Shown piece after piece: positions 1 to 64,000 of a DNA stretch of 64,000 bases. The translations under genes and the position numbers were made by a program. Below the pieces are notes generated by a model, which was not told where the DNA came from, did not search any database, and was given only the letters and a program-made list of their open reading frames with translations. The first letter of the stretch is position 1, and every line of letters starts with the position of its first letter. Source of the DNA: Thauera chlorobenzoica (lineage in GTDB: Bacteria > Pseudomonadota > Gammaproteobacteria > Burkholderiales > Rhodocyclaceae); NCBI RefSeq assembly GCF_001922305.1, contig NZ_CP018839.1, positions 1,550,001-1,614,000 of the forward strand, read 5' to 3'.

Positions 1-141
1 GGCGCGATCGTGGAGCAGGCGCCCCTCGGCGGTATGGCGGTTCTCCGCCCACAGCCGCTCGACATGGATCAGCGCACACTGGCGCGGGCAGTACAGGAAA
101 TGCTGAAGGGCGGAGATGGGGATGGGATCGTCCTCGTCCAT
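1..141 (-). CDS. cas4: Cas4 nuclease, N-terminal part only (cut by window edge)
   Basis: The first 47 codons are visible, reading leftwards off the window. The product begins [10 protein letters not shown] and then shows the Cas4/RecB-like N-terminal signature of a tyrosine-cysteine-proline-arginine (YCPR) segment followed by a second cysteine four residues after the first; in Cas4 the first cysteine is an iron-sulfur ligand. The following [12 protein letters not shown] stretch is also typical of type I Cas4. Cas4 trims prespacers and checks PAMs together with Cas1-Cas2. It starts 19 bases after the cas7c stop, as expected for the I-C order cas3-5-8c-7-4-1-2. The nuclease residues, and presumably cas1 and cas2, lie beyond base 1. 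Confidence 0.85.
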
Positions 142-160
142 CCTTCGGCGCTCCGTTCCC

Positions 161-1038
161 TTACAGGTACTCGCGCACGCCGACGCCACGCGGCAACGCC
201 TCTGCATCGACGCTGATGCGGTAATCGGCAAAGCTGCGCGCGGGGCGGTCCTCGTCGGTCGCCCGCGCCACCCGCACGGTGTCGAACAGCACGTGGGCAG
301 GCGCGTCGCCCATCGCGCTCTGGTGCTCGAACACGATCAGCTTGCGCGCCGCCATTTCGCCGCGGGCGGCGGAGCGGTCGTGCTCGAACATGTTGATGAG
401 GGCGCGCCACAGCAGTTGCAGGTCGTCGCCGGAAAAGCCGGTGCGCTCGGCCAGCTTGGCGGAAACGAAGCCGTGCGCCCGGTACAGCCCGTAGGGCAGG
501 ATGTGCTTGCGCCCCATGGTGCGGTTGTCGCCGCTCTGCGCCTCGGCCTCCTTCTCGGTGGTGACCGCCATGCGGGTGATCGAGATTTCCAGCGGCAGGA
601 CGGGCTCGATCGAGGTGGCAAAACCCAGTTGCACCGGGCCGCGCACCTGGCCGGCGTTGACGCCGGTGGTCATGACCGCGCCGAAGGTGCGCACGTCGAA
701 GAAGTTGGCGCACATCCAGGCGGTGACCTCGCGCGCCCTGGCTTCGTCCTTGGGCAGTTTCTTGTCCTCGGGCTTGATCTCCAGCGCGTCGTAGGCGCGC
801 TTGTGCTGGTTGTTCAGGACCGCCTTCTCCTGCATGTAGATCGCGTAGCCGGGGCCGCCTTCCTTGTCCAGCGTCACGAAGTTGCGGATCTTGCGCTTGA
901 GGGCGACGTCGGTCACCAGGCCGCGGTTGGTTTCCGGGTCCAGGCGCGGCAGGTTGCCGGCGTCGGGGTCGCCGTTGGGATTGCCGTTGGTGACGTCGAA
1001 CAGGTAGACGAATTCGTAGCGATGGGCGATGGCCGTCA

Positions 1039-1039
<1 letters not shown>
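161..1039 (-). CDS. cas7: Type I-C Cascade backbone protein Cas7c (Csd2)
   Basis: This 292-residue protein forms the helical backbone of the I-C Cascade complex along the crRNA. The N-terminus has the Cas7 signature [18 protein letters not shown] (about residues 14-31), and the later GPVQLGFA and [13 protein letters not shown] segments are typical of the Csd2/Csh2 family. The length fits the family. The ATG overlaps the cas8c stop as ATGA, so the two are probably translationally coupled. It lies between cas8c and cas4 in a tight minus-strand operon. Confidence 0.95.
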
Positions 1040-3584
<2,545 letters not shown>

Positions 3585-3600
3585 CTACGTGAGCGAGTCC

Positions 3601-5844
3601 TTACCAGCACAGGCTCTCCGCCTTCAAGAACGCCGGATCATCCCAGCTCAACCCGAAGCGCTTGTCGTACAGATCCATCACCGTCAGCTCCATGAACTGC
3701 TCGCCCCAGCGCTCGGGTGCCACCGGCTGGATCGCACCCGACTTGCGCAGCGCCTCGAAGCCTTGGCGCGGCAACTGCACCAGATAGGGCTGCAGCCGAC
3801 GGGCGAGGCCGCCGCTCTTGTCCGCGAAGTGCAATGCCTGCAGCGCCTCGCGCGCGGTGTCGTCGAAGGGCACGATCACGGGCATCTGCACCGACTCGAT
3901 CATGCGGAAGCGCGCCGCCAGGGTTTCCATCGGCAGGCTGTCGGGGCGGCTGCGCTGCAGCAGGCCCAGCAGATCACCGCCGTCCAGCGCCGCCCCGCCC
4001 TTCTGCCAGTACAACTCGCGAAAGTAGGCCTGGATCGCAGCCGGCGACAGCGGATTATCGGCATGGCGACGCAGCACGGTCGCGGCAGCCTGGGCGAACT
4101 GCTTCAGTTCCGGCGGCGGCGCCCAGTCGGGGTTGGCGGTGGTGAACACCTGCACCTCGCTGACCGCGGCAGCGCGCCGCCCTTCGCGGTTGCAACGGCC
4201 CGCCGCCTGGGCAATGGAGTCCAGCCCGGCCTGCGCGCGCAATACCAGCGGGAAGTCCACATCGACCCCGGCCTCGATCAGGCTCGTGGATACGAGCCGG
4301 CACGGCCGGCCCTGCCACAGGTCTTCCCGCACGCCGGCCAGCACCTCGCTGCGATGGCGAGCGCACATCAGCGTCGTCAGGTGGCGCGCGCCGTCCAGAT
4401 CCGCCATGGCCTGGAACACCGCGCGCGCATGGCGGCGGTTGTTCACGATGCACAGCACCTGTTCGTGTGCGCGCATGCGCCTGGCCAGCGCCTCGTCGTC
4501 CAGTTCGCCCACGTGTTTCACCCGGACGCGCTCGAGCTTGCGGAACAGGGCGGGTAGCTCGGGCGCCAATTCACGGACCTGCTTTAGCCCACCGACAAAC
4601 TCGGGCGCCTGCAGCGCAGGCTGGGTGGCGGTGCACAGCACCACGCTGCTGCGATAGTTGCGCGCCAGCTCGTCGATAGCGGCGACCGCCGGGCGCAACA
4701 GCTTCAGTGGCAGGGTCTGGGCTTCGTCCAGGATCACCACGCTGCCGGCGATGTTGTGCAGCTTGCGGCACTGCGACGGCCTCGCGGCGAACAGGCTTTC
4801 GAAGAACTGCACCGCAGTGGTGACGACGATCGGTGCGTCCCAGTTCTCCATTGCCAGTTTCAACTTCTCCTGCGCCTGGTAACGCTCGGCCTCGTCACGG
4901 GAAAGTAGGGGCGCTATAAAGGCGCTGTGGTGCTCCAGCACCGCGGCTTCGCCCAGCTCGCCCAGCGCGCGGCGGAACACGGCAGCGCTCTGTTCGACGA
5001 TGCTGGTGAAGGGAATGACGAAGATCACCCGCCGCAGGCCGTGGCGGATCGCGTGGTCCAGTGCGAACGCAAGCGAGGCCAGTGTCTTGCCGCCCCCGGT
5101 GGGTACGGTCAGCGAGAACAGGCCGGGGGTGTGCTGCGCTTCATTTCGGACATGCGCCAGGATCTCCGCGCGGATGCGGTTGACGTCGGAATCAGCGCTG
5201 AAGCGGGCGAGGGAGGCGTCGAGGCGTTCGCGCAGCGCCCCCAGCGACGGCCGCTCCACGGCGCGCAGCTGGCTGCGATTGCCCTGTTGGCTCGGCGGCG
5301 CAACTTGGTCGTAGAAGGCCTCGGTATCCAGGTAGTCGGCATCGACGAGGCAGGAAAACAGCATGCGGACGAGGAACGCGGCCTGGAACATCGCCCCGCC
5401 CGCCGCGTCGCCCTTGAAGGGCAGCTCGCCCAAGGCTTCCGGCAAACGGATCTCATCTTGCCATTGCGGCAGCAAGGGCGGCAGACCCGTGCCGCGCAGG
5501 CGCTCGCGCAGCGCGGTGCGCTCGCCGCCCTCCAGCCCGTTGGCGAGCCCCGCATGGTGGCCGGCGATCGCATAGGCAATCAGATAACCGAGCGGGCCGT
5601 AGCTCTCGATCGCGACGATCGCGCCGCGCGTCGCGTGGTCCACACGGATCGCGTCGCCGGCAAGGCGGCGCTGGAAATCTGCGGTGTACTTGCCAAGGTC
5701 ATGGAGAAGCCCGGCGGCTTCGGCCAAAGTGTGGGACTCGAAAACGGCGGCATGCTCCTTCGCCATACGTCCAACATTTTCAAGATGACTGCGCAGCGGC
5801 TGCCAGTCTGACCTTTCCGAATTGATGGTCGAGTGCGCGAACAT
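3601..5844 (-). CDS. cas3: CRISPR-associated helicase-nuclease Cas3 (HD plus DExD/H)
   Basis: Cas3 unwinds and degrades DNA marked by Cascade. From the chosen ATG (5844, MFAHSTINSERSDW) the protein is 747 residues. The HD nuclease domain comes first (LLHDLGKY, His48-Asp49, and a later GHHAG). The helicase core follows with Walker A TGGGKT, the DEAQ box, and SLIEAGVDVDFP and QAAGRCNREG in the second RecA domain. Starts at 5874 and 5889 are in frame; I prefer 5844 because FAHS-type N-termini are common in this family and AGAGAA lies about 9 bases upstream. The frame is open to 6612, but that extension has no Cas3 similarity. All motifs look intact. Confidence 0.93.
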   Translation of the reverse strand: MFAHSTINSERSDWQPLRSHLENVGRMAKEHAAVFESHTLAEAAGLLHDLGKYTADFQRRLAGDAIRVDHATRGAIVAIESYGPLGYLIAYAIAGHHAGLANGLEGGERTALRERLRGTGLPPLLPQWQDEIRLPEALGELPFKGDAAGGAMFQAAFLVRMLFSCLVDADYLDTEAFYDQVAPPSQQGNRSQLRAVERPSLGALRERLDASLARFSADSDVNRIRAEILAHVRNEAQHTPGLFSLTVPTGGGKTLASLAFALDHAIRHGLRRVIFVIPFTSIVEQSAAVFRRALGELGEAAVLEHHSAFIAPLLSRDEAERYQAQEKLKLAMENWDAPIVVTTAVQFFESLFAARPSQCRKLHNIAGSVVILDEAQTLPLKLLRPAVAAIDELARNYRSSVVLCTATQPALQAPEFVGGLKQVRELAPELPALFRKLERVRVKHVGELDDEALARRMRAHEQVLCIVNNRRHARAVFQAMADLDGARHLTTLMCARHRSEVLAGVREDLWQGRPCRLVSTSLIEAGVDVDFPLVLRAQAGLDSIAQAAGRCNREGRRAAAVSEVQVFTTANPDWAPPPELKQFAQAAATVLRRHADNPLSPAAIQAYFRELYWQKGGAALDGGDLLGLLQRSRPDSLPMETLAARFRMIESVQMPVIVPFDDTAREALQALHFADKSGGLARRLQPYLVQLPRQGFEALRKSGAIQPVAPERWGEQFMELTVMDLYDKRFGLSWDDPAFLKAESLCW

Positions 5845-6198
5845 CGGCGGCGATTCTCTTGAGATTTCATCCATTGTGGTTCTGGCCATCGGCGTCCATC
5901 GGTGCCTGCACATTTCCAAAGCATAATGCCATGGCTGCAAAGTATGCGAGAAAATGACGACGGAAATTATGAGAGCCTTCTGTGTTCGATTGCGGCGGTG
6001 CCGTGAAGGATTTGCGTCCTCTCTATGAAACGGGGGCTGGAGCCATTTGACCGAAATCAAGCGCAGATCAGCGAACTGCGCCGATAGTCCACCGCCAGAC
6101 GCTTCCCGATGCGGAGCCTGCGTCGATTTCTTCAACCCGATGCCGAGGTGGCTGCGCGCGCTGTCGTGCCCTCGCCCGGCTGCACGTGAGAGCCCGTG
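5845..6198. other. Intergenic region upstream of cas3, no gene seen
   Basis: These 354 bases separate cas3 (minus) from the FMN-binding protein (plus). The stretch near 5920-6000 is clearly richer in A and T than its surroundings and is the natural place for the cas operon promoter, but I could not settle on one -35/-10 pair. I see no CRISPR repeat units here and no credible coding sequence on either strand. Confidence 0.5.
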
Positions 6199-6582
6199 AT
6201 GAGCGCTATCGAACCCGTGATCCAGGAACTCCTGGACAACACCGAATTCCTCACCATCGTCACCCAGGGGCCCGACGGTCCGCACCTGGTCGGCAACTGG
6301 GGCGACTACCTGCGCCGCCTCGGCGTCGAGGGGAACCGCCTGGTTCTTCCTGCCGGTTATTACCACCAGACCGAGCAGAACCTGCAGCGCGACAACCGTG
6401 TTCAGGTCTTCGTCGCGGCGCGCGCCGTGCGGGGCAGCCATGGCCCCGGGCAAGGCGCGGTCCTGCGCGGCACCGGCGCGATCGTCACCGAGGGCGCGCT
6501 GGCCGAGCGTGCCAAGGCGGCTTTCCCGTGGGCGCGAGGGGCACTGGTGATCGAGGTGGAAGCGGCGGCCACCCAGCTGTGA
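6199..6582 (+). CDS. Small FMN-binding split-barrel protein, pyridoxamine 5'-phosphate oxidase family
   Basis: This 127-residue single-domain protein has the pattern of short PNPOx-like flavin reductase/heme-binding folds: a helical start (IEPVIQELLDNTEFLTIVT), a first strand pair, a central QNLQRDNRVQVFVAAR strand and a C-terminal ALVIEVE strand. It could bind FMN or F420-like cofactors; the substrate is unknown. I chose the ATG at 6199 (GAGAG 7 bases upstream); a GTG lies one codon earlier. It stands alone between cas3 and the convergent LysR gene, so context gives no function. An AT-containing stretch follows it without a clear terminator. Confidence 0.65.
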   Translation: MSAIEPVIQELLDNTEFLTIVTQGPDGPHLVGNWGDYLRRLGVEGNRLVLPAGYYHQTEQNLQRDNRVQVFVAARAVRGSHGPGQGAVLRGTGAIVTEGALAERAKAAFPWARGALVIEVEAAATQL

Positions 6583-6675
6583 CCGGTGCGGGCGGCTGGT
6601 CTTGAAAAGCAAAAATCGAGGGAGCCGCTTTTATCGTCTTTTCTGCAGCGACGCCCGGGTCGCGCGGCGGGAAGC

Positions 6676-7602
6676 TCAGGCGGGTTTCGCGCGGTGGCGC
6701 TCGCCCGGGTGGGCGAGGTGGTATGCGGCGCGGTGCAGGTGGGAGAGGAAGTGGCGCACCATCACCGACGGGCTGCTCGCCCGTCCGACCATCACCCCCA
6801 GGTTGAGCTCGAGCGGCCCCTCGGCGAGCGCGATGATGTCGATGTAGGGGGCGCTCAGGGGGTGTTCGGCGATCTGGGCCGGTAGCAGGCCGATGAAGTC
6901 GTCCGAGCCGATCAGTGCCAGCAGGGCCAGCGTCGAGTTGACGATCGCCGCGGCGGGCGGTGGTGGCAGGCCATTGCGGATGAACAGCTCGCGGACATAG
7001 CCGGTGTCGCCGGACACACCGGTATAGACCCAGCGCGCCTTGCTCAGCTCGGCCAGGCGCGCCGCCTGTGCGAGCGGATTGCCCTTGCGGGCGACGACCA
7101 CCATCGAAATCGGCAGCAGCGCTTCGACCTGGAATTCCCCCTGCGCCAGGTCGTGCGGAATCGGCCCGATCGCGACGTCCGCTTCGCCCTTGCGCAGGCT
7201 GGCCATCTGGGCGATGTAGAGCTCTTCATGGACGCGCAGGCGGATCTGCGGAAACTGCCGGCTGAAGCTGTGCAGCGTTTCCGGGATCAGCAGCATCACG
7301 GCGAGCGAGACCGCGGTCACGCTGAGTTCGCCGACCATGTGGCCGCCGAGCTGATCGATCTCCTCGACGGCGCGGGACAGTTCGCGTGCGGCTGCGCTGG
7401 CGCGTTGATACAGCACCTTGCCCTGTGCCGTCGGCGACACGCCCCGGCTCGAGCGCATCACCAGCGGTGCGCCCAGCTCGAGTTCGAGTTCGCGCAGCAT
7501 CTTGCTCAGTGCCGGCTGCGACAGGCCGAGGCGGGCGGCCGCCTTGCGCAGGCTGCCGTCGTCGATCGCGGCCACGAAAGCGTGCAGGGATGAAAGTCTC
7601 AT
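6676..7602 (-). CDS. LysR-family transcriptional regulator divergent from a TRAP binding protein
   Basis: This 308-residue protein has an N-terminal winged helix-turn-helix (about residues 1-60, with RKAAARLGLSQPALSKMLRELE as the recognition region) and a two-lobed LysR effector domain from about residue 90. It is divergent from the orphan dctP at 7761, the usual arrangement for a LysR activator and its target. A perfect dyad sits 10 bases upstream of its own ATG, consistent with autoregulation. It probably senses the aromatic acid or breakdown product bound by that receptor. The C-terminal lobe GPLELNLGVMVGRASSPSVMVRHFL resembles regulators of aromatic and carboxylate catabolism (GbpR/CatM-like), but the ligand is not predictable. 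Confidence 0.88.
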   Translation of the reverse strand: MRLSSLHAFVAAIDDGSLRKAAARLGLSQPALSKMLRELELELGAPLVMRSSRGVSPTAQGKVLYQRASAAARELSRAVEEIDQLGGHMVGELSVTAVSLAVMLLIPETLHSFSRQFPQIRLRVHEELYIAQMASLRKGEADVAIGPIPHDLAQGEFQVEALLPISMVVVARKGNPLAQAARLAELSKARWVYTGVSGDTGYVRELFIRNGLPPPPAAAIVNSTLALLALIGSDDFIGLLPAQIAEHPLSAPYIDIIALAEGPLELNLGVMVGRASSPSVMVRHFLSHLHRAAYHLAHPGERHRAKPA

Positions 7603-7611
7603 GCGCCCAAT

Positions 7612-7677
7612 GATAACTGCTGCTTATCGCGCTATCGATCCCGCCATCTTATTCGCGTGCGTTGCCTTGCCTAGACT
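7612..7677 (+). promoter_or_regulatory. LysR operator dyad and promoter for the orphan dctP
   Basis: A perfect inverted repeat GATAA-N7-TTATC occupies 7612-7628 and fits the LysR T-N11-A rule. Downstream on the plus strand, TTATTC (7649-7654) and TAGACT (7672-7677) are 17 bases apart and form a weak sigma-70-like promoter. The dyad centre is about 63 bases upstream of the predicted start point, where LysR recognition sites usually lie. Confidence 0.55.
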
Positions 7678-7760
7678 CGCCGTTCGTCGTGGCGGAGCGC
7701 GGATGGAAAAGCCGCGTTCACCATCGATGACACACCAATCTTGCTGCCGAGGAGACCATC

Positions 7761-8789
7761 GTGAACATCCATCGCCTGCTGAGCGGCCTGCTGGCCGCTG
7801 CCCTCCTGCCGTTCGCCGCCCACGCCCAGGAAGTCGTGCTCAAAGTGGCGCACCAGCTGCCGCCCACCTCGCTCGCCCAGACCATGTTCATCGAGCCGTG
7901 GTGTGCGCGGATCGAGGCCGAATCCGGCGGGCGGATGAAATGTCAGATCTTCCCCGCGATGTCGCTCGGCGGCACGCCGCCGCAGCTGGTGAACCATGTG
8001 CGCGACGGGGTCGCTGACGTGGTGTGGACCCTGCCCGGCTACACCCCCGGGCGCTTCCCCTTCTCGGAAGTGTTCGAGCTGCCTTTCTTCACCACTTCCG
8101 CCGAGGCGTCCTCGCGTGCGCTGTGGGATTTCGTCCAGGAGCACGCCGGCAGCGAATTCACCGGCGTGCGCCCGCTCGCCACCTGGGTCAATGGCCCGAA
8201 CGTGCTCCATCTGCGCGACAAGCAGGTCAGCAGCCTGGATGAGCTCAAGGGCATGAAGGTGCGCGCGCCGTCGCGGCTGGGGAACAAGCTGCTCGCCGCG
8301 CTCGGGGCCACCCCGGTCGGCATGCCGGTACCGCAGATGGCCGAGAGCCTGTCGAAAGGCGTCATCGAAGCGGCGCTGGTGCCGTGGGAAGTGGTGCCGG
8401 CGACCAAGACCCAGGAACTCACCCGCTATCACGCCGAGATCGATGGCGAACACGCGATGCTGGTGGCGACCATGGTCTATCTGATGAACCAGAAGAAGTA
8501 CGACAGCCTGCCGGCCGAGCTGCGCAAGGTCATCGACAACAACAGCGGCCGCGAGTTTTCGGCGTGGGTGGCGGGGCAGTTCCTCAAGGCCGATGTGATC
8601 GGGCGCGAGGCCACGGTCGCCAACAAGAACACCATCTACGCCATTGCGCCCGACGAGGCCAGCCGTTGGCAAAAGGCGACGCGTCCGGTGGTGGATGAGT
8701 GGGTGCGGGAAGTGAGCGCGGCGGGTAGCGACGGCAAAAAGCTCTATGACGCTGCCGCTGCGCTGGTGGCGAAATACAGCAAGGACTGA
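7761..8789 (+). CDS. dctP: TRAP transporter solute-binding protein DctP (orphan)
   Basis: This 342-residue periplasmic receptor has a clear signal peptide (MNIHRLLSGLLAAALLPFAAHA, residues 1-22). It starts with GTG preceded by GAGGAG. The body carries the DctP-type GLKVRAP-like turn (LKGMKVRAPSRLGNKLL) with the conserved arginine that salt-bridges a carboxylate. No membrane subunits are adjacent, so it probably shares those at 17222-18989 or elsewhere. It is one of three close paralogues in this window (also 19008-20042 and 48854-49891) that share a PWC...KCQIFP cysteine pair. A strong terminator follows directly. Expression is probably governed by the divergent LysR gene. Confidence 0.92.
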   Translation: MNIHRLLSGLLAAALLPFAAHAQEVVLKVAHQLPPTSLAQTMFIEPWCARIEAESGGRMKCQIFPAMSLGGTPPQLVNHVRDGVADVVWTLPGYTPGRFPFSEVFELPFFTTSAEASSRALWDFVQEHAGSEFTGVRPLATWVNGPNVLHLRDKQVSSLDELKGMKVRAPSRLGNKLLAALGATPVGMPVPQMAESLSKGVIEAALVPWEVVPATKTQELTRYHAEIDGEHAMLVATMVYLMNQKKYDSLPAELRKVIDNNSGREFSAWVAGQFLKADVIGREATVANKNTIYAIAPDEASRWQKATRPVVDEWVREVSAAGSDGKKLYDAAAALVAKYSKD

Positions 8790-8827
8790 ACCTCGTCCGG
8801 CCTGCGCCGGTGCCCGCAGCAGAAATG

Positions 8828-8867
8828 AAATGCGGCGCCTCCTTCGCGGGGGGCGCCGCATTTTTAC
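8828..8867 (+). terminator. Rho-independent terminator after dctP
   Basis: A perfect 12-bp stem (AAATGCGGCGCC at 8828-8839 and its complement at 8852-8863) with a 12-base loop ends in a run of T (8861-8865). It separates the orphan dctP from the hydroxylase operon. Confidence 0.9.
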
Positions 8868-9045
8868 TGACCCCCGGCGGCCGTGGCGGGCGGCGTGCGT
8901 GAGCCACGCGCATTCCCTGCAGGGGGAGGCGTTGCGCGGGCCGCTCGCCGGGGGTTCGTCCCCGTTTTTCATCCATCCCGGAGAGCGTCCGGAGTCGGCT
9001 CGAGGCGGGCTTGTCGTGATGCGCAAAAGCGATCGAAAGGGAGCC

Positions 9046-9083
9046 AGATTGAATCACTTTGAGATTGGGGGGCTGGATAGACT
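9046..9083 (+). promoter_or_regulatory. Promoter and activator element of the hydroxylase operon
   Basis: AGATTGAATCACTT (9046-9059) is followed 32 bases from its first base by the -10-like TAGACT (9078-9083). Exactly the same 14-mer at exactly the same distance from a TAGAAT lies upstream of the aldehyde dehydrogenase gene (26290-26327). The region lacks a good -35, as expected for an activator-dependent promoter. The predicted start point is about 60 bases before the hydroxylase ATG. Confidence 0.6.
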
Positions 9084-9148
9084 GCCAGGCATCGACAAGG
9101 TCGGCATCGATCGGCTCGACAGACCTGGATTTCAATACAGAGGGGACT

Positions 9149-12100
9149 ATGGCCTTAGCGCAAGTCAAATTCTCGGCACTGCTGTACGGGCTCAAGCATG
9201 TGCTGCAACTGATGGCGCGCCGCCATCCGCATTTCCGGCGCCGTCTCGGCGAGCGCAATCTCACCGTGCAGATGCAGACCGGCGACAACACGGTCGAACG
9301 CCATTTCACCTTCATCAACGGCAAGGTCAGCTCGGCGGCGGGGCGCCACGCTTCGCCCGCGATCACGATCACGGTCGCCAACGCCGAAGTCGGCCTGAAG
9401 CTGTTTGCCCTCAACGTCGATCAGGTCGAGCGGGTCGAGGCGATCAAGAACTTCCAGCTCAAGGCCGACGGCCCCGATGAGCTGGTGGTCTGGTTCACCC
9501 AGACGATGAACATGATCCCGACACTCGGCTGGGAGTACGGCACCGCGCTCGGCAACGGCGTCAAGCGCTATGTGACCAACACCAACGGCGGGCCGCTGTT
9601 CGTCCACGTCAAGGACGACAGGATCGTGCGCATGACGCCGATCGAGTTCGACGACAGTGACGCTCCGACCTGGTCGATCGAGGCGCGCGGCAAGCGCTAC
9701 ACGCCGCCGCGCCAGACCACGGTGGCGCCGCACACGATGTGCTCGAAGTCGACGATCTATTCGCCCAGCCGCCTGCTGTACCCGATGAAGCGGGTCGATT
9801 TCAACCCCGACGGCGAGCGCAACTGCCACAACCGCGGCATTTCGGGCTACGAACGCATCAGCTGGGACGAGGCCTACGACATCGTCGCCAGGGAAATCCA
9901 GCGCGTGAAGCGCGACTTCGGCCCCGGCGCGATCATGGCCAACCACGGCTCCCATCACACCTGGGGCAACGTCGGCTACTACATCAGCGCCGCCTACAAG
10001 TTCTTCAATGCCATCGGCACGACCAAGGTGATGCACAACCCGGACAGCTGGGAAGGCTGGTATTGGGGGGCGATGCACCACTTCGGCCACAGCATGCGGC
10101 TGGGTCAGACCGAGACCTACAGCCTGGTCGAGGACCTGATGAAGGAGGCCGAGATGGTGGTCTTCTGGTCGGCCGACCCGGAAGCGACCAGCGGTTCCTA
10201 CTCCGCCTTCGAAGGGACTTCGCGGCGCCAGTGGCTCCATGATCTGGGCATCGAGCTGGTGCATGTCGATCCCTATTACAACCACTCCGCGGCGCTGCTC
10301 GGCGGCAAGTGGATCGCCCCCAGGCCCGGCACCGACACCGCGATGGCGATGGCGATCGCGCAGGTGTGGATCGTCGAGGGGCTGTACGACAAGCAGTACG
10401 TCGCCGAGCGCTGCGTCGGCTTCGACACGTGGCGCGACTACCTCCTCGGCAAGGAAGACGGCATCCCCAAGACGCCCGAGTGGCAGGAGTCGGAAACCGG
10501 CGTGCCGGCGCGCGAAGTGCGTGCCCTGGCGCGGCGCTGGGGGAGCAGGAAGACCTACCTGGGCGCGGGCGGCTGGGGCAACGGCCACGGCGGCGCCTGC
10601 CGCTCGGCGACCGGCATCCAGTGGGCGCGCACCCTGGCCTGCCTGCTGGCGATGCAGGGAATGGGCAAGCCCGGGGTCAACTACGGCCTGCTCCAATGGG
10701 GCACCCCGATCGACCTGTCCTTCTCCTTCCCCGGCTATGCCGACGGCGGCATGTCGGGCGATCTCGAAGGCACCGGCCTGGCGATCAGCCTGTACCTGCG
10801 CATGCCGCAGCTGCCTTCGTTCAATCCGGTGACGCAGAAGGTGCCGCGCCTGCGCATTCCCGAGGCGATCCTCGAAGGCAAGGCCGAAGGCTATCCGTGG
10901 GATGGCAAGACGATCGAAGGGCAGTTCCAGAAGTTCAGCTACCCGAAGCCCGGGCACGCCCCCGTGCAGATGCTCTACAAGTACGGCGGGGCGTCGATCG
11001 GGACCATGAACGACTCCAACCGCTACGTCAAAGCCTACCGCACCGACAAGCTGCCCTTCGTCGTGAACCAGTCGATCTGGCTCGAGGGCGAGGCCAAGTT
11101 TGCCGACATCCTGCTCCCGGCCTGCTCGTCGTTCGAGCGCTGGGACATCAGCGAATTCGGCGGCACCGGCGGCTATGCGCTCCACGGCCAGACCCAGATG
11201 AACCACCGCGTCATCCTGATGCAGCACAAGTGCATCGAGCCGCTGGGCGAGTCGAAGTCCGACTTCCAGATCTTCACCGAGCTGGCCTCGCGCCTCGGGC
11301 TGGGCACCTACTTCTGCGAAGGCATGACCGAGCTCGACTGGGTGAAGAAGATGTTCGACGCCTCCGACCTGCCCAAGCACATCAGCTGGAAGGAATTCCT
11401 CAAGAAAGGCTACTTCGTCGTTCCGCCGCTGCCCGAAGAGCGGCGCGACCCGCCCTCGCTGCGCTGGTTCTACGAAGGCCGGAAGAAGGACGCGCCCGAG
11501 CCGCACCCGCTGCCCGGCGACTATACGGAAAAATTCCAGGAAGGCCTGCAGACCCAGTCGGGCAAGTTCGAGTTCGAGTGCTCGAGCCTGAAGCGCTTCG
11601 ACCCGGACGACCCCGAGCGCCCGCCGATCGTCAAGTACGTGCCGTCCTGGGAAGGCCCGCGCTGCGCGCAGTACCGGCGCTACCCGCTGCAGATGATCTC
11701 GCCGCACTCGCGCTTCAGCTACCACACCATGAGCGACGGCAAGGAGAGCGCGGTCAATGACATCAAGGAGCACCGCGTCCTCATCGACGGCTACTACTAC
11801 TGGGTGATGCGGATCAACAGCGAGGACGCCGCCGCGCGCGGCATCCGGATGCACGACCTGATGCGGGTCTACAACGACCGCGGCGCGGTGATCTGCGCCG
11901 CCCATGTGACCCCGCGCCTGCCGCGGGGAGTGGTGCATTCGTACGAGTCCTCGGCGGTCTATGACCCCCTCGGCGAGCCCGGCTATTCGGTCGATCGCGG
12001 CGGCTGCGTCAATCAGCTCACGCCGAAACGCTCGATCGCGAAGAAGGTGACCGGCACCGCGGCCAACTCCTGCCTGGTCGAAATCGAGTTGTGGGATGGC

Positions 12101-12157
12101 AGCGCGGAGCTCAAGCGTGCGCCGGGGCAGGGCGAGGAAATGGAGGCGCAGCCGTGA
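9149..12157 (+). CDS. Molybdopterin hydroxylase large subunit, transhydroxylase/resorcinol-hydroxylase type
   Basis: This 1002-residue protein belongs to the DMSO-reductase superfamily branch of pyrogallol-phloroglucinol transhydroxylase. It probably adds a water-derived hydroxyl to a dihydroxylated ring (3,5-dihydroxybenzoate or resorcinol), giving a hydroxyhydroquinone-type product. The GSHHTWGN segment (His269/270) and NPDSWEG (Asp299-Ser300) match the catalytic His, Asp and Mo-ligand Ser of transhydroxylase. No N-terminal CxxC iron-sulfur motif is seen, also as in transhydroxylase. Residues 1-120 are an extra N-terminal domain that looks like an SCP2 sterol-carrier fold, which the 875-residue Pelobacter enzyme lacks. 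The start (AGGGG five bases upstream) replaces a longer open frame. It overlaps the small-subunit gene. Confidence 0.85.
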
Positions 12158-13020
12158 AAAAGTGGAACCTGGTGATCGACGTGGCGAAGTGCTTCAACTG
12201 CAACTGCTGCGCCCTGGCCTGTCATGACGAGTATCACGGCAACAGCTTCCCCGGCTATGCGGCCGAGATGGCCAAGCTCGGCCAGCGCTGGATCGACATC
12301 CTGCAGCGCGAGACCGGGCAGGTGCCGATGGTCGAAGTGAGCTACCTGCCGGTGATGTGCAACCACTGCGACAACCCGCCCTGCCTGAAGGCGGCGAAGG
12401 ACGGTGCGGTGGTCAAGCGCGACGACGGCATCGTCCTCATCGTTCCGGAGAAGGCGCGCGGCCAGCGCCAAATCGTCGATGCCTGCCCCTACAACGCGGT
12501 GTTCTGGAACGAAGAGAAGCAGCTGCCGCAGGCCTGGCCGTTCGATGCCCACCTGCTCGACCAGGGGTGGACGCGGACCCGCGGTGCGCAGGTATGCCCG
12601 ACCCAGGCGATGCGCACCCTGAAGGTGAGCGACGAGGAAATGCGCGCCATCGTCGCGCGCGAGGGGCTCGAAGTGCTGTCGCCCGAGACCGGCGCCAAGC
12701 CGCGGGTGCATTACCAGAATCTCGCCAATTTTTATTCCGTTTTCATCGGCGGGGCGCTGACCCGGGAGCTGGCCGGGGTCAGCGAATGCGCGGCCGGGGT
12801 GAAGGTCGCCCTGTTCAAGCACAACCAGCTGGTCGAGGAGCAGGAAAGCGACACGTTCGGGGAGTTCCGTTTCCGCCGCCTGAAGCGCGACAGCGGGACC
12901 TACACCGTGCGCGTGGCCGAGGCGAAGTTCGCCATGGAAGTGGAAGTGAAGCAGGACAGCGTCTATCTGGGCGCGATCGATCTGGCACCGGCGCGCAAGC
13001 CGGCGCCGGCAACCAACTAA
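12154..13020 (+). CDS. Hydroxylase small subunit, ferredoxin-type with C-terminal beta-barrel domain
   Basis: This 288-residue protein is the electron-transfer partner of the preceding Mo subunit. It starts with GTG overlapping the upstream stop (GTGA). Cysteine clusters C13-x2-C16-x2-C19-x3-C23, [19 protein letters not shown] and AQVCPTQAM give ligands for about three 4Fe-4S clusters. The last 90 residues (from about [12 protein letters not shown]) form a carboxypeptidase-regulatory/CNA-B-like beta domain, exactly the layout of the transhydroxylase beta subunit. Neither subunit has a Tat signal, so the enzyme should be cytoplasmic or attached to the inner face of the membrane. Confidence 0.88.
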
Positions 13021-13035
13021 AGCAAGGAGGAAACA

Positions 13036-13449
13036 GTGGCCTACATTTTCCACCAGGACGAACTGCCCAAGCTCGTCTCGACCGTGCCCGGGCGCGAGCG
13101 GGTGTTCTTCGTCAGCAAGGAACTCAGCGACGTCGACCACATGCTCGCCGGGATCATGCGCTACCAGCAGGGGGCGAAGTCGCCCTACCACTTCCACAAG
13201 AACTGCGAACACTTCTATTTCATCATGGAAGGGCGCGCCACGGTGGAGACGCCCGAAGGCGTGCGCGACGTCGCCCCCGGCGACATGGTGTTCATCCCGG
13301 CCGAGGAAAAGCACCGCCTGCGCGCCGTCGATCCGCTGTTCTACTTCGAATTCCAGGCCCCGAACCGTTTCCAGACCACGATCCTGGACGGCACACCCGA
13401 CGACCTGCTGTGGGAAAAGGTCGACGGCAAGATCTGGGTGCAGAGCTGA
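13036..13449 (+). CDS. Cupin-domain protein 1 of the hydroxylase operon
   Basis: A single-domain cupin of 137 residues starting at GTG after AAGGAGG. A full metal site is visible: His52, His54, Glu58 (or His59) in HFHKNCEHFYFIMEG and His93 in EEKHRLRA. It follows the small subunit by 15 bases and is clearly in the same operon. Auxiliary proteins in the related T. aromatica AR-1 cluster have been proposed to stabilise intermediates; the same role is my inference here. A metal-dependent isomerase or dioxygenase-like activity cannot be excluded. Confidence 0.75.
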   Translation: MAYIFHQDELPKLVSTVPGRERVFFVSKELSDVDHMLAGIMRYQQGAKSPYHFHKNCEHFYFIMEGRATVETPEGVRDVAPGDMVFIPAEEKHRLRAVDPLFYFEFQAPNRFQTTILDGTPDDLLWEKVDGKIWVQS

Positions 13450-13469
13450 CACGAACGAGGACCATGGAC

Positions 13470-13814
13470 ATGACGACTACATTCATCAAGACCGGCGAAT
13501 GCGCGCGGATTGCGGTTCCGGGGGCGGGCGAAGCCGCCGAAGTGCTCAACGAGGCGCTGTGCGGCGCGAAGAACGTGCGCGGCAAGCTGCACTGGCTGTC
13601 CGCCGGTGACCGCCTGCAGGCGCAGGCGCCGGCGGGCGGGCACGAGCTGGTGTATCTGATGGAAGGCGACGGGGTGATTTCCCTCAACGGCAAGGACTAC
13701 GACGTCAAGCGCGGCGCCGGCGTCTACCTGGGACCGAACGAGGCTGCCTCGATCCGCCCCGTGGATGGGGCGCTCAAGCTCTTCCATCTCAGCGTTCCCG
13801 AAGTCAGGGACTGA
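13470..13814 (+). CDS. Cupin-domain protein 2 of the hydroxylase operon
   Basis: A second small cupin of 114 residues. The double-psi features are present (GGHELVYLMEGDGVISLNGKDYDVKRGAGVYLGP), but the HxH metal motif of the upstream cupin is missing, so it probably binds no metal or binds it weakly. I prefer the ATG at 13470 because GAGGA lies 8 bases upstream; the in-frame ATG at 13464 is too close to it. The two cupins may act as a pair, one catalytic and one structural. Confidence 0.7.
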   Translation: MTTTFIKTGECARIAVPGAGEAAEVLNEALCGAKNVRGKLHWLSAGDRLQAQAPAGGHELVYLMEGDGVISLNGKDYDVKRGAGVYLGPNEAASIRPVDGALKLFHLSVPEVRD

Positions 13815-13844
13815 GCGCGATTTCCATCAGCGAGGAGGCGAGCG

Positions 13845-14726
13845 ATGAAGGTAGCTCTGGTCGGCCTGGGGCGGATGGGCGCGGCGATCGCCGGGCGCAT
13901 CCTGGAGGGAGGTTTCGATCTGGTCGTCCATAACCGCAGCACGGAGAAGGCTGCCGGGCTCGCCGAGGCCGGCGCGCGGGTGGCCGGATCGGTGGCCGAA
14001 GCCTGTGCCGGTCGTGACGTCGTCATCACCATGGTGGCCGACGATGGCGCGCTCGGGGCGGTCGCCTATGGCGCCGGCGGGTTGTGCGCGTCGCTGCCGG
14101 CGGGCGCCGTCCATCTGGTGATGGGCACCCACGGCGTCGCTGCCCTCGGTGCGCTGGAAGAGGCCCACCGCCGGGCCGGCCAGCAGCTGGTGGCGGCGCC
14201 GGTGCTGGGCCGCCCGGACGCCGCTGCCGCCGGCGAGCTCGGCATCGTCGCGGCGGGGCCGGCCGATGCGGTGGCGCGCTGCCGGCCGCTGTTCGAGCTC
14301 ATCGGCCGGCGCGTGTTCGCCGCCGGGGAGCGTCCCGCGGGCGCCGCGGTGATCAAGCTTTCGAACAATTTTCTGCTGGGGTCCTGCATCGAGGCGATGG
14401 GCGAGGCGTTCGCCCTCGCCCGCAAGTACGAAGTCGCGCCCGAAGTGCTTTACGACGTGCTCACCGAAGGTCTGTTCGCCGCTCCGGCGTACAAGGTCTA
14501 TGGCCGCCTGATCGCCGACGAGGCCTACGAGCCGGCCGGCTTCGCCGCCCATCTCGGCCTCAAGGACGCCACCCTGGTGCTCGCCGCCGGGGAGGCGGCG
14601 CGGGTGCCGCTGCCGAGCGCGAACACGCTCCGCGACCGCCTGCTGAGCGCCATCGCCCACGGTGACGGCGACAAGGACTGGTCGGTGATGGCCCGCGAGC
14701 AGGCCCGTGCGAGCGGGCTCGAGTGA
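13845..14726 (+). CDS. NAD(P)-dependent dehydrogenase, 3-hydroxyisobutyrate dehydrogenase family
   Basis: The 293-residue product has the N-terminal Rossmann motif GLGRMGAAIA (residues 7-16) and the catalytic-lysine helix IKLSNNFLLGS of beta-hydroxyacid dehydrogenases. It may oxidise or reduce a hydroxy- or oxo-acid formed downstream of ring cleavage, such as a malate-semialdehyde-level C4 compound. That assignment rests on operon position only. It lies 30 bases after cupin 2 with GGAGG near its start. Confidence 0.85.
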   Translation: MKVALVGLGRMGAAIAGRILEGGFDLVVHNRSTEKAAGLAEAGARVAGSVAEACAGRDVVITMVADDGALGAVAYGAGGLCASLPAGAVHLVMGTHGVAALGALEEAHRRAGQQLVAAPVLGRPDAAAAGELGIVAAGPADAVARCRPLFELIGRRVFAAGERPAGAAVIKLSNNFLLGSCIEAMGEAFALARKYEVAPEVLYDVLTEGLFAAPAYKVYGRLIADEAYEPAGFAAHLGLKDATLVLAAGEAARVPLPSANTLRDRLLSAIAHGDGDKDWSVMAREQARASGLE

Positions 14727-14773
14727 TGGCCGGCGCCGCGCTTTCCTGTAGTTGAACCCTCCCCGCGACGCCT

Positions 14774-14789
14774 GCACCGGAGCCGGTGC
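14774..14789 (+). repeat. Intra-operon hairpin
   Basis: GCACCGG-AG-CCGGTGC is a perfect 7-bp dyad in the spacer between the dehydrogenase and the M24 gene. There is no T run, so it is more likely an mRNA processing or stability element than a terminator. Confidence 0.4.
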
Positions 14790-14828
14790 GGGCGCCCCCT
14801 TGCCGACCGATCTGGAAAGGAGTTCACG

Positions 14829-16082
14829 ATGAAATACAACCGCCCGCATGCAACCGCGCCCTGGGGCACCATGGCCAAGGACTGGGAGCACGGCATCGAC
14901 TATCCACGCATGGTGCGCGAGCGTTTCCAGCGCGCCCAGCATGCGGTCAAGGCGGCCGGGCTGGGGGCCGTGCTGTGCTTCAACGTCGATAACGTGCGCT
15001 ATGTCACCGGCACCCACATCGGCGAGTGGGTGCGCGACAAGTTCGACCGCTACTGCCTGTGCCCGCGCGACGGCCAGCCCTACCTGTGGGACCCGGCGCC
15101 GCCGGCGAAGCGGATCAGCTCGCCGTGGATCGCCGAGCACCTGGCCGCACCGATCAGCACCCTGCAGGGGGCGCTGCCGCCCGGCGTCGGCGCCGAGCAG
15201 GCGTTCGCCCGCCAGATCAGGAAGATGCTGGTGCATTACGGCATCGAACGCGAGCCGCTCGGCATCGACCTGCTCGAGCTGCCGATGCTGCGCGCGCTGG
15301 AAAAGGAAGGGATCGAGGTGGTCGATGGCCAGCAGGCCATGCTCGACGCGCGCGAGATCAAGACCGCGCAGGAGATCGAGTGCCTGAAGGTGGCCGCGGC
15401 CATGGTGGACGCCACCTACTACGACATCTGCAAGGCGATCCGGCCGGGGGTGCGCGAGAACGAGCTGGTGGCGATCGCCAACGACCGCCTGTTCCGCCTC
15501 GGCTCGGAGCGCGTCGAGTGCGTCAATTCGGTCGCCGGGCCGCGCGGCACGCCGCATTCGCACACCTTCTCCGACCGCATCATCCAGCCGGGCGACATGG
15601 TCTATCTGGACATCATGCATTCGTTCAACGGCTACCGGACCTGCTACTACCGCACCTTCGTGTGCGGGGAGCCGAACAAGCACCAGATCGAAGCCTACGA
15701 GACCGCCTCGAAGTGGATCAGCGCCTCGATCGATGCGATCCGCCCGGGAGCGACGGTGGAAGAGGTCGCCAGCGTGTGGCCGGCGGCCGAGGAGTTCGGC
15801 TACCACGACGAGGACGAGGCCTTCCTGCTGCAGTACGGCCACGGCATCGGCCTGAGCCTGTGGGAGCGGCCGATCATCAGCCGGCGCTTCAGCGGGCAGA
15901 GCACGGTGCTCAAGGAAGGCATGGTGTTCGCCGTCGAGACCTGGAAGGGCGCCGCCGACGGCTCGGGCGCGGCGCGCATCGAGGAGGAAGTGGTGGTGAC
16001 GAAGGATGGCTGCGAAGTGATCACCAACTTCCCGTCGGACCGGCTGATTTCCTGCGGCCTGCCGGGGTGCGACGTGTTTTGA
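14829..16082 (+). CDS. M24 (pita-bread) family protein with an altered metal site
   Basis: This 417-residue protein has the two-domain layout of Xaa-Pro dipeptidase/creatinase proteins: an N-terminal creatinase-like domain to about residue 180, then the pita-bread domain. Metal ligands Asp261, His338 (GHGIGL), Glu370 and Glu385 (RIEEEV) are in place, but the second aspartate of the usual D-x10-D pair is Cys272 (GYRTCYYRTF). This argues against ordinary peptidase action and for a one-metal or changed C-N/C-O lyase-type activity. It lies between pathway dehydrogenase and TRAP genes. Its substrate could be a ring-cleavage product or an aromatic conjugate; this is unproven. Confidence 0.8.
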   Translation: MKYNRPHATAPWGTMAKDWEHGIDYPRMVRERFQRAQHAVKAAGLGAVLCFNVDNVRYVTGTHIGEWVRDKFDRYCLCPRDGQPYLWDPAPPAKRISSPWIAEHLAAPISTLQGALPPGVGAEQAFARQIRKMLVHYGIEREPLGIDLLELPMLRALEKEGIEVVDGQQAMLDAREIKTAQEIECLKVAAAMVDATYYDICKAIRPGVRENELVAIANDRLFRLGSERVECVNSVAGPRGTPHSHTFSDRIIQPGDMVYLDIMHSFNGYRTCYYRTFVCGEPNKHQIEAYETASKWISASIDAIRPGATVEEVASVWPAAEEFGYHDEDEAFLLQYGHGIGLSLWERPIISRRFSGQSTVLKEGMVFAVETWKGAADGSGAARIEEEVVVTKDGCEVITNFPSDRLISCGLPGCDVF

Positions 16083-16184
16083 ATGCTTATCCGGCGCTGC
16101 AGGCGGAACAATAATTTTCACGCCGCCCGCTCGCCTCTTCATCGGCCGCCTGAACGCGGCCATCCGCACGACAAGGAGGAGAAC

Positions 16185-17150
16185 ATGGATCTTTCCAGCC
16201 GTTTTGCCAGACTGGCCGCCATCCTGGCGTTTGCCGCAGCGGGCTTCGCTGCACCGGTGCACGCCGAGGAGTGGCGCTTCAGCACGCCCACCCCGGCAGC
16301 GCACATCTACACCAGGACGGCCGAGCGCATCGCCCAGGCGATCGGCGCCGAAGGCAAGGACCGGGTGACGGTCGCCCCCGCCAACCAGCTCGGCGACGTG
16401 CCCACCGTGCTGTCCCTGCTGCAGGGCGGCGCGCTCCAGCTCGCGGTGATCCCGGTCGGCGACCTGACCAACCGCGACCCGGCGTTCTTCGGCTGGTTCC
16501 TGCCGCGCAAGTTCGATTCGCTCGAAGGCGCGGCGAAGGCGGCCCACTCGAAGGAAGCGCTGGAAATGCTCGACCGCCTCGGGAAGCAGGGCCTGGTCGG
16601 CCTGGCCTACGTCCTCAACGGCCAGCGCCACGTCCTTTCCCGCAAGCCGATCGCTTCGGTCGAGGATTTCCGCAACCTCAAGGTCCGCGCCTTCCAGAGC
16701 GACATCTTCCGCGCCTGGTGGAGCGCGCTCGGTGCGGCGCCGACCGCGCTGCCGCTGCCCGAGATCATGCCTTCGCTGATCACCGGGGTGATCGATGCGG
16801 TGGACGTGGATCTCGAGATCGTCAATGCGTTGCGCATGTACGAGCAGGCGCCGCACGTGACGCTGACCCGGCACATGGTGTTCCCCGGGGTGATCCTGGC
16901 GTCGCGGACGTGGTGGGAGCGGCTCGACCCGGCGCGCCAGGAAAAAGTCCGTGCCGTGATCGCCGAGGCGCAGCAGTGGGCGCTCGACGACGTGGTCGCC
17001 GACGAGGCGGCGCTGGTCGAGCGCCTGGCCAAGGCGGGGGCCAAGGTGGCGCAGTTCGATGGCGCGCAGTTCTCGGCCCAGGTCGAGACGGTGCGCAGGC
17101 AGTTCATCGACCGCGATCCGCTGATCCGGGCATTCGATCAGGCGAACTGA
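16185..17150 (+). CDS. dctP: TRAP transporter solute-binding protein (DctPQM set)
   Basis: A 321-residue periplasmic receptor with signal peptide MDLSSRFARLAAILAFAAAG...HA (cleavage about residue 27). It starts after AAGGAGG at 16185. It carries DctP features such as SVEDFRNLKVRAFQS with the substrate-binding arginine, and EIMPSLITGVIDAVD. It differs clearly from the three orphan receptors and is followed by its own DctQ and DctM genes. In T. aromatica AR-1 a TRAP system is needed for efficient growth on 3,5-dihydroxybenzoate; this set is the obvious equivalent. Confidence 0.92.
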   Translation: MDLSSRFARLAAILAFAAAGFAAPVHAEEWRFSTPTPAAHIYTRTAERIAQAIGAEGKDRVTVAPANQLGDVPTVLSLLQGGALQLAVIPVGDLTNRDPAFFGWFLPRKFDSLEGAAKAAHSKEALEMLDRLGKQGLVGLAYVLNGQRHVLSRKPIASVEDFRNLKVRAFQSDIFRAWWSALGAAPTALPLPEIMPSLITGVIDAVDVDLEIVNALRMYEQAPHVTLTRHMVFPGVILASRTWWERLDPARQEKVRAVIAEAQQWALDDVVADEAALVERLAKAGAKVAQFDGAQFSAQVETVRRQFIDRDPLIRAFDQAN

Positions 17151-17158
17151 AACCCGAG

Positions 17159-17197
17159 CCCGGCCGCAGGGCGGCGCATCCGCCTCCTGCGACCGGG
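17159..17197 (+). repeat. Hairpin between dctP and dctQ
   Basis: CCCGGCCGCAGG (17159-17170) pairs with CCTGCGACCGGG (17186-17197), 11 of 12 positions matching, around a smaller inner stem. It is followed only by TTT. Such stems between binding-protein and permease genes usually protect the upstream message and lower permease expression. Confidence 0.6.
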
Positions 17198-17221
17198 TTT
17201 GCTCAAGGAGGGAAACCTGTC

Positions 17222-17713
17222 ATGGGTGCTCTGTTCCGGATCGACCGCCTGTTCGCCCGCCTCGAACTCGGGGTCGCGGTCGCCGCACTGGCGAGCCTGG
17301 TGGTGCTGCTGATCGCGCAGGTGTTTTTCCGCTACGTCCTCATGGCGCCGCTGTTCTTCGCCGAAGAGGTCGCGCTGCTGCTGCTGATCGTGGCGAGCTT
17401 CGCCGGCCTCAGCCTGCTGGTCGCCGAGCGCAAGCTCGTCGCCGTCGACATGGTCGGCGCCTTCGTTGCGCCGCGCCTGCAGCGCTGGATCCGCTGGGCG
17501 GCCGGGATTGCGGTGCTGCTCACCGCGGCGGTGCTGGCCGGGTACGCGGTGAGCTATCTGACGGTGCCCTGGATCTGGCTCGAGCGTTCGGCCACCGTGC
17601 CGATGCCGCGGGCGGTGCTCTACCTGCTCGTCACCAGCGAGCTGGTCCTGCTGTGTTTCCACCAGGCCGTGCAGTCGATTGCGGATTTTCCGCCGCTGGC
17701 CGGGGAGGGCTGA
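17222..17713 (+). CDS. dctQ: TRAP transporter small membrane subunit DctQ
   Basis: A 163-residue inner-membrane protein with four hydrophobic segments (about residues 15-36, 45-66, 87-110 and 129-150) and the conserved RYVL...FFAEE pattern of DctQ subunits after the first segment. AAGGAGG precedes the start. It forms the membrane complex with DctM, which starts 5 bases after its stop. Confidence 0.9.
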   Translation: MGALFRIDRLFARLELGVAVAALASLVVLLIAQVFFRYVLMAPLFFAEEVALLLLIVASFAGLSLLVAERKLVAVDMVGAFVAPRLQRWIRWAAGIAVLLTAAVLAGYAVSYLTVPWIWLERSATVPMPRAVLYLLVTSELVLLCFHQAVQSIADFPPLAGEG

Positions 17714-17717
17714 AGCG

Positions 17718-18989
17718 ATGCTGACGATGAGTGCGTTTTTCGTATTGCTATTCCTGGGCCTGCCGATCGTCTTTCTGCTGCTCGGCACGGCGATCCTGTT
17801 CGTCTTCGAGGCCGAAGCGGACATGATGCTGAACAGCTTCCTGGTGCAGTCGGTCAAGGGCGTTGAGGTCAACGGGTTCCTCGCTATTCCGCTGTTCATG
17901 CTGGTCGGCGAGATCATGACCCGCGGCCAGATCACCGAGCGCCTGATGCGCACCGCGGCCCGCCTGGTCGGGGGCCTGCGCGGCGGCCTGGCCTACGTCA
18001 ATGTCGTGGTCAATGCGCTGGCCGCGGCGATCCTCGGTTCTGCCACCGCGCAGATCGCGGTGATGAGCCGGGTGATCGTGCCCGAGATGGAGCGCCATGG
18101 TTACGACCGTCGCTATGCCGCGGGGCTCACCGTGGCGACGGGGTTGCTCGGACCGATCATCCCGCCGTCGATGCTGATGATCATCTACGGCGTGCTGGCC
18201 TATCAGTCGGTGGCGACCCTGTTCATCGCCGGCATCGTCCCGGGACTGCTGATCACGCTGTTTTTCTTCGTCGCCGTCGCCATGTCGGGCAAGCACCTGC
18301 CGGCGAGGTCCGAGGCGCCGCTGCCGGCATCGAGCTGGCGCGAGATCGGGCTCGATGCATTGCCCCTGCTGATTCCGGTGACGATCATCGCCGGCATCGT
18401 CTCCGGGGTGATGACGCCAACGGAGTCGGGTGCGGTGGCGACGGTGGTTTCCGTGGCCCTTGCGGTGACCGTCTATCGCAGCCTGGGCTTCGGCGATGTC
18501 GTGCCGCTGCTGCGCGAGGTCGTCCTGTCCTCGGCTTCGATCATCGCGCTGATCGGTTTTGCCACGCTGCTCGGCTGGGTGCTGTCCTACAAGGGCATTC
18601 CGGCGATGATGGCCGACGGGCTGGCGTCGCTGTCGGTCGGCCCGGTCAGCTTCCTGCTGCTGGTCTGTCTGGTGGTGTTCATCCTCGGCATGTTCCTCGA
18701 CGGCATCGGCGTGCTGATCTTCATCGTGCCGATCCTGCTGCCGGTGGCGCAGTCGTTCGGCGTGGACCCGATCCATTTCGGCGTGGTGCTGGCGGTCGCG
18801 ACCCTGACCGGGCTGGTCTCGCCTCCGGTCGGCCCCGGGCTGTACATCGCGATGGATGCGACCGGGCTGAAGATGCTGCCGCTGTTCAAGGCGACGCTGC
18901 CCTTCATGTTCGGCTTCCTGCTCGCGCTGCTGGCGATCGTGCTGCTGCCCGAACTGTCGGTGGCGCTGCCGGCCTGGCTGGCGCTGTAG
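17718..18989 (+). CDS. dctM: TRAP transporter large membrane subunit DctM
   Basis: This 423-residue permease subunit has about twelve hydrophobic segments and the DctM signatures GSATAQIAVMSRVIVPEM, GLLGPIIPPSMLMIIYGVL and SPPVGPGLYIA. It drives Na+-coupled uptake of the carboxylate handed over by the receptor. I chose the ATG at 17718 (GGAGGG 8 bases upstream) over an earlier in-frame start inside dctQ. It is the last plus-strand gene of the hydroxylase operon and runs convergent with a minus-strand dctP. Confidence 0.93.
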   Translation: MLTMSAFFVLLFLGLPIVFLLLGTAILFVFEAEADMMLNSFLVQSVKGVEVNGFLAIPLFMLVGEIMTRGQITERLMRTAARLVGGLRGGLAYVNVVVNALAAAILGSATAQIAVMSRVIVPEMERHGYDRRYAAGLTVATGLLGPIIPPSMLMIIYGVLAYQSVATLFIAGIVPGLLITLFFFVAVAMSGKHLPARSEAPLPASSWREIGLDALPLLIPVTIIAGIVSGVMTPTESGAVATVVSVALAVTVYRSLGFGDVVPLLREVVLSSASIIALIGFATLLGWVLSYKGIPAMMADGLASLSVGPVSFLLLVCLVVFILGMFLDGIGVLIFIVPILLPVAQSFGVDPIHFGVVLAVATLTGLVSPPVGPGLYIAMDATGLKMLPLFKATLPFMFGFLLALLAIVLLPELSVALPAWLAL

Positions 18990-18992
18990 GCC

Positions 18993-19020
18993 GGCGGCGC
19001 GGAAAATCTACTGCGCCGCC
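18993..19020. terminator. Bidirectional hairpin between convergent dctM and dctP
   Basis: GGCGGCGC (18993-19000) and GCGCCGCC (19013-19020) form a perfect 8-bp stem whose right arm lies inside the last codons of the minus-strand dctP. The loop reads AAAATCTA on the plus strand. It probably limits read-through from both sides, though neither side has a strong T run. Confidence 0.45.
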
Positions 19021-20042
19021 CCGTGCTGCGCGATCAGCGCACGCGCGTCCTGGAGCATGGCCGGGCCGGGCAGACCGGCCTTGTTCATGTTGTCCACGTA
19101 TTCGTCCTGCAGGTCGGCGGCGGCTGCGATCCAGCGGTCGATCTCGGTCGTCGGCAGGGTGTGGAAGGTGTTGCCGCGCGCGATCGCGGTATTGCGGCTG
19201 GGCTCCTTGGCCTCGTCCCATACCCGGCCGGCGTGGGCGGAGAGCTCCATGCCGCTGTTGCGGTCGATGATCGCCTTGAGGTCGTCGGGCAGGCCGGCGT
19301 AGCGCGCCGGGTTCATCGCCATCACGAACACGTTGGTGTACAGCGAGGGGCGTTCGGCGGGCGTTTCGATGTGGTACTTGACCATCTCCTGCAGCTTCAC
19401 CGAAGGGATCACTTCCCAGGCCAGCAGGAAGCCGTCGACCACGCCCTTGCTGACCGCCTCCGGCAACGACGGCAGCGGCATGCCCACCGGGGTGGCGCCG
19501 AGCCGCGTCAGCAGCTTGGTTGCGAACCGCGTCGGCGCGCGCACCTTGAGGCCGCGCAGGTCTTCCATCTTGTGCACCGGAGTGTCGCGGGTGTGCAGGT
19601 AGCCTTCCTCATGGATGTTGAACAGCAGCGGCTTGACCGCGCCGAATTCCTTTGTCGCGTGCCGGGTGTAGAAGGTCCATGCCGCGCGCGAGCCGGCTTC
19701 GGCGCCGGCGGTCATGAACGGCAGTTCGAACACCTCCATGATCGGGAAACGGCCGGGGGTGTAGCCGGGCAGGGTATAGACGATGTCGGCGACGCCGTCG
19801 CGGGCCTGGTCGTAGAGCTGGGCAGGCGTGCCGCCGAGCTGCATCGAGGGGTAGATCTGGCACTTCATGCGGTTGTTCGATTCGGCCGCGATGCGCTCGC
19901 ACCAGGGCTTGATGATCTTCTGCGGGGCGTTTGCGTTCGGCGTCCACATGTGATGAACCTTCAGGGTGACCTCCTGGGCGGTGGCGGGTAACGCGCCACA
20001 GGCCAGCAGGCCGAGCAGGGCGAAGCGCTGGTGCAGGGACAT
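19008..20042 (-). CDS. dctP: TRAP transporter solute-binding protein DctP (second orphan)
   Basis: A 344-residue receptor with signal peptide MSLHQRFALLGLLACGALPATA and GGAGGAG before its ATG at 20042. It shares the PWCERIAAESNNRMKCQIYP segment, the TLPGYTPGRFP loop and overall layout with the receptors at 7761 and 48854. It follows the alpha/beta hydrolase gene by about 100 bases on the same strand, and so belongs to the operon controlled from the 20931-20989 element. No own permease is present; DctQM at 17222-18989 is the nearest candidate partner. Confidence 0.9.
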   Translation of the reverse strand: MSLHQRFALLGLLACGALPATAQEVTLKVHHMWTPNANAPQKIIKPWCERIAAESNNRMKCQIYPSMQLGGTPAQLYDQARDGVADIVYTLPGYTPGRFPIMEVFELPFMTAGAEAGSRAAWTFYTRHATKEFGAVKPLLFNIHEEGYLHTRDTPVHKMEDLRGLKVRAPTRFATKLLTRLGATPVGMPLPSLPEAVSKGVVDGFLLAWEVIPSVKLQEMVKYHIETPAERPSLYTNVFVMAMNPARYAGLPDDLKAIIDRNSGMELSAHAGRVWDEAKEPSRNTAIARGNTFHTLPTTEIDRWIAAAADLQDEYVDNMNKAGLPGPAMLQDARALIAQHGAAQ

Positions 20043-20140
20043 GCTTTTCTCCTCCGTTGTCGTGGTGTTGCCGGTGAAAGCTGAAAGGGCGTGCGTGAAT
20101 GCGGGTTGGTGGCGGGTGGGATGAAGGCGCAGGGCCGTCT

Positions 20141-20854
20141 TCAGTCCGCTTGCCGCAGCCAGGCGTGCAGGGCGGCGGTGACGGCGGCGGGCTGCTCCAT
20201 CGGCGCCATGTGGCCGCTGTCTTCGATCGGCACCAGCCGCGCCTGCGGCCGCAGGGCCTGCATCGCCGCGTGGCGGGCCAAGGGGCTCCAGGCGTCCTGG
20301 CGGCCGCAGATCAGCATCACCGGGCAGGCCAGCGACGCGAACAGCGGGCGGGCGTCGGGGCGTCCGAGCAGGGCGGTGATCTGGGCCCGGAAGCGCTCCG
20401 GCGTGCTGCGCGCGATCATATCGAGGATGGCCTCGAAGAGCGGGGTGTCGAGCCGCGCCGGATGGACCATGGCGCGCGCCCACTCCTGCCCCATCGCGCG
20501 CATCCCGGCGTCGCGGGCGAGCTGCAGCAGGCGCAGGCGCTGGCTGCGTTCGTGCGCGCCGGGCTCGCCCGCGGCAAGCGCTTCGAGCCCGCTGTCGAGG
20601 AGGGCGATGCGGGCGATGCGCTGCGGCGCCTGGCGCGCCACTTCGAGTGCGGCACGGCCGCCCATCGAATGGCCGGCGAGGGCGAGCGGGCCGTCGGGGG
20701 CCTGGGCCAGCACCGCCCGCGCCATGCCGGCAAGGGATTCGCAGTCGCCGTAGGCGGGCACGATGCAGTGCACGGCGGTGCCGAGCGCGGCGCACTGTGC
20801 GGACCAGACCGCGTTGTCGCACAACAGGCCGGGCAACAAAATCAGCGTGGACAT
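20141..20854 (-). CDS. Alpha/beta-hydrolase
   Basis: A 237-residue single-domain hydrolase. The nucleophile elbow GHSMGG, an acid in the CGRQDAWSP segment and the His in EDSGHMAPMEQP make up the catalytic triad. The oxyanion region is LLPGLLCDNAVW. It resembles ring-fission product hydrolases and small carboxylesterases. The frame is open further upstream, but the ATG at 20854 has GGAGGAG in front of it. It probably cleaves an ester, lactone or C-C bond of a pathway intermediate; the substrate is unknown. Confidence 0.82.
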   Translation of the reverse strand: MSTLILLPGLLCDNAVWSAQCAALGTAVHCIVPAYGDCESLAGMARAVLAQAPDGPLALAGHSMGGRAALEVARQAPQRIARIALLDSGLEALAAGEPGAHERSQRLRLLQLARDAGMRAMGQEWARAMVHPARLDTPLFEAILDMIARSTPERFRAQITALLGRPDARPLFASLACPVMLICGRQDAWSPLARHAAMQALRPQARLVPIEDSGHMAPMEQPAAVTAALHAWLRQAD

Positions 20855-20930
20855 GGAGCGGGCTCCTCCCCCTTTCGTGATCGCCTTGCGCGGCGCGCCG
20901 CGCGGCCATGCCGGAGGTGGCAATGTGGGC

Positions 20931-20989
20931 ACTGTAGGCGCGCCCCCGGTATGGTTCCGATGCCAAATCTTCCCGTCTTGATCGAATTC
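20931..20989 (-). promoter_or_regulatory. Promoter and activator element of the hydrolase-dctP operon
   Basis: Read on the minus strand, the element runs from 20989 to 20957 and contains GGAAGATTTGGCATCGG, followed 34 bases from its AGATT by the -10-like TACAGT (20936-20931). It is the mirror copy of the element at 21098-21130: in GGAAGATTYGGYATCGG only two of 17 positions differ. Confidence 0.6.
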
Positions 20990-21097
20990 AGGGAACACCT
21001 TGCGGCGGATCGGTGCCGGGCCGGTCGAGCGCCATGGGGGCGGGCAGCGAAAGGCGCGGGGCGGGCGAGGAGGTGCATTCCCCGGCAGGCGTTTGGT

Positions 21098-21156
21098 GGA
21101 ATCGATCAGGTTCGGAAGATTCGGTATCGGGGTGGCTGCGACCCACGGCGTAAGCT
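21098..21156 (+). promoter_or_regulatory. Promoter and activator element of the Mo oxidoreductase-E3 operon
   Basis: The plus-strand copy contains TCGATCAGG, then GGAAGATTCGGTATCGG (21114-21130). TAAGCT (21151-21156) lies 34 bases after its AGATT, the same distance as in the mirror copy. The remaining bases of this divergent gap (20855-21239) show no gene. The paired arrangement suggests one regulator activating both directions. Confidence 0.6.
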
Positions 21157-21239
21157 TGGAAAACGGTGCCATCGCCCGATGGCGGACAAAGGAGTGCCGC
21201 GGCTCGACCGTGGCCCGCACGACTGGAGGATGGGTTGCG

Positions 21240-23390
21240 ATGAATCATGCTGTTTTGGAGGGCGCCCGTGCGGCGCAGGCCGGTGCCGGCACCCGGGTCC
21301 TGAAAAGCGTCTGCCGTTCCTGTCATGGCGGCTGCGGGACGCTGCTCCACGTCAGGGACGGCGAGCTGATCAAGGTCGAGGGCGACCCCGACTCCCCGCT
21401 CAACCGCGGCCGGCTGTGCCCGATCGGCACCGTGACCCGCGACCTCGTCTACCACCCCGACCGCCTCAAGTACCCGATGCGCCGCCGTGGCAAGCGCGGC
21501 TCGGGGGAGTGGGACCGGATCAGTTGGGACGAAGCCCTGGACGAAATCTCGGAGCGCCTGCTCGCCATCCGCGCGCAGTACGGCGCCGAGTCGATCGCGC
21601 TCGGCACCGGCACCGGGCGTCACCACATCCGCTGGGTGTCGCGCTTCGGCAACGCGCTGGGCACGCCGAACTGGTGCGAGCCCGGCTTCGCCCAGTGCTT
21701 CCACCCCCGCGTCAACACCTGCATCCTGACCATGGGTGACTACCCGGTGTGCGACTTCACCGGCGACACTCCGGCGCAGTGCATCCTGTACTGGGGGCAC
21801 AACCCGGTGAACTCCGGTCCCGATGGTGAAACCCGCTTCAACGTGCGCGACTCGCTGGCGGCGGCCAGGCACGTCATCGTCGTCGATCCGCGCGAGACCG
21901 AACTGGCGAAGCGCGCCGACCTGTGGCTGCAGCTGCGTCCCGGCACCGACGACGCCCTCGGCCTGGCGATGCTCAACGTCATCATCGGCGAGAAGCTCTA
22001 CGACGAGCCGTTCGTGCGTGAATGGACCCACGGCTTCGACGAACTCGCCCGCCACGTCGCCCAATACACGCCGGAGTGGGCCGAACCGATCACCTGGGTG
22101 GCGGCCGACAAGATCCGTGCCGCGGCGCGCCTCTTTGCGCGCACCAAGCCGGCGCTGCTGGAATGGGGGTGCGCGATCGAGCACACCCCGAAGTGCATCC
22201 AGACCATCCGCGCGCTGTCGATGCTCCCGGTGCTGACCAACAACATCGAGGTGCCTGGCGGCTGGGTGTTCGGCATGCACGGCATCGGCCGCTTCCCCAG
22301 CCTGATCGAGATGCTCAGCCCCGAGGCCAACGCCAGACGCCTGGGCGCGGACCGCTTCAAGATGCTTGCGGGCGAAGGCGCCGACTTGCCGGCGGCGCAC
22401 ATCCCGACCCTGCTCCAGGCCATGCGCGAAGGTAAGCCGTATCCGGTCAAGGCCTTCCTCGTGTTCGGCAACAACACCCTGACCACCTATGCCAACAGCG
22501 CGCTGGTGTACGAGTCGCTGATGAAGCTCGACTTCATGGTCAATGCCGACCTGTTCATGACGCCGACCGCCGAGCTGGCCGACATCGTGCTGCCGGCGGC
22601 GTCGTGGCCCGAGCTCGACCAGATCGCCGGCCTGCCGACCATCGCCGCCAACGTCGTCCTCGGCCAGCAGCGCGCGGTGCGCGTGCATGAGTGCAAGGCC
22701 GACGAGGAGATCTTCGTCGAGCTGGCCCGGCGGATGAAGCTTGACGGCTGCACTGAGCCGGTGCGCGAGGTGCTCGATTCCCAGCTCAAGGGTCTCGGCC
22801 TCACGTTCCAGGAACTCACCGAGCGCGGCTTCGTGAATATCCCGATCCAGTACAAGAAGTACGAGGAAAAGGGCTTTCGCACGCCCACCGGCAAGATCGA
22901 GCTGTATTCCACCCGGATGGAGCAGATGGGCTATGCGCCGCTGCCCTACTACGAGGAGCCGCCGGAGAGCCCGCTCAGTGCGCCCGAGGTCGCCAGCGAG
23001 TATCCGCTGGTGCTGACCACCGGCGGGCGGATTCCGTTCTTCTTTAACTCCGAGCACCGCCAGATCGAACGGGTGCGCAAGGCGCGCCGCGAGCCGCGTG
23101 CCGAGATCCACCCCGACACCGCCGCCGCGCTGGGAATCGCGGACGGCGACTGGATGTGGGTCGAGACCCGGCGCGGGCGCATGAAGCAGCGCGCGAAGCT
23201 GACCACCGGCATTGATCCGCGGGTGATCAACGCCGAGCATGCGTGGTGGTTCCCCGAAGAGGATGGCCCGGAGTACGGGGTGTGGAAGTCGAACGTCAAT
23301 CTGCTGACCGACAACCAGCCGCCCTACGACCCGGCGATGGGGACCTACCAGCTGCGTGCGCTGCTGTGCCGGGTCGGCAAGGCCGACTGA
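21240..23390 (+). CDS. Molybdopterin oxidoreductase, candidate hydroxyhydroquinone dehydrogenase
   Basis: This 716-residue enzyme of the DMSO-reductase superfamily carries one 4Fe-4S cluster (C25-x2-C28-x3-C32-x27-C60) and the usual bis-MGD domains, ending in an aspartate decarboxylase-like barrel (from about residue 595). Cys in GFAQCFHP is the likely Mo ligand by alignment with formate dehydrogenases. There is no Tat signal and no FeS or membrane subunit next to it. Given the pathway, the best guess is oxidation of hydroxyhydroquinone to hydroxybenzoquinone, with electrons passing to an unlinked acceptor. An acetylene-hydratase-like non-redox role cannot be excluded. GGAGG lies 9 bases before the start. 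Confidence 0.8.
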   Translation: MNHAVLEGARAAQAGAGTRVLKSVCRSCHGGCGTLLHVRDGELIKVEGDPDSPLNRGRLCPIGTVTRDLVYHPDRLKYPMRRRGKRGSGEWDRISWDEALDEISERLLAIRAQYGAESIALGTGTGRHHIRWVSRFGNALGTPNWCEPGFAQCFHPRVNTCILTMGDYPVCDFTGDTPAQCILYWGHNPVNSGPDGETRFNVRDSLAAARHVIVVDPRETELAKRADLWLQLRPGTDDALGLAMLNVIIGEKLYDEPFVREWTHGFDELARHVAQYTPEWAEPITWVAADKIRAAARLFARTKPALLEWGCAIEHTPKCIQTIRALSMLPVLTNNIEVPGGWVFGMHGIGRFPSLIEMLSPEANARRLGADRFKMLAGEGADLPAAHIPTLLQAMREGKPYPVKAFLVFGNNTLTTYANSALVYESLMKLDFMVNADLFMTPTAELADIVLPAASWPELDQIAGLPTIAANVVLGQQRAVRVHECKADEEIFVELARRMKLDGCTEPVREVLDSQLKGLGLTFQELTERGFVNIPIQYKKYEEKGFRTPTGKIELYSTRMEQMGYAPLPYYEEPPESPLSAPEVASEYPLVLTTGGRIPFFFNSEHRQIERVRKARREPRAEIHPDTAAALGIADGDWMWVETRRGRMKQRAKLTTGIDPRVINAEHAWWFPEEDGPEYGVWKSNVNLLTDNQPPYDPAMGTYQLRALLCRVGKAD

Positions 23391-23456
23391 CCAACCCGCG
23401 CGCCGCGGGCCCGCCAGAAGGTGGGGGTGGCGCGGCCTATCTTTCCGATTCGATCC

Positions 23457-24860
23457 ATGACCGACAACAACAGCTACGACCTCATCGTGATGGGGGCGGG
23501 ACCGGGGGGCTATGTGGCGGCGATCCGCGCCGCCCAGCTCGGGATGAAGACCGCGGTGGTCGAGCGCGAGCACCTAGGCGGGATCTGCCTGAACTGGGGG
23601 TGCATCCCGACCAAGGCGCTGCTGCGCTCGGCCGAGATCGGGCGCCTGGCGCGGCACGCCGCCGAGTACGGCGTGTTGGTGCCGGAACCGAAGTTCGATC
23701 TCGAGCGCATCGTGCAGCGTTCGCGTGCGATCGCCGCCCAGCTCAATGGCGGCATCCGTCACCTGCTGAACAAGAACAAGGTCAGCGTCATCGAGGGCGA
23801 GGCCCGGCTGGCCGCCCCGGGGCGGGTGGCGGTGACTCGGGCCGGGGCGGAGGCGGGCACGTTCTCGGCGCCTCATCTCATCCTCGCCACCGGCGCGCGC
23901 GCGCGCCAGTTGCCGGGGTTGGAGGACGACGGCCGGCTGGTGTGGACCTACCGCAAGGCGATGACGCCCGACGTGCTGCCGCAGTCGCTGCTGATCGTCG
24001 GCTCGGGGGCGATCGGCATCGAGTTCGCCAGCTTCTACCACGCCCTCGGCAGCCAGGTGACCGTGGTCGAAGTCATGGACCGCATCCTCCCGGTGGAAGA
24101 CGAGGACATCTCGGCGCTCGCGCGCAAGGCCTTCGAGGACCAGGGCATGCGCATCCTCACCGGGGCGAAGGCGAGCATCGTGCGCAAGGCGGGCGAGCGC
24201 GTCACCGCCCGCATCGAGGCGGGCGGAGCGGCCGAGGAGCTCACCGTGGACCGCGTCATCGTCGCCGTCGGCATCACCCCGAACATCGAAAACCTCGGCC
24301 TCGAGCACACCCGGGTGAGGCTCGAACGCGGCCACATCGTCACCGACCCGTGGTGCCGGACCGACGAGCCCGGCCTCTACGCGATCGGCGACGTCACCCG
24401 GCCGCCGTGGCTCGCGCACAAGGCCAGCCACGAGGCGATGATCTGCGTCGAAGCGATCGCCGGCCTGGCCGACGTCCATCCGCTCGAGCTGCGCAACATC
24501 CCCGGCTGCACCTATTCCCACCCCCAGATCGCCTCCGTCGGCCTGACCGAGCGCGAGGCCCGCGAGCAGGGCCACGAAGTCCGGGTCGGGCGCTTTCCCT
24601 TCGCCGGCAACGGCAAGGCGATCGCCCTCGGCGAGCCCGAAGGGCTGGTGAAGACGGTGTTCGACGCCCGCTCAGGCGAGCTGCTCGGTGCGCACATGAT
24701 TGGTGCCGAGGTCACCGAGCTGATCCAGGGCTACACCCTGGCGAGGACCCTGGAAGCGACCGAAGCCGAGCTGATCGCCACCGTCTTCCCCCACCCGACC
24801 CTGTCGGAAACGATGCACGAGGCGGTGCTCGCCGCCTACGGGCGGGCGATTCACGTCTGA
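23457..24860 (+). CDS. lpdA: Dihydrolipoyl dehydrogenase, E3 of the ring-cleavage complex
   Basis: A 467-residue flavoprotein disulfide reductase. It shows the FAD motif GAGPGGY, the redox pair in GGICLNWGCIPTKALL, the NAD motif VGSGAIGIEFASF, the second FAD motif YAIGDV and the catalytic HPTLSETMHEA at the C-terminus. It reoxidises the lipoyl groups of the E2 at 31912. It is separated from E1 and E2 by about 4 kb but follows the Mo oxidoreductase by 66 bases and shares its promoter. A dedicated E3 in such a cluster suggests a complex distinct from the housekeeping pyruvate dehydrogenase. Confidence 0.93.
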   Translation: MTDNNSYDLIVMGAGPGGYVAAIRAAQLGMKTAVVEREHLGGICLNWGCIPTKALLRSAEIGRLARHAAEYGVLVPEPKFDLERIVQRSRAIAAQLNGGIRHLLNKNKVSVIEGEARLAAPGRVAVTRAGAEAGTFSAPHLILATGARARQLPGLEDDGRLVWTYRKAMTPDVLPQSLLIVGSGAIGIEFASFYHALGSQVTVVEVMDRILPVEDEDISALARKAFEDQGMRILTGAKASIVRKAGERVTARIEAGGAAEELTVDRVIVAVGITPNIENLGLEHTRVRLERGHIVTDPWCRTDEPGLYAIGDVTRPPWLAHKASHEAMICVEAIAGLADVHPLELRNIPGCTYSHPQIASVGLTEREAREQGHEVRVGRFPFAGNGKAIALGEPEGLVKTVFDARSGELLGAHMIGAEVTELIQGYTLARTLEATEAELIATVFPHPTLSETMHEAVLAAYGRAIHV

Positions 24861-24874
24861 TCAAGACATCGGGT

Positions 24875-26005
24875 TTACTGACCCGCAAGTTCGTAGCCCG
24901 TGCTGCGCCCGCCGCCGGGCGACTTCTTCAGCACGCCCAGTTCCAGCAACTGCGTGATGTCGCGCAGCGCGGTGTCCGGCGAGCACTTGGCGATAGCCGC
25001 CCACTTGCTGCTGGTGAGCTTGCCCTCGAAGCCGTCGAGCAGGCGGTTGAGCAGCTTTACCTGCCGCTCGTTCAGCGGCCTTCCTTGTCCAATGAGCGCC
25101 CAGCGCTGCCAGAACCGCGCCTTGACCAGCACGGCATCCAGCGTGGCCTGCGCGCTGGTGACGGCGCGTCCGAGCGTGCCGAGGAACCATGACAGCCAGC
25201 CGGTGACGTCCAGCGTGCCCTTCTGTGTGCGTTCGAGCACGTCGTAGTAGTCCTTGCGCTCGCGCTGGATTTGCGCCGACAGGCTGTAGAAGCGTTGCGG
25301 GCTGCCATCGGCGCGGGCCAGGAGCAGATCGCCCACGGCGCGGGCGATGCGTCCATTGCCATCATCGAACGGGTGCAGCGTGACGAACCAGAGGTGCGCC
25401 AGCCCCGCCTTGATGAGCATGGGCTCGCCGGTTTCCTCGTTCGCCCATGCCAAGAACCGCGTTGTTTCGGTGGGTAGCGCGTCGGCGGGCGGTGCTTGGA
25501 AGTGAATCTTGCGCCGCCCCACCGGGCCGGACACGACCTGCATCGGCCCGCTGGCATCGTCGCGCCACTGGCCCACGGTGAGCTTGTTCATCCCCGAGTA
25601 TCCCGTCGGGAACAGCGCCGCGTGCCAACCGAACAGGCGCTCGGCGGTCAGTGGGGAGTCGGCGTGGAATGTGGCGTCGAGCACCATCTCGACCACGCCT
25701 TCGACGTGCCGGTCCACCGGCGCGAGCGCGCCGATGTCCACGCCCAGACGCCGGGCGATGGACGAGCGCACCGATCCGACATGGAGGACTTCGCCCTCGA
25801 TTTCGCTGGTCTTGACCACGTCCTCGGTGAGCGCGGCAAGGCTGGCCTGATCGCGTAGCGCCATGCCCACGTCGGCCAGGCGGCCCAGCAGCACACCCTG
25901 GGCGCGGCTGACCTCGATCAACGGTCCGGTCAGTGCCGACAGGTCGTAGCGCCAAGCCGGCCAGTCATCGGCCTGCCAGATGTAGAGTTTTTCTACGCTA
26001 TCCAT
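24875..26005 (-). CDS. Fic-domain AMPylase-type protein with N-terminal DUF4172-like region and C-terminal wHTH
   Basis: The 376-residue product starts MDSVEKLYIWQADDWPAWRYD, typical of the DUF4172 segment. The inhibitory motif TSEIEG (S/T-x3-E-G/N) precedes the Fic core, so this is a self-inhibited Fic. The active site HPFDDGNGRIAR is intact. The last 70 residues form a winged helix (KWAAIAKCSPDTALRDITQLLELGVL). Fic proteins transfer AMP to hydroxyl side chains; the target is unknown. It points against the flanking catabolic genes, which suggests an insertion. A perfect dyad upstream, with a half-site at the start codon, suggests autoregulation. Confidence 0.9.
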   Translation of the reverse strand: MDSVEKLYIWQADDWPAWRYDLSALTGPLIEVSRAQGVLLGRLADVGMALRDQASLAALTEDVVKTSEIEGEVLHVGSVRSSIARRLGVDIGALAPVDRHVEGVVEMVLDATFHADSPLTAERLFGWHAALFPTGYSGMNKLTVGQWRDDASGPMQVVSGPVGRRKIHFQAPPADALPTETTRFLAWANEETGEPMLIKAGLAHLWFVTLHPFDDGNGRIARAVGDLLLARADGSPQRFYSLSAQIQRERKDYYDVLERTQKGTLDVTGWLSWFLGTLGRAVTSAQATLDAVLVKARFWQRWALIGQGRPLNERQVKLLNRLLDGFEGKLTSSKWAAIAKCSPDTALRDITQLLELGVLKKSPGGGRSTGYELAGQ

Positions 26006-26067
26006 GCGGAGATTAAACGCCCGACTCACCGCAAAGGCAAGCTTTTCTCCGCGTCATATGCGGAGAA
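26006..26067 (-). promoter_or_regulatory. Putative fic autoregulatory operator
   Basis: TTCTCCGC (26045-26052), N7, GCGGAGAA (26060-26067) is a perfect 8-bp dyad. A third half-site, GCGGAGATT, begins at 26006 immediately upstream of the fic ATG. The helix-turn-helix of the Fic protein itself is the most likely ligand. Confidence 0.6.
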
Positions 26068-26254
26068 TGAGGCTGCCAATCGCCCCATGCGGCCCGCTGA
26101 CGCCGAGTTCGATGCACAAGAGCACGCGCACCGGCCACGGACGGATCGAAGTGCGTCGCTGATTACCTGATCAACCCATGTGCACAACTTGACGCACACA
26201 ACTCACCTCATCCGCCGGGTATGGGGGCACTGTGACCTGCGAATCGGTGATCGT

Positions 26255-26327
26255 GGCGGGTGATCGCCATACTGAATCTTGTTGCTCGAAGATTGAATCA
26301 CTTGGCGATCGCCCGCCTGCCTAGAAT
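26255..26327 (+). promoter_or_regulatory. Nested dyad and promoter of the aldehyde dehydrogenase operon
   Basis: Outer arms GGCGGGTGATCGCCA (26255-26269) and TGGCGATCGCCCGCC (26303-26317) match at 14 of 15 positions. Inside lie AATCTT (26275-26280), N8, AAGATT (26289-26294). The 14-mer AGATTGAATCACTT (26290-26303) is identical to that at 9046, and TAGAAT (26322-26327) sits at the same 32-base distance. The left inner arm read in reverse, AAGATTCAGTAT, also matches the elements at 20957 and 21098. Confidence 0.65.
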
Positions 26328-26393
26328 GCCCTTGCTGATGCAGGCAAGCGCGGCAACAGGCAGTCCATTTCCGACAATCTTCGAGGGCGATTC

Positions 26394-27893
26394 ATGAACG
26401 ACCTGGCTTTCTCCGGCCTTGAACTGACCGACCCGGGCCTGCTGCGCCAACGCTGCCATGTCGATGGCGCGTGGGTGGCGGCCGACGGCGGGGCGACGCT
26501 GGCGGTGTTCGATCCCGCAACCGGGGCCTGCCTGGGCAGCGTTCCCGATCTGGGGGCGGCCGAGACCCGGCGTGCGATCGAGGCCGCCGGTGCCGCCTTT
26601 CCGCGGTGGCAGGCGAAGCTGGCGAAGGAGCGCAGCGCGATCCTGCGGCGCTGGTTCGAGCTGATCCTCGCCCACCAGGAAGACCTGGCGCGGATCATGA
26701 CCGCCGAGCAGGGCAAGCCGCTGGCCGAGGCGCGCGGCGAGATCGCCTACGCAGCATCGTTCATCGAATGGTTCGCCGAGGAGGCCAAGCGCACCTACGG
26801 CGACACCATCCCGACCTACCAGGCCGACAAGCGCCTCGTCACCATCAGGCAGCCGGTCGGGGTGTGCGCCGCGGTCACGCCGTGGAACTTCCCCGCGGCG
26901 ATGATCACGCGCAAGGCCGGCCCCGCGCTCGCCGCCGGATGCACGATGATCGTCAAGCCGGCGAGCGCGACCCCCTATTCGGCGCTCGCGCTCGCCGAGC
27001 TGGCCGCGCGCGTGGGGGTGCCGAAAGGGGTGTTCAACGTCCTCACCGGCTCGGCGACCCGGATCGTCGGCGAGCTGACGGCGAGCCCGGTGGTGCGCAA
27101 GCTCACCTTCACCGGCTCGACCGAGATCGGCAAGGTGCTGATGCGCCAGTGCGCGGACACGGTCAAGAAGGTGTCGCTGGAGCTGGGCGGCAACGCCCCC
27201 TTCATCGTCTTCGAGGATGCCGACCTCGATGCGGCGGTCGATGGGGCGATGCTGTCGAAGTACCGCAACAGCGGACAGACCTGCGTGTGCACCAACCGCC
27301 TGCTCGTCCAGCGCAAGGTCTATGACGACTTCGCCGCCCGCCTCAAGGAACGGGTGGAGACGCTGAAGGTCGGCAACGGTTTCGAGGCCGGTGTCACCCA
27401 GGGACCGCTGATCGACGCCGGTGCCGTGCGCAAGGTCGAGGAACACATCGCGGACGCCGTCGCCAAGGGCGCGAAGGTGCTCACCGGCGGGCGCCGCCTC
27501 TCCGCAGAAGGGCTGTTCTTTCCGCCCACCGTACTCACCGGGGTGACGCCCGAGATGAAGGTGGCGAGCGAGGAAACCTTCGGCCCGCTGGCGCCGCTGT
27601 TCGTCTTCGACGACGAGGCCGAGGCGATCCGCCTCGCCAACGACACCGAGTACGGGCTCGCCGCCTATTTCTACACCCGCGATCTGGGGCGCGCCTGGCG
27701 CGTGGCTGAAGCGCTCGAGTACGGCATGGTCGGCATCAACACCGGCCACATCTCCACCGAGGTGGCGCCGTTCGGCGGCATCAAAGCGTCGGGGATCGGG
27801 CGCGAGGGCTCGCGCTACGGCATCGACGAATACACCGAGATCAAGTATCTGGCGATGGGCGGGATCGGCGCTTGCAACGCGGTTCCGGCGTGA
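26394..27893 (+). CDS. gabD: NAD(P)+ aldehyde dehydrogenase, succinate-semialdehyde dehydrogenase type
   Basis: A 499-residue ALDH with the general base Glu263 (LELGGNAPF) and nucleophile Cys297 (SGQTCVCTNR). The second cysteine, Cys299, two residues on, is characteristic of the SSADH/GabD branch, where the pair can form a regulatory disulfide. It leads the operon that continues with the GTPase, E1, VOC, E2 and LysR genes. In this setting it may oxidise a C4 semialdehyde released from the ring-cleavage product rather than succinate semialdehyde itself. That step is my inference. Confidence 0.9.
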   Translation: MNDLAFSGLELTDPGLLRQRCHVDGAWVAADGGATLAVFDPATGACLGSVPDLGAAETRRAIEAAGAAFPRWQAKLAKERSAILRRWFELILAHQEDLARIMTAEQGKPLAEARGEIAYAASFIEWFAEEAKRTYGDTIPTYQADKRLVTIRQPVGVCAAVTPWNFPAAMITRKAGPALAAGCTMIVKPASATPYSALALAELAARVGVPKGVFNVLTGSATRIVGELTASPVVRKLTFTGSTEIGKVLMRQCADTVKKVSLELGGNAPFIVFEDADLDAAVDGAMLSKYRNSGQTCVCTNRLLVQRKVYDDFAARLKERVETLKVGNGFEAGVTQGPLIDAGAVRKVEEHIADAVAKGAKVLTGGRRLSAEGLFFPPTVLTGVTPEMKVASEETFGPLAPLFVFDDEAEAIRLANDTEYGLAAYFYTRDLGRAWRVAEALEYGMVGINTGHISTEVAPFGGIKASGIGREGSRYGIDEYTEIKYLAMGGIGACNAVPA

Positions 27894-27982
27894 GGCGAGG
27901 GCCGTACGGCCTGATCCGGGGAAGCAAAAAACATGAAATACGGCGCAAACGAAGTGCGCCGCCAGTGGCCGGGGGAGGCGCC

Positions 27983-29044
<1,062 letters not shown>

Positions 29045-29111
29045 GCTCCGGATCGAACCGACGCCGTATCGCGCCGCCGTGTGCCGGCGGCTGTCGCTGA
29101 AAGGAACAGAA

Positions 29112-31319
29112 ATGCCACTCATCAACGATCTTCGCTACGACGCTCCCTGGCAGGAGGTCATCGCCACCGCCGACGACTGGGACCACCTGGGGCCGGCCAC
29201 CGTGCTGCGGATGCTGCACCACCTGCACCTGGTGCGCGTCTTCGAGGAAACCGTGCTCGAACTCGACGGCGAAGGGCTGGTCCATGGCCCCGCCCACTCC
29301 AGCATCGGCCAGGACGGCGGCGCGGTGGGCGCGGTGTCGCTGCTGCGCTCGTCCGACCTGATCACCGGCTCGCACCGCGGCCACCACCAGTTCCTCGCCA
29401 AGGGCCTCGCCCATCTCGATCAAGGCGAGGCCGACCCGCGGCGTACGCCGCTGTCCGAGGGGGTCAGGACCATGCTCTACCGTGCGCTCGCCGAGATCCT
29501 CGGCCTTGCCGACGGTTACTGCCGGGGGCGGGGCGGTTCGATGCACCTGCGCTGGGCCGAGGCCGGCGCGCTCGGCACCAACGCCATCGTCGGCGGCGGC
29601 GTGCCGCTGGCCACCGGTGCGGCGTGGGCGTGCAAGCGGCGTGGCGCGGGGGACGTGGCGTTCACCTTCCTCGGCGACGGGGCGGTCAATATCGGCGCGG
29701 TGCCCGAGTCGATGAACCTGGCCGCGCTGTGGTCGCTGCCGGTGTGCTTCTTCATCGAGAACAACGGCTACGCGGTGTCGACCCGGCTGAGCGAAGAAAC
29801 GCGCGAGACGCGGCTGTCCTCGCGCGGCGGCGCCTACGGCATTGCGGCGCTGCGCGTGGACGGGATGGATCCGGTGGCGGTGCGCGTGGCCACGCAGCGG
29901 GCGGTGGATGCGATGCGCGCCGGGCAGGGGCCGTACATCATCGAGGCCGAGGTGTATCGCTACTTCCACCACGGTGGCGGCCTGCCGGGCAGCGCCTTCG
30001 GCTACCGGAGCAAGGAGGAGGAGGCCGCCTGGCGCGCGCGCGACCCCTTGGCCTGCCTGGCCAGAGGCATGATCGAGCGCGACTGGCTGAGCGCCGACGA
30101 GGATGCGGCGCTGCGCGCAGGGGCGCGCGCCTGCATGGCTGAAATCGTCGCCCGGCTCACCGAAAAGGACGGCGCCAAGCGCCGCATCGTCCCTGCGCTG
30201 TGGCCCCAGGCCACGTTCCGCGACGAGGGCGTGCGCGGTGATCTGGCCGAACTCGCCGGCGTCCGCTGCGAGGAACTGGAAACTGCGAGCGGCAAGGTGG
30301 GCGAGGTCAAGTTCATCAGCGCGGTGGCCGGGGTGATGGCGCGGCGGATGGAATGCGACGAGCGCATCTTCTGTCTCGGCGAGGACATCCACAAGCTCAA
30401 CGGCGGCACCAACGGCGCGACCCGCGGGCTGGCAGCGCGCTTTCCGGACCGCATCGTGCCGACCCCGATCGCCGAGCAGGGCTTCGTCGGGCTGGCCGGC
30501 GGGGTGGCGATGGAAGGCCATTACCGCCCGGTGGTCGAGCTGATGTATGCCGATTTCGCCCTCGTCGCCGCCGACCCGCTGTTCAACCAGATCGGCAAGG
30601 CGCGCCATATGTTCGGCGGCGACATGGCGGTGCCGCTGGTGCTGCGCAGCAAGTGTGCGATCGGCACCGGCTACGGCTCCCAGCATTCGATGGACCCCGC
30701 CGGCCTGTATGCGATGTGGCCCGGGTGGCGGATCGTCGCGCCGTCGACGCCGTTCGACTATGTCGGCCTGATGAACAGTGCCCTCCAGTGCGACGACCCG
30801 GTGCTGGTGATCGAGCACGTCGGCCTGTACAACACCACCGCCCCCGGCCCGCTGGAGGATTTCGACTACCACATTCCGCTCGGCAAGGCGAAGGTGGTCC
30901 GCCCCGGCAAAGCATTTACCGTGCTGACCTACCTGGCGATGACGCCGCTCGCGGTGAAGGTCGCCGACGAACTCGGCGTCGACGCCGAAGTGATCGACCT
31001 GCGCTCGCTCGATCGCGCCGGCATCGACTGGGAGACGATCGGCGACAGCGTGCGCAAGACCAACAACGTGGTCGTCCTCGAACAGGGCTCGCAGACCGCG
31101 TCCTACGGCGCGCTGCTCGCCGACGAGGTGCAGCGCCGGCTGTTCGACCACCTCGACCAGCCGGTCAAGCGCATCCACGGCGGCGAGGCGGCGCCGAACG
31201 TTTCCAAGGTGCTCGAGCGCGCGGCCTTCGTTGGTGCCGAGGAGGTGCGTGCCGGCTTCATCGAGGTGATGGCCGACGCTGACCATCCGCTGCCGCCCGG
31301 CGGGCAGCGCCCGGACTGA
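29112..31319 (+). CDS. Fused alpha-beta E1 of a 2-oxoacid-dehydrogenase-like complex, candidate hydroxybenzoquinone-cleaving enzyme
   Basis: The 735-residue protein joins the E1-alpha domain (about 1-350) and E1-beta domain (about 400-735), which are separate in most acetoin, pyruvate and branched-chain complexes. The thiamine-diphosphate motif runs from Gly188-Asp189-Gly190 to Asn217-Asn218. The beta part has ERIFCLGEDI and the TPIAEQGFVGLAGG segment. In A. anaerobius and T. aromatica AR-1, hydroxybenzoquinone is cleaved to acetate and malate by gene products of this family, and this is the natural counterpart. E1 would perform the C-C cleavage with transfer of an acyl group to E2. AAGGA lies 7 bases before the start. 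Confidence 0.88.
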   Translation: MPLINDLRYDAPWQEVIATADDWDHLGPATVLRMLHHLHLVRVFEETVLELDGEGLVHGPAHSSIGQDGGAVGAVSLLRSSDLITGSHRGHHQFLAKGLAHLDQGEADPRRTPLSEGVRTMLYRALAEILGLADGYCRGRGGSMHLRWAEAGALGTNAIVGGGVPLATGAAWACKRRGAGDVAFTFLGDGAVNIGAVPESMNLAALWSLPVCFFIENNGYAVSTRLSEETRETRLSSRGGAYGIAALRVDGMDPVAVRVATQRAVDAMRAGQGPYIIEAEVYRYFHHGGGLPGSAFGYRSKEEEAAWRARDPLACLARGMIERDWLSADEDAALRAGARACMAEIVARLTEKDGAKRRIVPALWPQATFRDEGVRGDLAELAGVRCEELETASGKVGEVKFISAVAGVMARRMECDERIFCLGEDIHKLNGGTNGATRGLAARFPDRIVPTPIAEQGFVGLAGGVAMEGHYRPVVELMYADFALVAADPLFNQIGKARHMFGGDMAVPLVLRSKCAIGTGYGSQHSMDPAGLYAMWPGWRIVAPSTPFDYVGLMNSALQCDDPVLVIEHVGLYNTTAPGPLEDFDYHIPLGKAKVVRPGKAFTVLTYLAMTPLAVKVADELGVDAEVIDLRSLDRAGIDWETIGDSVRKTNNVVVLEQGSQTASYGALLADEVQRRLFDHLDQPVKRIHGGEAAPNVSKVLERAAFVGAEEVRAGFIEVMADADHPLPPGGQRPD

Positions 31320-31331
31320 GGAGGAATCGCG

Positions 31332-31880
31332 ATGTCTTCGAATCCGCAAACCGCAGGACTGCCCGGGCTGCGCGGCACCGACCACATCGGCTTCACCGTG
31401 CCGGATCTGGACGAGGCGGTGGATTTCTTCGTCGGGGTGATCGGCTGCGAGCCGTTCTACGAGCTGGGGCCGTTCGCTGCCGACGACGACTGGATGGCCA
31501 CCCACCTCGACGTGCACCCGCGCGCGGTGATGAAGCGGCTGAAGTTCCTGCGCTGCCGGCACGGGTCCAATTTCGAGCTGTTCGAATACGACGCCCCCGG
31601 GCAGAACCGCCGGCAACCGAGGAACAGCGACGTCGGCGGCCATCATCTCGCCTTTTACGTGGACGACATCGATGCCGCGCTCGCCCACCTGCGCGCCCAT
31701 GGCGTGCGCATCCTCGGCGAACCGACGGTGCGCACGAGCGGGCCGAATGCCGGCCAGACCTGGGTCTATTTCCTCGCGCCGTGGGGGATGCAGCTCGAAC
31801 TGGTGAGCTTCCCGGACGGCAAGGGCTATGAACGCGACACCGCGCGGCGGCTGTGGCATCCCGCGCGGCCGGCGCAGTGA
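31332..31880 (+). CDS. VOC-superfamily (glyoxalase/dioxygenase fold) protein
   Basis: This 182-residue protein has two beta-alpha-beta3 repeats. Probable metal ligands are His in TDHIGF, Glu in FELFEY, His in VGGHHLAFYV and Glu in MQLELVSF, a complete 2-His-2-Glu set. It sits between E1 and E2 with short spacers, so it should act on the same metabolites. It could be a lyase, isomerase or epimerase of the quinone or C4 product; extradiol cleavage is unlikely in an anaerobic pathway. Confidence 0.83.
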   Translation: MSSNPQTAGLPGLRGTDHIGFTVPDLDEAVDFFVGVIGCEPFYELGPFAADDDWMATHLDVHPRAVMKRLKFLRCRHGSNFELFEYDAPGQNRRQPRNSDVGGHHLAFYVDDIDAALAHLRAHGVRILGEPTVRTSGPNAGQTWVYFLAPWGMQLELVSFPDGKGYERDTARRLWHPARPAQ

Positions 31881-31911
31881 ATCCTGAATATCGATCGGAG
31901 AGGCAAGCATC

Positions 31912-33255
31912 GTGGCCGTTGAAATTCTCATGCCATCGACCGGGGCGTCGATGAGCGAAGGCAGCATCCTGCGCTGGCTCAAGCAGGAAGGTGAAGCGGT
32001 CGAGCGCGGCGAGGCGCTGTTCGAGATCGAGACCGACAAGGCGGTGGCCGAGGCGCCCGCCCCGGCGTGCGGCATTCTCGGCAGAATCCTGGCGGCCGGA
32101 GGCAGTGAAGGCATCAAGGTAGACAGCGTGGTCGGGCTGATCGCCGTCGACGGCGAGGACCCGGCGACCCTGGCCGCGGCCGTGCCGGCCGGTGCGACGC
32201 CGGTGGGCTCGGCACCGGCGGCCAGTCCGGCGGCAGCCGCTCCGGCACCGGCTGCCGCGGCCACCGCCGCGGGCGAAGCGTCGCCGGCCGCTGCGCACGG
32301 GCGGATTCCGGCCAGCCCGCTGGCACGGCGACTGGCCCGCGAAACGGGCGTCGATCTGAGCGTCGTGCGCGGCCGTGGGCCGCATGGCCGGGTGTTGCGC
32401 GCCGACGTCGAAAGCGCTGCGCGGCAGGCCGCCGAGGTGCTGGTGCCGTCTGCCGCGTTGGCGCCGGGCAGGACTGCGCCGCTGCCGGCGGCTACGGTGG
32501 CCGCAGCGGGAACGGCAGCACCCTCAGCGGCCGGCGCCGCCTTCGAGGACATTCCGCATTCGGCGATGCGGCGGGTGATCGCCCAGCGCCTGGGGGAAGC
32601 CAAGCGCACCGTGCCGCACTTCTACCTCAGCCTCGATTGCACGGTCGATGCGCTGCTCGCCTTGCGTGCGCAGCTCAACGCCCAACTCGACGCCCAACTC
32701 GACGCCCAGGTTGGCGCCCACCCCGGCGGCGGCAAGCTGTCGGTCAACGATTTCATCGTCAAGGCGGTGGCGCTCGCCCTGCGGCGCGTGCCCGGGTGCA
32801 ATGCGGCATGGACAGAGGCGGCGATCCGCCGCTTCGCCGAGGTCGACGTCGCGGTCGCGGTGGCGACGCCGGGCGGGCTGATCACCCCCATCGTGCGCCA
32901 TGCCGATGACAAGAGCCTGGGCACTCTCTCCGCCGAGCTCAGGGCGCTCGCCGGTCGCGCCCGGGAAGGGCGGCTGAAGCCCGAGGAGTACCAGGGCGGC
33001 GGGTTCACCGTCTCCAATCTGGGCATGTACGGCATCCGCGAGTTCGCCGCGATCATCAACCCGCCGCAGGCCTGCATCCTCGCCGTGGGCGCCTGCGAGC
33101 CGCGCCCGGTGGTGCGCGACGGCAGCCTCGCGGTGGCGACCCTGATGAGCTGCACCCTGTCGGTCGACCATCGCGTGGTCGATGGTGCCCTGGCGGCGGA
33201 ATTTCTGGCGGAATTCCGCCGCCTGATCGAAAATCCGCTCGCGATCCTGGTGTAG
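31912..33255 (+). CDS. Dihydrolipoamide acyltransferase, E2 of the ring-cleavage complex
   Basis: This 447-residue E2 starts at GTG (31912). Layout: one lipoyl domain (residues 1-80, lipoyl-lysine in ETDKAVAE), an Ala/Pro-rich linker, a peripheral-subunit-binding domain (RIPASPLARRLARETGVDL), a second Ala-rich linker, then the catalytic domain with DHRVVDGA near the C-terminus. The catalytic domain contains a short repeated AQLDAQLDAQ segment (bases 32671-32718). It accepts the acyl unit from E1 and passes it to CoA. The E3 partner is at 23457. Confidence 0.92.
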   Translation: MAVEILMPSTGASMSEGSILRWLKQEGEAVERGEALFEIETDKAVAEAPAPACGILGRILAAGGSEGIKVDSVVGLIAVDGEDPATLAAAVPAGATPVGSAPAASPAAAAPAPAAAATAAGEASPAAAHGRIPASPLARRLARETGVDLSVVRGRGPHGRVLRADVESAARQAAEVLVPSAALAPGRTAPLPAATVAAAGTAAPSAAGAAFEDIPHSAMRRVIAQRLGEAKRTVPHFYLSLDCTVDALLALRAQLNAQLDAQLDAQVGAHPGGGKLSVNDFIVKAVALALRRVPGCNAAWTEAAIRRFAEVDVAVAVATPGGLITPIVRHADDKSLGTLSAELRALAGRAREGRLKPEEYQGGGFTVSNLGMYGIREFAAIINPPQACILAVGACEPRPVVRDGSLAVATLMSCTLSVDHRVVDGALAAEFLAEFRRLIENPLAILV

Positions 33256-33265
33256 CGGGGTCGCC

Positions 33266-33298
33266 CACCGCGCTCCGGCGGCATGCCGGCGCGCGGTG
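33266..33298 (+). terminator. Hairpin between E2 and the LysR gene
   Basis: CACCGCGCTCCGGC (33266-33279) and GCCGGCGCGCGGTG (33285-33298) pair at 13 of 14 positions around a 5-base loop, with no T run. It may reduce read-through into the regulator gene or stabilise the upstream message. Confidence 0.5.
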
Positions 33299-33346
33299 CC
33301 GGGGACGCCCGCGCATGCCGACAAGGGAATCAGGAAATTTTCCAGG

Positions 33347-34261
33347 ATGAAGCTGAGCCAGCTGCAACATTTGATCGCGGTCGCCGAAGCGGGCACCGTC
33401 CGCCAGGCCGCGAAGGTGCTGTTCCTGTCGCAGTCGTCGGTGACGAAGAGCATCCACCAGCTCGAGGAGTCGTTGGGCGTCGAGCTGTTCCACCGCGGTT
33501 CCCATGGGGTCACCCCCACCGCCGCCGGGCGTGCCCTGATCGCTCGCGCCAAGGTCGTCGAGGCCGAGTTGCGCGAGGCCCGCAACGACATCGATTCGAT
33601 CGTGGGGGCGGGTACCGGCGACCTCAGGATCAGCATCTCGCCGACCGTCTCCGTCGGTCTGGCGCCGCAGGCGGTGATCGAATTCAAGCGCTCGCGGCCG
33701 CGGGTCTCGGTCCAGATCCAGGAGGGCGTCTATCCCGACGTGCTGCAGTCGGTGCGCACCGGCGACATCGATTTCGCGATTTGCCTGATGCCCGAGCGGC
33801 CGCGCGACGAGGGGCTGTCCTGCGAGCTGCTGCTGCCCGACCGGGTGACGCCGGCGGTGCGTGCGAGTCACCCGCTGGCTTCGTCGCGGAAGAAGCTGGT
33901 AGACCTGGTTAATGCCGACTGGGTGATCTACCGCCTCGGCCGCAGCGGGCGCGACGTCTTCGAGCAGACCTTCCTCGCTTCGGGGCTCAAGCCGCCTTCG
34001 AGCACTATCGACTGCGCCTCGTTTGCCGCCACCCTGACCCTGGTCGAGCGCGGCGACTACATCACCCTGGTGCCGAAGCGGCTGTTCGCCGACAAGGCCG
34101 CGCGCTGGGGGATCGTGCCCCTCGTCATGGAGTCGCCGATGCCGGCATGGAACATCGCGGTGTTTTACCGTGCGGAGCACGAGCTGTCGCCGGTGTGCCT
34201 GGCCTTCCTGCACGAACTGCGGGCTGCCGCCACCGACATCCTGACCCGCCAGTCGGGTTGA
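33347..34261 (+). CDS. LysR-family regulator, candidate master regulator of the catabolic island
   Basis: A 304-residue LysR protein with a helix-turn-helix at residues 1-60 (VRQAAKVLFLSQSSVTKSIHQLEE) and an effector domain after about residue 90. It is the only LysR gene inside the island and lies at the end of the ALDH-E1-E2 operon. In T. aromatica AR-1 the LysR regulator DbdR controls several operons of the equivalent pathway, and this gene is positioned to do the same through the AAGATT elements. The start at 33347 follows CAGGA closely; an upstream in-frame start adds 17 residues unlike LysR proteins. Confidence 0.88.
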   Translation: MKLSQLQHLIAVAEAGTVRQAAKVLFLSQSSVTKSIHQLEESLGVELFHRGSHGVTPTAAGRALIARAKVVEAELREARNDIDSIVGAGTGDLRISISPTVSVGLAPQAVIEFKRSRPRVSVQIQEGVYPDVLQSVRTGDIDFAICLMPERPRDEGLSCELLLPDRVTPAVRASHPLASSRKKLVDLVNADWVIYRLGRSGRDVFEQTFLASGLKPPSSTIDCASFAATLTLVERGDYITLVPKRLFADKAARWGIVPLVMESPMPAWNIAVFYRAEHELSPVCLAFLHELRAAATDILTRQSG

Positions 34262-34395
34262 AGCAGGGCTGCTCGCCTGGTCGCGGGCAATTCGATATCG
34301 GGCGGGATTGATCGCTTGTATCGATCGGCGCTGAATGCGGCGTGCCGTCTGTTATGTTGCTGCCAAGACAGACGCATCTTCGGGGATGAGCGGTG

Positions 34396-35403
34396 ATGAG
34401 CGGAAAAAACAGTGAGGAGGCCGCCGCGGTCGCGGTGCGGCTGGTCGAACAAGCCGCCGATGCCGCGTCGCTGCGGCCGGTAATCACGCCCCAGCCCTAT
34501 CCCCGCCTCGGCCACGGACACTGCATCGTCGAGGTCAGGAGCGCCGGGGTCAATCCAAGCGACGCGAAGGCCGCGCTCGGGCTGATGCCGCATGCGGTGT
34601 GGCCACGGACGCCGGGTCGCGACTACGCGGGCGTCATCGTCGGCGGCTCTTCCCACCTGGTCGGCATGGAAGTGTGGGGCAGCGGCGGGGATCTCGGCAT
34701 CGTGCGCGACGGCAGCCACGCCCGCTATCTGGTGATCGACACCGCCGCGGTCAGCATCAAGCCGGCTGCGCTGAGCATGCGCGAAGCCGGCGCTGTCGGT
34801 GTGCCGTTCGTCACCGCCTACGAAGGCCTGCGGCGGGCCGGGTTGCCGGTCGCGGGGGAAGTCGTGCTGGTGATGGGCGGCAACGGCAAGGTCGGCCAGG
34901 CCGCGATCCAGCTCGCCGCCCAGCGCGGCGCCCGCGTGTTCGCGGTCAACCGCCGCGGCGAAGCGTATGCCGGCCACGCCTGCGCACCGGTCGAGCTGAT
35001 CGATGCCGAGCGCGGCGATATCGCCGGGCAGGTACGCGAGCGCACCGCCGGGCGGGGCGCCGACATCGTCTTCAACACCGTGGGCAGCCCCTATTTCGCC
35101 GCCGCCAATCAGGCAATGGCGCCCGGCGCACGCCAGATCCTGATCTCGACCCTCGACCGCGCCGTGCCCTTCGACATCTTCCAGTTCTACCGCGGTCGAC
35201 ACACCTACGTTGGCATCGACTCGCTCGCCCTCGACAGCATTGCCTGTGCGCGCATCCTCGACGAACTGGCCCCGGGCTTCGCCGCCGGAACGCTTGCGCC
35301 CTTCACGACGCCGCCGGATGCCGTCTATCCGCGCGAGCGCGCCGCCGATGCCTACCGGGCGGTGCTCGGCGGGGCACGTCAACGGCTGGTGCTCGAGGGG
35401 TGA
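34396..35403 (+). CDS. MDR-superfamily quinone oxidoreductase-like protein
   Basis: A 335-residue zinc-free medium-chain dehydrogenase/reductase. The GroES-like N-terminal half contains VRSAGVNPSDAKAALG, and the nucleotide motif is VMGGNGKVGQAAIQLAAQRGA (NADPH type). The AR-1 pathway was reported to include an additional cytoplasmic quinone oxidoreductase acting on hydroxyhydroquinone; this gene, beside the regulator, is a good match. It would interconvert hydroxyhydroquinone and hydroxybenzoquinone or detoxify quinones. It begins 134 bases after the LysR stop, so it may have its own promoter. Confidence 0.82.
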   Translation: MSGKNSEEAAAVAVRLVEQAADAASLRPVITPQPYPRLGHGHCIVEVRSAGVNPSDAKAALGLMPHAVWPRTPGRDYAGVIVGGSSHLVGMEVWGSGGDLGIVRDGSHARYLVIDTAAVSIKPAALSMREAGAVGVPFVTAYEGLRRAGLPVAGEVVLVMGGNGKVGQAAIQLAAQRGARVFAVNRRGEAYAGHACAPVELIDAERGDIAGQVRERTAGRGADIVFNTVGSPYFAAANQAMAPGARQILISTLDRAVPFDIFQFYRGRHTYVGIDSLALDSIACARILDELAPGFAAGTLAPFTTPPDAVYPRERAADAYRAVLGGARQRLVLEG

Positions 35404-35486
35404 GCTGCCACCGGCTGCACTCATGGGCAGCAAACCCGGCAAGGGCTGCAACAAGCGCAACGCTCGGGTGTCTGCTACATTGAGCG

Positions 35487-35502
35487 TTAACGTTTTTGTT
35501 AA
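35487..35502 (+). promoter_or_regulatory. Operator-like dyad before the toxin-antitoxin pair
   Basis: TTAAC-N6-GTTAA is a perfect dyad centred 20 bases upstream of the antitoxin ATG. Its AT-rich composition contrasts with the neighbourhood. Phd/YefM-type antitoxins commonly repress through such sites. Confidence 0.45.
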
Positions 35503-35513
35503 AGAGTGCCGTC

Positions 35514-35789
35514 ATGAGCTTCGCTTCCCGAGATATTGTGCCGATCAGCGATGCCCGCGCTCGCCTGACCGAGCTCTCCGATGAAGTGGTGGCCGGTGCG
35601 GAGAAACTGCTGACCAAGAACGGCACCGCCTACGTTGCCATCGTCGATGCCAGGAAGCTCGATTACTACCACGCACTGGAAGAGGAACACGCCAGCCTGG
35701 TGCTGCTGACCGAGGCTGAAGCGGGCCTGCGCGAGCTTCTGGCAGGACATCGCGTATCGAATGCCGATCTCCTGAAGGGGTTGTCCTGA
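35514..35789 (+). CDS. Type II antitoxin, Phd/YefM family
   Basis: A 91-residue protein with the Phd/YefM pattern: DIVPISDARARLTELSDEVVAG forms the DNA-binding N-terminal fold, followed by the strand NGTAYVAIVDARKLDYYHALEEE and a C-terminal tail that should bind the toxin. It precedes the toxin gene by four bases. It should neutralise the toxin and repress the pair through the upstream dyad. Confidence 0.83.
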   Translation: MSFASRDIVPISDARARLTELSDEVVAGAEKLLTKNGTAYVAIVDARKLDYYHALEEEHASLVLLTEAEAGLRELLAGHRVSNADLLKGLS

Positions 35790-35793
35790 AGGC

Positions 35794-36177
35794 ATGGCGT
35801 TACCGCCTAACGCCCTTGTCGAGGCTGCACCGAACTTCCAGATCAGCCTGGACGCCGCGCTCCGGTTTTTTCAGGTTCAAGATGCTGACAGTGCCGGTGC
35901 TCGGTCCGCCAGGCTGAAGGCGGACCTCCGCGATATGGTCGCGGTGCTGGCATGGTCTCCTGCGAGTGGTCGGCCCGCACGATTTCTGTCGGCAAGGTCT
36001 GCACAAGCGAAGCTGAAGGCCGATGCGGTCCAGCAACTGGCAGCGCAGGCCGGCTTGCCACACCTACGGGAGTACGTTGTCGGTCAGCACATCGTGCTTT
36101 ATGCCCACTCCGAAACCGATGTGGTGTTATTGGCAATCAAGCACCAGCGGCAGTTGGGGTATTCAGGAGAGCCCTGA
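35794..36177 (+). CDS. Type II toxin, RelE/ParE fold
   Basis: A 127-residue protein whose C-terminal half has the RelE/ParE strand pattern (LREYVVGQHIVLYAHSETDVVLLAIKHQRQLGY). Whether it cuts mRNA or poisons gyrase is not visible. The N-terminal 40 residues are longer than in compact ParE toxins. The pair has a lower GC content than its neighbours and sits at the edge of the catabolic island, consistent with acquisition. Confidence 0.72.
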   Translation: MALPPNALVEAAPNFQISLDAALRFFQVQDADSAGARSARLKADLRDMVAVLAWSPASGRPARFLSARSAQAKLKADAVQQLAAQAGLPHLREYVVGQHIVLYAHSETDVVLLAIKHQRQLGYSGEP

Positions 36178-36227
36178 GTCGGGCTATGCGGCAGTGATTT
36201 CCTCGATCCCCGACCCGACCCCGACCC

Positions 36228-36665
36228 TCACCCGCCCTGGCCGCGCACCCAGCGCACGATTTCTCCCGCGCCCATCGCGCCGGCCTGGCGCGCGACTTCG
36301 CGCCCGCCCCGGAACAGCGCCAGGGTCGGGATGCTGCGGATGGCGAAGCGGGCGGCGAGGGGCTGCTCCGCGTCGGTGTCGACCTTGGCCAGCCGGACCC
36401 GGGGTTCGAGCTCGCCGGCGGCGTGGGCGAAGGCGGGGGCCATCGTGCGGCAGGGGCCGCACCAGGGCGCCCAGAAGTCGACCAGGACGGGAATGTCGCT
36501 GCGCGTGAGGTGGCGCTCGAAGCGGGTGCTGTCGAGTTCGACCGGGTGGGCGGTGAACAGCGGGCGCTTGCACTGGCCGCAGGCAGGGGCGTCGGCGAGG
36601 CGGGCGGCGGGGATGCGGTTGACGGCATCGCAGTGCGGGCAGACCAGATGCAAGGAATCGGGCAT
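36228..36665 (-). CDS. trxC: Thioredoxin 2 with N-terminal zinc finger
   Basis: A 145-residue protein with two CxxC pairs (Cys9/Cys12 and Cys29/Cys32) for zinc, then a thioredoxin domain with the active site WCGPC (Cys69, Cys72) and the cis-proline in RSIPTLALF. This is the TrxC layout, a cytoplasmic reductant induced by oxidative stress in E. coli. It runs convergent with the toxin gene and divergent from the FMN dehydrogenase. Confidence 0.93.
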   Translation of the reverse strand: MPDSLHLVCPHCDAVNRIPAARLADAPACGQCKRPLFTAHPVELDSTRFERHLTRSDIPVLVDFWAPWCGPCRTMAPAFAHAAGELEPRVRLAKVDTDAEQPLAARFAIRSIPTLALFRGGREVARQAGAMGAGEIVRWVRGQGG

Positions 36666-36839
36666 GGTGCGCTTCCGGGAAAATCAGGTGTTGCTCATAT
36701 AGGGGCGGATCCCACCGCTTCAAGCACGTCCGCTGCCGGAAAGGGAGGCGCCGCCGCCTTGCGCCGGCGGGCCGTCGACCGGGGTGCTGGCGCGGGTACA
36801 ATCGGACGCTTCTCCTTCGACCCTGCCGGCCGCCGACCC

Positions 36840-38063
36840 GTGACTCCGAAACGCCGTCTCTACCGTGGCCGCGACCCTGCCCGCGCGCACAGCATCGCCG
36901 AGCTGCGGGCGATGGCGGCGCGCCGGCTGCCGAACTTCTGCTTCGAATACCTCGAAGGCGGCGCCGACGACGAGCTCACCCTGGCGTACAACCGCCGTGC
37001 CTTCGACGAACTGCTGTTGCTGCCGCGCACGCTGGTCGATGTGTCGTGCTGCGAGCTGGCGGTGCCGCTGTTCGGTGCGCCCATCGAGATGCCGGCGCTG
37101 ATCGCGCCCACCGGCTTCAATGGCCTGCTCACCCACGAAGGCGACCGCCTGCTCGCCGAGGCGGCACGCGCGGCGGGGATTCCGTTCTGCCAGAGCATGG
37201 TGTCGACGCTGGCGCTGGAGGAGATCGCCGCCACCGGGGTGCGCCACTGGATGCAGATCTACCCGTTCAAGGACCGCGTCAACCTCGCCGCGCTGCTCCG
37301 GCGCGCCGAGCACGCCGGGGTGGAGGCGATCGTGCTGACCACCGACGCCGCGGTGTTCGGCAATCGCGAGTGGGACCGCCGCAACTACCGTGCGCCGATG
37401 AAGTTGTCCGCGCGCAACCTGATCGACGTCGCCCTCCATCCGCGCTGGGTGGCCGACGTGCTGGTGCCGCACGGCGTGCCGCGCTTTCGCAACCTGGGCG
37501 ATGCGCTGCCGCCGGGCCAGGACAGTGCGCGCAATGCCGCCACCTTCCTCGCTGCGCAGATGGACCCTGCGCTCACCTGGGACGAGGTGCGCCGGCTGCG
37601 CCAGCAGTGGCCGCGCAAGCTGCTGGTGAAGGGGGTGCTGCTGGCCGAGGATGCGCTGCGCGCCCAGGCGGCGGGCGCCGATGGCGTGATCGTCAGTAAC
37701 CACGGCGGGCGCCAGCTCGACACCGCGCCGGCGCCGATCGCGCAGCTGGCGGCGGTGCGTGCGGCGGTGGGGGCGGAAATGACGGTGATCGTCGATAGCG
37801 GCCTGCGCCGCGGCAGCGACTTCGTCAAGGCGCGGGCGCTGGGGGCGGATGCGGCGATGGCGGGGCGGGCGACGCTGTACGGCCTGGCCGCCGCCGGCGG
37901 GGCCGGGGCGGCACGCGCGCTGGAGATCCTGCGCACCGAAATGGCGCGCACCCTGGGGCTGATCGGCTGTCCGCAGATGGCGGCGGTCGATGCCCGCTTC
38001 GTCGGTGCGGCGGAGCGGGAGCCCTGGCCCGCCCGGGAGCACGGGAAATTTGTCACGACATGA
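36840..38063 (+). CDS. lldD: FMN-dependent 2-hydroxyacid dehydrogenase (L-lactate dehydrogenase-like)
   Basis: A 407-residue protein of the lactate/mandelate/glycolate oxidase family. FMN-binding and catalytic features: the QIYPFKDR strand, LVKGVL lysine, active-site His288 in SNHGGRQLD, and the phosphate-binding DSGLRRGSD and AMAGRATLYGL. It oxidises an L-2-hydroxyacid and passes electrons to the quinone pool (dehydrogenases) or O2 (oxidases). The start is GTG at 36840; no better start lies nearby. Substrate choice (lactate, mandelate, malate-like) cannot be read from sequence with certainty. Confidence 0.87.
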   Translation: MTPKRRLYRGRDPARAHSIAELRAMAARRLPNFCFEYLEGGADDELTLAYNRRAFDELLLLPRTLVDVSCCELAVPLFGAPIEMPALIAPTGFNGLLTHEGDRLLAEAARAAGIPFCQSMVSTLALEEIAATGVRHWMQIYPFKDRVNLAALLRRAEHAGVEAIVLTTDAAVFGNREWDRRNYRAPMKLSARNLIDVALHPRWVADVLVPHGVPRFRNLGDALPPGQDSARNAATFLAAQMDPALTWDEVRRLRQQWPRKLLVKGVLLAEDALRAQAAGADGVIVSNHGGRQLDTAPAPIAQLAAVRAAVGAEMTVIVDSGLRRGSDFVKARALGADAAMAGRATLYGLAAAGGAGAARALEILRTEMARTLGLIGCPQMAAVDARFVGAAEREPWPAREHGKFVTT

Positions 38064-38134
38064 AGGAGATGCGTGCGTGCGGCCCCGGCATATCTTGTAG
38101 ACTGGTTCCAGTCAACGACAGGAACGAGGCCTGA

Positions 38135-41100
38135 ATGCCGCTGAGACGATGGCACATCATCGCGATTGTCAGTGTTCCAGTCCTGCTTTCGCTGGTGCTG
38201 GTGCTGTTCGTTTTGCGCGGCCTGCTCGATGACTGGGCCTATGCGCGCTGGAGCGAGGACCACGGCAGCCTGGCGGCGACGCTGGCCGCAGGGGTGGACC
38301 GGGACATCGGTTTCGCGGTCGATCAGCTGCGCCTCGCCGCCAGCGCGCCAGCGTTCGGCCATCTGGCCGAGCGCGCCCGCATCGACCCGGCGATCAACGG
38401 CCTGCCCGAGCGGCTCGATGCGGGCAAGCGGCGCATTCTCGAGCAGCTCTACACCCAGGGTGCGTTCTCGGTGCTGTTCGTGCTCACCCCCGAAGGCGAG
38501 CATTACCTCGCCCACCCTTTTTCCGTACAGCGCGGGCTGAAGCAGCACAGCCTGGCCGACCGGGCGTATTTCCAGCAGGCCCGCAACACCGGCGAACTCG
38601 CCATTTCCGACAGCTTCATCGGCGCCGACGGGGTGCCGGCGGTGGCGTTCGATCTTCCCGTACGCGACCCACGGGGGACGATCATCCTGCACCTGGGCGG
38701 CGTGATGCACCTGGAGCGCTTGTCCCGGTACCTCGCCCGCGACCGGATCGATCCGTTCGGAATGGCGGTGCTGGTCGATCGGCGGGGAACGCCGATCGCC
38801 CATAGCGATCCGGTGCGCCTGGCGCAGGGGCGGCTGCCGGCGCTGGCCGCCCATCCCCGCTTCAATGTCGCGGTGGGCCGGGACGCGACGGATCTCTTCC
38901 TGCCGTTCGGTGGCGGGGTGGCGCATGCGGCGGATCTGGAACGGCATGCGCCGGTCCGCTTCATGCGCCTGGTCGATGCCGAACGGACGGCCTGGGGGGC
39001 GTTCGACGCCGAGCTGGCGAGCGGCTGGCGGCTGTTCCTGTTCCAGCACGACCAGCAGGTCTATGACCAGATCGCGGCGCATGTATGGAGCACGGCCGGG
39101 CTGTTCGCCGCGGTGGTGGTGCTGACCGGCCTGCTCGGACTGGCCATGGCGTTGCGTTTCGGCCGGGGCTGGCAGCAGGCCGAGGAGGCGCTCAGCGAAG
39201 CCAACCTGCTGCTCGAGCAGCGCGTCCGCCAGCGGGCGGTGGCGCTGCGCGACTCGGAAGCCCGTTACCGGACCCTGTTCGAGTCGACCGGGGAAGCCAT
39301 CCTCGTCATCGACAGCGGCATCATCATCGATTGCAACCCGGCGGCCGTCCGCATGTTCGGCGCGCATGACCGGGATGAACTCATCGGGGCGCACCCGGCG
39401 CGCCTGTCGCCCGACCTGCAGGCGAACGGGGAAAGTTCCCTGTCCGAGGCGGACCGGTTCATTGCGCAGGCCTTCGAAGGCGGCAAGCCTTCGTTCGAGT
39501 GGACGCACCGGCGGGTCGACGGCCAGTTGTTCACTGCGGACATCCGCCTCAGTCGCACCGAACTCGATGGCCGTGCCATGGTGCAGGCGAGGCTGCAGGA
39601 CGTCACCGAGCGCAAGCAGGCCGAAGCCCGCCTCGAACTGGCGGCGAGCGTGTTCAGCCATGCACGCGAGGGCATCACCATCACCGATGCGAAAGGCGAC
39701 ATTCTCGATGTCAATGATGCGTTCACCCGCATCACTGGTTACGAGCGCGACGAAGTCCTCGGCAGGAACCCGCGCATGCTCCAGTCCGGGCTGCACGACC
39801 AAGCGTTCTATGCCGCGATGTGGCACGACCTGAACGGGAACAGGTTCTGGGAAGGCGAGGTCTGGAACCGGCGCAAGTCAGGGGAGCTGTATCCCGAGTT
39901 GCTGACCATTTCGGCCGTCACCCGGACCGATGGGCAGGTTCAGCACTACGTTGCGGTGTTTTCCGACATCTCGCGGCAGAAGGAGAGCGAGGCCCGGCTG
40001 GAGCACCTGGCGTATTTCGACGAGCTGACCGGCCTTCCCAACCGCAGCCTGCTCGCGGACCGCCTCGATCAGGCGATGGCGCATGCGCGGCGGACGAGCG
40101 CGCGGGTGGTGCTCGCCTATATCGATCTGGACGGCTTCAAGGCGATCAACGACGCTTACGGACACGAGACCGGCGACCGCGTGCTGAGCGAGATCGCGAC
40201 CCGGCTGAAGGCCTGCGTGCGCGAGCAGGACACGGTCGCCCGCCTCGGTGGCGACGAGTTCGCCGCGGTGCTGACCGACCAGCTTCCGGGAGAAAGCGGC
40301 CACGCCGTGCTCCAGCGCCTGCTCGGTGCCATTGCCGAGCCGGTCGAGATCGACCACCGGATGCTGAGGGTGTCGGGCAGCATCGGCACCACGTCCTACC
40401 CCCAGCGTGAGGAAGTCGATCCCGACCAGCTCCTGCGCCAGGCCGATCAGGCCATGTACCAGGCCAAGCTTGCCGGCAAGAACCGCTACCACACCTTCGA
40501 TCTGGATGCGGACGACCGCCAGCGCATTCGCCATGGGCATCTCGACCGCATCGGCGAGGGGCTTCAGCGCGGTGAATTCGTGCTCTATTACCAGCCCAAG
40601 GTCAATATGCGCAGCGGCGTGGTGCTCGGTGCCGAAGCCCTGATCCGCTGGCAGCACCCCGAGCACGGCCTGTTGCCGCCGGCAGCGTTCCTGCCGCACC
40701 TTGTCCAGCATCCGCTCGAAGTCGAGCTCGGGCGCTGGGTGATCGACACTGCGCTGACCCAGATCGAGCGCTGGCAGGCCCACGGCCGGCTGCTCGCGGT
40801 CAGCGTCAATGTTGCCGGCCATCATCTGCAGCAGGTGGATTTCGTCGACGAACTGACCGCGCTGCTGGCGGCCCACTCCGGGGTGCCGGCCGGTGCGCTG
40901 GAGCTCGAAGTGCTCGAGAGCTCGGCGCTCGAGGACATCGAGCACGTCTCCCGGGTGATCGACGAATGCGCCCGGCTCGGCGTGCGCTTCGCGATCGACG
41001 ATTTCGGCACCGGCTATTCCTCGCTGACCTACCTCAAGCAGCTCTCTGCCGGGACGCTGAAAATCGACCAGAGCTTCGTCCGCGACATGCTCGACGATCC

Positions 41101-41671
41101 GGACGATCTCGCCATCCTGGAGGGGGTGATGGGGTTAGCCGGCGCGTTCCATCGCGAGGCCGTGGCCGAGGGCGTGGAAACGGAAGCGCACGGGCGGATG
41201 CTGCTGCAGCTGGGGTGCGAACTGGCGCAGGGCTATGCCATCGCCCGCCCGATGCCGGCCGAGGACGTCCTGCCCTGGGCGTCTCGCTGGCGGCCGGCGC
41301 CGACCTGGGTGCGGACGCTGCGCCTGCCTCCGGAGGCGCTGTCGGGGCTGTATGCGTGTGTCGAGCATCGCGCCTGGGTGGCGCGCATCGAGGCTTATCT
41401 GGCCGGTGCCGATGACACGCCGCCGGTCCTGGCCGCGCACCAGTGCCGTTTCGGAAAATGGCTGGATGCGCAGCCCGGCAGCGGCGACCGGGCGCCGGCG
41501 ATCGCAGAGATCGGTGCGCTGCATGGCGACATCCACACCCTGGGCGATACCCTCGTGGCACTGCATGCCGACGGTCGCGCCGACGAGGCGCGTGCCGGGC
41601 TGGAACAGCTGCATCACCTGCGCAACTGCCTGCTCGCGGCGGTTGAGGCGCTGCCCGTCCGGACGGCCTGA
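38135..41671 (+). CDS. Membrane sensor GGDEF-EAL protein with Cache, PAS and C-terminal CZB domains
   Basis: This 1178-residue bifunctional c-di-GMP enzyme has a first membrane helix (residues 9-29), a periplasmic Cache-like sensor (about 40-310), a second membrane helix (about 315-338), two PAS domains (about 370-490 and 500-620), GGDEF (intact RLGGDEF, 703-709), EAL (intact EAL 834-836, plus DDFGTGYSS), and a C-terminal chemoreceptor zinc-binding domain with HQCRFGKWLD and later His residues (HGDIH, HHLRN). Both catalytic signatures look active, so net output depends on signals. The CZB domain suggests zinc or redox control. A perfect GACTGG-TT-CCAGTC dyad at 38100-38113 precedes the gene. 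Confidence 0.93.
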   Translation: MPLRRWHIIAIVSVPVLLSLVLVLFVLRGLLDDWAYARWSEDHGSLAATLAAGVDRDIGFAVDQLRLAASAPAFGHLAERARIDPAINGLPERLDAGKRRILEQLYTQGAFSVLFVLTPEGEHYLAHPFSVQRGLKQHSLADRAYFQQARNTGELAISDSFIGADGVPAVAFDLPVRDPRGTIILHLGGVMHLERLSRYLARDRIDPFGMAVLVDRRGTPIAHSDPVRLAQGRLPALAAHPRFNVAVGRDATDLFLPFGGGVAHAADLERHAPVRFMRLVDAERTAWGAFDAELASGWRLFLFQHDQQVYDQIAAHVWSTAGLFAAVVVLTGLLGLAMALRFGRGWQQAEEALSEANLLLEQRVRQRAVALRDSEARYRTLFESTGEAILVIDSGIIIDCNPAAVRMFGAHDRDELIGAHPARLSPDLQANGESSLSEADRFIAQAFEGGKPSFEWTHRRVDGQLFTADIRLSRTELDGRAMVQARLQDVTERKQAEARLELAASVFSHAREGITITDAKGDILDVNDAFTRITGYERDEVLGRNPRMLQSGLHDQAFYAAMWHDLNGNRFWEGEVWNRRKSGELYPELLTISAVTRTDGQVQHYVAVFSDISRQKESEARLEHLAYFDELTGLPNRSLLADRLDQAMAHARRTSARVVLAYIDLDGFKAINDAYGHETGDRVLSEIATRLKACVREQDTVARLGGDEFAAVLTDQLPGESGHAVLQRLLGAIAEPVEIDHRMLRVSGSIGTTSYPQREEVDPDQLLRQADQAMYQAKLAGKNRYHTFDLDADDRQRIRHGHLDRIGEGLQRGEFVLYYQPKVNMRSGVVLGAEALIRWQHPEHGLLPPAAFLPHLVQHPLEVELGRWVIDTALTQIERWQAHGRLLAVSVNVAGHHLQQVDFVDELTALLAAHSGVPAGALELEVLESSALEDIEHVSRVIDECARLGVRFAIDDFGTGYSSLTYLKQLSAGTLKIDQSFVRDMLDDPDDLAILEGVMGLAGAFHREAVAEGVETEAHGRMLLQLGCELAQGYAIARPMPAEDVLPWASRWRPAPTWVRTLRLPPEALSGLYACVEHRAWVARIEAYLAGADDTPPVLAAHQCRFGKWLDAQPGSGDRAPAIAEIGALHGDIHTLGDTLVALHADGRADEARAGLEQLHHLRNCLLAAVEALPVRTA

Positions 41672-41800
41672 CGGGCGTGCGGGAAGGGGCGGGCGGCGAG
41701 GCCGGTGCCGCCCGCGGCCCCCGCTCCAGCGGTCGACACGTCCCTGCAACATGCGGAGCCCACCATCCCCGGGCTTCTTTTTTTTGCGGGGATGATCTCG

Positions 41801-43570
41801 ATGGCATCGGTTCGCGTTGGTCGCGGTTTCGTCGCACGCGCCCTGGGCTGGGTGGGCAATGGCACTTGGCGGCTGCCGCTGGCGCTGACGCTGGGTATCG
41901 CGCTGTCGATCGTGGCAGTGGCGGGGTGGTCGGTCGGCGAACAGCGGCTGGCACGCGTCGACCCCGCGCAGGCTGCGGCGGCCCTCCCTTCGCGGGAAAT
42001 CGCGTTGGCGATGACGGGGCATGTCGCCGGGCTTCTCGGCGAAGCCGGGGCAACGGCTCCGCCCGCTCCGGCGGCGCTGGCGCGGCCGCGGGCGCTTTCG
42101 GAGCCGCCGCTGCTTGCGGCGCTGAGCATGGCGCTGCTGGTGGCGGTGCTGTGGCTGGCGCTCGTCCTGCGCCGCGAGGAAGCGCGCTTGCACGCGCTCG
42201 ACGAAGGGGCGCGGCGCGGGCGCGAGCAGATGGTGCTGCTCGAGGGCGAGAAAAAACGTGCCGTCGAGGCGGCGGCCTGCGACCACCTCACCGGGCTGGT
42301 CAACCGCAGGGTGTTCAACGAGCTGGGGCAGAAGCACCTGCGGCAGGCGCGCTGGAACGCGCGCCACTATGCGCTGCTGTATCTCGACCTCGACCGCTTC
42401 AAGGGCGTCAACGACTCGCTCGGGCATCACGTCGGGGATCTGCTGCTGCAGGCGGTCGCGGCGCGGCTGAGGAAGGCGCTGCGCGCCTCGGACGTGATCG
42501 CGCGCATGGGCGGAGATGAATTCGCCATCTTGCTGACCGAGCTTTCGGATGTCGCCGATGCCGAACGGCTTGCCGCCAAGCTCGTGGATGCGATCGGCCA
42601 GCCCTGCACCGACCTCGACGGTCACGACCTGCAAGTGGGCACCAGCATCGGGATCGCCGTCTTCCCGCGCGACGGCGTCGATGTCGGCACCCTGTGCCGC
42701 AACGCCGACGCGGCGATGTACGAATCCAAGCGCGCGGGCGGCGCCCGCTTCACTTTTTACGACAACTCCCTCAACCGCGCCGGCGACTGGCTGTTCAGCC
42801 TCGAGCAGCGCCTGCCGCGGGCGATCGCCGAAGGAGAGCTGGTGCTGCACTTCCAGCCCAAGGTGCGGCTGTCGGATTTTCGCATCGTCGGCCTGGAGGC
42901 GCTGGTGCGCTGGCAACATCCCGAGCACGGGCTGATCTTCCCGAAGGACTTCGTCGCGCTTGCCGAGGAGACCGGCCAGATCGTCGAGCTGGGCAAGTGG
43001 GTCGTGCGTGCCTGCATCCGGCAACAGGCCGCCTGGCGCGCCGAGGGGCTGACGCTGGTGCCGGTCGCGTTCAACGTTTCCGCCCGCCAGCTGGAGGACG
43101 ATCACCTGTGCGCCTTCATCCGGGACGAGCTCGAGGCGCACGCGCTCGAAGGCCGGCTGCTCGAGGCGGAGATCACCGAAACCGGGCTGGTGGAATCGGT
43201 CGAACAGGCCGGCCGGGTGCTGGCCGCGCTCGAAGGCCTCGGCCTGTCGATCGCCCTCGACGACTTCGGCAGCGGCTTCTCCAACCTGAACTACATCCGC
43301 TCGATGCCGATCGGGACGATCAAGATCGACCGCGCCTTCGTGTGCGACATCCGCAACCGCCCCAGCGACGCGGTGATCGTGGAGTCGATCGTCGCCCTGG
43401 CGCACAAGCTGGGCCTGTGCGTGGTCGCCGAAGGGGTCGAGACGCTCGAGCAGATCGTCCATCTGAAGACCGCACGGTGCGACGTCGTGCAGGGCTACTA
43501 CCTCAGCCGCCCGGTGCCGGCCGCGGCCGCGTGCGAGCTGGTCCGCGGCGCCTATGTGAAGCAGGGCTGA
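41801..43570 (+). CDS. Membrane GGDEF-EAL protein
   Basis: A 589-residue dual-domain c-di-GMP protein. Two membrane helices (about residues 20-42 and 105-123) flank a short periplasmic stretch too small for a classical sensor. A coiled segment leads to GGDEF (intact GGDEF, 237-241) and EAL (Glu366-Ala-Leu, with DDFGSGFSN). I prefer the ATG at 41801, 9 bases after GGGG; in-frame starts at 41792 and 41705 are possible. It follows the larger GGDEF-EAL gene on the same strand, suggesting related control. Confidence 0.9.
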   Translation: MASVRVGRGFVARALGWVGNGTWRLPLALTLGIALSIVAVAGWSVGEQRLARVDPAQAAAALPSREIALAMTGHVAGLLGEAGATAPPAPAALARPRALSEPPLLAALSMALLVAVLWLALVLRREEARLHALDEGARRGREQMVLLEGEKKRAVEAAACDHLTGLVNRRVFNELGQKHLRQARWNARHYALLYLDLDRFKGVNDSLGHHVGDLLLQAVAARLRKALRASDVIARMGGDEFAILLTELSDVADAERLAAKLVDAIGQPCTDLDGHDLQVGTSIGIAVFPRDGVDVGTLCRNADAAMYESKRAGGARFTFYDNSLNRAGDWLFSLEQRLPRAIAEGELVLHFQPKVRLSDFRIVGLEALVRWQHPEHGLIFPKDFVALAEETGQIVELGKWVVRACIRQQAAWRAEGLTLVPVAFNVSARQLEDDHLCAFIRDELEAHALEGRLLEAEITETGLVESVEQAGRVLAALEGLGLSIALDDFGSGFSNLNYIRSMPIGTIKIDRAFVCDIRNRPSDAVIVESIVALAHKLGLCVVAEGVETLEQIVHLKTARCDVVQGYYLSRPVPAAAACELVRGAYVKQG

Positions 43571-43583
43571 GTACGCCCGGGGC

Positions 43584-44471
43584 TCAGGGGGCGCCGGTCG
43601 GGGTGGCGGTCGGGGTGCCGCAGTTTCCCAGCCGGCGGCCGATTTCCTCGGCGCAGGCCTTGACCCGGGTCGCCGTGTCGCCGTCCCAGTCGGGGTCGAA
43701 GCTGCCCGCCGGCCCCATCGCGGTGATCGCCAGGGCGAGGCCGCCGGTTGCATTGAACACCGGAGCGCAGAAGGCGTTGATGCCGGGAATCGGATTGCCC
43801 AGCGCGCGTGCCAGGCGCTGGCGGCGGACTTCGCCGAGCACTTCGTCAGCGTGGCGCCGGGACAGGCGCAGGGCGGGCTGGTCGGCGGCGGCGAAGCGGC
43901 CGAGCTCGTCCTCCACCAGCGGGCGGATGATGCGCTCGGGCAGAAAGGCGGCGAACACGCGCCCGGTGGCCGACAGCAGCAGCGGCGTCATCACCGTTCC
44001 GGGGCGCATGTTGACGTGGATCTGCTTGCGGCACTCCTCGATGTGCACGATGGTGGGGCCGAGGTTGCCCCACACCGCGATCGCGACGTTGAGCTCGATG
44101 TCGTCGGCGAGCTTCGCCACTTCGGGCATCGCCGCCTTCAGCGGATCGAGCGCGTGCAGCGCGGTGAGGCCGATCTGGAGCGCGAACGGACCCAGCGCGT
44201 AGCGTCCGCTGTGGGTGTCCTGCTCGATCAGGCCGAGCTTGCCGAAGCTGACCAGGTAGGGGTGGGCCTTCGCCGGCGGCATCCCGGCTTCGCGGGCGAG
44301 ATCCTTCAGCATCATCGGCCGGGGGTTGCGTACCAGCGCCTGGAGCAGTGCGCCGCCCACTTCGATCGACTGGATGCCGCGACGGTCGGCGCGTTCGAGC
44401 GCGGGCGCGTCCGTCCCCGGCGCCTCCGCCATGTCGTCTGCCTGTGGTCCGGTGTGCTTGCTTTCCGCCAT
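43584..44471 (-). CDS. IclR-family transcriptional regulator
   Basis: A 295-residue regulator: winged helix-turn-helix at about residues 30-95 (MLKDLAREAGMPPAKAHPYLVSFGKLGLI) and the IclR effector domain after that (TPLLLSATGRVFAAFLPE, PGINAFCAPVFNATGGLALAITAMGP). GGGAGAAG precedes its start. It is divergent from the MBL-monooxygenase operon, whose promoter contains two dyads, so it most likely controls that operon. The ligand is presumably an aromatic acid. Confidence 0.92.
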   Translation of the reverse strand: MAESKHTGPQADDMAEAPGTDAPALERADRRGIQSIEVGGALLQALVRNPRPMMLKDLAREAGMPPAKAHPYLVSFGKLGLIEQDTHSGRYALGPFALQIGLTALHALDPLKAAMPEVAKLADDIELNVAIAVWGNLGPTIVHIEECRKQIHVNMRPGTVMTPLLLSATGRVFAAFLPERIIRPLVEDELGRFAAADQPALRLSRRHADEVLGEVRRQRLARALGNPIPGINAFCAPVFNATGGLALAITAMGPAGSFDPDWDGDTATRVKACAEEIGRRLGNCGTPTATPTGAP

Positions 44472-44561
44472 CGTCTTCTCCCAATCGCGCGGATATTAAC
44501 GTGAAGCCGTCCGCACTGCGCGGCGGCCCGGGGCAATGATGGCTCGTCCGGATGAATTTAA

Positions 44562-44604
44562 CAATATCGAACGTATTGACCATAAGCGAACTCGTGCTTA
44601 TGAT
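44562..44604 (+). promoter_or_regulatory. Promoter of the MBL-monooxygenase operon with two operator dyads
   Basis: TTGACC (44576-44581) and TATGAT (44599-44604) are 17 bases apart, a good sigma-70 promoter. CAATA-N7-TATTG (44562-44578) overlaps the -35, and CATAAGC-N8-GCTTATG (44581-44602) fills the spacer and enters the -10. Both dyads are perfect. A protein bound at the second would block polymerase, so IclR-type repression with release by an inducer is likely. Confidence 0.72.
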
Positions 44605-44639
44605 CTGTCCATCGCCCGACCCACAACAGAGAGACCAAC

Positions 44640-45602
44640 ATGAACACCAAGCAATTCGCCTCCCAGGCCGACCTCGAGGAAAAGCAGATCAGCTGGGAAA
44701 AACTCTCGGACAACGCCTATGCCTACACCGCCGAGGGCGACCCCAACACCGGGGTCATCATCGGCGACGACGGCGTGATGATCATCGACGCCACCGCCAC
44801 CCCGGTGGCGGCGCAGGGTGTGATCGCCAAGGTGCGCGAGCTCACCGACCTGCCGATCAAGTACGTCGTCCTCACCCACTACCATGCGGTGCGCGTGCTC
44901 GGCGCCTCGGGCTACAAGGACGAAGGCCTCGAGCAGATCATCGCCAGCCAGGACACCTACGAGCTCATCAAGGAGCGCGGCCAGCAGGACATGGACTCCG
45001 AGATCGGCCGCTTTCCGCGCCTGTTCCAGGCGGTCGAGAGCGTGCCCGGGCTGACCTGGCCGACGATGACCTTCCAGGGCGAGATGACGCTGTGGCTGGG
45101 CAAGCTCGAAGTGAAGATCAAGCAGCTCGGCCGCGGCCACACCAAGGGCGACACCATCGTCTATCTGCCGGCGCAGGACATCTGTTTTTCCGGCGACCTG
45201 GTCGAGGCCGACGCCGCCTGCTACACCGGCGACGCCTATCTCGCCGACTGGCCGCAGACGCTCGACCGCCTGGCGGCGATGAACTTCGCCAAGCTCGTCC
45301 CCGGCCGCGGCCCGGCGCTGATGACGCCGGACAAGGTCCGGGCCGGGCTGGCCTACACCCGCGATTTCGTGTCCACGCTGTTTCGCAGCGCGCAGGAAGC
45401 GGTGGCGATGGGCATGGACCTGAAGGCGACGATGGCGCACACGCGCAAGAACATGGACCCGAAGTTCGGCCAGGTCTTCATCTACGAGCACTGCCTGCCG
45501 TTCGACGTCACCCGCGCCCATGACGAAGCCGGCGGCATCCGCGATCCGCGCATCTGGACCGCCGAGCGCGACCAGCAGATGTGGCACGCGCTGCAGCAGT
45601 AA
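44640..45602 (+). CDS. MBL-fold protein with an incomplete metal motif
   Basis: A 320-residue metallo-beta-lactamase-fold protein. The normal HxHxDH motif reads His80-Tyr-His82-Ala-Val84-Arg85, so the Asp and His of the second metal site are absent, while His in GRGHTKGD and Asp in FSGDLVEAD remain. It may bind a single metal and act as a lactonase or thioesterase-like hydrolase, or have another role. It is the first gene of the operon with the FAD monooxygenase, DUF2783 and FAH genes. AGAGAGA precedes the start. Confidence 0.85.
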   Translation: MNTKQFASQADLEEKQISWEKLSDNAYAYTAEGDPNTGVIIGDDGVMIIDATATPVAAQGVIAKVRELTDLPIKYVVLTHYHAVRVLGASGYKDEGLEQIIASQDTYELIKERGQQDMDSEIGRFPRLFQAVESVPGLTWPTMTFQGEMTLWLGKLEVKIKQLGRGHTKGDTIVYLPAQDICFSGDLVEADAACYTGDAYLADWPQTLDRLAAMNFAKLVPGRGPALMTPDKVRAGLAYTRDFVSTLFRSAQEAVAMGMDLKATMAHTRKNMDPKFGQVFIYEHCLPFDVTRAHDEAGGIRDPRIWTAERDQQMWHALQQ

Positions 45603-45718
45603 GGTCCGCGGCCAGCGCTGCCCCGGCAGCGCGCCGCGCCTTCGAGTGGTGCAGGACTCCGGCCCGATGCACGCGAGGATGAGCGGCCGGAGCGAATCAA
45701 TAATTGGAGGAGACCCTC

Positions 45719-47401
45719 GTGCTGAGCACGTTCAAATACCCGAAATTCGATTACGTCCGCCCCCCCGAGATCGTCGAGGGGCGCGACGGCCATTACCCGG
45801 TGGTGATCGTCGGCGCCGGTCCGGTGGGCCTGGCCGCGGCGATCGACCTTGCCCAGCAGGGCCAGCGCGTGCTGCTGCTCGACAACGACGACACGGTGTC
45901 GATCGGCTCGCGCGGAGTGTGTTACGCCAAGCGCGCGCTCGAAGTGCTCGACCGGCTTGGCTGCGGCGATGAAATGGTGGCCAAGGGGGTGTCGTGGAAC
46001 GTCGGCCGCACTTTCTTCCGTGAAGAGGAAGTGTTCAGTTTCGACCTCTGCCCGCAGCCCGATCATCACCGCCCGGGGATGATCAACCTGCAGCAGTATT
46101 ACCTCGAAGACTACCTGGTGAAGCGTGCGCGCCAGCTGCCCAACCTGGAAATCCGCTTCAAGAACAACGTCATCGGCGTGACCCCGGCGGCGGAGCAGGC
46201 CACGCTGCGGGTCGAGACTCCCGACGGCGCCTACACGCTGTCTACCGACTGGCTGGTGGTGGCCGACGGTGCGCGCAGCCCGATCCGCCACATGCTGGGG
46301 CTGGACATCGAAGGCAAGGTCTTCTACGACCGCTTCCTGATCGCCGACGTGGTGATGAAGGCGGAGTACCCGACGGAGCGCTGGTTCTGGTTCGACCCGC
46401 CCTTCCACCCCAACCAGTCGGTGCTGCTCCACCGCCAGGCCGACAATGTCTGGCGGATCGACTTCCAGCTCGGCTGGCAGGCCGACCCGGAAGAGGAGAA
46501 GAAGCCCGAGAACGTGATCCCGCGGATCAAGGCGATGCTCGGCGGCAACGGCAATGAGGACCGCGAGTTCGAGCTCGAGTGGGTCAGCGTGTACACCTTC
46601 CAGTGCCGGCGCATGAACCGCTTCAACCACGGCCGCGTGCTCTTCGTCGGCGACGCCGCGCACCAGGTCTCGCCCTTCGGCGCGCGCGGCGCCAACTCCG
46701 GCATCCAGGACACCGACAACCTGATGTGGAAGCTCAAGCTGGTGATGGACGGCAAGGCACCGGCGACCCTGCTCGACAGCTACAGCGAGGAGCGCGTCTT
46801 CGCCGCCGACGAGAACATCATGAACTCGACCCGCTCGACCGACTTCATCACCCCCAAGAGCACGGTCAGCAAGACCTTCCGCAATGCCGTGCTGGGCCTC
46901 GCCGAGCACCATGCGTTCGCCCGCGCGCTGGTCAATTCCGGCCGCCTGTCGGTGCCCAGCTTCCTCACCGAGTCGCCCCTGAACACGCCCGACGGTGAGC
47001 CCTTCGCCGGCGACATGGTGCCCGGCGCGCCGCTCGACGATGCCCCGGTCGACGGTGCAGACGCCGGCCGGCCGTGGCTGCTCCAGGCGCTGGGGAACCG
47101 CTTCCAGCTGCTGTATTACGTGGCCGACGCCTCCGCCCTCGACCCGGCCACGGTCGACGCGCTGCACGGCCTGAACGAAGGCCCGATTCCGGTCGAGCCG
47201 ATCGTGGTCGCGGCGCGCGGCGCGGCGCCGGCCGGGCTGCGCACCCTGATCGATGCCAAGGACCGCGTCCGCGAGCGCTACGACCTGCAGCCGGGCACCG
47301 CCTACCTGGTCCGCCCCGACCAGCACGTCGCCGCGCGCTGGCGCGCGTTCGACCCCGCGAAGGTGCGTGCCGCCCTCGCCCGTGCCACCTGCAACGCGTA
47401 A
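45719..47401 (+). CDS. FAD-dependent aromatic monooxygenase (MhpA/PheA-like)
   Basis: This 560-residue class A flavoprotein hydroxylase has the FAD motif VGAGPVGLAAA near residue 30, the WLVVADGARSPIR segment (DG motif) and GDAAHQVSPFGARGANSGIQD (second FAD site). A C-terminal thioredoxin-like domain is present, as in MhpA-type enzymes. It should hydroxylate a phenolic acid with O2 and NAD(P)H. I chose GTG at 45719 because the earlier in-frame TTG lies inside the ribosome-binding GGAGGAG. It is the central enzyme of the operon; its substrate is unknown. Confidence 0.88.
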   Translation: MLSTFKYPKFDYVRPPEIVEGRDGHYPVVIVGAGPVGLAAAIDLAQQGQRVLLLDNDDTVSIGSRGVCYAKRALEVLDRLGCGDEMVAKGVSWNVGRTFFREEEVFSFDLCPQPDHHRPGMINLQQYYLEDYLVKRARQLPNLEIRFKNNVIGVTPAAEQATLRVETPDGAYTLSTDWLVVADGARSPIRHMLGLDIEGKVFYDRFLIADVVMKAEYPTERWFWFDPPFHPNQSVLLHRQADNVWRIDFQLGWQADPEEEKKPENVIPRIKAMLGGNGNEDREFELEWVSVYTFQCRRMNRFNHGRVLFVGDAAHQVSPFGARGANSGIQDTDNLMWKLKLVMDGKAPATLLDSYSEERVFAADENIMNSTRSTDFITPKSTVSKTFRNAVLGLAEHHAFARALVNSGRLSVPSFLTESPLNTPDGEPFAGDMVPGAPLDDAPVDGADAGRPWLLQALGNRFQLLYYVADASALDPATVDALHGLNEGPIPVEPIVVAARGAAPAGLRTLIDAKDRVRERYDLQPGTAYLVRPDQHVAARWRAFDPAKVRAALARATCNA

Positions 47402-47412
47402 AGGAGAATGAA

Positions 47413-47640
47413 ATGGACGCCCTGAATACCCAGCCCAACCTGTTCGAGCCCGGCAAGCGCTATTTCCGCGCGTTTTCCCCCGGCGACGATTTCTACGAAG
47501 CGCTGATCGAAACCCACCGCGACCTCGGCGACGAGCAGAGCGCGATGGTCAACGCGCGCCTGATCCTGCTGCTGGCGAACCACATCGGCGATATTTCGGT
47601 ACTGCGCGAGGCGCTGCGGATCGCCCGCGAAGGCGTTTGA
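47413..47640 (+). CDS. Small DUF2783-family protein
   Basis: A 75-residue protein of unknown function with a conserved-looking DDFYEALIETHRDL and NARLILLLANHIGDISVLREAL helical pattern that I recognise as DUF2783. It starts 11 bases after the monooxygenase stop with AAGGAGA in front. Members occur next to flavin monooxygenases and FAH-type hydrolases, so it may be an accessory subunit of the monooxygenase. This role is inferred from context. Confidence 0.7.
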   Translation: MDALNTQPNLFEPGKRYFRAFSPGDDFYEALIETHRDLGDEQSAMVNARLILLLANHIGDISVLREALRIAREGV

Positions 47641-47671
47641 AGCGTCCCCGACGAGAACGGGAGAGACCACC

Positions 47672-47728
47672 ATGCCGGCCCAGAGGATTCATCATGCGGA
47701 CGGCCACTACAAGGAGATGTTCCAGTGA
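47672..47728 (+). CDS. Possible 18-codon coupled leader ORF
   Basis: ATG at 47672 follows GGGAGAG at good spacing and encodes MPAQRIHHADGHYKEMFQ. Its stop TGA overlaps the GTG start of the FAH gene (GTGA). The geometry fits translational coupling. It is too short to judge by composition and could be chance. Confidence 0.3.
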   Translation: MPAQRIHHADGHYKEMFQ

Positions 47729-48735
47729 AACTCGCCACCCTCAAGCACGGCGGCCGCGACGGCACCCTGGTCGTCGTCAGCCGCGACCTCACCCGCTGCC
47801 GTGCGGTGCCGGCGATCGCGCGCACGCTGCAGGCCACGCTCGACGACTGGACGGTGTGCGAGCCGCAGCTGCGCCAGGTGTACGAGGCGGTCAACAGCGG
47901 CGCGGTCGACGCGCAGCCCTTCGACCAGGCCGCCTGCGCCTCGCCCCTGCCGCGCGCCTATCAGTGGGCCGACGGCTCGGCCTACCTCAACCACGTCGAA
48001 CTGGTGCGCCGCGCGCGCAACGCCGAAGTGCCGGCGAGCTTCTACACCGACCCGCTGATGTACCAGGGCGGCTCGGACAGCTTCATCGGCCCGCGCGACG
48101 CGGTGGTGGCCGACGAGGCCTGGGGGATCGACTTCGAGGCCGAAGTCACCGTGGTCACCGGCGACGTGGCGCTGGGGGCGAGCCCGGAAGAGGCGGCGCA
48201 GGCGATCCGGCTGGTGATGCTGGTGAACGACGTATCGCTGCGCAACCTGATCCCGAATGAGCTCGCGAAGGGCTTCGGCTTCTTCCAGAGCAAGCCCGCT
48301 TCGGCCTTCAGTCCGGTGGCGGTGACGCCCGACGAGCTCGGCGCGGCGTGGAAGGACGCCAAGGTGCACCTGCCGCTGGTGGTGCATCTGAACGACAAGC
48401 TGTTCGGCAAGCCGAACGCCGGTGTGGACATGAGCTTCGACTTCGGTCGGCTGGTCGCCCACGTGGCGAAGACGCGCGCGCTCGAGGCCGGCTCGATCAT
48501 CGGCTCGGGGACGGTGTCGAACAAGCAGGGCGACCTGTGGGGCTCGTCGATCGAGCACGGCGGTGTCGGCTACTGCTGCCTGGCGGAGCTGCGCACCTAC
48601 GAGACCATCGAGCAGGGCAAGCCGGCGACCCCGTTCATGGGCGACGGCGATACCGTGCGCATCGAGATGTTCGATGCGGCAGGGAAGAGCATTTTTGGTA
48701 CGATCGAGAACCGCGTTGCCGCGCTGAAAGCCTGA
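47725..48735 (+). CDS. Fumarylacetoacetate hydrolase family protein
   Basis: A 336-residue FAH-superfamily protein. Metal-binding acidic residues are visible in the segments DFEAEVTVVTGD and VNDVSLRNLI, and the GSGTVSNKQ and GDTVRIEMF segments are typical of the fold. It begins with GTG (AAGGAG upstream). These enzymes hydrolyse C-C bonds of ring-cleavage products, such as fumarylacetoacetate or acylpyruvates. Together with the monooxygenase it points to an aerobic phenolic-acid pathway, though no ring-cleavage dioxygenase is encoded here. Confidence 0.88.
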   Translation: MKLATLKHGGRDGTLVVVSRDLTRCRAVPAIARTLQATLDDWTVCEPQLRQVYEAVNSGAVDAQPFDQAACASPLPRAYQWADGSAYLNHVELVRRARNAEVPASFYTDPLMYQGGSDSFIGPRDAVVADEAWGIDFEAEVTVVTGDVALGASPEEAAQAIRLVMLVNDVSLRNLIPNELAKGFGFFQSKPASAFSPVAVTPDELGAAWKDAKVHLPLVVHLNDKLFGKPNAGVDMSFDFGRLVAHVAKTRALEAGSIIGSGTVSNKQGDLWGSSIEHGGVGYCCLAELRTYETIEQGKPATPFMGDGDTVRIEMFDAAGKSIFGTIENRVAALKA

Positions 48736-48759
48736 GCGCGTCGCCCGGCCCGACTCCAC

Positions 48760-48798
48760 ACGCCTGCCGGCAGCCTGACAAAGGCTGCCGGCAGGCGT
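48760..48798 (+). terminator. Long perfect hairpin after the FAH gene
   Basis: ACGCCTGCCGGCAGCC (48760-48775) and its exact complement (48783-48798) form a 16-bp stem with a 7-base loop. It lacks a T run but probably ends or processes the message between the FAH gene and the following dctP. Confidence 0.65.
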
Positions 48799-48853
48799 TC
48801 GCGCTCGATTCCGGCGTTTGTTCACCTATCTTGTCACTTCGAGGAAATCCCCC

Positions 48854-49891
48854 ATGAACAGGCATACCCTGAGCTCTTTCCTGGCCGCCACGGCGATGCT
48901 GTTCGGCTCCGCCGCGGCCCAGGCCGAGGAAACCATCACCCTGAAGGTCGGCCATTTCTGGCCGGCGACGGCGATGAGCCAGAAAAAGGTGCTCGAGCCG
49001 TGGTGCGACAAGATCGCCGCGGAGTCGGGCAACCGCCTGAAGTGTCAGATCTTCCCCGGCACCCAGCTCGGCGGCACGCCCGGCCAGCTCTACCAGCAGG
49101 TCGCCGATGGCGTGGCCGACATCGCATGGACGCTGCCCGGCTATACCGGGGGGCGCTTCCCGTCGATGGAGGTGTTCGACCTGCCCTTCCTGATCCGCGA
49201 TGCCGAGAGCGCGAGCCGGGCGGCGTGGGAATATGCGCAGCGCTTCGGCGCGAAGGAGTTCGCCGCGGTCAAGCCGCTGGCCTTCCATGTGCATGACGCC
49301 GGCCAGATCCACAACAACAAGCGCCCGATCGAAAAGCCGGCCGACTTCCGCGGGCTGAAGATGCGCGCGCCGACCCGCCTCACCAACCGCATGCTCGCCG
49401 AACTGGGGGCGACGCCGGTGGCGATGCCGGCGCCGCAGACGCCGGAAGCGGTGTCGAAGGGGGTGGTCGACGGCTACGTGCTGCCGTGGGAGGTGATCCC
49501 GACCCTGAAGCTGCACGAACTGACCAGGTTCCACTCCGAAATGGACCCGGCCCTGCCGGCGCTGTACACCACGTCGTTCATCATCGCGATGAACAAGGCC
49601 ACGTACGCGAGCCTGCCCGACGACCTGAAAAAAGTGATCGACGCCAACTCCGGGGCCGATTTCTCCGCCGCGATCGGCAAGGCCTGGGACGACTCGGCCG
49701 CCGCCGCGCGCCAGCAGGCGGTCGAGCGGGGCAACCGCTTCAACACCATCCCCGCCGACACCGCGACCGAATGGCTGGCGCTCGGCGAACGCCTCGCCGA
49801 CGACTGGGCGAAGGAAATGAGCGCCAAGGGCCTGCCCGGCCAGGAGATGCTCGATACCGCGCGCAGCCTGGTGAAGCAGTACAGCAAGTAA
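48854..49891 (+). CDS. dctP: TRAP transporter solute-binding protein DctP (third orphan)
   Basis: A 345-residue periplasmic receptor with signal peptide MNRHTLSSFLAATAMLFGSAAAQA. It belongs to the same subgroup as those at 7761 and 19008: PWCDKIAAESGNRLKCQIFP, LGGTPGQLYQQ and TLPGYTGGRFP. Position suggests that it binds the substrate of the monooxygenase operon. No DctQM genes are adjacent. The ATG at 48854 follows GAGGAAA closely. Confidence 0.92.
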   Translation: MNRHTLSSFLAATAMLFGSAAAQAEETITLKVGHFWPATAMSQKKVLEPWCDKIAAESGNRLKCQIFPGTQLGGTPGQLYQQVADGVADIAWTLPGYTGGRFPSMEVFDLPFLIRDAESASRAAWEYAQRFGAKEFAAVKPLAFHVHDAGQIHNNKRPIEKPADFRGLKMRAPTRLTNRMLAELGATPVAMPAPQTPEAVSKGVVDGYVLPWEVIPTLKLHELTRFHSEMDPALPALYTTSFIIAMNKATYASLPDDLKKVIDANSGADFSAAIGKAWDDSAAAARQQAVERGNRFNTIPADTATEWLALGERLADDWAKEMSAKGLPGQEMLDTARSLVKQYSK

Positions 49892-49931
49892 GCGTGGTGC
49901 CTTCCTGTCCGGGGCGGATGGGGGCGGTCGG

Positions 49932-50903
49932 ATGAATGCCGGGCACAGCGTGCCGATCCGGGACGTGGCCGAGCTGGGCCGGGAGTTGACGGCCTGGTCG
50001 GCGGTCTATGAGCAGATGACGCCGGGCGTGTTCGAAGGCCGGGTCCGCGAGCGCTGGATCGACCCCGGGATCGAGATCCTGTGGGAAAAAGGCTCGCAGT
50101 CGGTGTTCACCAGCGGCGCCAGCCGCGCTGGCATGGTGTCGATCGGCGTCCTCGTCCCGCCCGGGCAGGCCGGCCTCTACTGCGGCATGCCGCTGGGCGG
50201 TGATGCGGTGACCTGCCTGCCGGGCGGGCATGGTTTCGAACTCTTTTGCCGCGGCGGCATGGACATCGTGTCCGCAACCATCGCCGAGCCCCTGCTGCTC
50301 GAAGCGGTCGGAGAGGGCGGGGATCGAGCGCGCCTCTGCGCGCTTTTCGAGCGTCCGCAGCTGCGCGTTCAGCCGCCTGCGGCCAGGCGGCTGCGGCGTT
50401 CCCTGCTCGAGATTGTCCACGCCCTCGAACAGCGGCCGGCGCTGCTCGGCTTCGAGGCCAGCCGCCAGGCGATGCGCGACTGCGTGCTGGCGCTGGCGGT
50501 CGATCTGCTGGCGGCCGATGGGCGGCAGGGCAAATGGGCTTTGCACCCGAGCGTAAAGGGTTGGCTGGTGCGCGGGGCGCGTGAATACGTGCTCGACCAT
50601 CCCGCCGAGCCGCCCTCGGTGAGCGCCCTGTGTGGTCATTTCGGGGTCTCCCGGCGCACCCTGCAGTACGCGTTCGACGAGCTTGCCGGCCTTGGCATCG
50701 TGCAGTTCGTGCGCGGCGTCCGCCTCAACGGTGTCCGCCGCGAGCTGATCGCGACCGCCGCCGATCCGGCGGTCGCGATCGCCGACATTGCCGCGCGCTG
50801 GGGGTTCTGGCACCTGCCGCGATTTTCTGCGTACTACCGCGGCCTGTTCGGCGAGCTGCCTTCCGCCACCCGCCGCCGCGCGGCGACCAGCTGCGGGCGC
50901 TGA
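49932..50903 (+). CDS. AraC-family transcriptional regulator
   Basis: A 323-residue regulator with an N-terminal ligand or oligomerisation domain (about 1-210) and the AraC double helix-turn-helix at the C-terminus (VSALCGHFGVSRRTLQYAFDE and IADIAARWGFWHLPRFSAYYRGLFGELP). It starts 40 bases after the dctP stop and precedes the amine oxidase gene by 283 bases on the same strand. It could regulate either neighbour; EutR/FeaR-like regulators often pair with amine oxidation genes. Confidence 0.88.
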   Translation: MNAGHSVPIRDVAELGRELTAWSAVYEQMTPGVFEGRVRERWIDPGIEILWEKGSQSVFTSGASRAGMVSIGVLVPPGQAGLYCGMPLGGDAVTCLPGGHGFELFCRGGMDIVSATIAEPLLLEAVGEGGDRARLCALFERPQLRVQPPAARRLRRSLLEIVHALEQRPALLGFEASRQAMRDCVLALAVDLLAADGRQGKWALHPSVKGWLVRGAREYVLDHPAEPPSVSALCGHFGVSRRTLQYAFDELAGLGIVQFVRGVRLNGVRRELIATAADPAVAIADIAARWGFWHLPRFSAYYRGLFGELPSATRRRAATSCGR

Positions 50904-51186
50904 GTCGAAGACCGCGCGGCCGTCTCCGGGGCCGCCGCCGCGCCTCTCTTTCCCGCGCTCCGCCGCCGTGTATTTCCGCGGCTGCCGGCCGCGCCCGCCG
51001 AAGATTCGCGCCCCCTCCCGGCGGGCGGCGGAGGGTGTGCAGCGCAGCATGAATTCCTGCCGAAAGTGGATAACGGGCAGGCGCAGCCGCGCCCTAGACT
51101 GTCTCCCGGGCGGCCCTCGGGCACCCGCATCGCTCGAAAACAAGCCGCTGCGCTGGATCGTGGCGGTCAATGAGGAGACAGCCAGC

Positions 51187-52701
51187 ATGAACATTCCACC
51201 ACCGGACAGCCGGGGGGCGGGCGACTCCGCCGCTCCTGGCGTCACCGCGACCCCGCCGGAGCGTGCCGCCGGGACGCCCGATCCTTCCCGCCGCCGCTTC
51301 TTCAAGACCGCGGCAGCCACTGCTGCAGCCACCGCGCTGCCGCTTTCCGCACATGCGGTGGCGAGCGCGCCAGGGGACGCCCGCTACGACGTCGCCGTCA
51401 TCGGCGGCGGCTTTGCCGGGGTCACCGCGGCGCGCGAGCTGGCGCAGCGGGGAGCGAAGGTGGTGCTGCTCGAGGCGCGCAACCGCCTCGGCGGGCGGAC
51501 CTTCTATTCCAGCTTCGGCGACAAGAAGGTCGAGCTCGGGGGGACCTGGATCCATTACACGCAGCCCCATGTGTGGGCTGAAGTGATGCGCTACGGCATG
51601 GAGATCGCCGAAACCCCCGGCGTCGCCCATCCCGACCGCGTGCTGTGGATGTCGGCAGGCAAGGTGCTGGAGATCCCGGTGATGGAGAACTGGGCCCTGC
51701 TCGAGGATGCGCTGAAGCGCTTCCACGCCGACACCGGCAAGGTCTTCGCCCGCCCCTTCGTGCCCGGCTTGCCGGCCGCGGGGCGCGCCCTCGACCACCT
51801 GTCGATCGCCGACCGCATGGCACAGATCGAGATGAGCCCGGCGCAGCGCGACCTGATGAACGCGATGATGGCGACCAACTGCCACGGCCGCATCGACACC
51901 GCGGCCTATACCGAAATGCTGCGCTGGTGGTCGCTGGTCGATGGCGATGCGGCGCGGCTGGTGTACAGCTGTGCGCGCTACAAGCTCAAGGACGGCACCG
52001 CGGCGCTGATCGAGCGCATGGTGGAAGACGGCGGCTTCGAGACCCGGCTGGCGACGGCGGTTGCCGAAGTCAAGCAGTCGGCCACCGGCGTGACGCTGGT
52101 CACCGAAGAGGACGCGCGCATCGACGCGCGCTACGCCGTCCTCAGCGTGCCGGTCAACACCACGGGGATGATCGAGTTCTCCCCGCCGCTGCGCGCCGCC
52201 AAGCAGGCGATGGCGAAAGAGCACCATGCTGGCAAGGGGCACAAGCTGTACCTGAAGGTCAGGGGGCGGCTGGAGACGCTGCTCTTCTTCGCCCCCGAGA
52301 CCGAGCTGTTCACGATGGTGTTCACCGAGCAGGCCGGCGAGGAGGGCGGCGTGCTGGTGGCCTTCGGCCCGCCCGCCGGCGGCAAGGTGGACCTGAACGA
52401 CCCGAAGGCGATCGAGCCGTTCATCCGCAGGTTCCTGCCCCACCTGACGGTGGAGCAGGTGCTGGGCTACGACTGGGGGCTCGACCCCTATTCCCAGGGC
52501 ACCTGGTGCACCTACCGGCCGAAGCAGTTCGGCGCCTACCTGGACGACCTGCGTGCGCGCGAAGGGCGGCTGTTCTTTGCCGGCGCCGACATCGCCACCG
52601 GCTGGCGCGGCTTTATCGACGGTGCGATCGAGTCCGGCCTGCAGGTCGGGCAGGCGGTGGCCGCCGAGCTGCGCCGCGAGGGCCGGGGCAGGAGCGCGTG
52701 A
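51187..52701 (+). CDS. Tat-exported flavin monoamine oxidase
   Basis: A 504-residue FAD amine oxidase. The N-terminus has a twin-arginine signal, SRRRFFK (34-40), before a hydrophobic stretch ending AHA at residue 57. The FAD motif VIGGGFAGVTAARELAQRG starts near residue 71, with GGRT and ELGGTWIH after it and FAGADIATGWRGFIDGAIESG at the C-terminus. GAGGAG lies about 9 bases before the ATG. Its stop overlaps the start of a cytochrome c gene, so electrons probably pass to that cytochrome in the periplasm and not to O2, as shown for the nicotine enzyme NicA2 with CycN. The amine substrate is unknown. Confidence 0.88.
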   Translation: MNIPPPDSRGAGDSAAPGVTATPPERAAGTPDPSRRRFFKTAAATAAATALPLSAHAVASAPGDARYDVAVIGGGFAGVTAARELAQRGAKVVLLEARNRLGGRTFYSSFGDKKVELGGTWIHYTQPHVWAEVMRYGMEIAETPGVAHPDRVLWMSAGKVLEIPVMENWALLEDALKRFHADTGKVFARPFVPGLPAAGRALDHLSIADRMAQIEMSPAQRDLMNAMMATNCHGRIDTAAYTEMLRWWSLVDGDAARLVYSCARYKLKDGTAALIERMVEDGGFETRLATAVAEVKQSATGVTLVTEEDARIDARYAVLSVPVNTTGMIEFSPPLRAAKQAMAKEHHAGKGHKLYLKVRGRLETLLFFAPETELFTMVFTEQAGEEGGVLVAFGPPAGGKVDLNDPKAIEPFIRRFLPHLTVEQVLGYDWGLDPYSQGTWCTYRPKQFGAYLDDLRAREGRLFFAGADIATGWRGFIDGAIESGLQVGQAVAAELRREGRGRSA

Positions 52702-53087
52702 TGGCGATGACGACGACGATCTGCCGCCGCGCGGCGGCGGTGGTCCTTTGCGGGCTGGCGGCCGCCGTGCAGGCGGCGGGCGAGGGGACGACAGGCGAGG
52801 GGGCCGCGTTCGTGCAGTGCGCGCCCTGCCACGCGGTGAGTGCGGGCGGGGCGCACGGAGTCGGGCCCAACCTCTACGGCGTGTTCGGCGGCGATATCGC
52901 CGCCGCCCCCGGCTTCGTCTTTTCGCGCGCACTGAAAAAACGCCCAGGGCGCTGGACCGAAGCCGAACTGCACCAGTGGCTGGAAGATCCGCAGGCCTAC
53001 GCGCCGGGCACCAAGATGGCCTATGCCGGGCTGAAGGATCCCGTGGCGCGCCAGGCGGTGATCGATTACCTCAAGGCCCGGCGCTGA
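52701..53087 (+). CDS. Periplasmic class I cytochrome c
   Basis: A 128-residue precursor with a signal peptide to about residue 26, the heme motif CAPCH (Cys40, Cys43, His44) and the axial methionine in GTKMAYAGL. The layout is that of small mitochondrial-type cytochromes (c550/c2). Its ATG overlaps the amine oxidase stop (TGATG), which implies coupled translation and function as the electron acceptor of that enzyme. Confidence 0.92.
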   Translation: MAMTTTICRRAAAVVLCGLAAAVQAAGEGTTGEGAAFVQCAPCHAVSAGGAHGVGPNLYGVFGGDIAAAPGFVFSRALKKRPGRWTEAELHQWLEDPQAYAPGTKMAYAGLKDPVARQAVIDYLKARR

Positions 53088-53146
53088 GGCGCCCGGGCAA
53101 AGCCGATTTTTCCCGATCAACGGCCGTTTCCGGCCCGGAGGACCTC

Positions 53147-53599
53147 ATGAAATTCCCTACCCTATCCGCCTCGCTTGCCGCCTGCGCACTGTCGAGCGCG
53201 GCGATCGCCGACGATGCCGCTGATTTCGATGCCGCGCTCGCAGAGCGCTATCGCGCGGTCGAAGCGGCGATCGAGGCGCGCGACGGTGCGCGCTGGTTCC
53301 GCGAACTCTACGACGACGACATCGTGCTGACCGGCGAAGGCAGCCCGGCGGCGGTCCGCGGGCGCGCGGCGCTGATGCCGGTGATCGCCGAGATCGTCAG
53401 GACCACGCGCAGCTGCACCTTGACCCCCGACCCGGCGCGCGGACAGTCCGGTGCGCTGGGGTATTCGTTCGTGACCTACGACTGCGCGCCGGACGACGCC
53501 TCCGCACCCCGCTATCAGGTGCGGGCGTTGTTCGTCTGGGCGCGCAAGGTGCAGGGCTGGCGGGTGGTTGCGGAAACCTACCTGATGGGGCGGATGTAA
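53147..53599 (+). CDS. Periplasmic NTF2-like (SnoaL/DUF4440-type) protein
   Basis: A 150-residue protein with a signal peptide (MKFPTLSASLAACALSSAAIA). The mature part shows the helix-strand order of NTF2-like folds (LAERYRAVEAAIEARDGARWFRELYDDDIVLTGEG, then VRGRAALMPVIAEIV and a WRVVAETYLMG strand). Role unknown; ketosteroid isomerase-like or binding functions occur in this fold. It follows the cytochrome gene by 59 bases and may be cotranscribed. Confidence 0.72.
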   Translation: MKFPTLSASLAACALSSAAIADDAADFDAALAERYRAVEAAIEARDGARWFRELYDDDIVLTGEGSPAAVRGRAALMPVIAEIVRTTRSCTLTPDPARGQSGALGYSFVTYDCAPDDASAPRYQVRALFVWARKVQGWRVVAETYLMGRM

Positions 53600-53856
53600 G
53601 GCGGCGGTCGCGCAGCGGCAGTGCCGCTGCGCGACCGGTGTTGGCGGGCTGTATCGCGTCCGCTACAACTGCGCACAAATCGGCACATTTCACCAAAAGG
53701 CGGTTTACACCGCGGGTCTAGTCTAGCGGCATTCACCGGTCCGCGAGGCTGGCGAAGAGGACGAAGAGGGCGACGTTCATCGACCGACGGGCGGGGAGGG
53801 TGCCGGCAGCATGCGGGCTCTCGTCCGAACAAAATCAAAGAGAAGAGGAGACATCC

Positions 53857-55224
53857 ATGAAGTTCTTCAAGCTGACTGCGCTCGCCTGCGCATTGCTGGC
53901 CGGGCCTGCCGCCATGGCTGCCGATGCCGCCAGCCTGGGCAAGGAGCTCACCCCGCTCGGTGGCGAACGCGCGGCCAACAGCGACGGCAGCATTCCGGCG
54001 TGGGACGAGGGCGGCGCGCTGAAGCCAGGCTGGACCTACGGCCAGCCGCGGGGCGACTTCTTCAAGTACAAGGACGACAAGCCGCTGTTCACGATCGACG
54101 CCTCGAACGCCGACAAGTACGCCGACAAGCTCAGCGAAGGCCAGATCGCGGTGATGAAGGCGTTCAAGAACTACAAGCTGGAGGTCTACCCGAGCCGGCG
54201 CTACTGCTCGTCGCCCGATTTCGTCCAGGCCAACACCAAGGCCAACGTCGGCAGCGCAAAGATCGGCGCCGACGGCTGGAGTCTGGCCGAAGCGACCGTG
54301 CCCGGCGTCCCCTTCCCGCTGCCCAAGAGCGGCATCGAAGTGCTGTGGAACGCCAAGATGAAGTACGCCGGCGTGGGGCTCGACATGAAGGCGCTGTGGA
54401 TCATGCTCTCGCCGCGCAGCAGCGGCGGCGACTGGATCGAGGCCGGCTCCACCCAGGCCTATTACTATCCCTGGGGCAAGAAGGGCTCGCACAAGCTGAG
54501 CGAGCTGCCGCCGGTGGAGTACCACACCTACTTCAACTACACCTCGCCGACCGCGCTCGCCGGACAGGCGCTGATCGTGAGCTCCTACCTCAACAAGACC
54601 AGCGACGTTTTCTACTATTTCCCCGGCCAGCGTCGCGTGCGCCGGATGCCGAGCTACTCCTACGACGCGCCGCAGGTCGGCTTCGAGAACCAGTACACGC
54701 TCGATGAACCGCGCGTGTTCAACGGCACCCCCGACCGCTTCGACTGGAAGCTGGTGGGCAAGAAGGAGATGTACATCGGCTACAACGGCTTCGGCATGTA
54801 CGACCCCAACGTCGATCGCCGCAAGGTGGTCACGTCCGACGGCGTCGATCCGAAGGCGACGCGCTACGAGCTGCACCGGGTGTGGGTGGTGGAGGCGACG
54901 GTGAAGGACGGCGTGCGCCACGTCGCACCGAAGCGCCGCTTCTACTTCGACGAGGACTCGTGGTCGCTGATGGCCGCCGAGGACTACGATGCCCAGGGCA
55001 AGCTGTGGAAGATGCGCGAGAGCTTCGTGATCCCGGTCGCCGAGACCGGCTCCTGCGACAACCCGGCCTTCGTCCAGTACGACCTCAACTCCGGGCGGGT
55101 GCTGTTCGACCAGTCGGGGATGGGCGCCGGCAAGGACATGTCGTGGTCGGTCGAAGCCGACGATCCGAAGTTCAAGGACGCGTTCTACACCCCCGACAAC
55201 CTGCGCGCGATCAGCGACCGCTGA
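53857..55224 (+). CDS. Periplasmic DUF1329 protein
   Basis: A 455-residue protein with a signal peptide (MKFFKLTALACALLAGPAAMAADA). The mature start ASLGKELTPLGGERAANSDGSIPAWDEGG is the hallmark of DUF1329 proteins; the family has a LolB-like fold. It is followed by DUF1302, RND and YCF48 genes, a combination seen in many Proteobacteria that handle hydrophobic substrates. It may ferry a lipid-like molecule between the inner and outer membrane; this is inferred. AGAAGAGGAG precedes the start. Confidence 0.88.
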   Translation: MKFFKLTALACALLAGPAAMAADAASLGKELTPLGGERAANSDGSIPAWDEGGALKPGWTYGQPRGDFFKYKDDKPLFTIDASNADKYADKLSEGQIAVMKAFKNYKLEVYPSRRYCSSPDFVQANTKANVGSAKIGADGWSLAEATVPGVPFPLPKSGIEVLWNAKMKYAGVGLDMKALWIMLSPRSSGGDWIEAGSTQAYYYPWGKKGSHKLSELPPVEYHTYFNYTSPTALAGQALIVSSYLNKTSDVFYYFPGQRRVRRMPSYSYDAPQVGFENQYTLDEPRVFNGTPDRFDWKLVGKKEMYIGYNGFGMYDPNVDRRKVVTSDGVDPKATRYELHRVWVVEATVKDGVRHVAPKRRFYFDEDSWSLMAAEDYDAQGKLWKMRESFVIPVAETGSCDNPAFVQYDLNSGRVLFDQSGMGAGKDMSWSVEADDPKFKDAFYTPDNLRAISDR

Positions 55225-55313
55225 GGCGCCGTCCCTTTCCTTCCTGAACCTCACCCGAGCTTTCGCGCCGCGGCCGGCATCCGGCCCGGCGGGCAGCTCT
55301 GCGGAGAACGATC

Positions 55314-57056
55314 ATGACGACACAGTTGAAAAAACTGGTGCTGGGACTGGCCGTCGCCGGTGTCTGCGCCCCCGCGGCCCATGCCTTCCAGTTCGAGAGC
55401 GGCGCGGTTCGCGGTTCGCTCGATTCCACCCTTACCCTGGGCTTCGGCCAGCGCGTCGAAGACCAGAGCTGCAGCCACCACGGCGACGTCTCGACCTCCT
55501 GCGGGGATCGCGCCAATACCGCGGTGTGGGGCAATGGCGACGACGGCAACCTGAACTACGACAAGGGCGATCTGTTTACCGCCCACCTGAAGGGCTCGCA
55601 CGAGCTGCTGCTGAGCTTCCCCAATGAGTGGAAGTTCATGGGCCGGGTCGGCTGGCTGTACGATTTTGCCGCCGACGAGACCGCGCGCACCCCGCTCGAC
55701 GGCGAGGCGAAGCGTGCGGTGGGGCAGTACGCCCGCCTCTACGACCTGTGGGTGAGCAAGGAATTCGACATCGGCGAGCGCCGCGGCCGGGTGCGCTTCG
55801 GCAACCAGGTGGTGAGCTGGGGCGAGAGCCTGTTCATGATCGGCGGCATCAACTCCAACGTCGCGATGGACCTGCAGCGCCTGTCTTCGCCGGGAGTGCA
55901 GCTGAAGGAGGCTTTCCTGCCGTCGCCGGCGATCAGCTTCGCCGCCGGCCTGGGCAAGGGCGTGAACCTCGAGGCTTACTACCAGTTCCAGTGGAAGCCT
56001 TACAGCTTCCCGCCCTCGGGCACCTACTTCGCGCAGAGCGATACCTTCGACAAGGGGCGTGACGATTTCCTCTACTTCGCTCCCGACCCGGCCAGCCAGA
56101 TCCTCGCCGAAGGCGGGCGGGTGACACGCTCGACGCTGGCGGCCAAGCGCGCCGAAATGATCGCCGACGGCACCGCCTTCCCGGTGCTCAGCGACGACGA
56201 GCCGGGCAATTCGGGCCAGTTCGGGGTCTCGCTGAAGTACCGCCCGGAAGGCGTCGACGTCGATCTCGGCTTCTACTACCAGCGCTTCCACGACAAGACC
56301 CCCAACGTCCAGTACTGGAACCGCGACGTGACCGGCACGCGGATGTACTTCGAGGAGGACCGCGAGCTGTACGGGATCAGCGCCAACACGTCGATCGGCA
56401 ACTGGGCGGTCGGTGCCGAGCTGTCGTACCGGCCCGATGACGCGGTGTCGCTCGGGGTGTGCATGAACATGGACGGCAGCGGCGACGGTCTCGAGTACGG
56501 CGTCGAGTGCAACAGCTCGATCGACAAGGAGCGCTACCAGCTCCATCTCACCGGCATCCTCAGCCTGACGCCGGGCGACCACGGCTGGTTCCTCGATCTG
56601 GTCGGCGCGCAGACCGCCACCTTCCTCGGCGAAGCGGTTGCGATCGCCTATCCGGGGGTGAACAAGAACAAGGTGTTCACCCGCAGCCAGAACGGCATCG
56701 CCTACCAGCAGCTGCCGGCCTCCGGGGCATGGACCGCGCCCGAAGGCGTGGGTGACAAGCTGTCGTGGGGCTACATGTTCGATTTCAGCCTGGTCTATGA
56801 CAGCACGATCATTCCTGGCTGGCAGGTGATCCCGGGCGTGTTCTTCTCCCATGCGGTGAACGGCAACACGCCGAACTTCATGGCGAACTGGATGGAAGGG
56901 GCGAAGTCGGCCAACTTCTACGTGCTGTTCAACCGCAACCCGATGACCTGGCAGGCCGGTATCAACTACACGACCTTCTGGGGCGGCGACCACTCGTTCA
57001 GTGCGCCCTACAAGGACCGCGACTTCGTCGGCGGCTTCATCTCGCGCAACTTCTGA
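55314..57056 (+). CDS. Outer-membrane DUF1302 protein
   Basis: A 580-residue protein with a signal peptide (residues 1-24, ending AHA), then a mature part rich in alternating aromatic strands and ending in ISRNF, the C-terminal phenylalanine of outer-membrane barrels. Conserved DUF1302 segments include RVRFGNQVVSWGESLFMIGG. It probably forms the channel of the DUF1329/RND system. It follows DUF1329 by 89 bases. Confidence 0.88.
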   Translation: MTTQLKKLVLGLAVAGVCAPAAHAFQFESGAVRGSLDSTLTLGFGQRVEDQSCSHHGDVSTSCGDRANTAVWGNGDDGNLNYDKGDLFTAHLKGSHELLLSFPNEWKFMGRVGWLYDFAADETARTPLDGEAKRAVGQYARLYDLWVSKEFDIGERRGRVRFGNQVVSWGESLFMIGGINSNVAMDLQRLSSPGVQLKEAFLPSPAISFAAGLGKGVNLEAYYQFQWKPYSFPPSGTYFAQSDTFDKGRDDFLYFAPDPASQILAEGGRVTRSTLAAKRAEMIADGTAFPVLSDDEPGNSGQFGVSLKYRPEGVDVDLGFYYQRFHDKTPNVQYWNRDVTGTRMYFEEDRELYGISANTSIGNWAVGAELSYRPDDAVSLGVCMNMDGSGDGLEYGVECNSSIDKERYQLHLTGILSLTPGDHGWFLDLVGAQTATFLGEAVAIAYPGVNKNKVFTRSQNGIAYQQLPASGAWTAPEGVGDKLSWGYMFDFSLVYDSTIIPGWQVIPGVFFSHAVNGNTPNFMANWMEGAKSANFYVLFNRNPMTWQAGINYTTFWGGDHSFSAPYKDRDFVGGFISRNF

Positions 57057-57136
57057 TCCCTGCCGCGGGGGCGGCATGAGCCGCCCCCGGCAGGCCGCGC
57101 CTCCATTGGCCTCATCCCCGACCGGTACGTCCGACC

Positions 57137-59530
57137 ATGCTCAATCCTTTCAGCGTCAGCGACGTTGACAGCTTCCTCACCAAGTACCTGCGCTGGCTGG
57201 AAGATCTGTGCTTCCGCTTTCGCCACGCCATTCTCGTCCTGCTCGCGCTGTTTACCGCGCTGATGGGCTATTTCGCCCTCCAGCTGCGCATGGATGCCGG
57301 CTTCGAGAAGCAGATGCCGATCGGCCACGAATACATCCAGACCTTCAACCAGTACCGTGACGATGTGCTCGGCGCCAACCGCCTCAACATCGTGGTCAAG
57401 GCGCGCGAGGGCAGCATTTGGACGCCGGCCGGGCTCGAGCGCCTGTACGAGGTGACCCAGGCGGTCAGTTTCCTGCCCAACATCGATCGCCTCGGCGTGC
57501 AGTCGCTATGGACGCCGAACTCCTTCGTCAACGAGATCACCGAGGAAGGCTTTCGCGCCGATCCGCTGATCTCCGGCACCATCACGCCGCGCGATCTCGA
57601 CGCCGAGGTCATCGCCGGCATCCAGCGCGCGGCCAGCCAGGGCGGCTTCGTCGGCACCCTGGTGTCGCGCGACCAGAGCAGCGCGATGATCGTCGCCGAA
57701 CTGCACGAAACCGACCGCGACGGCCAGGCGCTCGATTACGTCGCCTACAACCACCTGCTCGAGGAGTTGCGGGCGAAGTTCGAGGACGCCCAGTTCGAGA
57801 TCCAGATCATCGGCTTCGCCAAGCAGATCGGCGACATCGCCGACGGCGCCTCGGCGGTGCTCGAGTTCTGCCTCATCGCCCTGGTGCTGACCGCGATCGC
57901 GGTGTATTGGTACTGTCACTCGGTGCGCTTCACCCTGTTGCCGATCGTGTGCTCGCTGACGTCGCTGGTGTGGCAGTTCGGCACCCTGAAGCTGCTCGGC
58001 TACGGCCTCGATCCGCTCGCGGTGCTGGTGCCCTTCCTGGTGTTCGCGATCGGGGTCTCGCACGGCGTGCAGCAGATCAACTTCATCGTGCGCGAACTGT
58101 CCCACGGCAAATCCACCGAGGAGGCCGCCCGCGCCAGCTTCACCGGGCTGCTGATTCCGGGCACCCTGGCGCTGGTGACCGCCTTCGTGTCCTTCATCAC
58201 GCTGTATCTGATCCCGATCCCGATGGTGCGCGAGCTGGCGATCACCGCCTCGCTCGGTGTCGGCTACAAGATCATCACCAACCTGGTGATGCTGCCGCTG
58301 GCGGCGTCGCTGTTCACCTTCACCAAGGAATACGCCGACAAGGCGGTGCTCAAGCGCGAGCAGCGCTCGGTCTGGCTGCGCACGCTGGCGCGCGTGGCCG
58401 AGCCGCGCAACGCCGCGATCGTGATCGCGCTGACCCTGGTGGTGTTCGTGGTGGCGGTGTGGCAGAGCCACGACCGCGTCATCGGCTCGGTGCAGCCGGG
58501 CGCGCCCGAACTGCGCGCCGAGGCGCGCTTCAACCGCGACGCGGTGTCGATCGCGACCAACTACGACACCGGCCTCGACTGGCTGACGGTGATCTTCGAG
58601 GCACCGCCCGACGCCTGCGACAACGTCGAGGTCGGCCACTACCAGGACCGCTTCGTCGCCGCGATGCAGTACGTTCCCGGGGTGCTGTCGGCGCTGTCCT
58701 TCTCCGGCCAGCTGCGCACCTACAACGAGGGCTATAACGAGGGCAACCCGAAGATGTCGGTGGTGCCGATCGACGCCGGCAACTACGCTGCGCTGGCGAC
58801 CGAGATCGGCCGCGTGCGCGGCTTCATGAACAAGGACTGCAGCATGACCGCGGTGCACCTGTTCCTGACCGACCACAAGGCGACCACGATCAACCGCGTG
58901 ATCGAGGAGGTGAAGGCGTTCCGCGCGCGCGACCAGGAGCGCGAGGTGCGCATCCGCCTCGCTTCGGGCAATGCCGGCGTGCAGGCCGCGGTCAACGAGG
59001 AAGTGCACAAGTCCGAGCTGCCGATGATGCTCTATGTGTACGCCGCGATCATGATCCTGGTGGCGCTGATGTACCGCGACTTCCGCGCCGTGATCGCGTG
59101 CTGCCTGCCGCTCACCGTGGGTACCTTCATCGGCTACTGGTTCATGAAGGAACTCGAGATCGGGCTCACCGTGGCGACCCTGCCGGTGATGGTGCTGGCG
59201 GTCGGGATCGGCGTCGATTACGCCTACTACATCTACAACCGGCTGCAGCTGCACCTTGCCCGCGGCGAGCACATCGTCAAGGCGCTCGAACACTCGATCC
59301 TCGAGGTCGGCACCGCGACCATCTTCACCGCGATCACCCTCGCCGTGGGGGTGGCCACGTGGATGTTCTCCGAGCTCAAGTTCCAGGCCGACATGGGCAA
59401 GCTGCTGGCCTTCATGTTCATGGTCAACATGGTAATGGCGATGACCGCGCTGCCCGCCTTCGCGGTCTGGCTGGAGCGCCTGTTCCCGCGCAAGGGCCCG
59501 GTCCGGGCGCCCGGCATCCTGGCCCACTGA
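57137..59530 (+). CDS. RND-superfamily (MMPL-type) transporter
   Basis: A 797-residue inner-membrane protein with the MMPL plan: one helix near residues 33-52, a periplasmic loop, five helices (about 235-400), a second helix at 430-450 with another periplasmic loop, and five more helices to the end. The segments GVSHGVQQINFIVREL and VGIGVDYAYYIYNRLQ are the sterol-sensing-like helices with the proton-relay acid. It has no membrane-fusion partner gene; DUF1329 and DUF1302 may take that place. Substrate unknown, presumably hydrophobic. Confidence 0.92.
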   Translation: MLNPFSVSDVDSFLTKYLRWLEDLCFRFRHAILVLLALFTALMGYFALQLRMDAGFEKQMPIGHEYIQTFNQYRDDVLGANRLNIVVKAREGSIWTPAGLERLYEVTQAVSFLPNIDRLGVQSLWTPNSFVNEITEEGFRADPLISGTITPRDLDAEVIAGIQRAASQGGFVGTLVSRDQSSAMIVAELHETDRDGQALDYVAYNHLLEELRAKFEDAQFEIQIIGFAKQIGDIADGASAVLEFCLIALVLTAIAVYWYCHSVRFTLLPIVCSLTSLVWQFGTLKLLGYGLDPLAVLVPFLVFAIGVSHGVQQINFIVRELSHGKSTEEAARASFTGLLIPGTLALVTAFVSFITLYLIPIPMVRELAITASLGVGYKIITNLVMLPLAASLFTFTKEYADKAVLKREQRSVWLRTLARVAEPRNAAIVIALTLVVFVVAVWQSHDRVIGSVQPGAPELRAEARFNRDAVSIATNYDTGLDWLTVIFEAPPDACDNVEVGHYQDRFVAAMQYVPGVLSALSFSGQLRTYNEGYNEGNPKMSVVPIDAGNYAALATEIGRVRGFMNKDCSMTAVHLFLTDHKATTINRVIEEVKAFRARDQEREVRIRLASGNAGVQAAVNEEVHKSELPMMLYVYAAIMILVALMYRDFRAVIACCLPLTVGTFIGYWFMKELEIGLTVATLPVMVLAVGIGVDYAYYIYNRLQLHLARGEHIVKALEHSILEVGTATIFTAITLAVGVATWMFSELKFQADMGKLLAFMFMVNMVMAMTALPAFAVWLERLFPRKGPVRAPGILAH

Positions 59531-59543
59531 TTCGGGAGAAAGC

Positions 59544-60551
59544 ATGGACATCGAACTGAAACCGGGCCGCGCGCGCATCGTGCGCGCCGTCGCCACGCTT
59601 GCTGGCGCGCTGTCGCTGCTGGCGGCGCCCGCGGCCTTTGCCCAGGAGGCCGCAGCCGGGAGCGCGGCCTTCGCCCCCCGAGCCGTGGAGCGTTCGCCGT
59701 TCGCCGAGCGCACGATGATCCTCGCCGCGGCCCATGCGGGCGAGCGCATCGTCACCGTCGGCGACCGCGGCGTGGTGTTGCTGTCCGACGACCGCGGGCG
59801 GACCTGGCGGCAGTCTGCGGGGGTGCCGGCGAATGCGATGCTGACCGCGGTCAGCTTCGCCGACGCGCGCCACGGTTGGGCCGTGGGGCACTGGGGGACG
59901 ATCCTGCACACCGCCGATGGCGGCGAGACCTGGGCCGTACAGCACGTCGATACCGCCGAGGACCGGCCGCTGTTCTCGGTGCATTTTTCCGATCCGCAAA
60001 ACGGCATCGCGGTCGGGCTGTGGGCGCTGATGTTGCGCACGCGGGACGGCGGGCGCAGCTGGGAAGAGGTCGAACTGCCCGCCGCGCCGGGCGAGTCGCG
60101 CGCCGACGCCAACCTGATGCACATTTTCCAGAGCCCGCGCGGCGACCTGTTCATCGCCGGCGAGCGTGGCAGCGTGCTGCGCTCGACCGATGGCGGCGAG
60201 ACCTGGTCCTGGCGTCCGACCGGTTACCGGGGCACGTTCTGGAGCGGGACGGCACTCGACGATGGCACCCTGATCGTCGCCGGCCTGCGCGGCAGCGTCT
60301 ATCGCAGCGCCGACCACGGCGACAGCTGGCAGTCCACCGGGGGCGCCACGCGCAGCTCGATCACCGACCTCGCCCAGCTCGATGGCCGGGTGCTGGCGGT
60401 CGGGCTGGACGGCGTGAGCCTGGAAAGCAGCGACCGGGGACAGACGTTTACCGCACGCCAGCGCGAAGACCGTCTCGGCTTGACCGCGGTCCTCGCGGTC
60501 GAGGGCAAGGCGCTGGTGTTCTCGCGCAACGGCGTGCTACCGGAACAGTGA
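59544..60551 (+). CDS. Exported YCF48/BNR-repeat beta-propeller protein
   Basis: A 335-residue protein with a signal peptide ending near AFAQEAAAG (about residue 34). Repeated blades carry the Asp-box type SxDxGxTW: SDDRGRTWRQ, TADGGETWAV, TRDGGRSWEE, STDGGETWSW and SADHGDSWQS. It is a YCF48-like propeller, as in the assembly factor of photosystem II. It starts 14 bases after the RND gene and probably assembles or stabilises that transport system. Confidence 0.88.
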   Translation: MDIELKPGRARIVRAVATLAGALSLLAAPAAFAQEAAAGSAAFAPRAVERSPFAERTMILAAAHAGERIVTVGDRGVVLLSDDRGRTWRQSAGVPANAMLTAVSFADARHGWAVGHWGTILHTADGGETWAVQHVDTAEDRPLFSVHFSDPQNGIAVGLWALMLRTRDGGRSWEEVELPAAPGESRADANLMHIFQSPRGDLFIAGERGSVLRSTDGGETWSWRPTGYRGTFWSGTALDDGTLIVAGLRGSVYRSADHGDSWQSTGGATRSSITDLAQLDGRVLAVGLDGVSLESSDRGQTFTARQREDRLGLTAVLAVEGKALVFSRNGVLPEQ

Positions 60552-60582
60552 GCGACGGCCAGGCGGCCGTCCGTCGAATCTG

Positions 60583-60604
60583 CGGCCCCTCATGGGGCCG
60601 TTTT
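60583..60604 (+). terminator. Rho-independent terminator after the YCF48 gene
   Basis: CGGCCCC-TCAT-GGGGCCG is a perfect 7-bp stem with a 4-base loop, followed by TTTT. It ends the DUF1329-RND-YCF48 operon. Confidence 0.88.
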
Positions 60605-60673
60605 CGATGGTGCGCTCTGGTAAGGTGCGGGCGGGGGCAGGGTGATCGCGTCAATTTGTCATTGATGAACGAA

Positions 60674-60702
60674 TTGACCAGTAACGAATTTGACGATAGA
60701 GT
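60674..60702 (+). promoter_or_regulatory. Sigma-70-like promoter of the acetoacetyl-CoA synthetase gene
   Basis: TTGACC (60674-60679) and TAGAGT (60697-60702) are 17 bases apart. ACGAATTGAC and ACGAATTTGAC are near-direct repeats around the -35 and could bind a regulator. The start point would be about 40 bases before the ATG. Confidence 0.55.
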
Positions 60703-60749
60703 CCGTCCCAGCCCTGCATCACCGATAAAACTGCTGGAGACAGCCGTCG

Positions 60750-62733
<1,984 letters not shown>

Positions 62734-62741
<8 letters not shown>

Positions 62742-63984
62742 AAACAATCCCCCCCTGTCGGCGCTGGCCGACCCCGAGCGCAGGGCGGCCGCAGCCGGGC
62801 AGGTGATGAGCAGCGGGTTGGTGGTGCTCGCCCTGTCGCTGCTGCTCGGCATCCAGCCGGTGACCACCGACCTCTACCTGCCCGCGCTGCCGGCGATCAC
62901 CGCCGAGTTCGGCGCCTCGCTGGCGCAGGCCCAGCTCACCCTGTCGGGGATGCTGCTGGCGTTCGGTCTGTCCCAGCTCGTGTGGGGGCCGGTTTCCGAC
63001 CGCTTCGGCCGCCGCCCGGTGCTGCTCGCCGGGCTCGCCGGCTATACCGTCGCGGCGGCTGCCAGTGCGCTCGCCCAGTCGATGGAAGCGCTCGTCGTCT
63101 GGCGCATCGTCCAGGGGGCGGCGATGGGGGCGTCGGTGATGTGCGCGCGGGCCCTGGTCCGCGATCTCTACTGCCCTGAGCTCGGCGCGCGGGTGATCAG
63201 CAAGGGGCTCACCGGCCTCGGCGTGATCGCCTGCCTGAACCTGCCCCTCGGCGGCTTCCTTGCCGAGGCGTTCGGCTGGCGCATCACCTTGCTGGCGCCG
63301 GCGCTGTTTGCCGCCGCTGCGCTCGGCCTGGTCGCGCTGCGCTTCAGGGAGACGCTGGGCACGCCCAATCCGCGCGCCCTGGCGCCGTCCGTTCTGCTGC
63401 GGACGTGGAGGCAGATCCTCGCTCATCCGACCTTCTGGGCGTTCACCCTGCTGTCGGCGGCGTCTTACGGAGGACTGTTCACGATCCTGGCGATGTCGTC
63501 CTTCGTCTTCATCACCCTGATGGGGATGTCGAAATTCGGCTACGGCCTGCTGATGGTGTCGATGACCGCCTCCTACCTGTTCGGCACCGTGTATTGCCGC
63601 CATCTGCTGGTGCGCGTCGGCGTGCGCCGTGCGGTGACGATCGGTGGCGGCTTTTCCGCGCTCGGCGGCACCTTGCTCGGCGTGCTGGCGCTGGCCGGGG
63701 TGGACACGCCGTGGGGGCTGATGCCGGCGGTGTGGCTGTTCGCCATCGGCCATGGCATCCACCAGGCCTGCGGCCAGGCCGGTGCGGTCGGTCCGTTCCC
63801 GCAGGCGGCCGGTGCGGCGTCGGCCTTGAGCGGCTTCCTGATGATGCTGGTGGCTTTCGGCATGGGCAGCTGGCTGGGGCTGACGGTCGACGGCAGCTTG
63901 TTCCCGATGGCCAGCGGCGTGTGGTTCTGGGGCGTGGTGACGGCGCTGGTGGCGTGGGGGATGGTGCGGCGCGTGCGTCTCTGA
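62734..63984 (+). CDS. Bcr/CflA-type MFS exporter
   Basis: A 416-residue, 12-helix major facilitator of the drug-resistance subgroup. It has the motif [14 protein letters not shown] between helices 2 and 3 and [12 protein letters not shown] at the first helix, typical of Bcr/CflA proteins. Start ATG at 62734 overlaps the aacS stop; a GTG at 62722 is in frame but further inside aacS. Substrate unknown; a multidrug or sulfonamide-type resistance role is common in the family. Confidence 0.9.
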
Positions 63985-64000
63985 GCGCCCCCTGGAAACG

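What the first reader, a model, noticed from the sequence alone, without database searches (positions are those of the whole stretch)
9046..35403. Apparently complete oxidative anaerobic dihydroxybenzene pathway in one island
The Mo hydroxylase pair, a Mo oxidoreductase, dedicated E1/E2/E3, a TRAP transporter, cupins, a LysR regulator and a quinone oxidoreductase match the gene types described for resorcinol in A. anaerobius and 3,5-dihydroxybenzoate in T. aromatica AR-1. Gene order here includes features I cannot place in those clusters from memory: the M24 protein, the hydroxyacid-type dehydrogenase, the Fic insertion and the extra orphan DctP. The actual substrate (resorcinol, alpha-resorcylate or another) is open.
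Basis: partly seen in the sequence, partly recalled or inferred. Interest (0 to 1): 0.75.

Follow-up and report, generated by a model that had tools for sequence, protein, structure and literature searches.

The report
Anaerobic dihydroxybenzoate breakdown gene island
A bacterium carries one gene island that very probably lets it break down a dihydroxylated benzoic acid without oxygen by first oxidising the ring; this type of pathway is already known, but the island points to two enzymes in it whose jobs are still unproven.

Summary
The region encodes an AhtL/RehL-type molybdenum hydroxylase pair, a second Mo enzyme (Mop2), fused E1 plus E2 and E3, a TRAP importer, a metal cupin, LysR regulators and a quinone-reductase-like protein. 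The hydroxylase is 57% identical to the LuFRes1 one and falls in a different clade. Mop2, nearest to acetylene hydratase, accompanies that clade in 25 of 30 genomes and other AhtL clades in 1 of 16 examined; neither RehL-type genome shows it. The eLife 2020 paper says a catechol-dehydroxylase homologue lies in the Thauera aromatica 3,5-dihydroxybenzoate operon and that its loss impairs growth on that compound. The island therefore looks AR-1-like; 3,5-dihydroxybenzoate is the likeliest substrate. AR-1 sequences could not be compared. Most interesting leftover: the M24 protein, best conserved of nine products compared with LuFRes1, with an Asp-to-Cys change in its metal site, often near E1: a candidate ring-opening enzyme. 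New member of a known kind.

The parts
6676..7602 (-). LysR1, divergent from DctP1; membership of the pathway unproven
   Evidence: Pfam; hits in relatives at 25-34% identity, in loci that also hit LysR2
7761..8789 (+). DctP1, TRAP solute-binding protein
   Evidence: Pfam; homologues 40-47% in AhtL loci L008, L071, L028; nearest solved chains 5im2, 5i5p
9059..12157 (+). AhtL/RehL-type Mo hydroxylase large subunit (likely start 9149); N-terminal ~140 aa possibly SCP2-like
   Evidence: Pfam AhtL-like, 1019 bits to 4v4c, tree, weak SCP2 matches
12091..13020 (+). AhtS, Fe-S small subunit (likely start 12154)
   Evidence: Pfam Fer4_11, 53% to LuFRes1
13036..13449 (+). cupin with complete H-x-H, E, H metal motif; candidate decarboxylase
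13845..14726 (+). 3-hydroxyisobutyrate-dehydrogenase-family protein
14829..16082 (+). M24-family protein, site D261 C272 H338 E370 E385; candidate ring-opening enzyme
16083..17150 (+). DctP2
17222..17713 (+). DctQ
   Evidence: Pfam DctQ 3.8e-19
17679..18989 (+). DctM
19008..20042 (-). DctP3, 46% identical to DctP1
20141..20854 (-). alpha/beta hydrolase, membership unproven
   Evidence: Pfam Abhydrolase_6 7.7e-15; no homologue in compared loci
21000..23390 (+). Mop2, acetylene-hydratase/catechol-dehydroxylase-like Mo enzyme (true start probably later than 21000)
23421..24860 (+). E3 dihydrolipoyl dehydrogenase
24875..26029 (-). Fic/DUF4172 protein, insertion, probably not pathway
   Evidence: no homologue in compared loci
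26394..27893 (+). ALDH, succinate-semialdehyde dehydrogenase family
   Evidence: 71% to LuFRes1
27872..29044 (+). CobW-family GTPase (metal chaperone type)
   Evidence: a CobW homologue within 100 bp of M24 in 7 genomes
29001..31319 (+). fused E1 of a 2-oxoacid-dehydrogenase-type complex (likely start 29112)
   Evidence: 74% to LuFRes1
31332..31880 (+). glyoxalase-fold (VOC) protein
   Evidence: 74% to LuFRes1
31912..33255 (+). E2 acyltransferase
   Evidence: 54% to LuFRes1
33296..34261 (+). LysR2, homologues 54-69% in AhtL/Mop2 loci
34393..35403 (+). zinc-type quinone oxidoreductase-like protein (PIG3 type)
   Evidence: one weak hit (31%) in the compared loci

Best explanation
The island encodes an AR-1-type oxidative hydroxyhydroquinone (HHQ) pathway, most likely for 3,5-dihydroxybenzoate. 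TRAP proteins import the acid (inferred). AhtLS, a Mo enzyme with Ser-ligated Mo, adds a hydroxyl from water (by family homology) giving 2,3,5-trihydroxybenzoate; the metal cupin may decarboxylate it to HHQ (inferred). HHQ is oxidised to hydroxybenzoquinone by an enzyme I cannot assign. Ring opening and oxidation to acetate and malate units use the fused E1/E2/E3 (by homology to the LuFRes1 set) with the M24 protein as likely ring-opening or hydrating enzyme (inferred). By my own balance, hydroxybenzoquinone + 4 H2O gives malate + acetate + 2[H], one NAD-linked oxidation, which fits one E1/E2/E3; the products are recalled. Mop2 acts on a catecholic intermediate specific to the acid branch (inferred). 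LysR2 regulates (inferred). Electrons can go to nitrate: a narG gene is in the genome (shown).
For: Gene content. Ten gene types shared with LuFRes1: AhtL 57, AhtS 53, E1 74, E2 54, E3 65, VOC 74, M24 93, ALDH 71, CobW 42, HIBADH family 35 percent. Hydroxylase clade distinct from the RehL one: 32 rows, SH-aLRT 100, in an 87-row quick tree. Mop2 at 69% or more in 25 of 30 window-type genomes and 1 of 16 other AhtL genomes examined, none in the two RehL-type genomes; within 2 kb of AhtL in 15 named loci and within 6.7 kb in 2 more. Cupin in 16 of 28 window-type genomes and 0 of 2 RehL-type. PMC7028382 section 11: a catechol-dehydroxylase homologue lies in the T. aromatica 3,5-DHB operon and its loss impairs growth on 3,5-DHB. 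E1, M24 and cupin co-occur over 41 genomes (Fisher 6e-6 to 1e-3, kinship ignored). NarG 1904 bits.
Against: No AR-1 sequence could be compared; the AR-1 and A. anaerobius gene papers were not held. TRAP is not discriminating: a DctM gene also lies in the RehL-type Pollutimonas locus, and DctM or DctP homologues in 13 more loci of other AhtL types. The quinone oxidoreductase has one weak hit (31%) in the compared loci, though those reach only about 10 kb either side. Eight window-type genomes have AhtL (6 of them Mop2) but no E1, M24-A or cupin, so AhtL plus Mop2 can stand without this lower pathway, or the MAGs are incomplete. Fused E1 at 60-62% occurs in 5 genomes of the order sample with no AhtL match. 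The gene order is broken by Fic and by the minus-strand DctP3/hydrolase pair. The AhtL pocket residues are not exclusive to the clade.
Confidence: 0.66

Rival explanations
1. The island degrades gallate or pyrogallol: Mop2 removes the middle hydroxyl (gallate to 3,5-dihydroxybenzoate, pyrogallol to resorcinol) and AhtLS then hydroxylates the product into the HHQ pathway, a redox-neutral pair.
For: Mop2 is closest to acetylene hydratase among solved enzymes, and catechol dehydroxylases are the relatives of acetylene hydratase; the JACS 2025 abstract says such enzymes remove para-hydroxyls from catechols (abstract start). Mop2 sits near AhtLS, in 6 genomes without E1, M24-A and cupin.
Against: AR-1 grows poorly on 3,5-DHB itself when the homologue is missing, so it is not only an entry enzyme. 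I noticed no gallate-specific gene among the genes scanned. Closeness to Dadh or Cldh was not testable here.
Confidence: 0.18
2. It is a resorcinol pathway like that of A. anaerobius LuFRes1.
For: Ten shared gene types, E1 74% and M24 93% identical. TRAP genes do not exclude it (a DctM lies in a RehL-type locus).
Against: Hydroxylase 57% identical and in another clade; LysR, cupin and Mop2 in place of two sigma-54 activators. At two positions that line the AthL pocket (recalled) the window has His and Thr, LuFRes1 Phe and Cys.
Confidence: 0.11
3. A composite or decaying island without one working pathway.
For: Fic insertion, minus-strand genes, three DctP for one DctQM, sporadic presence: 0 of 12 other genomes of the family in the sample have AhtL, Mop2, M24 or E1 at the cut-offs used.
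Against: The core frames are open, with high third-position GC, and M24, cupin and hydroxylase sites are conserved.
Confidence: 0.04

Closest known systems
Thauera aromatica AR-1 3,5-dihydroxybenzoate cluster (Molina-Fuentes 2015; DbdR paper 2019)
   Same: Catechol-dehydroxylase homologue in the operon (PMC7028382); from recalled abstracts only: TRAP transporter, LysR regulator DbdR, extra quinone oxidoreductase, HHQ intermediate
   Different: Could not be compared gene by gene; Fic, extra DctP genes and the alpha/beta hydrolase cannot be placed
Aromatoleum (Azoarcus) anaerobium LuFRes1 resorcinol region (contig fetched here)
   Same: AhtLS, E1/E2/E3, VOC, M24, ALDH, CobW, HIBADH-family
   Different: Two sigma-54 activators, OYE, GST, MFS, porin; no Mop2, cupin, TRAP or LysR match in the 35.6 kb read, no Mop2 or cupin genome-wide at the cut-offs used; hydroxylase in another clade
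Pyrogallol-phloroglucinol transhydroxylase of Pelobacter acidigallici (4v4c)
   Same: Large subunit aligned over nearly its whole length; Mo-ligand Ser, His, Asp, Tyr kept (residue roles recalled)
   Different: Lacks the N-terminal domain of about 140 residues; different pathway
Acetylene hydratase (2e7z) and gut catechol dehydroxylases
   Same: Mop2's best solved relative, 364 bits against 243 for the next; Cys Mo/W ligand aligned
   Different: Catalytic Asp13 of acetylene hydratase (recalled) is His in Mop2; no dehydroxylase sequence was compared

Membership tests
AR-1-type 3,5-DHB oxidative HHQ pathway | AhtL/DbhL-type Mo hydroxylase with Fe-S subunit | tested here: met
AR-1-type 3,5-DHB oxidative HHQ pathway | Catechol-dehydroxylase-like Mo enzyme in the operon | tested here: met
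   Mop2 nearest to acetylene hydratase among solved enzymes; feature taken from PMC7028382. Direct comparison with dehydroxylases not made
AR-1-type 3,5-DHB oxidative HHQ pathway | TRAP transporter and LysR regulator (features recalled from abstracts) | tested here: met
   TRAP is weak evidence since a DctM also lies in a RehL-type locus
AR-1-type 3,5-DHB oxidative HHQ pathway | Pathway-specific quinone oxidoreductase (recalled) | tested here: inconclusive
   one is present but is not conserved in the compared loci
AR-1-type 3,5-DHB oxidative HHQ pathway | Orthology of each gene to AR-1 sequences | not testable with these tools
   papers not held; no AR-1 record identified
AR-1-type 3,5-DHB oxidative HHQ pathway | Growth on 3,5-DHB with nitrate | not testable with these tools
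   narG present, no physiology
A. anaerobius-type resorcinol pathway | Hydroxylase in the RehL clade | tested here: not met
   57% identity, separate clades
A. anaerobius-type resorcinol pathway | E1/E2/E3 and M24 homologues | tested here: met
A. anaerobius-type resorcinol pathway | Paired sigma-54 activators | tested here: not met
   two in LuFRes1 (Pfam; 94% alike); none among the window genes scanned
M24 metallopeptidase | Asp-Asp-His-Glu-Glu metal site | tested here: not met
   second Asp is Cys; 27 of 28 distinct aligned rows read D-C-H-E-E, one row is truncated
Acetylene hydratase | Active-site Asp13 (recalled) | tested here: not met
   His in Mop2

The most novel reading that the evidence does not exclude
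The M24-family protein is the unrecognised ring-opening enzyme of the oxidative HHQ pathway: a pita-bread fold with a Cys-substituted metal site, loaded by the CobW GTPase, hydrolyses or hydrates hydroxybenzoquinone to the 2-oxo acid that E1 takes, and the same M24 plus E1/E2/E3 pairing occurs in other bacteria. In addition AhtLS and Mop2 form a two-molybdoenzyme pair that adds one ring hydroxyl and removes another on the carboxylated intermediate.
Probability: 0.27. Interest if true: 0.68.

Novelty: new member of a known kind. Interest (0 to 1): 0.42.

Why it matters
It adds an AR-1-like cluster on a 3.7 Mb contig with all the main gene types in one stretch, and lets two open points be tested: which enzyme opens hydroxybenzoquinone without oxygen, and what the catechol-dehydroxylase-like enzyme does in a pathway that oxidises rather than reduces the ring. 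The co-occurrence data argue that the latter works on the acid branch and not on HHQ, because both RehL-type genomes, which should also pass through HHQ, show none (2 genomes only, one of them resorcinol-type by homology alone).

Tried and rejected
Considered and rejected: resorcinol as the substrate (clade and gene content); Mop2 as an acetylene hydratase (Asp13 replaced by His); M24 as a housekeeping peptidase (Cys in the metal site, pathway linkage); recent transfer as the main cause of the 93% M24 identity (four-fold sites 63% identical, only slightly above the 47-60% of the eight other genes compared); E1 alone as a marker. M24-B (46-51%) as a pathway marker was dropped because it occurs in 31 of 399 order genomes, 28 of them without an AhtL match.

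Led nowhere: look-ups of Darley 2007, Molina-Fuentes 2015 and the DbdR paper; PDB codes in papers for the DctP1 relatives; paper searches for the HHQ pathway beyond PMC7028382; a paper search on aromatic-acid TRAP proteins. AlphaFold was asked for eight times and the machine was busy each time, so there is no model of the SCP2-like domain or of DctP1. A plasmid search gave eight relatives, none above 61% identity.

Rows dropped before counts: L081, L083 and L091 from the AhtL set (copies of L088 or the window); L121, L130, L131 (same genes as L092, L094, L096) from the tree; G439 and G396 from the E1/M24/cupin table because they were not in the handle lists; G050 left out of the Mop2 count because its hydroxylase is identical to that of G023. 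L028 and L093 in the tree are one identical gene. Only 46 AhtL genomes were examined for Mop2, of 257 candidate places found (80 kept). In the 399-genome searches only the best two first-look candidates per genome were scored (four for M24), so absences there are soft.
Full report
What is there. The window lies in a 3.74 Mb single-contig genome. Pfam scans give, in order: LysR1, DctP1, AhtL, AhtS, cupin, HIBADH-family, M24, DctP2, DctQ, DctM, DctP3 and an alpha/beta hydrolase on the minus strand, Mop2, E3, Fic (minus strand), ALDH, CobW, fused E1, VOC, E2, LysR2, quinone oxidoreductase.

Comparison with LuFRes1. A collection scan with the hydroxylase found 257 relatives and kept 80 loci; one is Aromatoleum anaerobium LuFRes1, plasmid contig. 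That this is the A. anaerobius resorcinol strain is recalled. I read 35.6 kb of the 115.6 kb contig. Shared: AhtL 57%, AhtS 53%, E1 74%, E2 54%, E3 65%, VOC 74%, M24 93%, ALDH 71%, CobW 42%, and a HIBADH-family protein 35%. No match in that stretch at E 1e-10: TRAP genes, cupin, Fic, LysR, quinone oxidoreductase; Mop2 hit only the hydroxylase there at 25%. LuFRes1 has instead two sigma-54 activators, an OYE-type protein, GST, MFS and a porin. E1, VOC, ALDH and M24 (71-93%) are better conserved than the hydroxylase (57%); E2 and CobW are not.

Which hydroxylase type. In an 87-row tree the window sits in a 32-row clade (SH-aLRT 100, quick method, no bootstrap); LuFRes1 and Pollutimonas fall in another. 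The rows keep the Mo-ligand Ser and the His, Asp and Tyr named in the AthL work wherever that part was read (residue roles recalled). The window has His and Thr where LuFRes1 has Phe and Cys at two pocket positions, but His also occurs outside the clade (L057, L058, L062, L066, L077).

Mop2. Its best solved relative is acetylene hydratase (364 bits; thiosulfate reductase 243). In 399 order genomes it passes E 1e-120 in 3, each with a window-type AhtL (about 1 kb away in two, 9 kb in the window); the 3 other AhtL genomes have no match. Over the AhtL genomes examined it is present at 69% or more in 25 of 30 window-type and 1 of 16 others (Fisher 4e-7, kinship ignored). In 17 named loci it lies on the same stretch as AhtL, within 2 kb in 15. 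LuFRes1 and Pollutimonas have none at E 1e-100. PMC7028382 section 11 says catechol dehydroxylases are closest to acetylene hydratase, that a homologue lies in the T. aromatica 3,5-DHB operon, and that strains lacking it grow poorly on 3,5-DHB. This is the main ground for calling the island AR-1-like. Since HHQ should also be formed from resorcinol, absence of Mop2 there suggests that its substrate is on the acid branch; two genomes are a thin basis.

Cupin. It is found in 16 of 28 window-type genomes, 0 of 2 RehL-type, and in G030. It lies within 250 bp of AhtS in 11 other genomes and about 1 kb away in 4. The metal motif is invariant in the homologues of 72% or more. The 3,5-DHB route needs a decarboxylation that the resorcinol route does not; the cupin is a candidate (inference).

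M24. It is the best conserved of the nine products compared with LuFRes1 at codon level; four-fold sites are 63% identical against 47-60% in the other eight, so selection explains more of it than recent transfer. The metal site reads Asp-Cys-His-Glu-Glu in 27 of 28 distinct aligned rows, the last being truncated. The closest NCBIfam model is DMSP lyase DddP, 120 bits against a cut-off of 600, so the fold hosts non-peptidase chemistry elsewhere. M24-A (62% or more) occurs in 24 of 41 tabulated genomes (window and LuFRes1 counted); on the stretches read it lies within 4 kb of an E1 in 13 of them, including three with split E1 of 34-41% from Deltaproteobacteria and Dehalococcoidia records, and within 100 bp of CobW in 7. 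In the window M24 and E1 are 13 kb apart. A second type, M24-B, shares the Cys and lay next to E1 genes in the five stretches read (L125 repeats L097), but occurs in 31 of 399 order genomes, 28 without an AhtL match, so it belongs to something wider.

Completeness and limits. No gene can be assigned to HHQ dehydrogenase. The quinone oxidoreductase has one weak hit in the compared loci. Eight window-type genomes lack E1, M24-A and cupin matches. Many relatives are MAGs, so absences are soft. A narG gene is present in the window's genome. The island is sporadic: none of the 12 other genomes of the same family in the order sample has AhtL, Mop2, M24 or E1 at the cut-offs used.

Transport. DctP1 and DctP3 are 46% alike, and DctP1-like proteins sit in other AhtL loci. 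DctP1's nearest solved chains are 5im2 and 5i5p; I recall these as aromatic-acid binders, but no call shows it. TRAP does not separate the branches: DctM or DctP homologues occur in 14 loci of other AhtL types, one of them the RehL-type Pollutimonas locus.

Literature seen. PMC7028382: passages and the whole of section 11. PMC10100899: passages (RhL and PgtL are Ser-ligated MopB enzymes). PMC11887054: start of abstract and passages. The AR-1 and A. anaerobius gene papers and the 2019 survey of the oxidative HHQ pathway were not read; what I say of their content beyond PMC7028382 is recalled. I make no claim that the M24 role is absent from print.

Noticed in passing
window 161-6612: Cas7, Csd1, Cas5d and a Cas3-like helicase (type I-C look) lie directly upstream of the island; the direct repeats found in 1-9000 are weak and scattered, no array seen there.
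   Followed up: partly
window 9149-9583: The N-terminal ~140 residues of the hydroxylase, absent from pyrogallol transhydroxylase, match SCP2 weakly in 5 of 22 members (best E 0.0027) and Alkyl_sulf_C in 2, none in the window's own copy; a lipid-binding domain could explain the recalled membrane association of resorcinol hydroxylase.
   Followed up: partly
L122, L123, L124: A second M24 type with the same Cys in its metal site sits beside split E1 alpha/beta and E2; relatives occur in 31 of 399 genomes of the order, so a wider pathway may use M24 plus a 2-oxoacid dehydrogenase.
   Followed up: partly
L014:245-3618: A second, more distant AhtL/AhtS-like pair (50% and 39% to the window) lies upstream of the AhtL-Mop2 block.
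   Followed up: no
L009:19091-20367: The M24 gene of Magnetospirillum sp. SS-4 reads in two frames (frameshift in gene or assembly).
   Followed up: no
G019, G031, G033, G039: Genomes with 9 to 12 Mop2-family matches at E 1e-100, recalling the many dehydroxylase homologues described for gut Actinobacteria.
   Followed up: no
L008, L015: Window-type AhtL in records labelled Dehalococcoidia (82%) and Bordetella parapertussis (75%), both MAGs; the labels look like binning or naming errors.
   Followed up: no
window 35794-36177: ORF with a ParE-toxin-like match just after the island.
   Followed up: no
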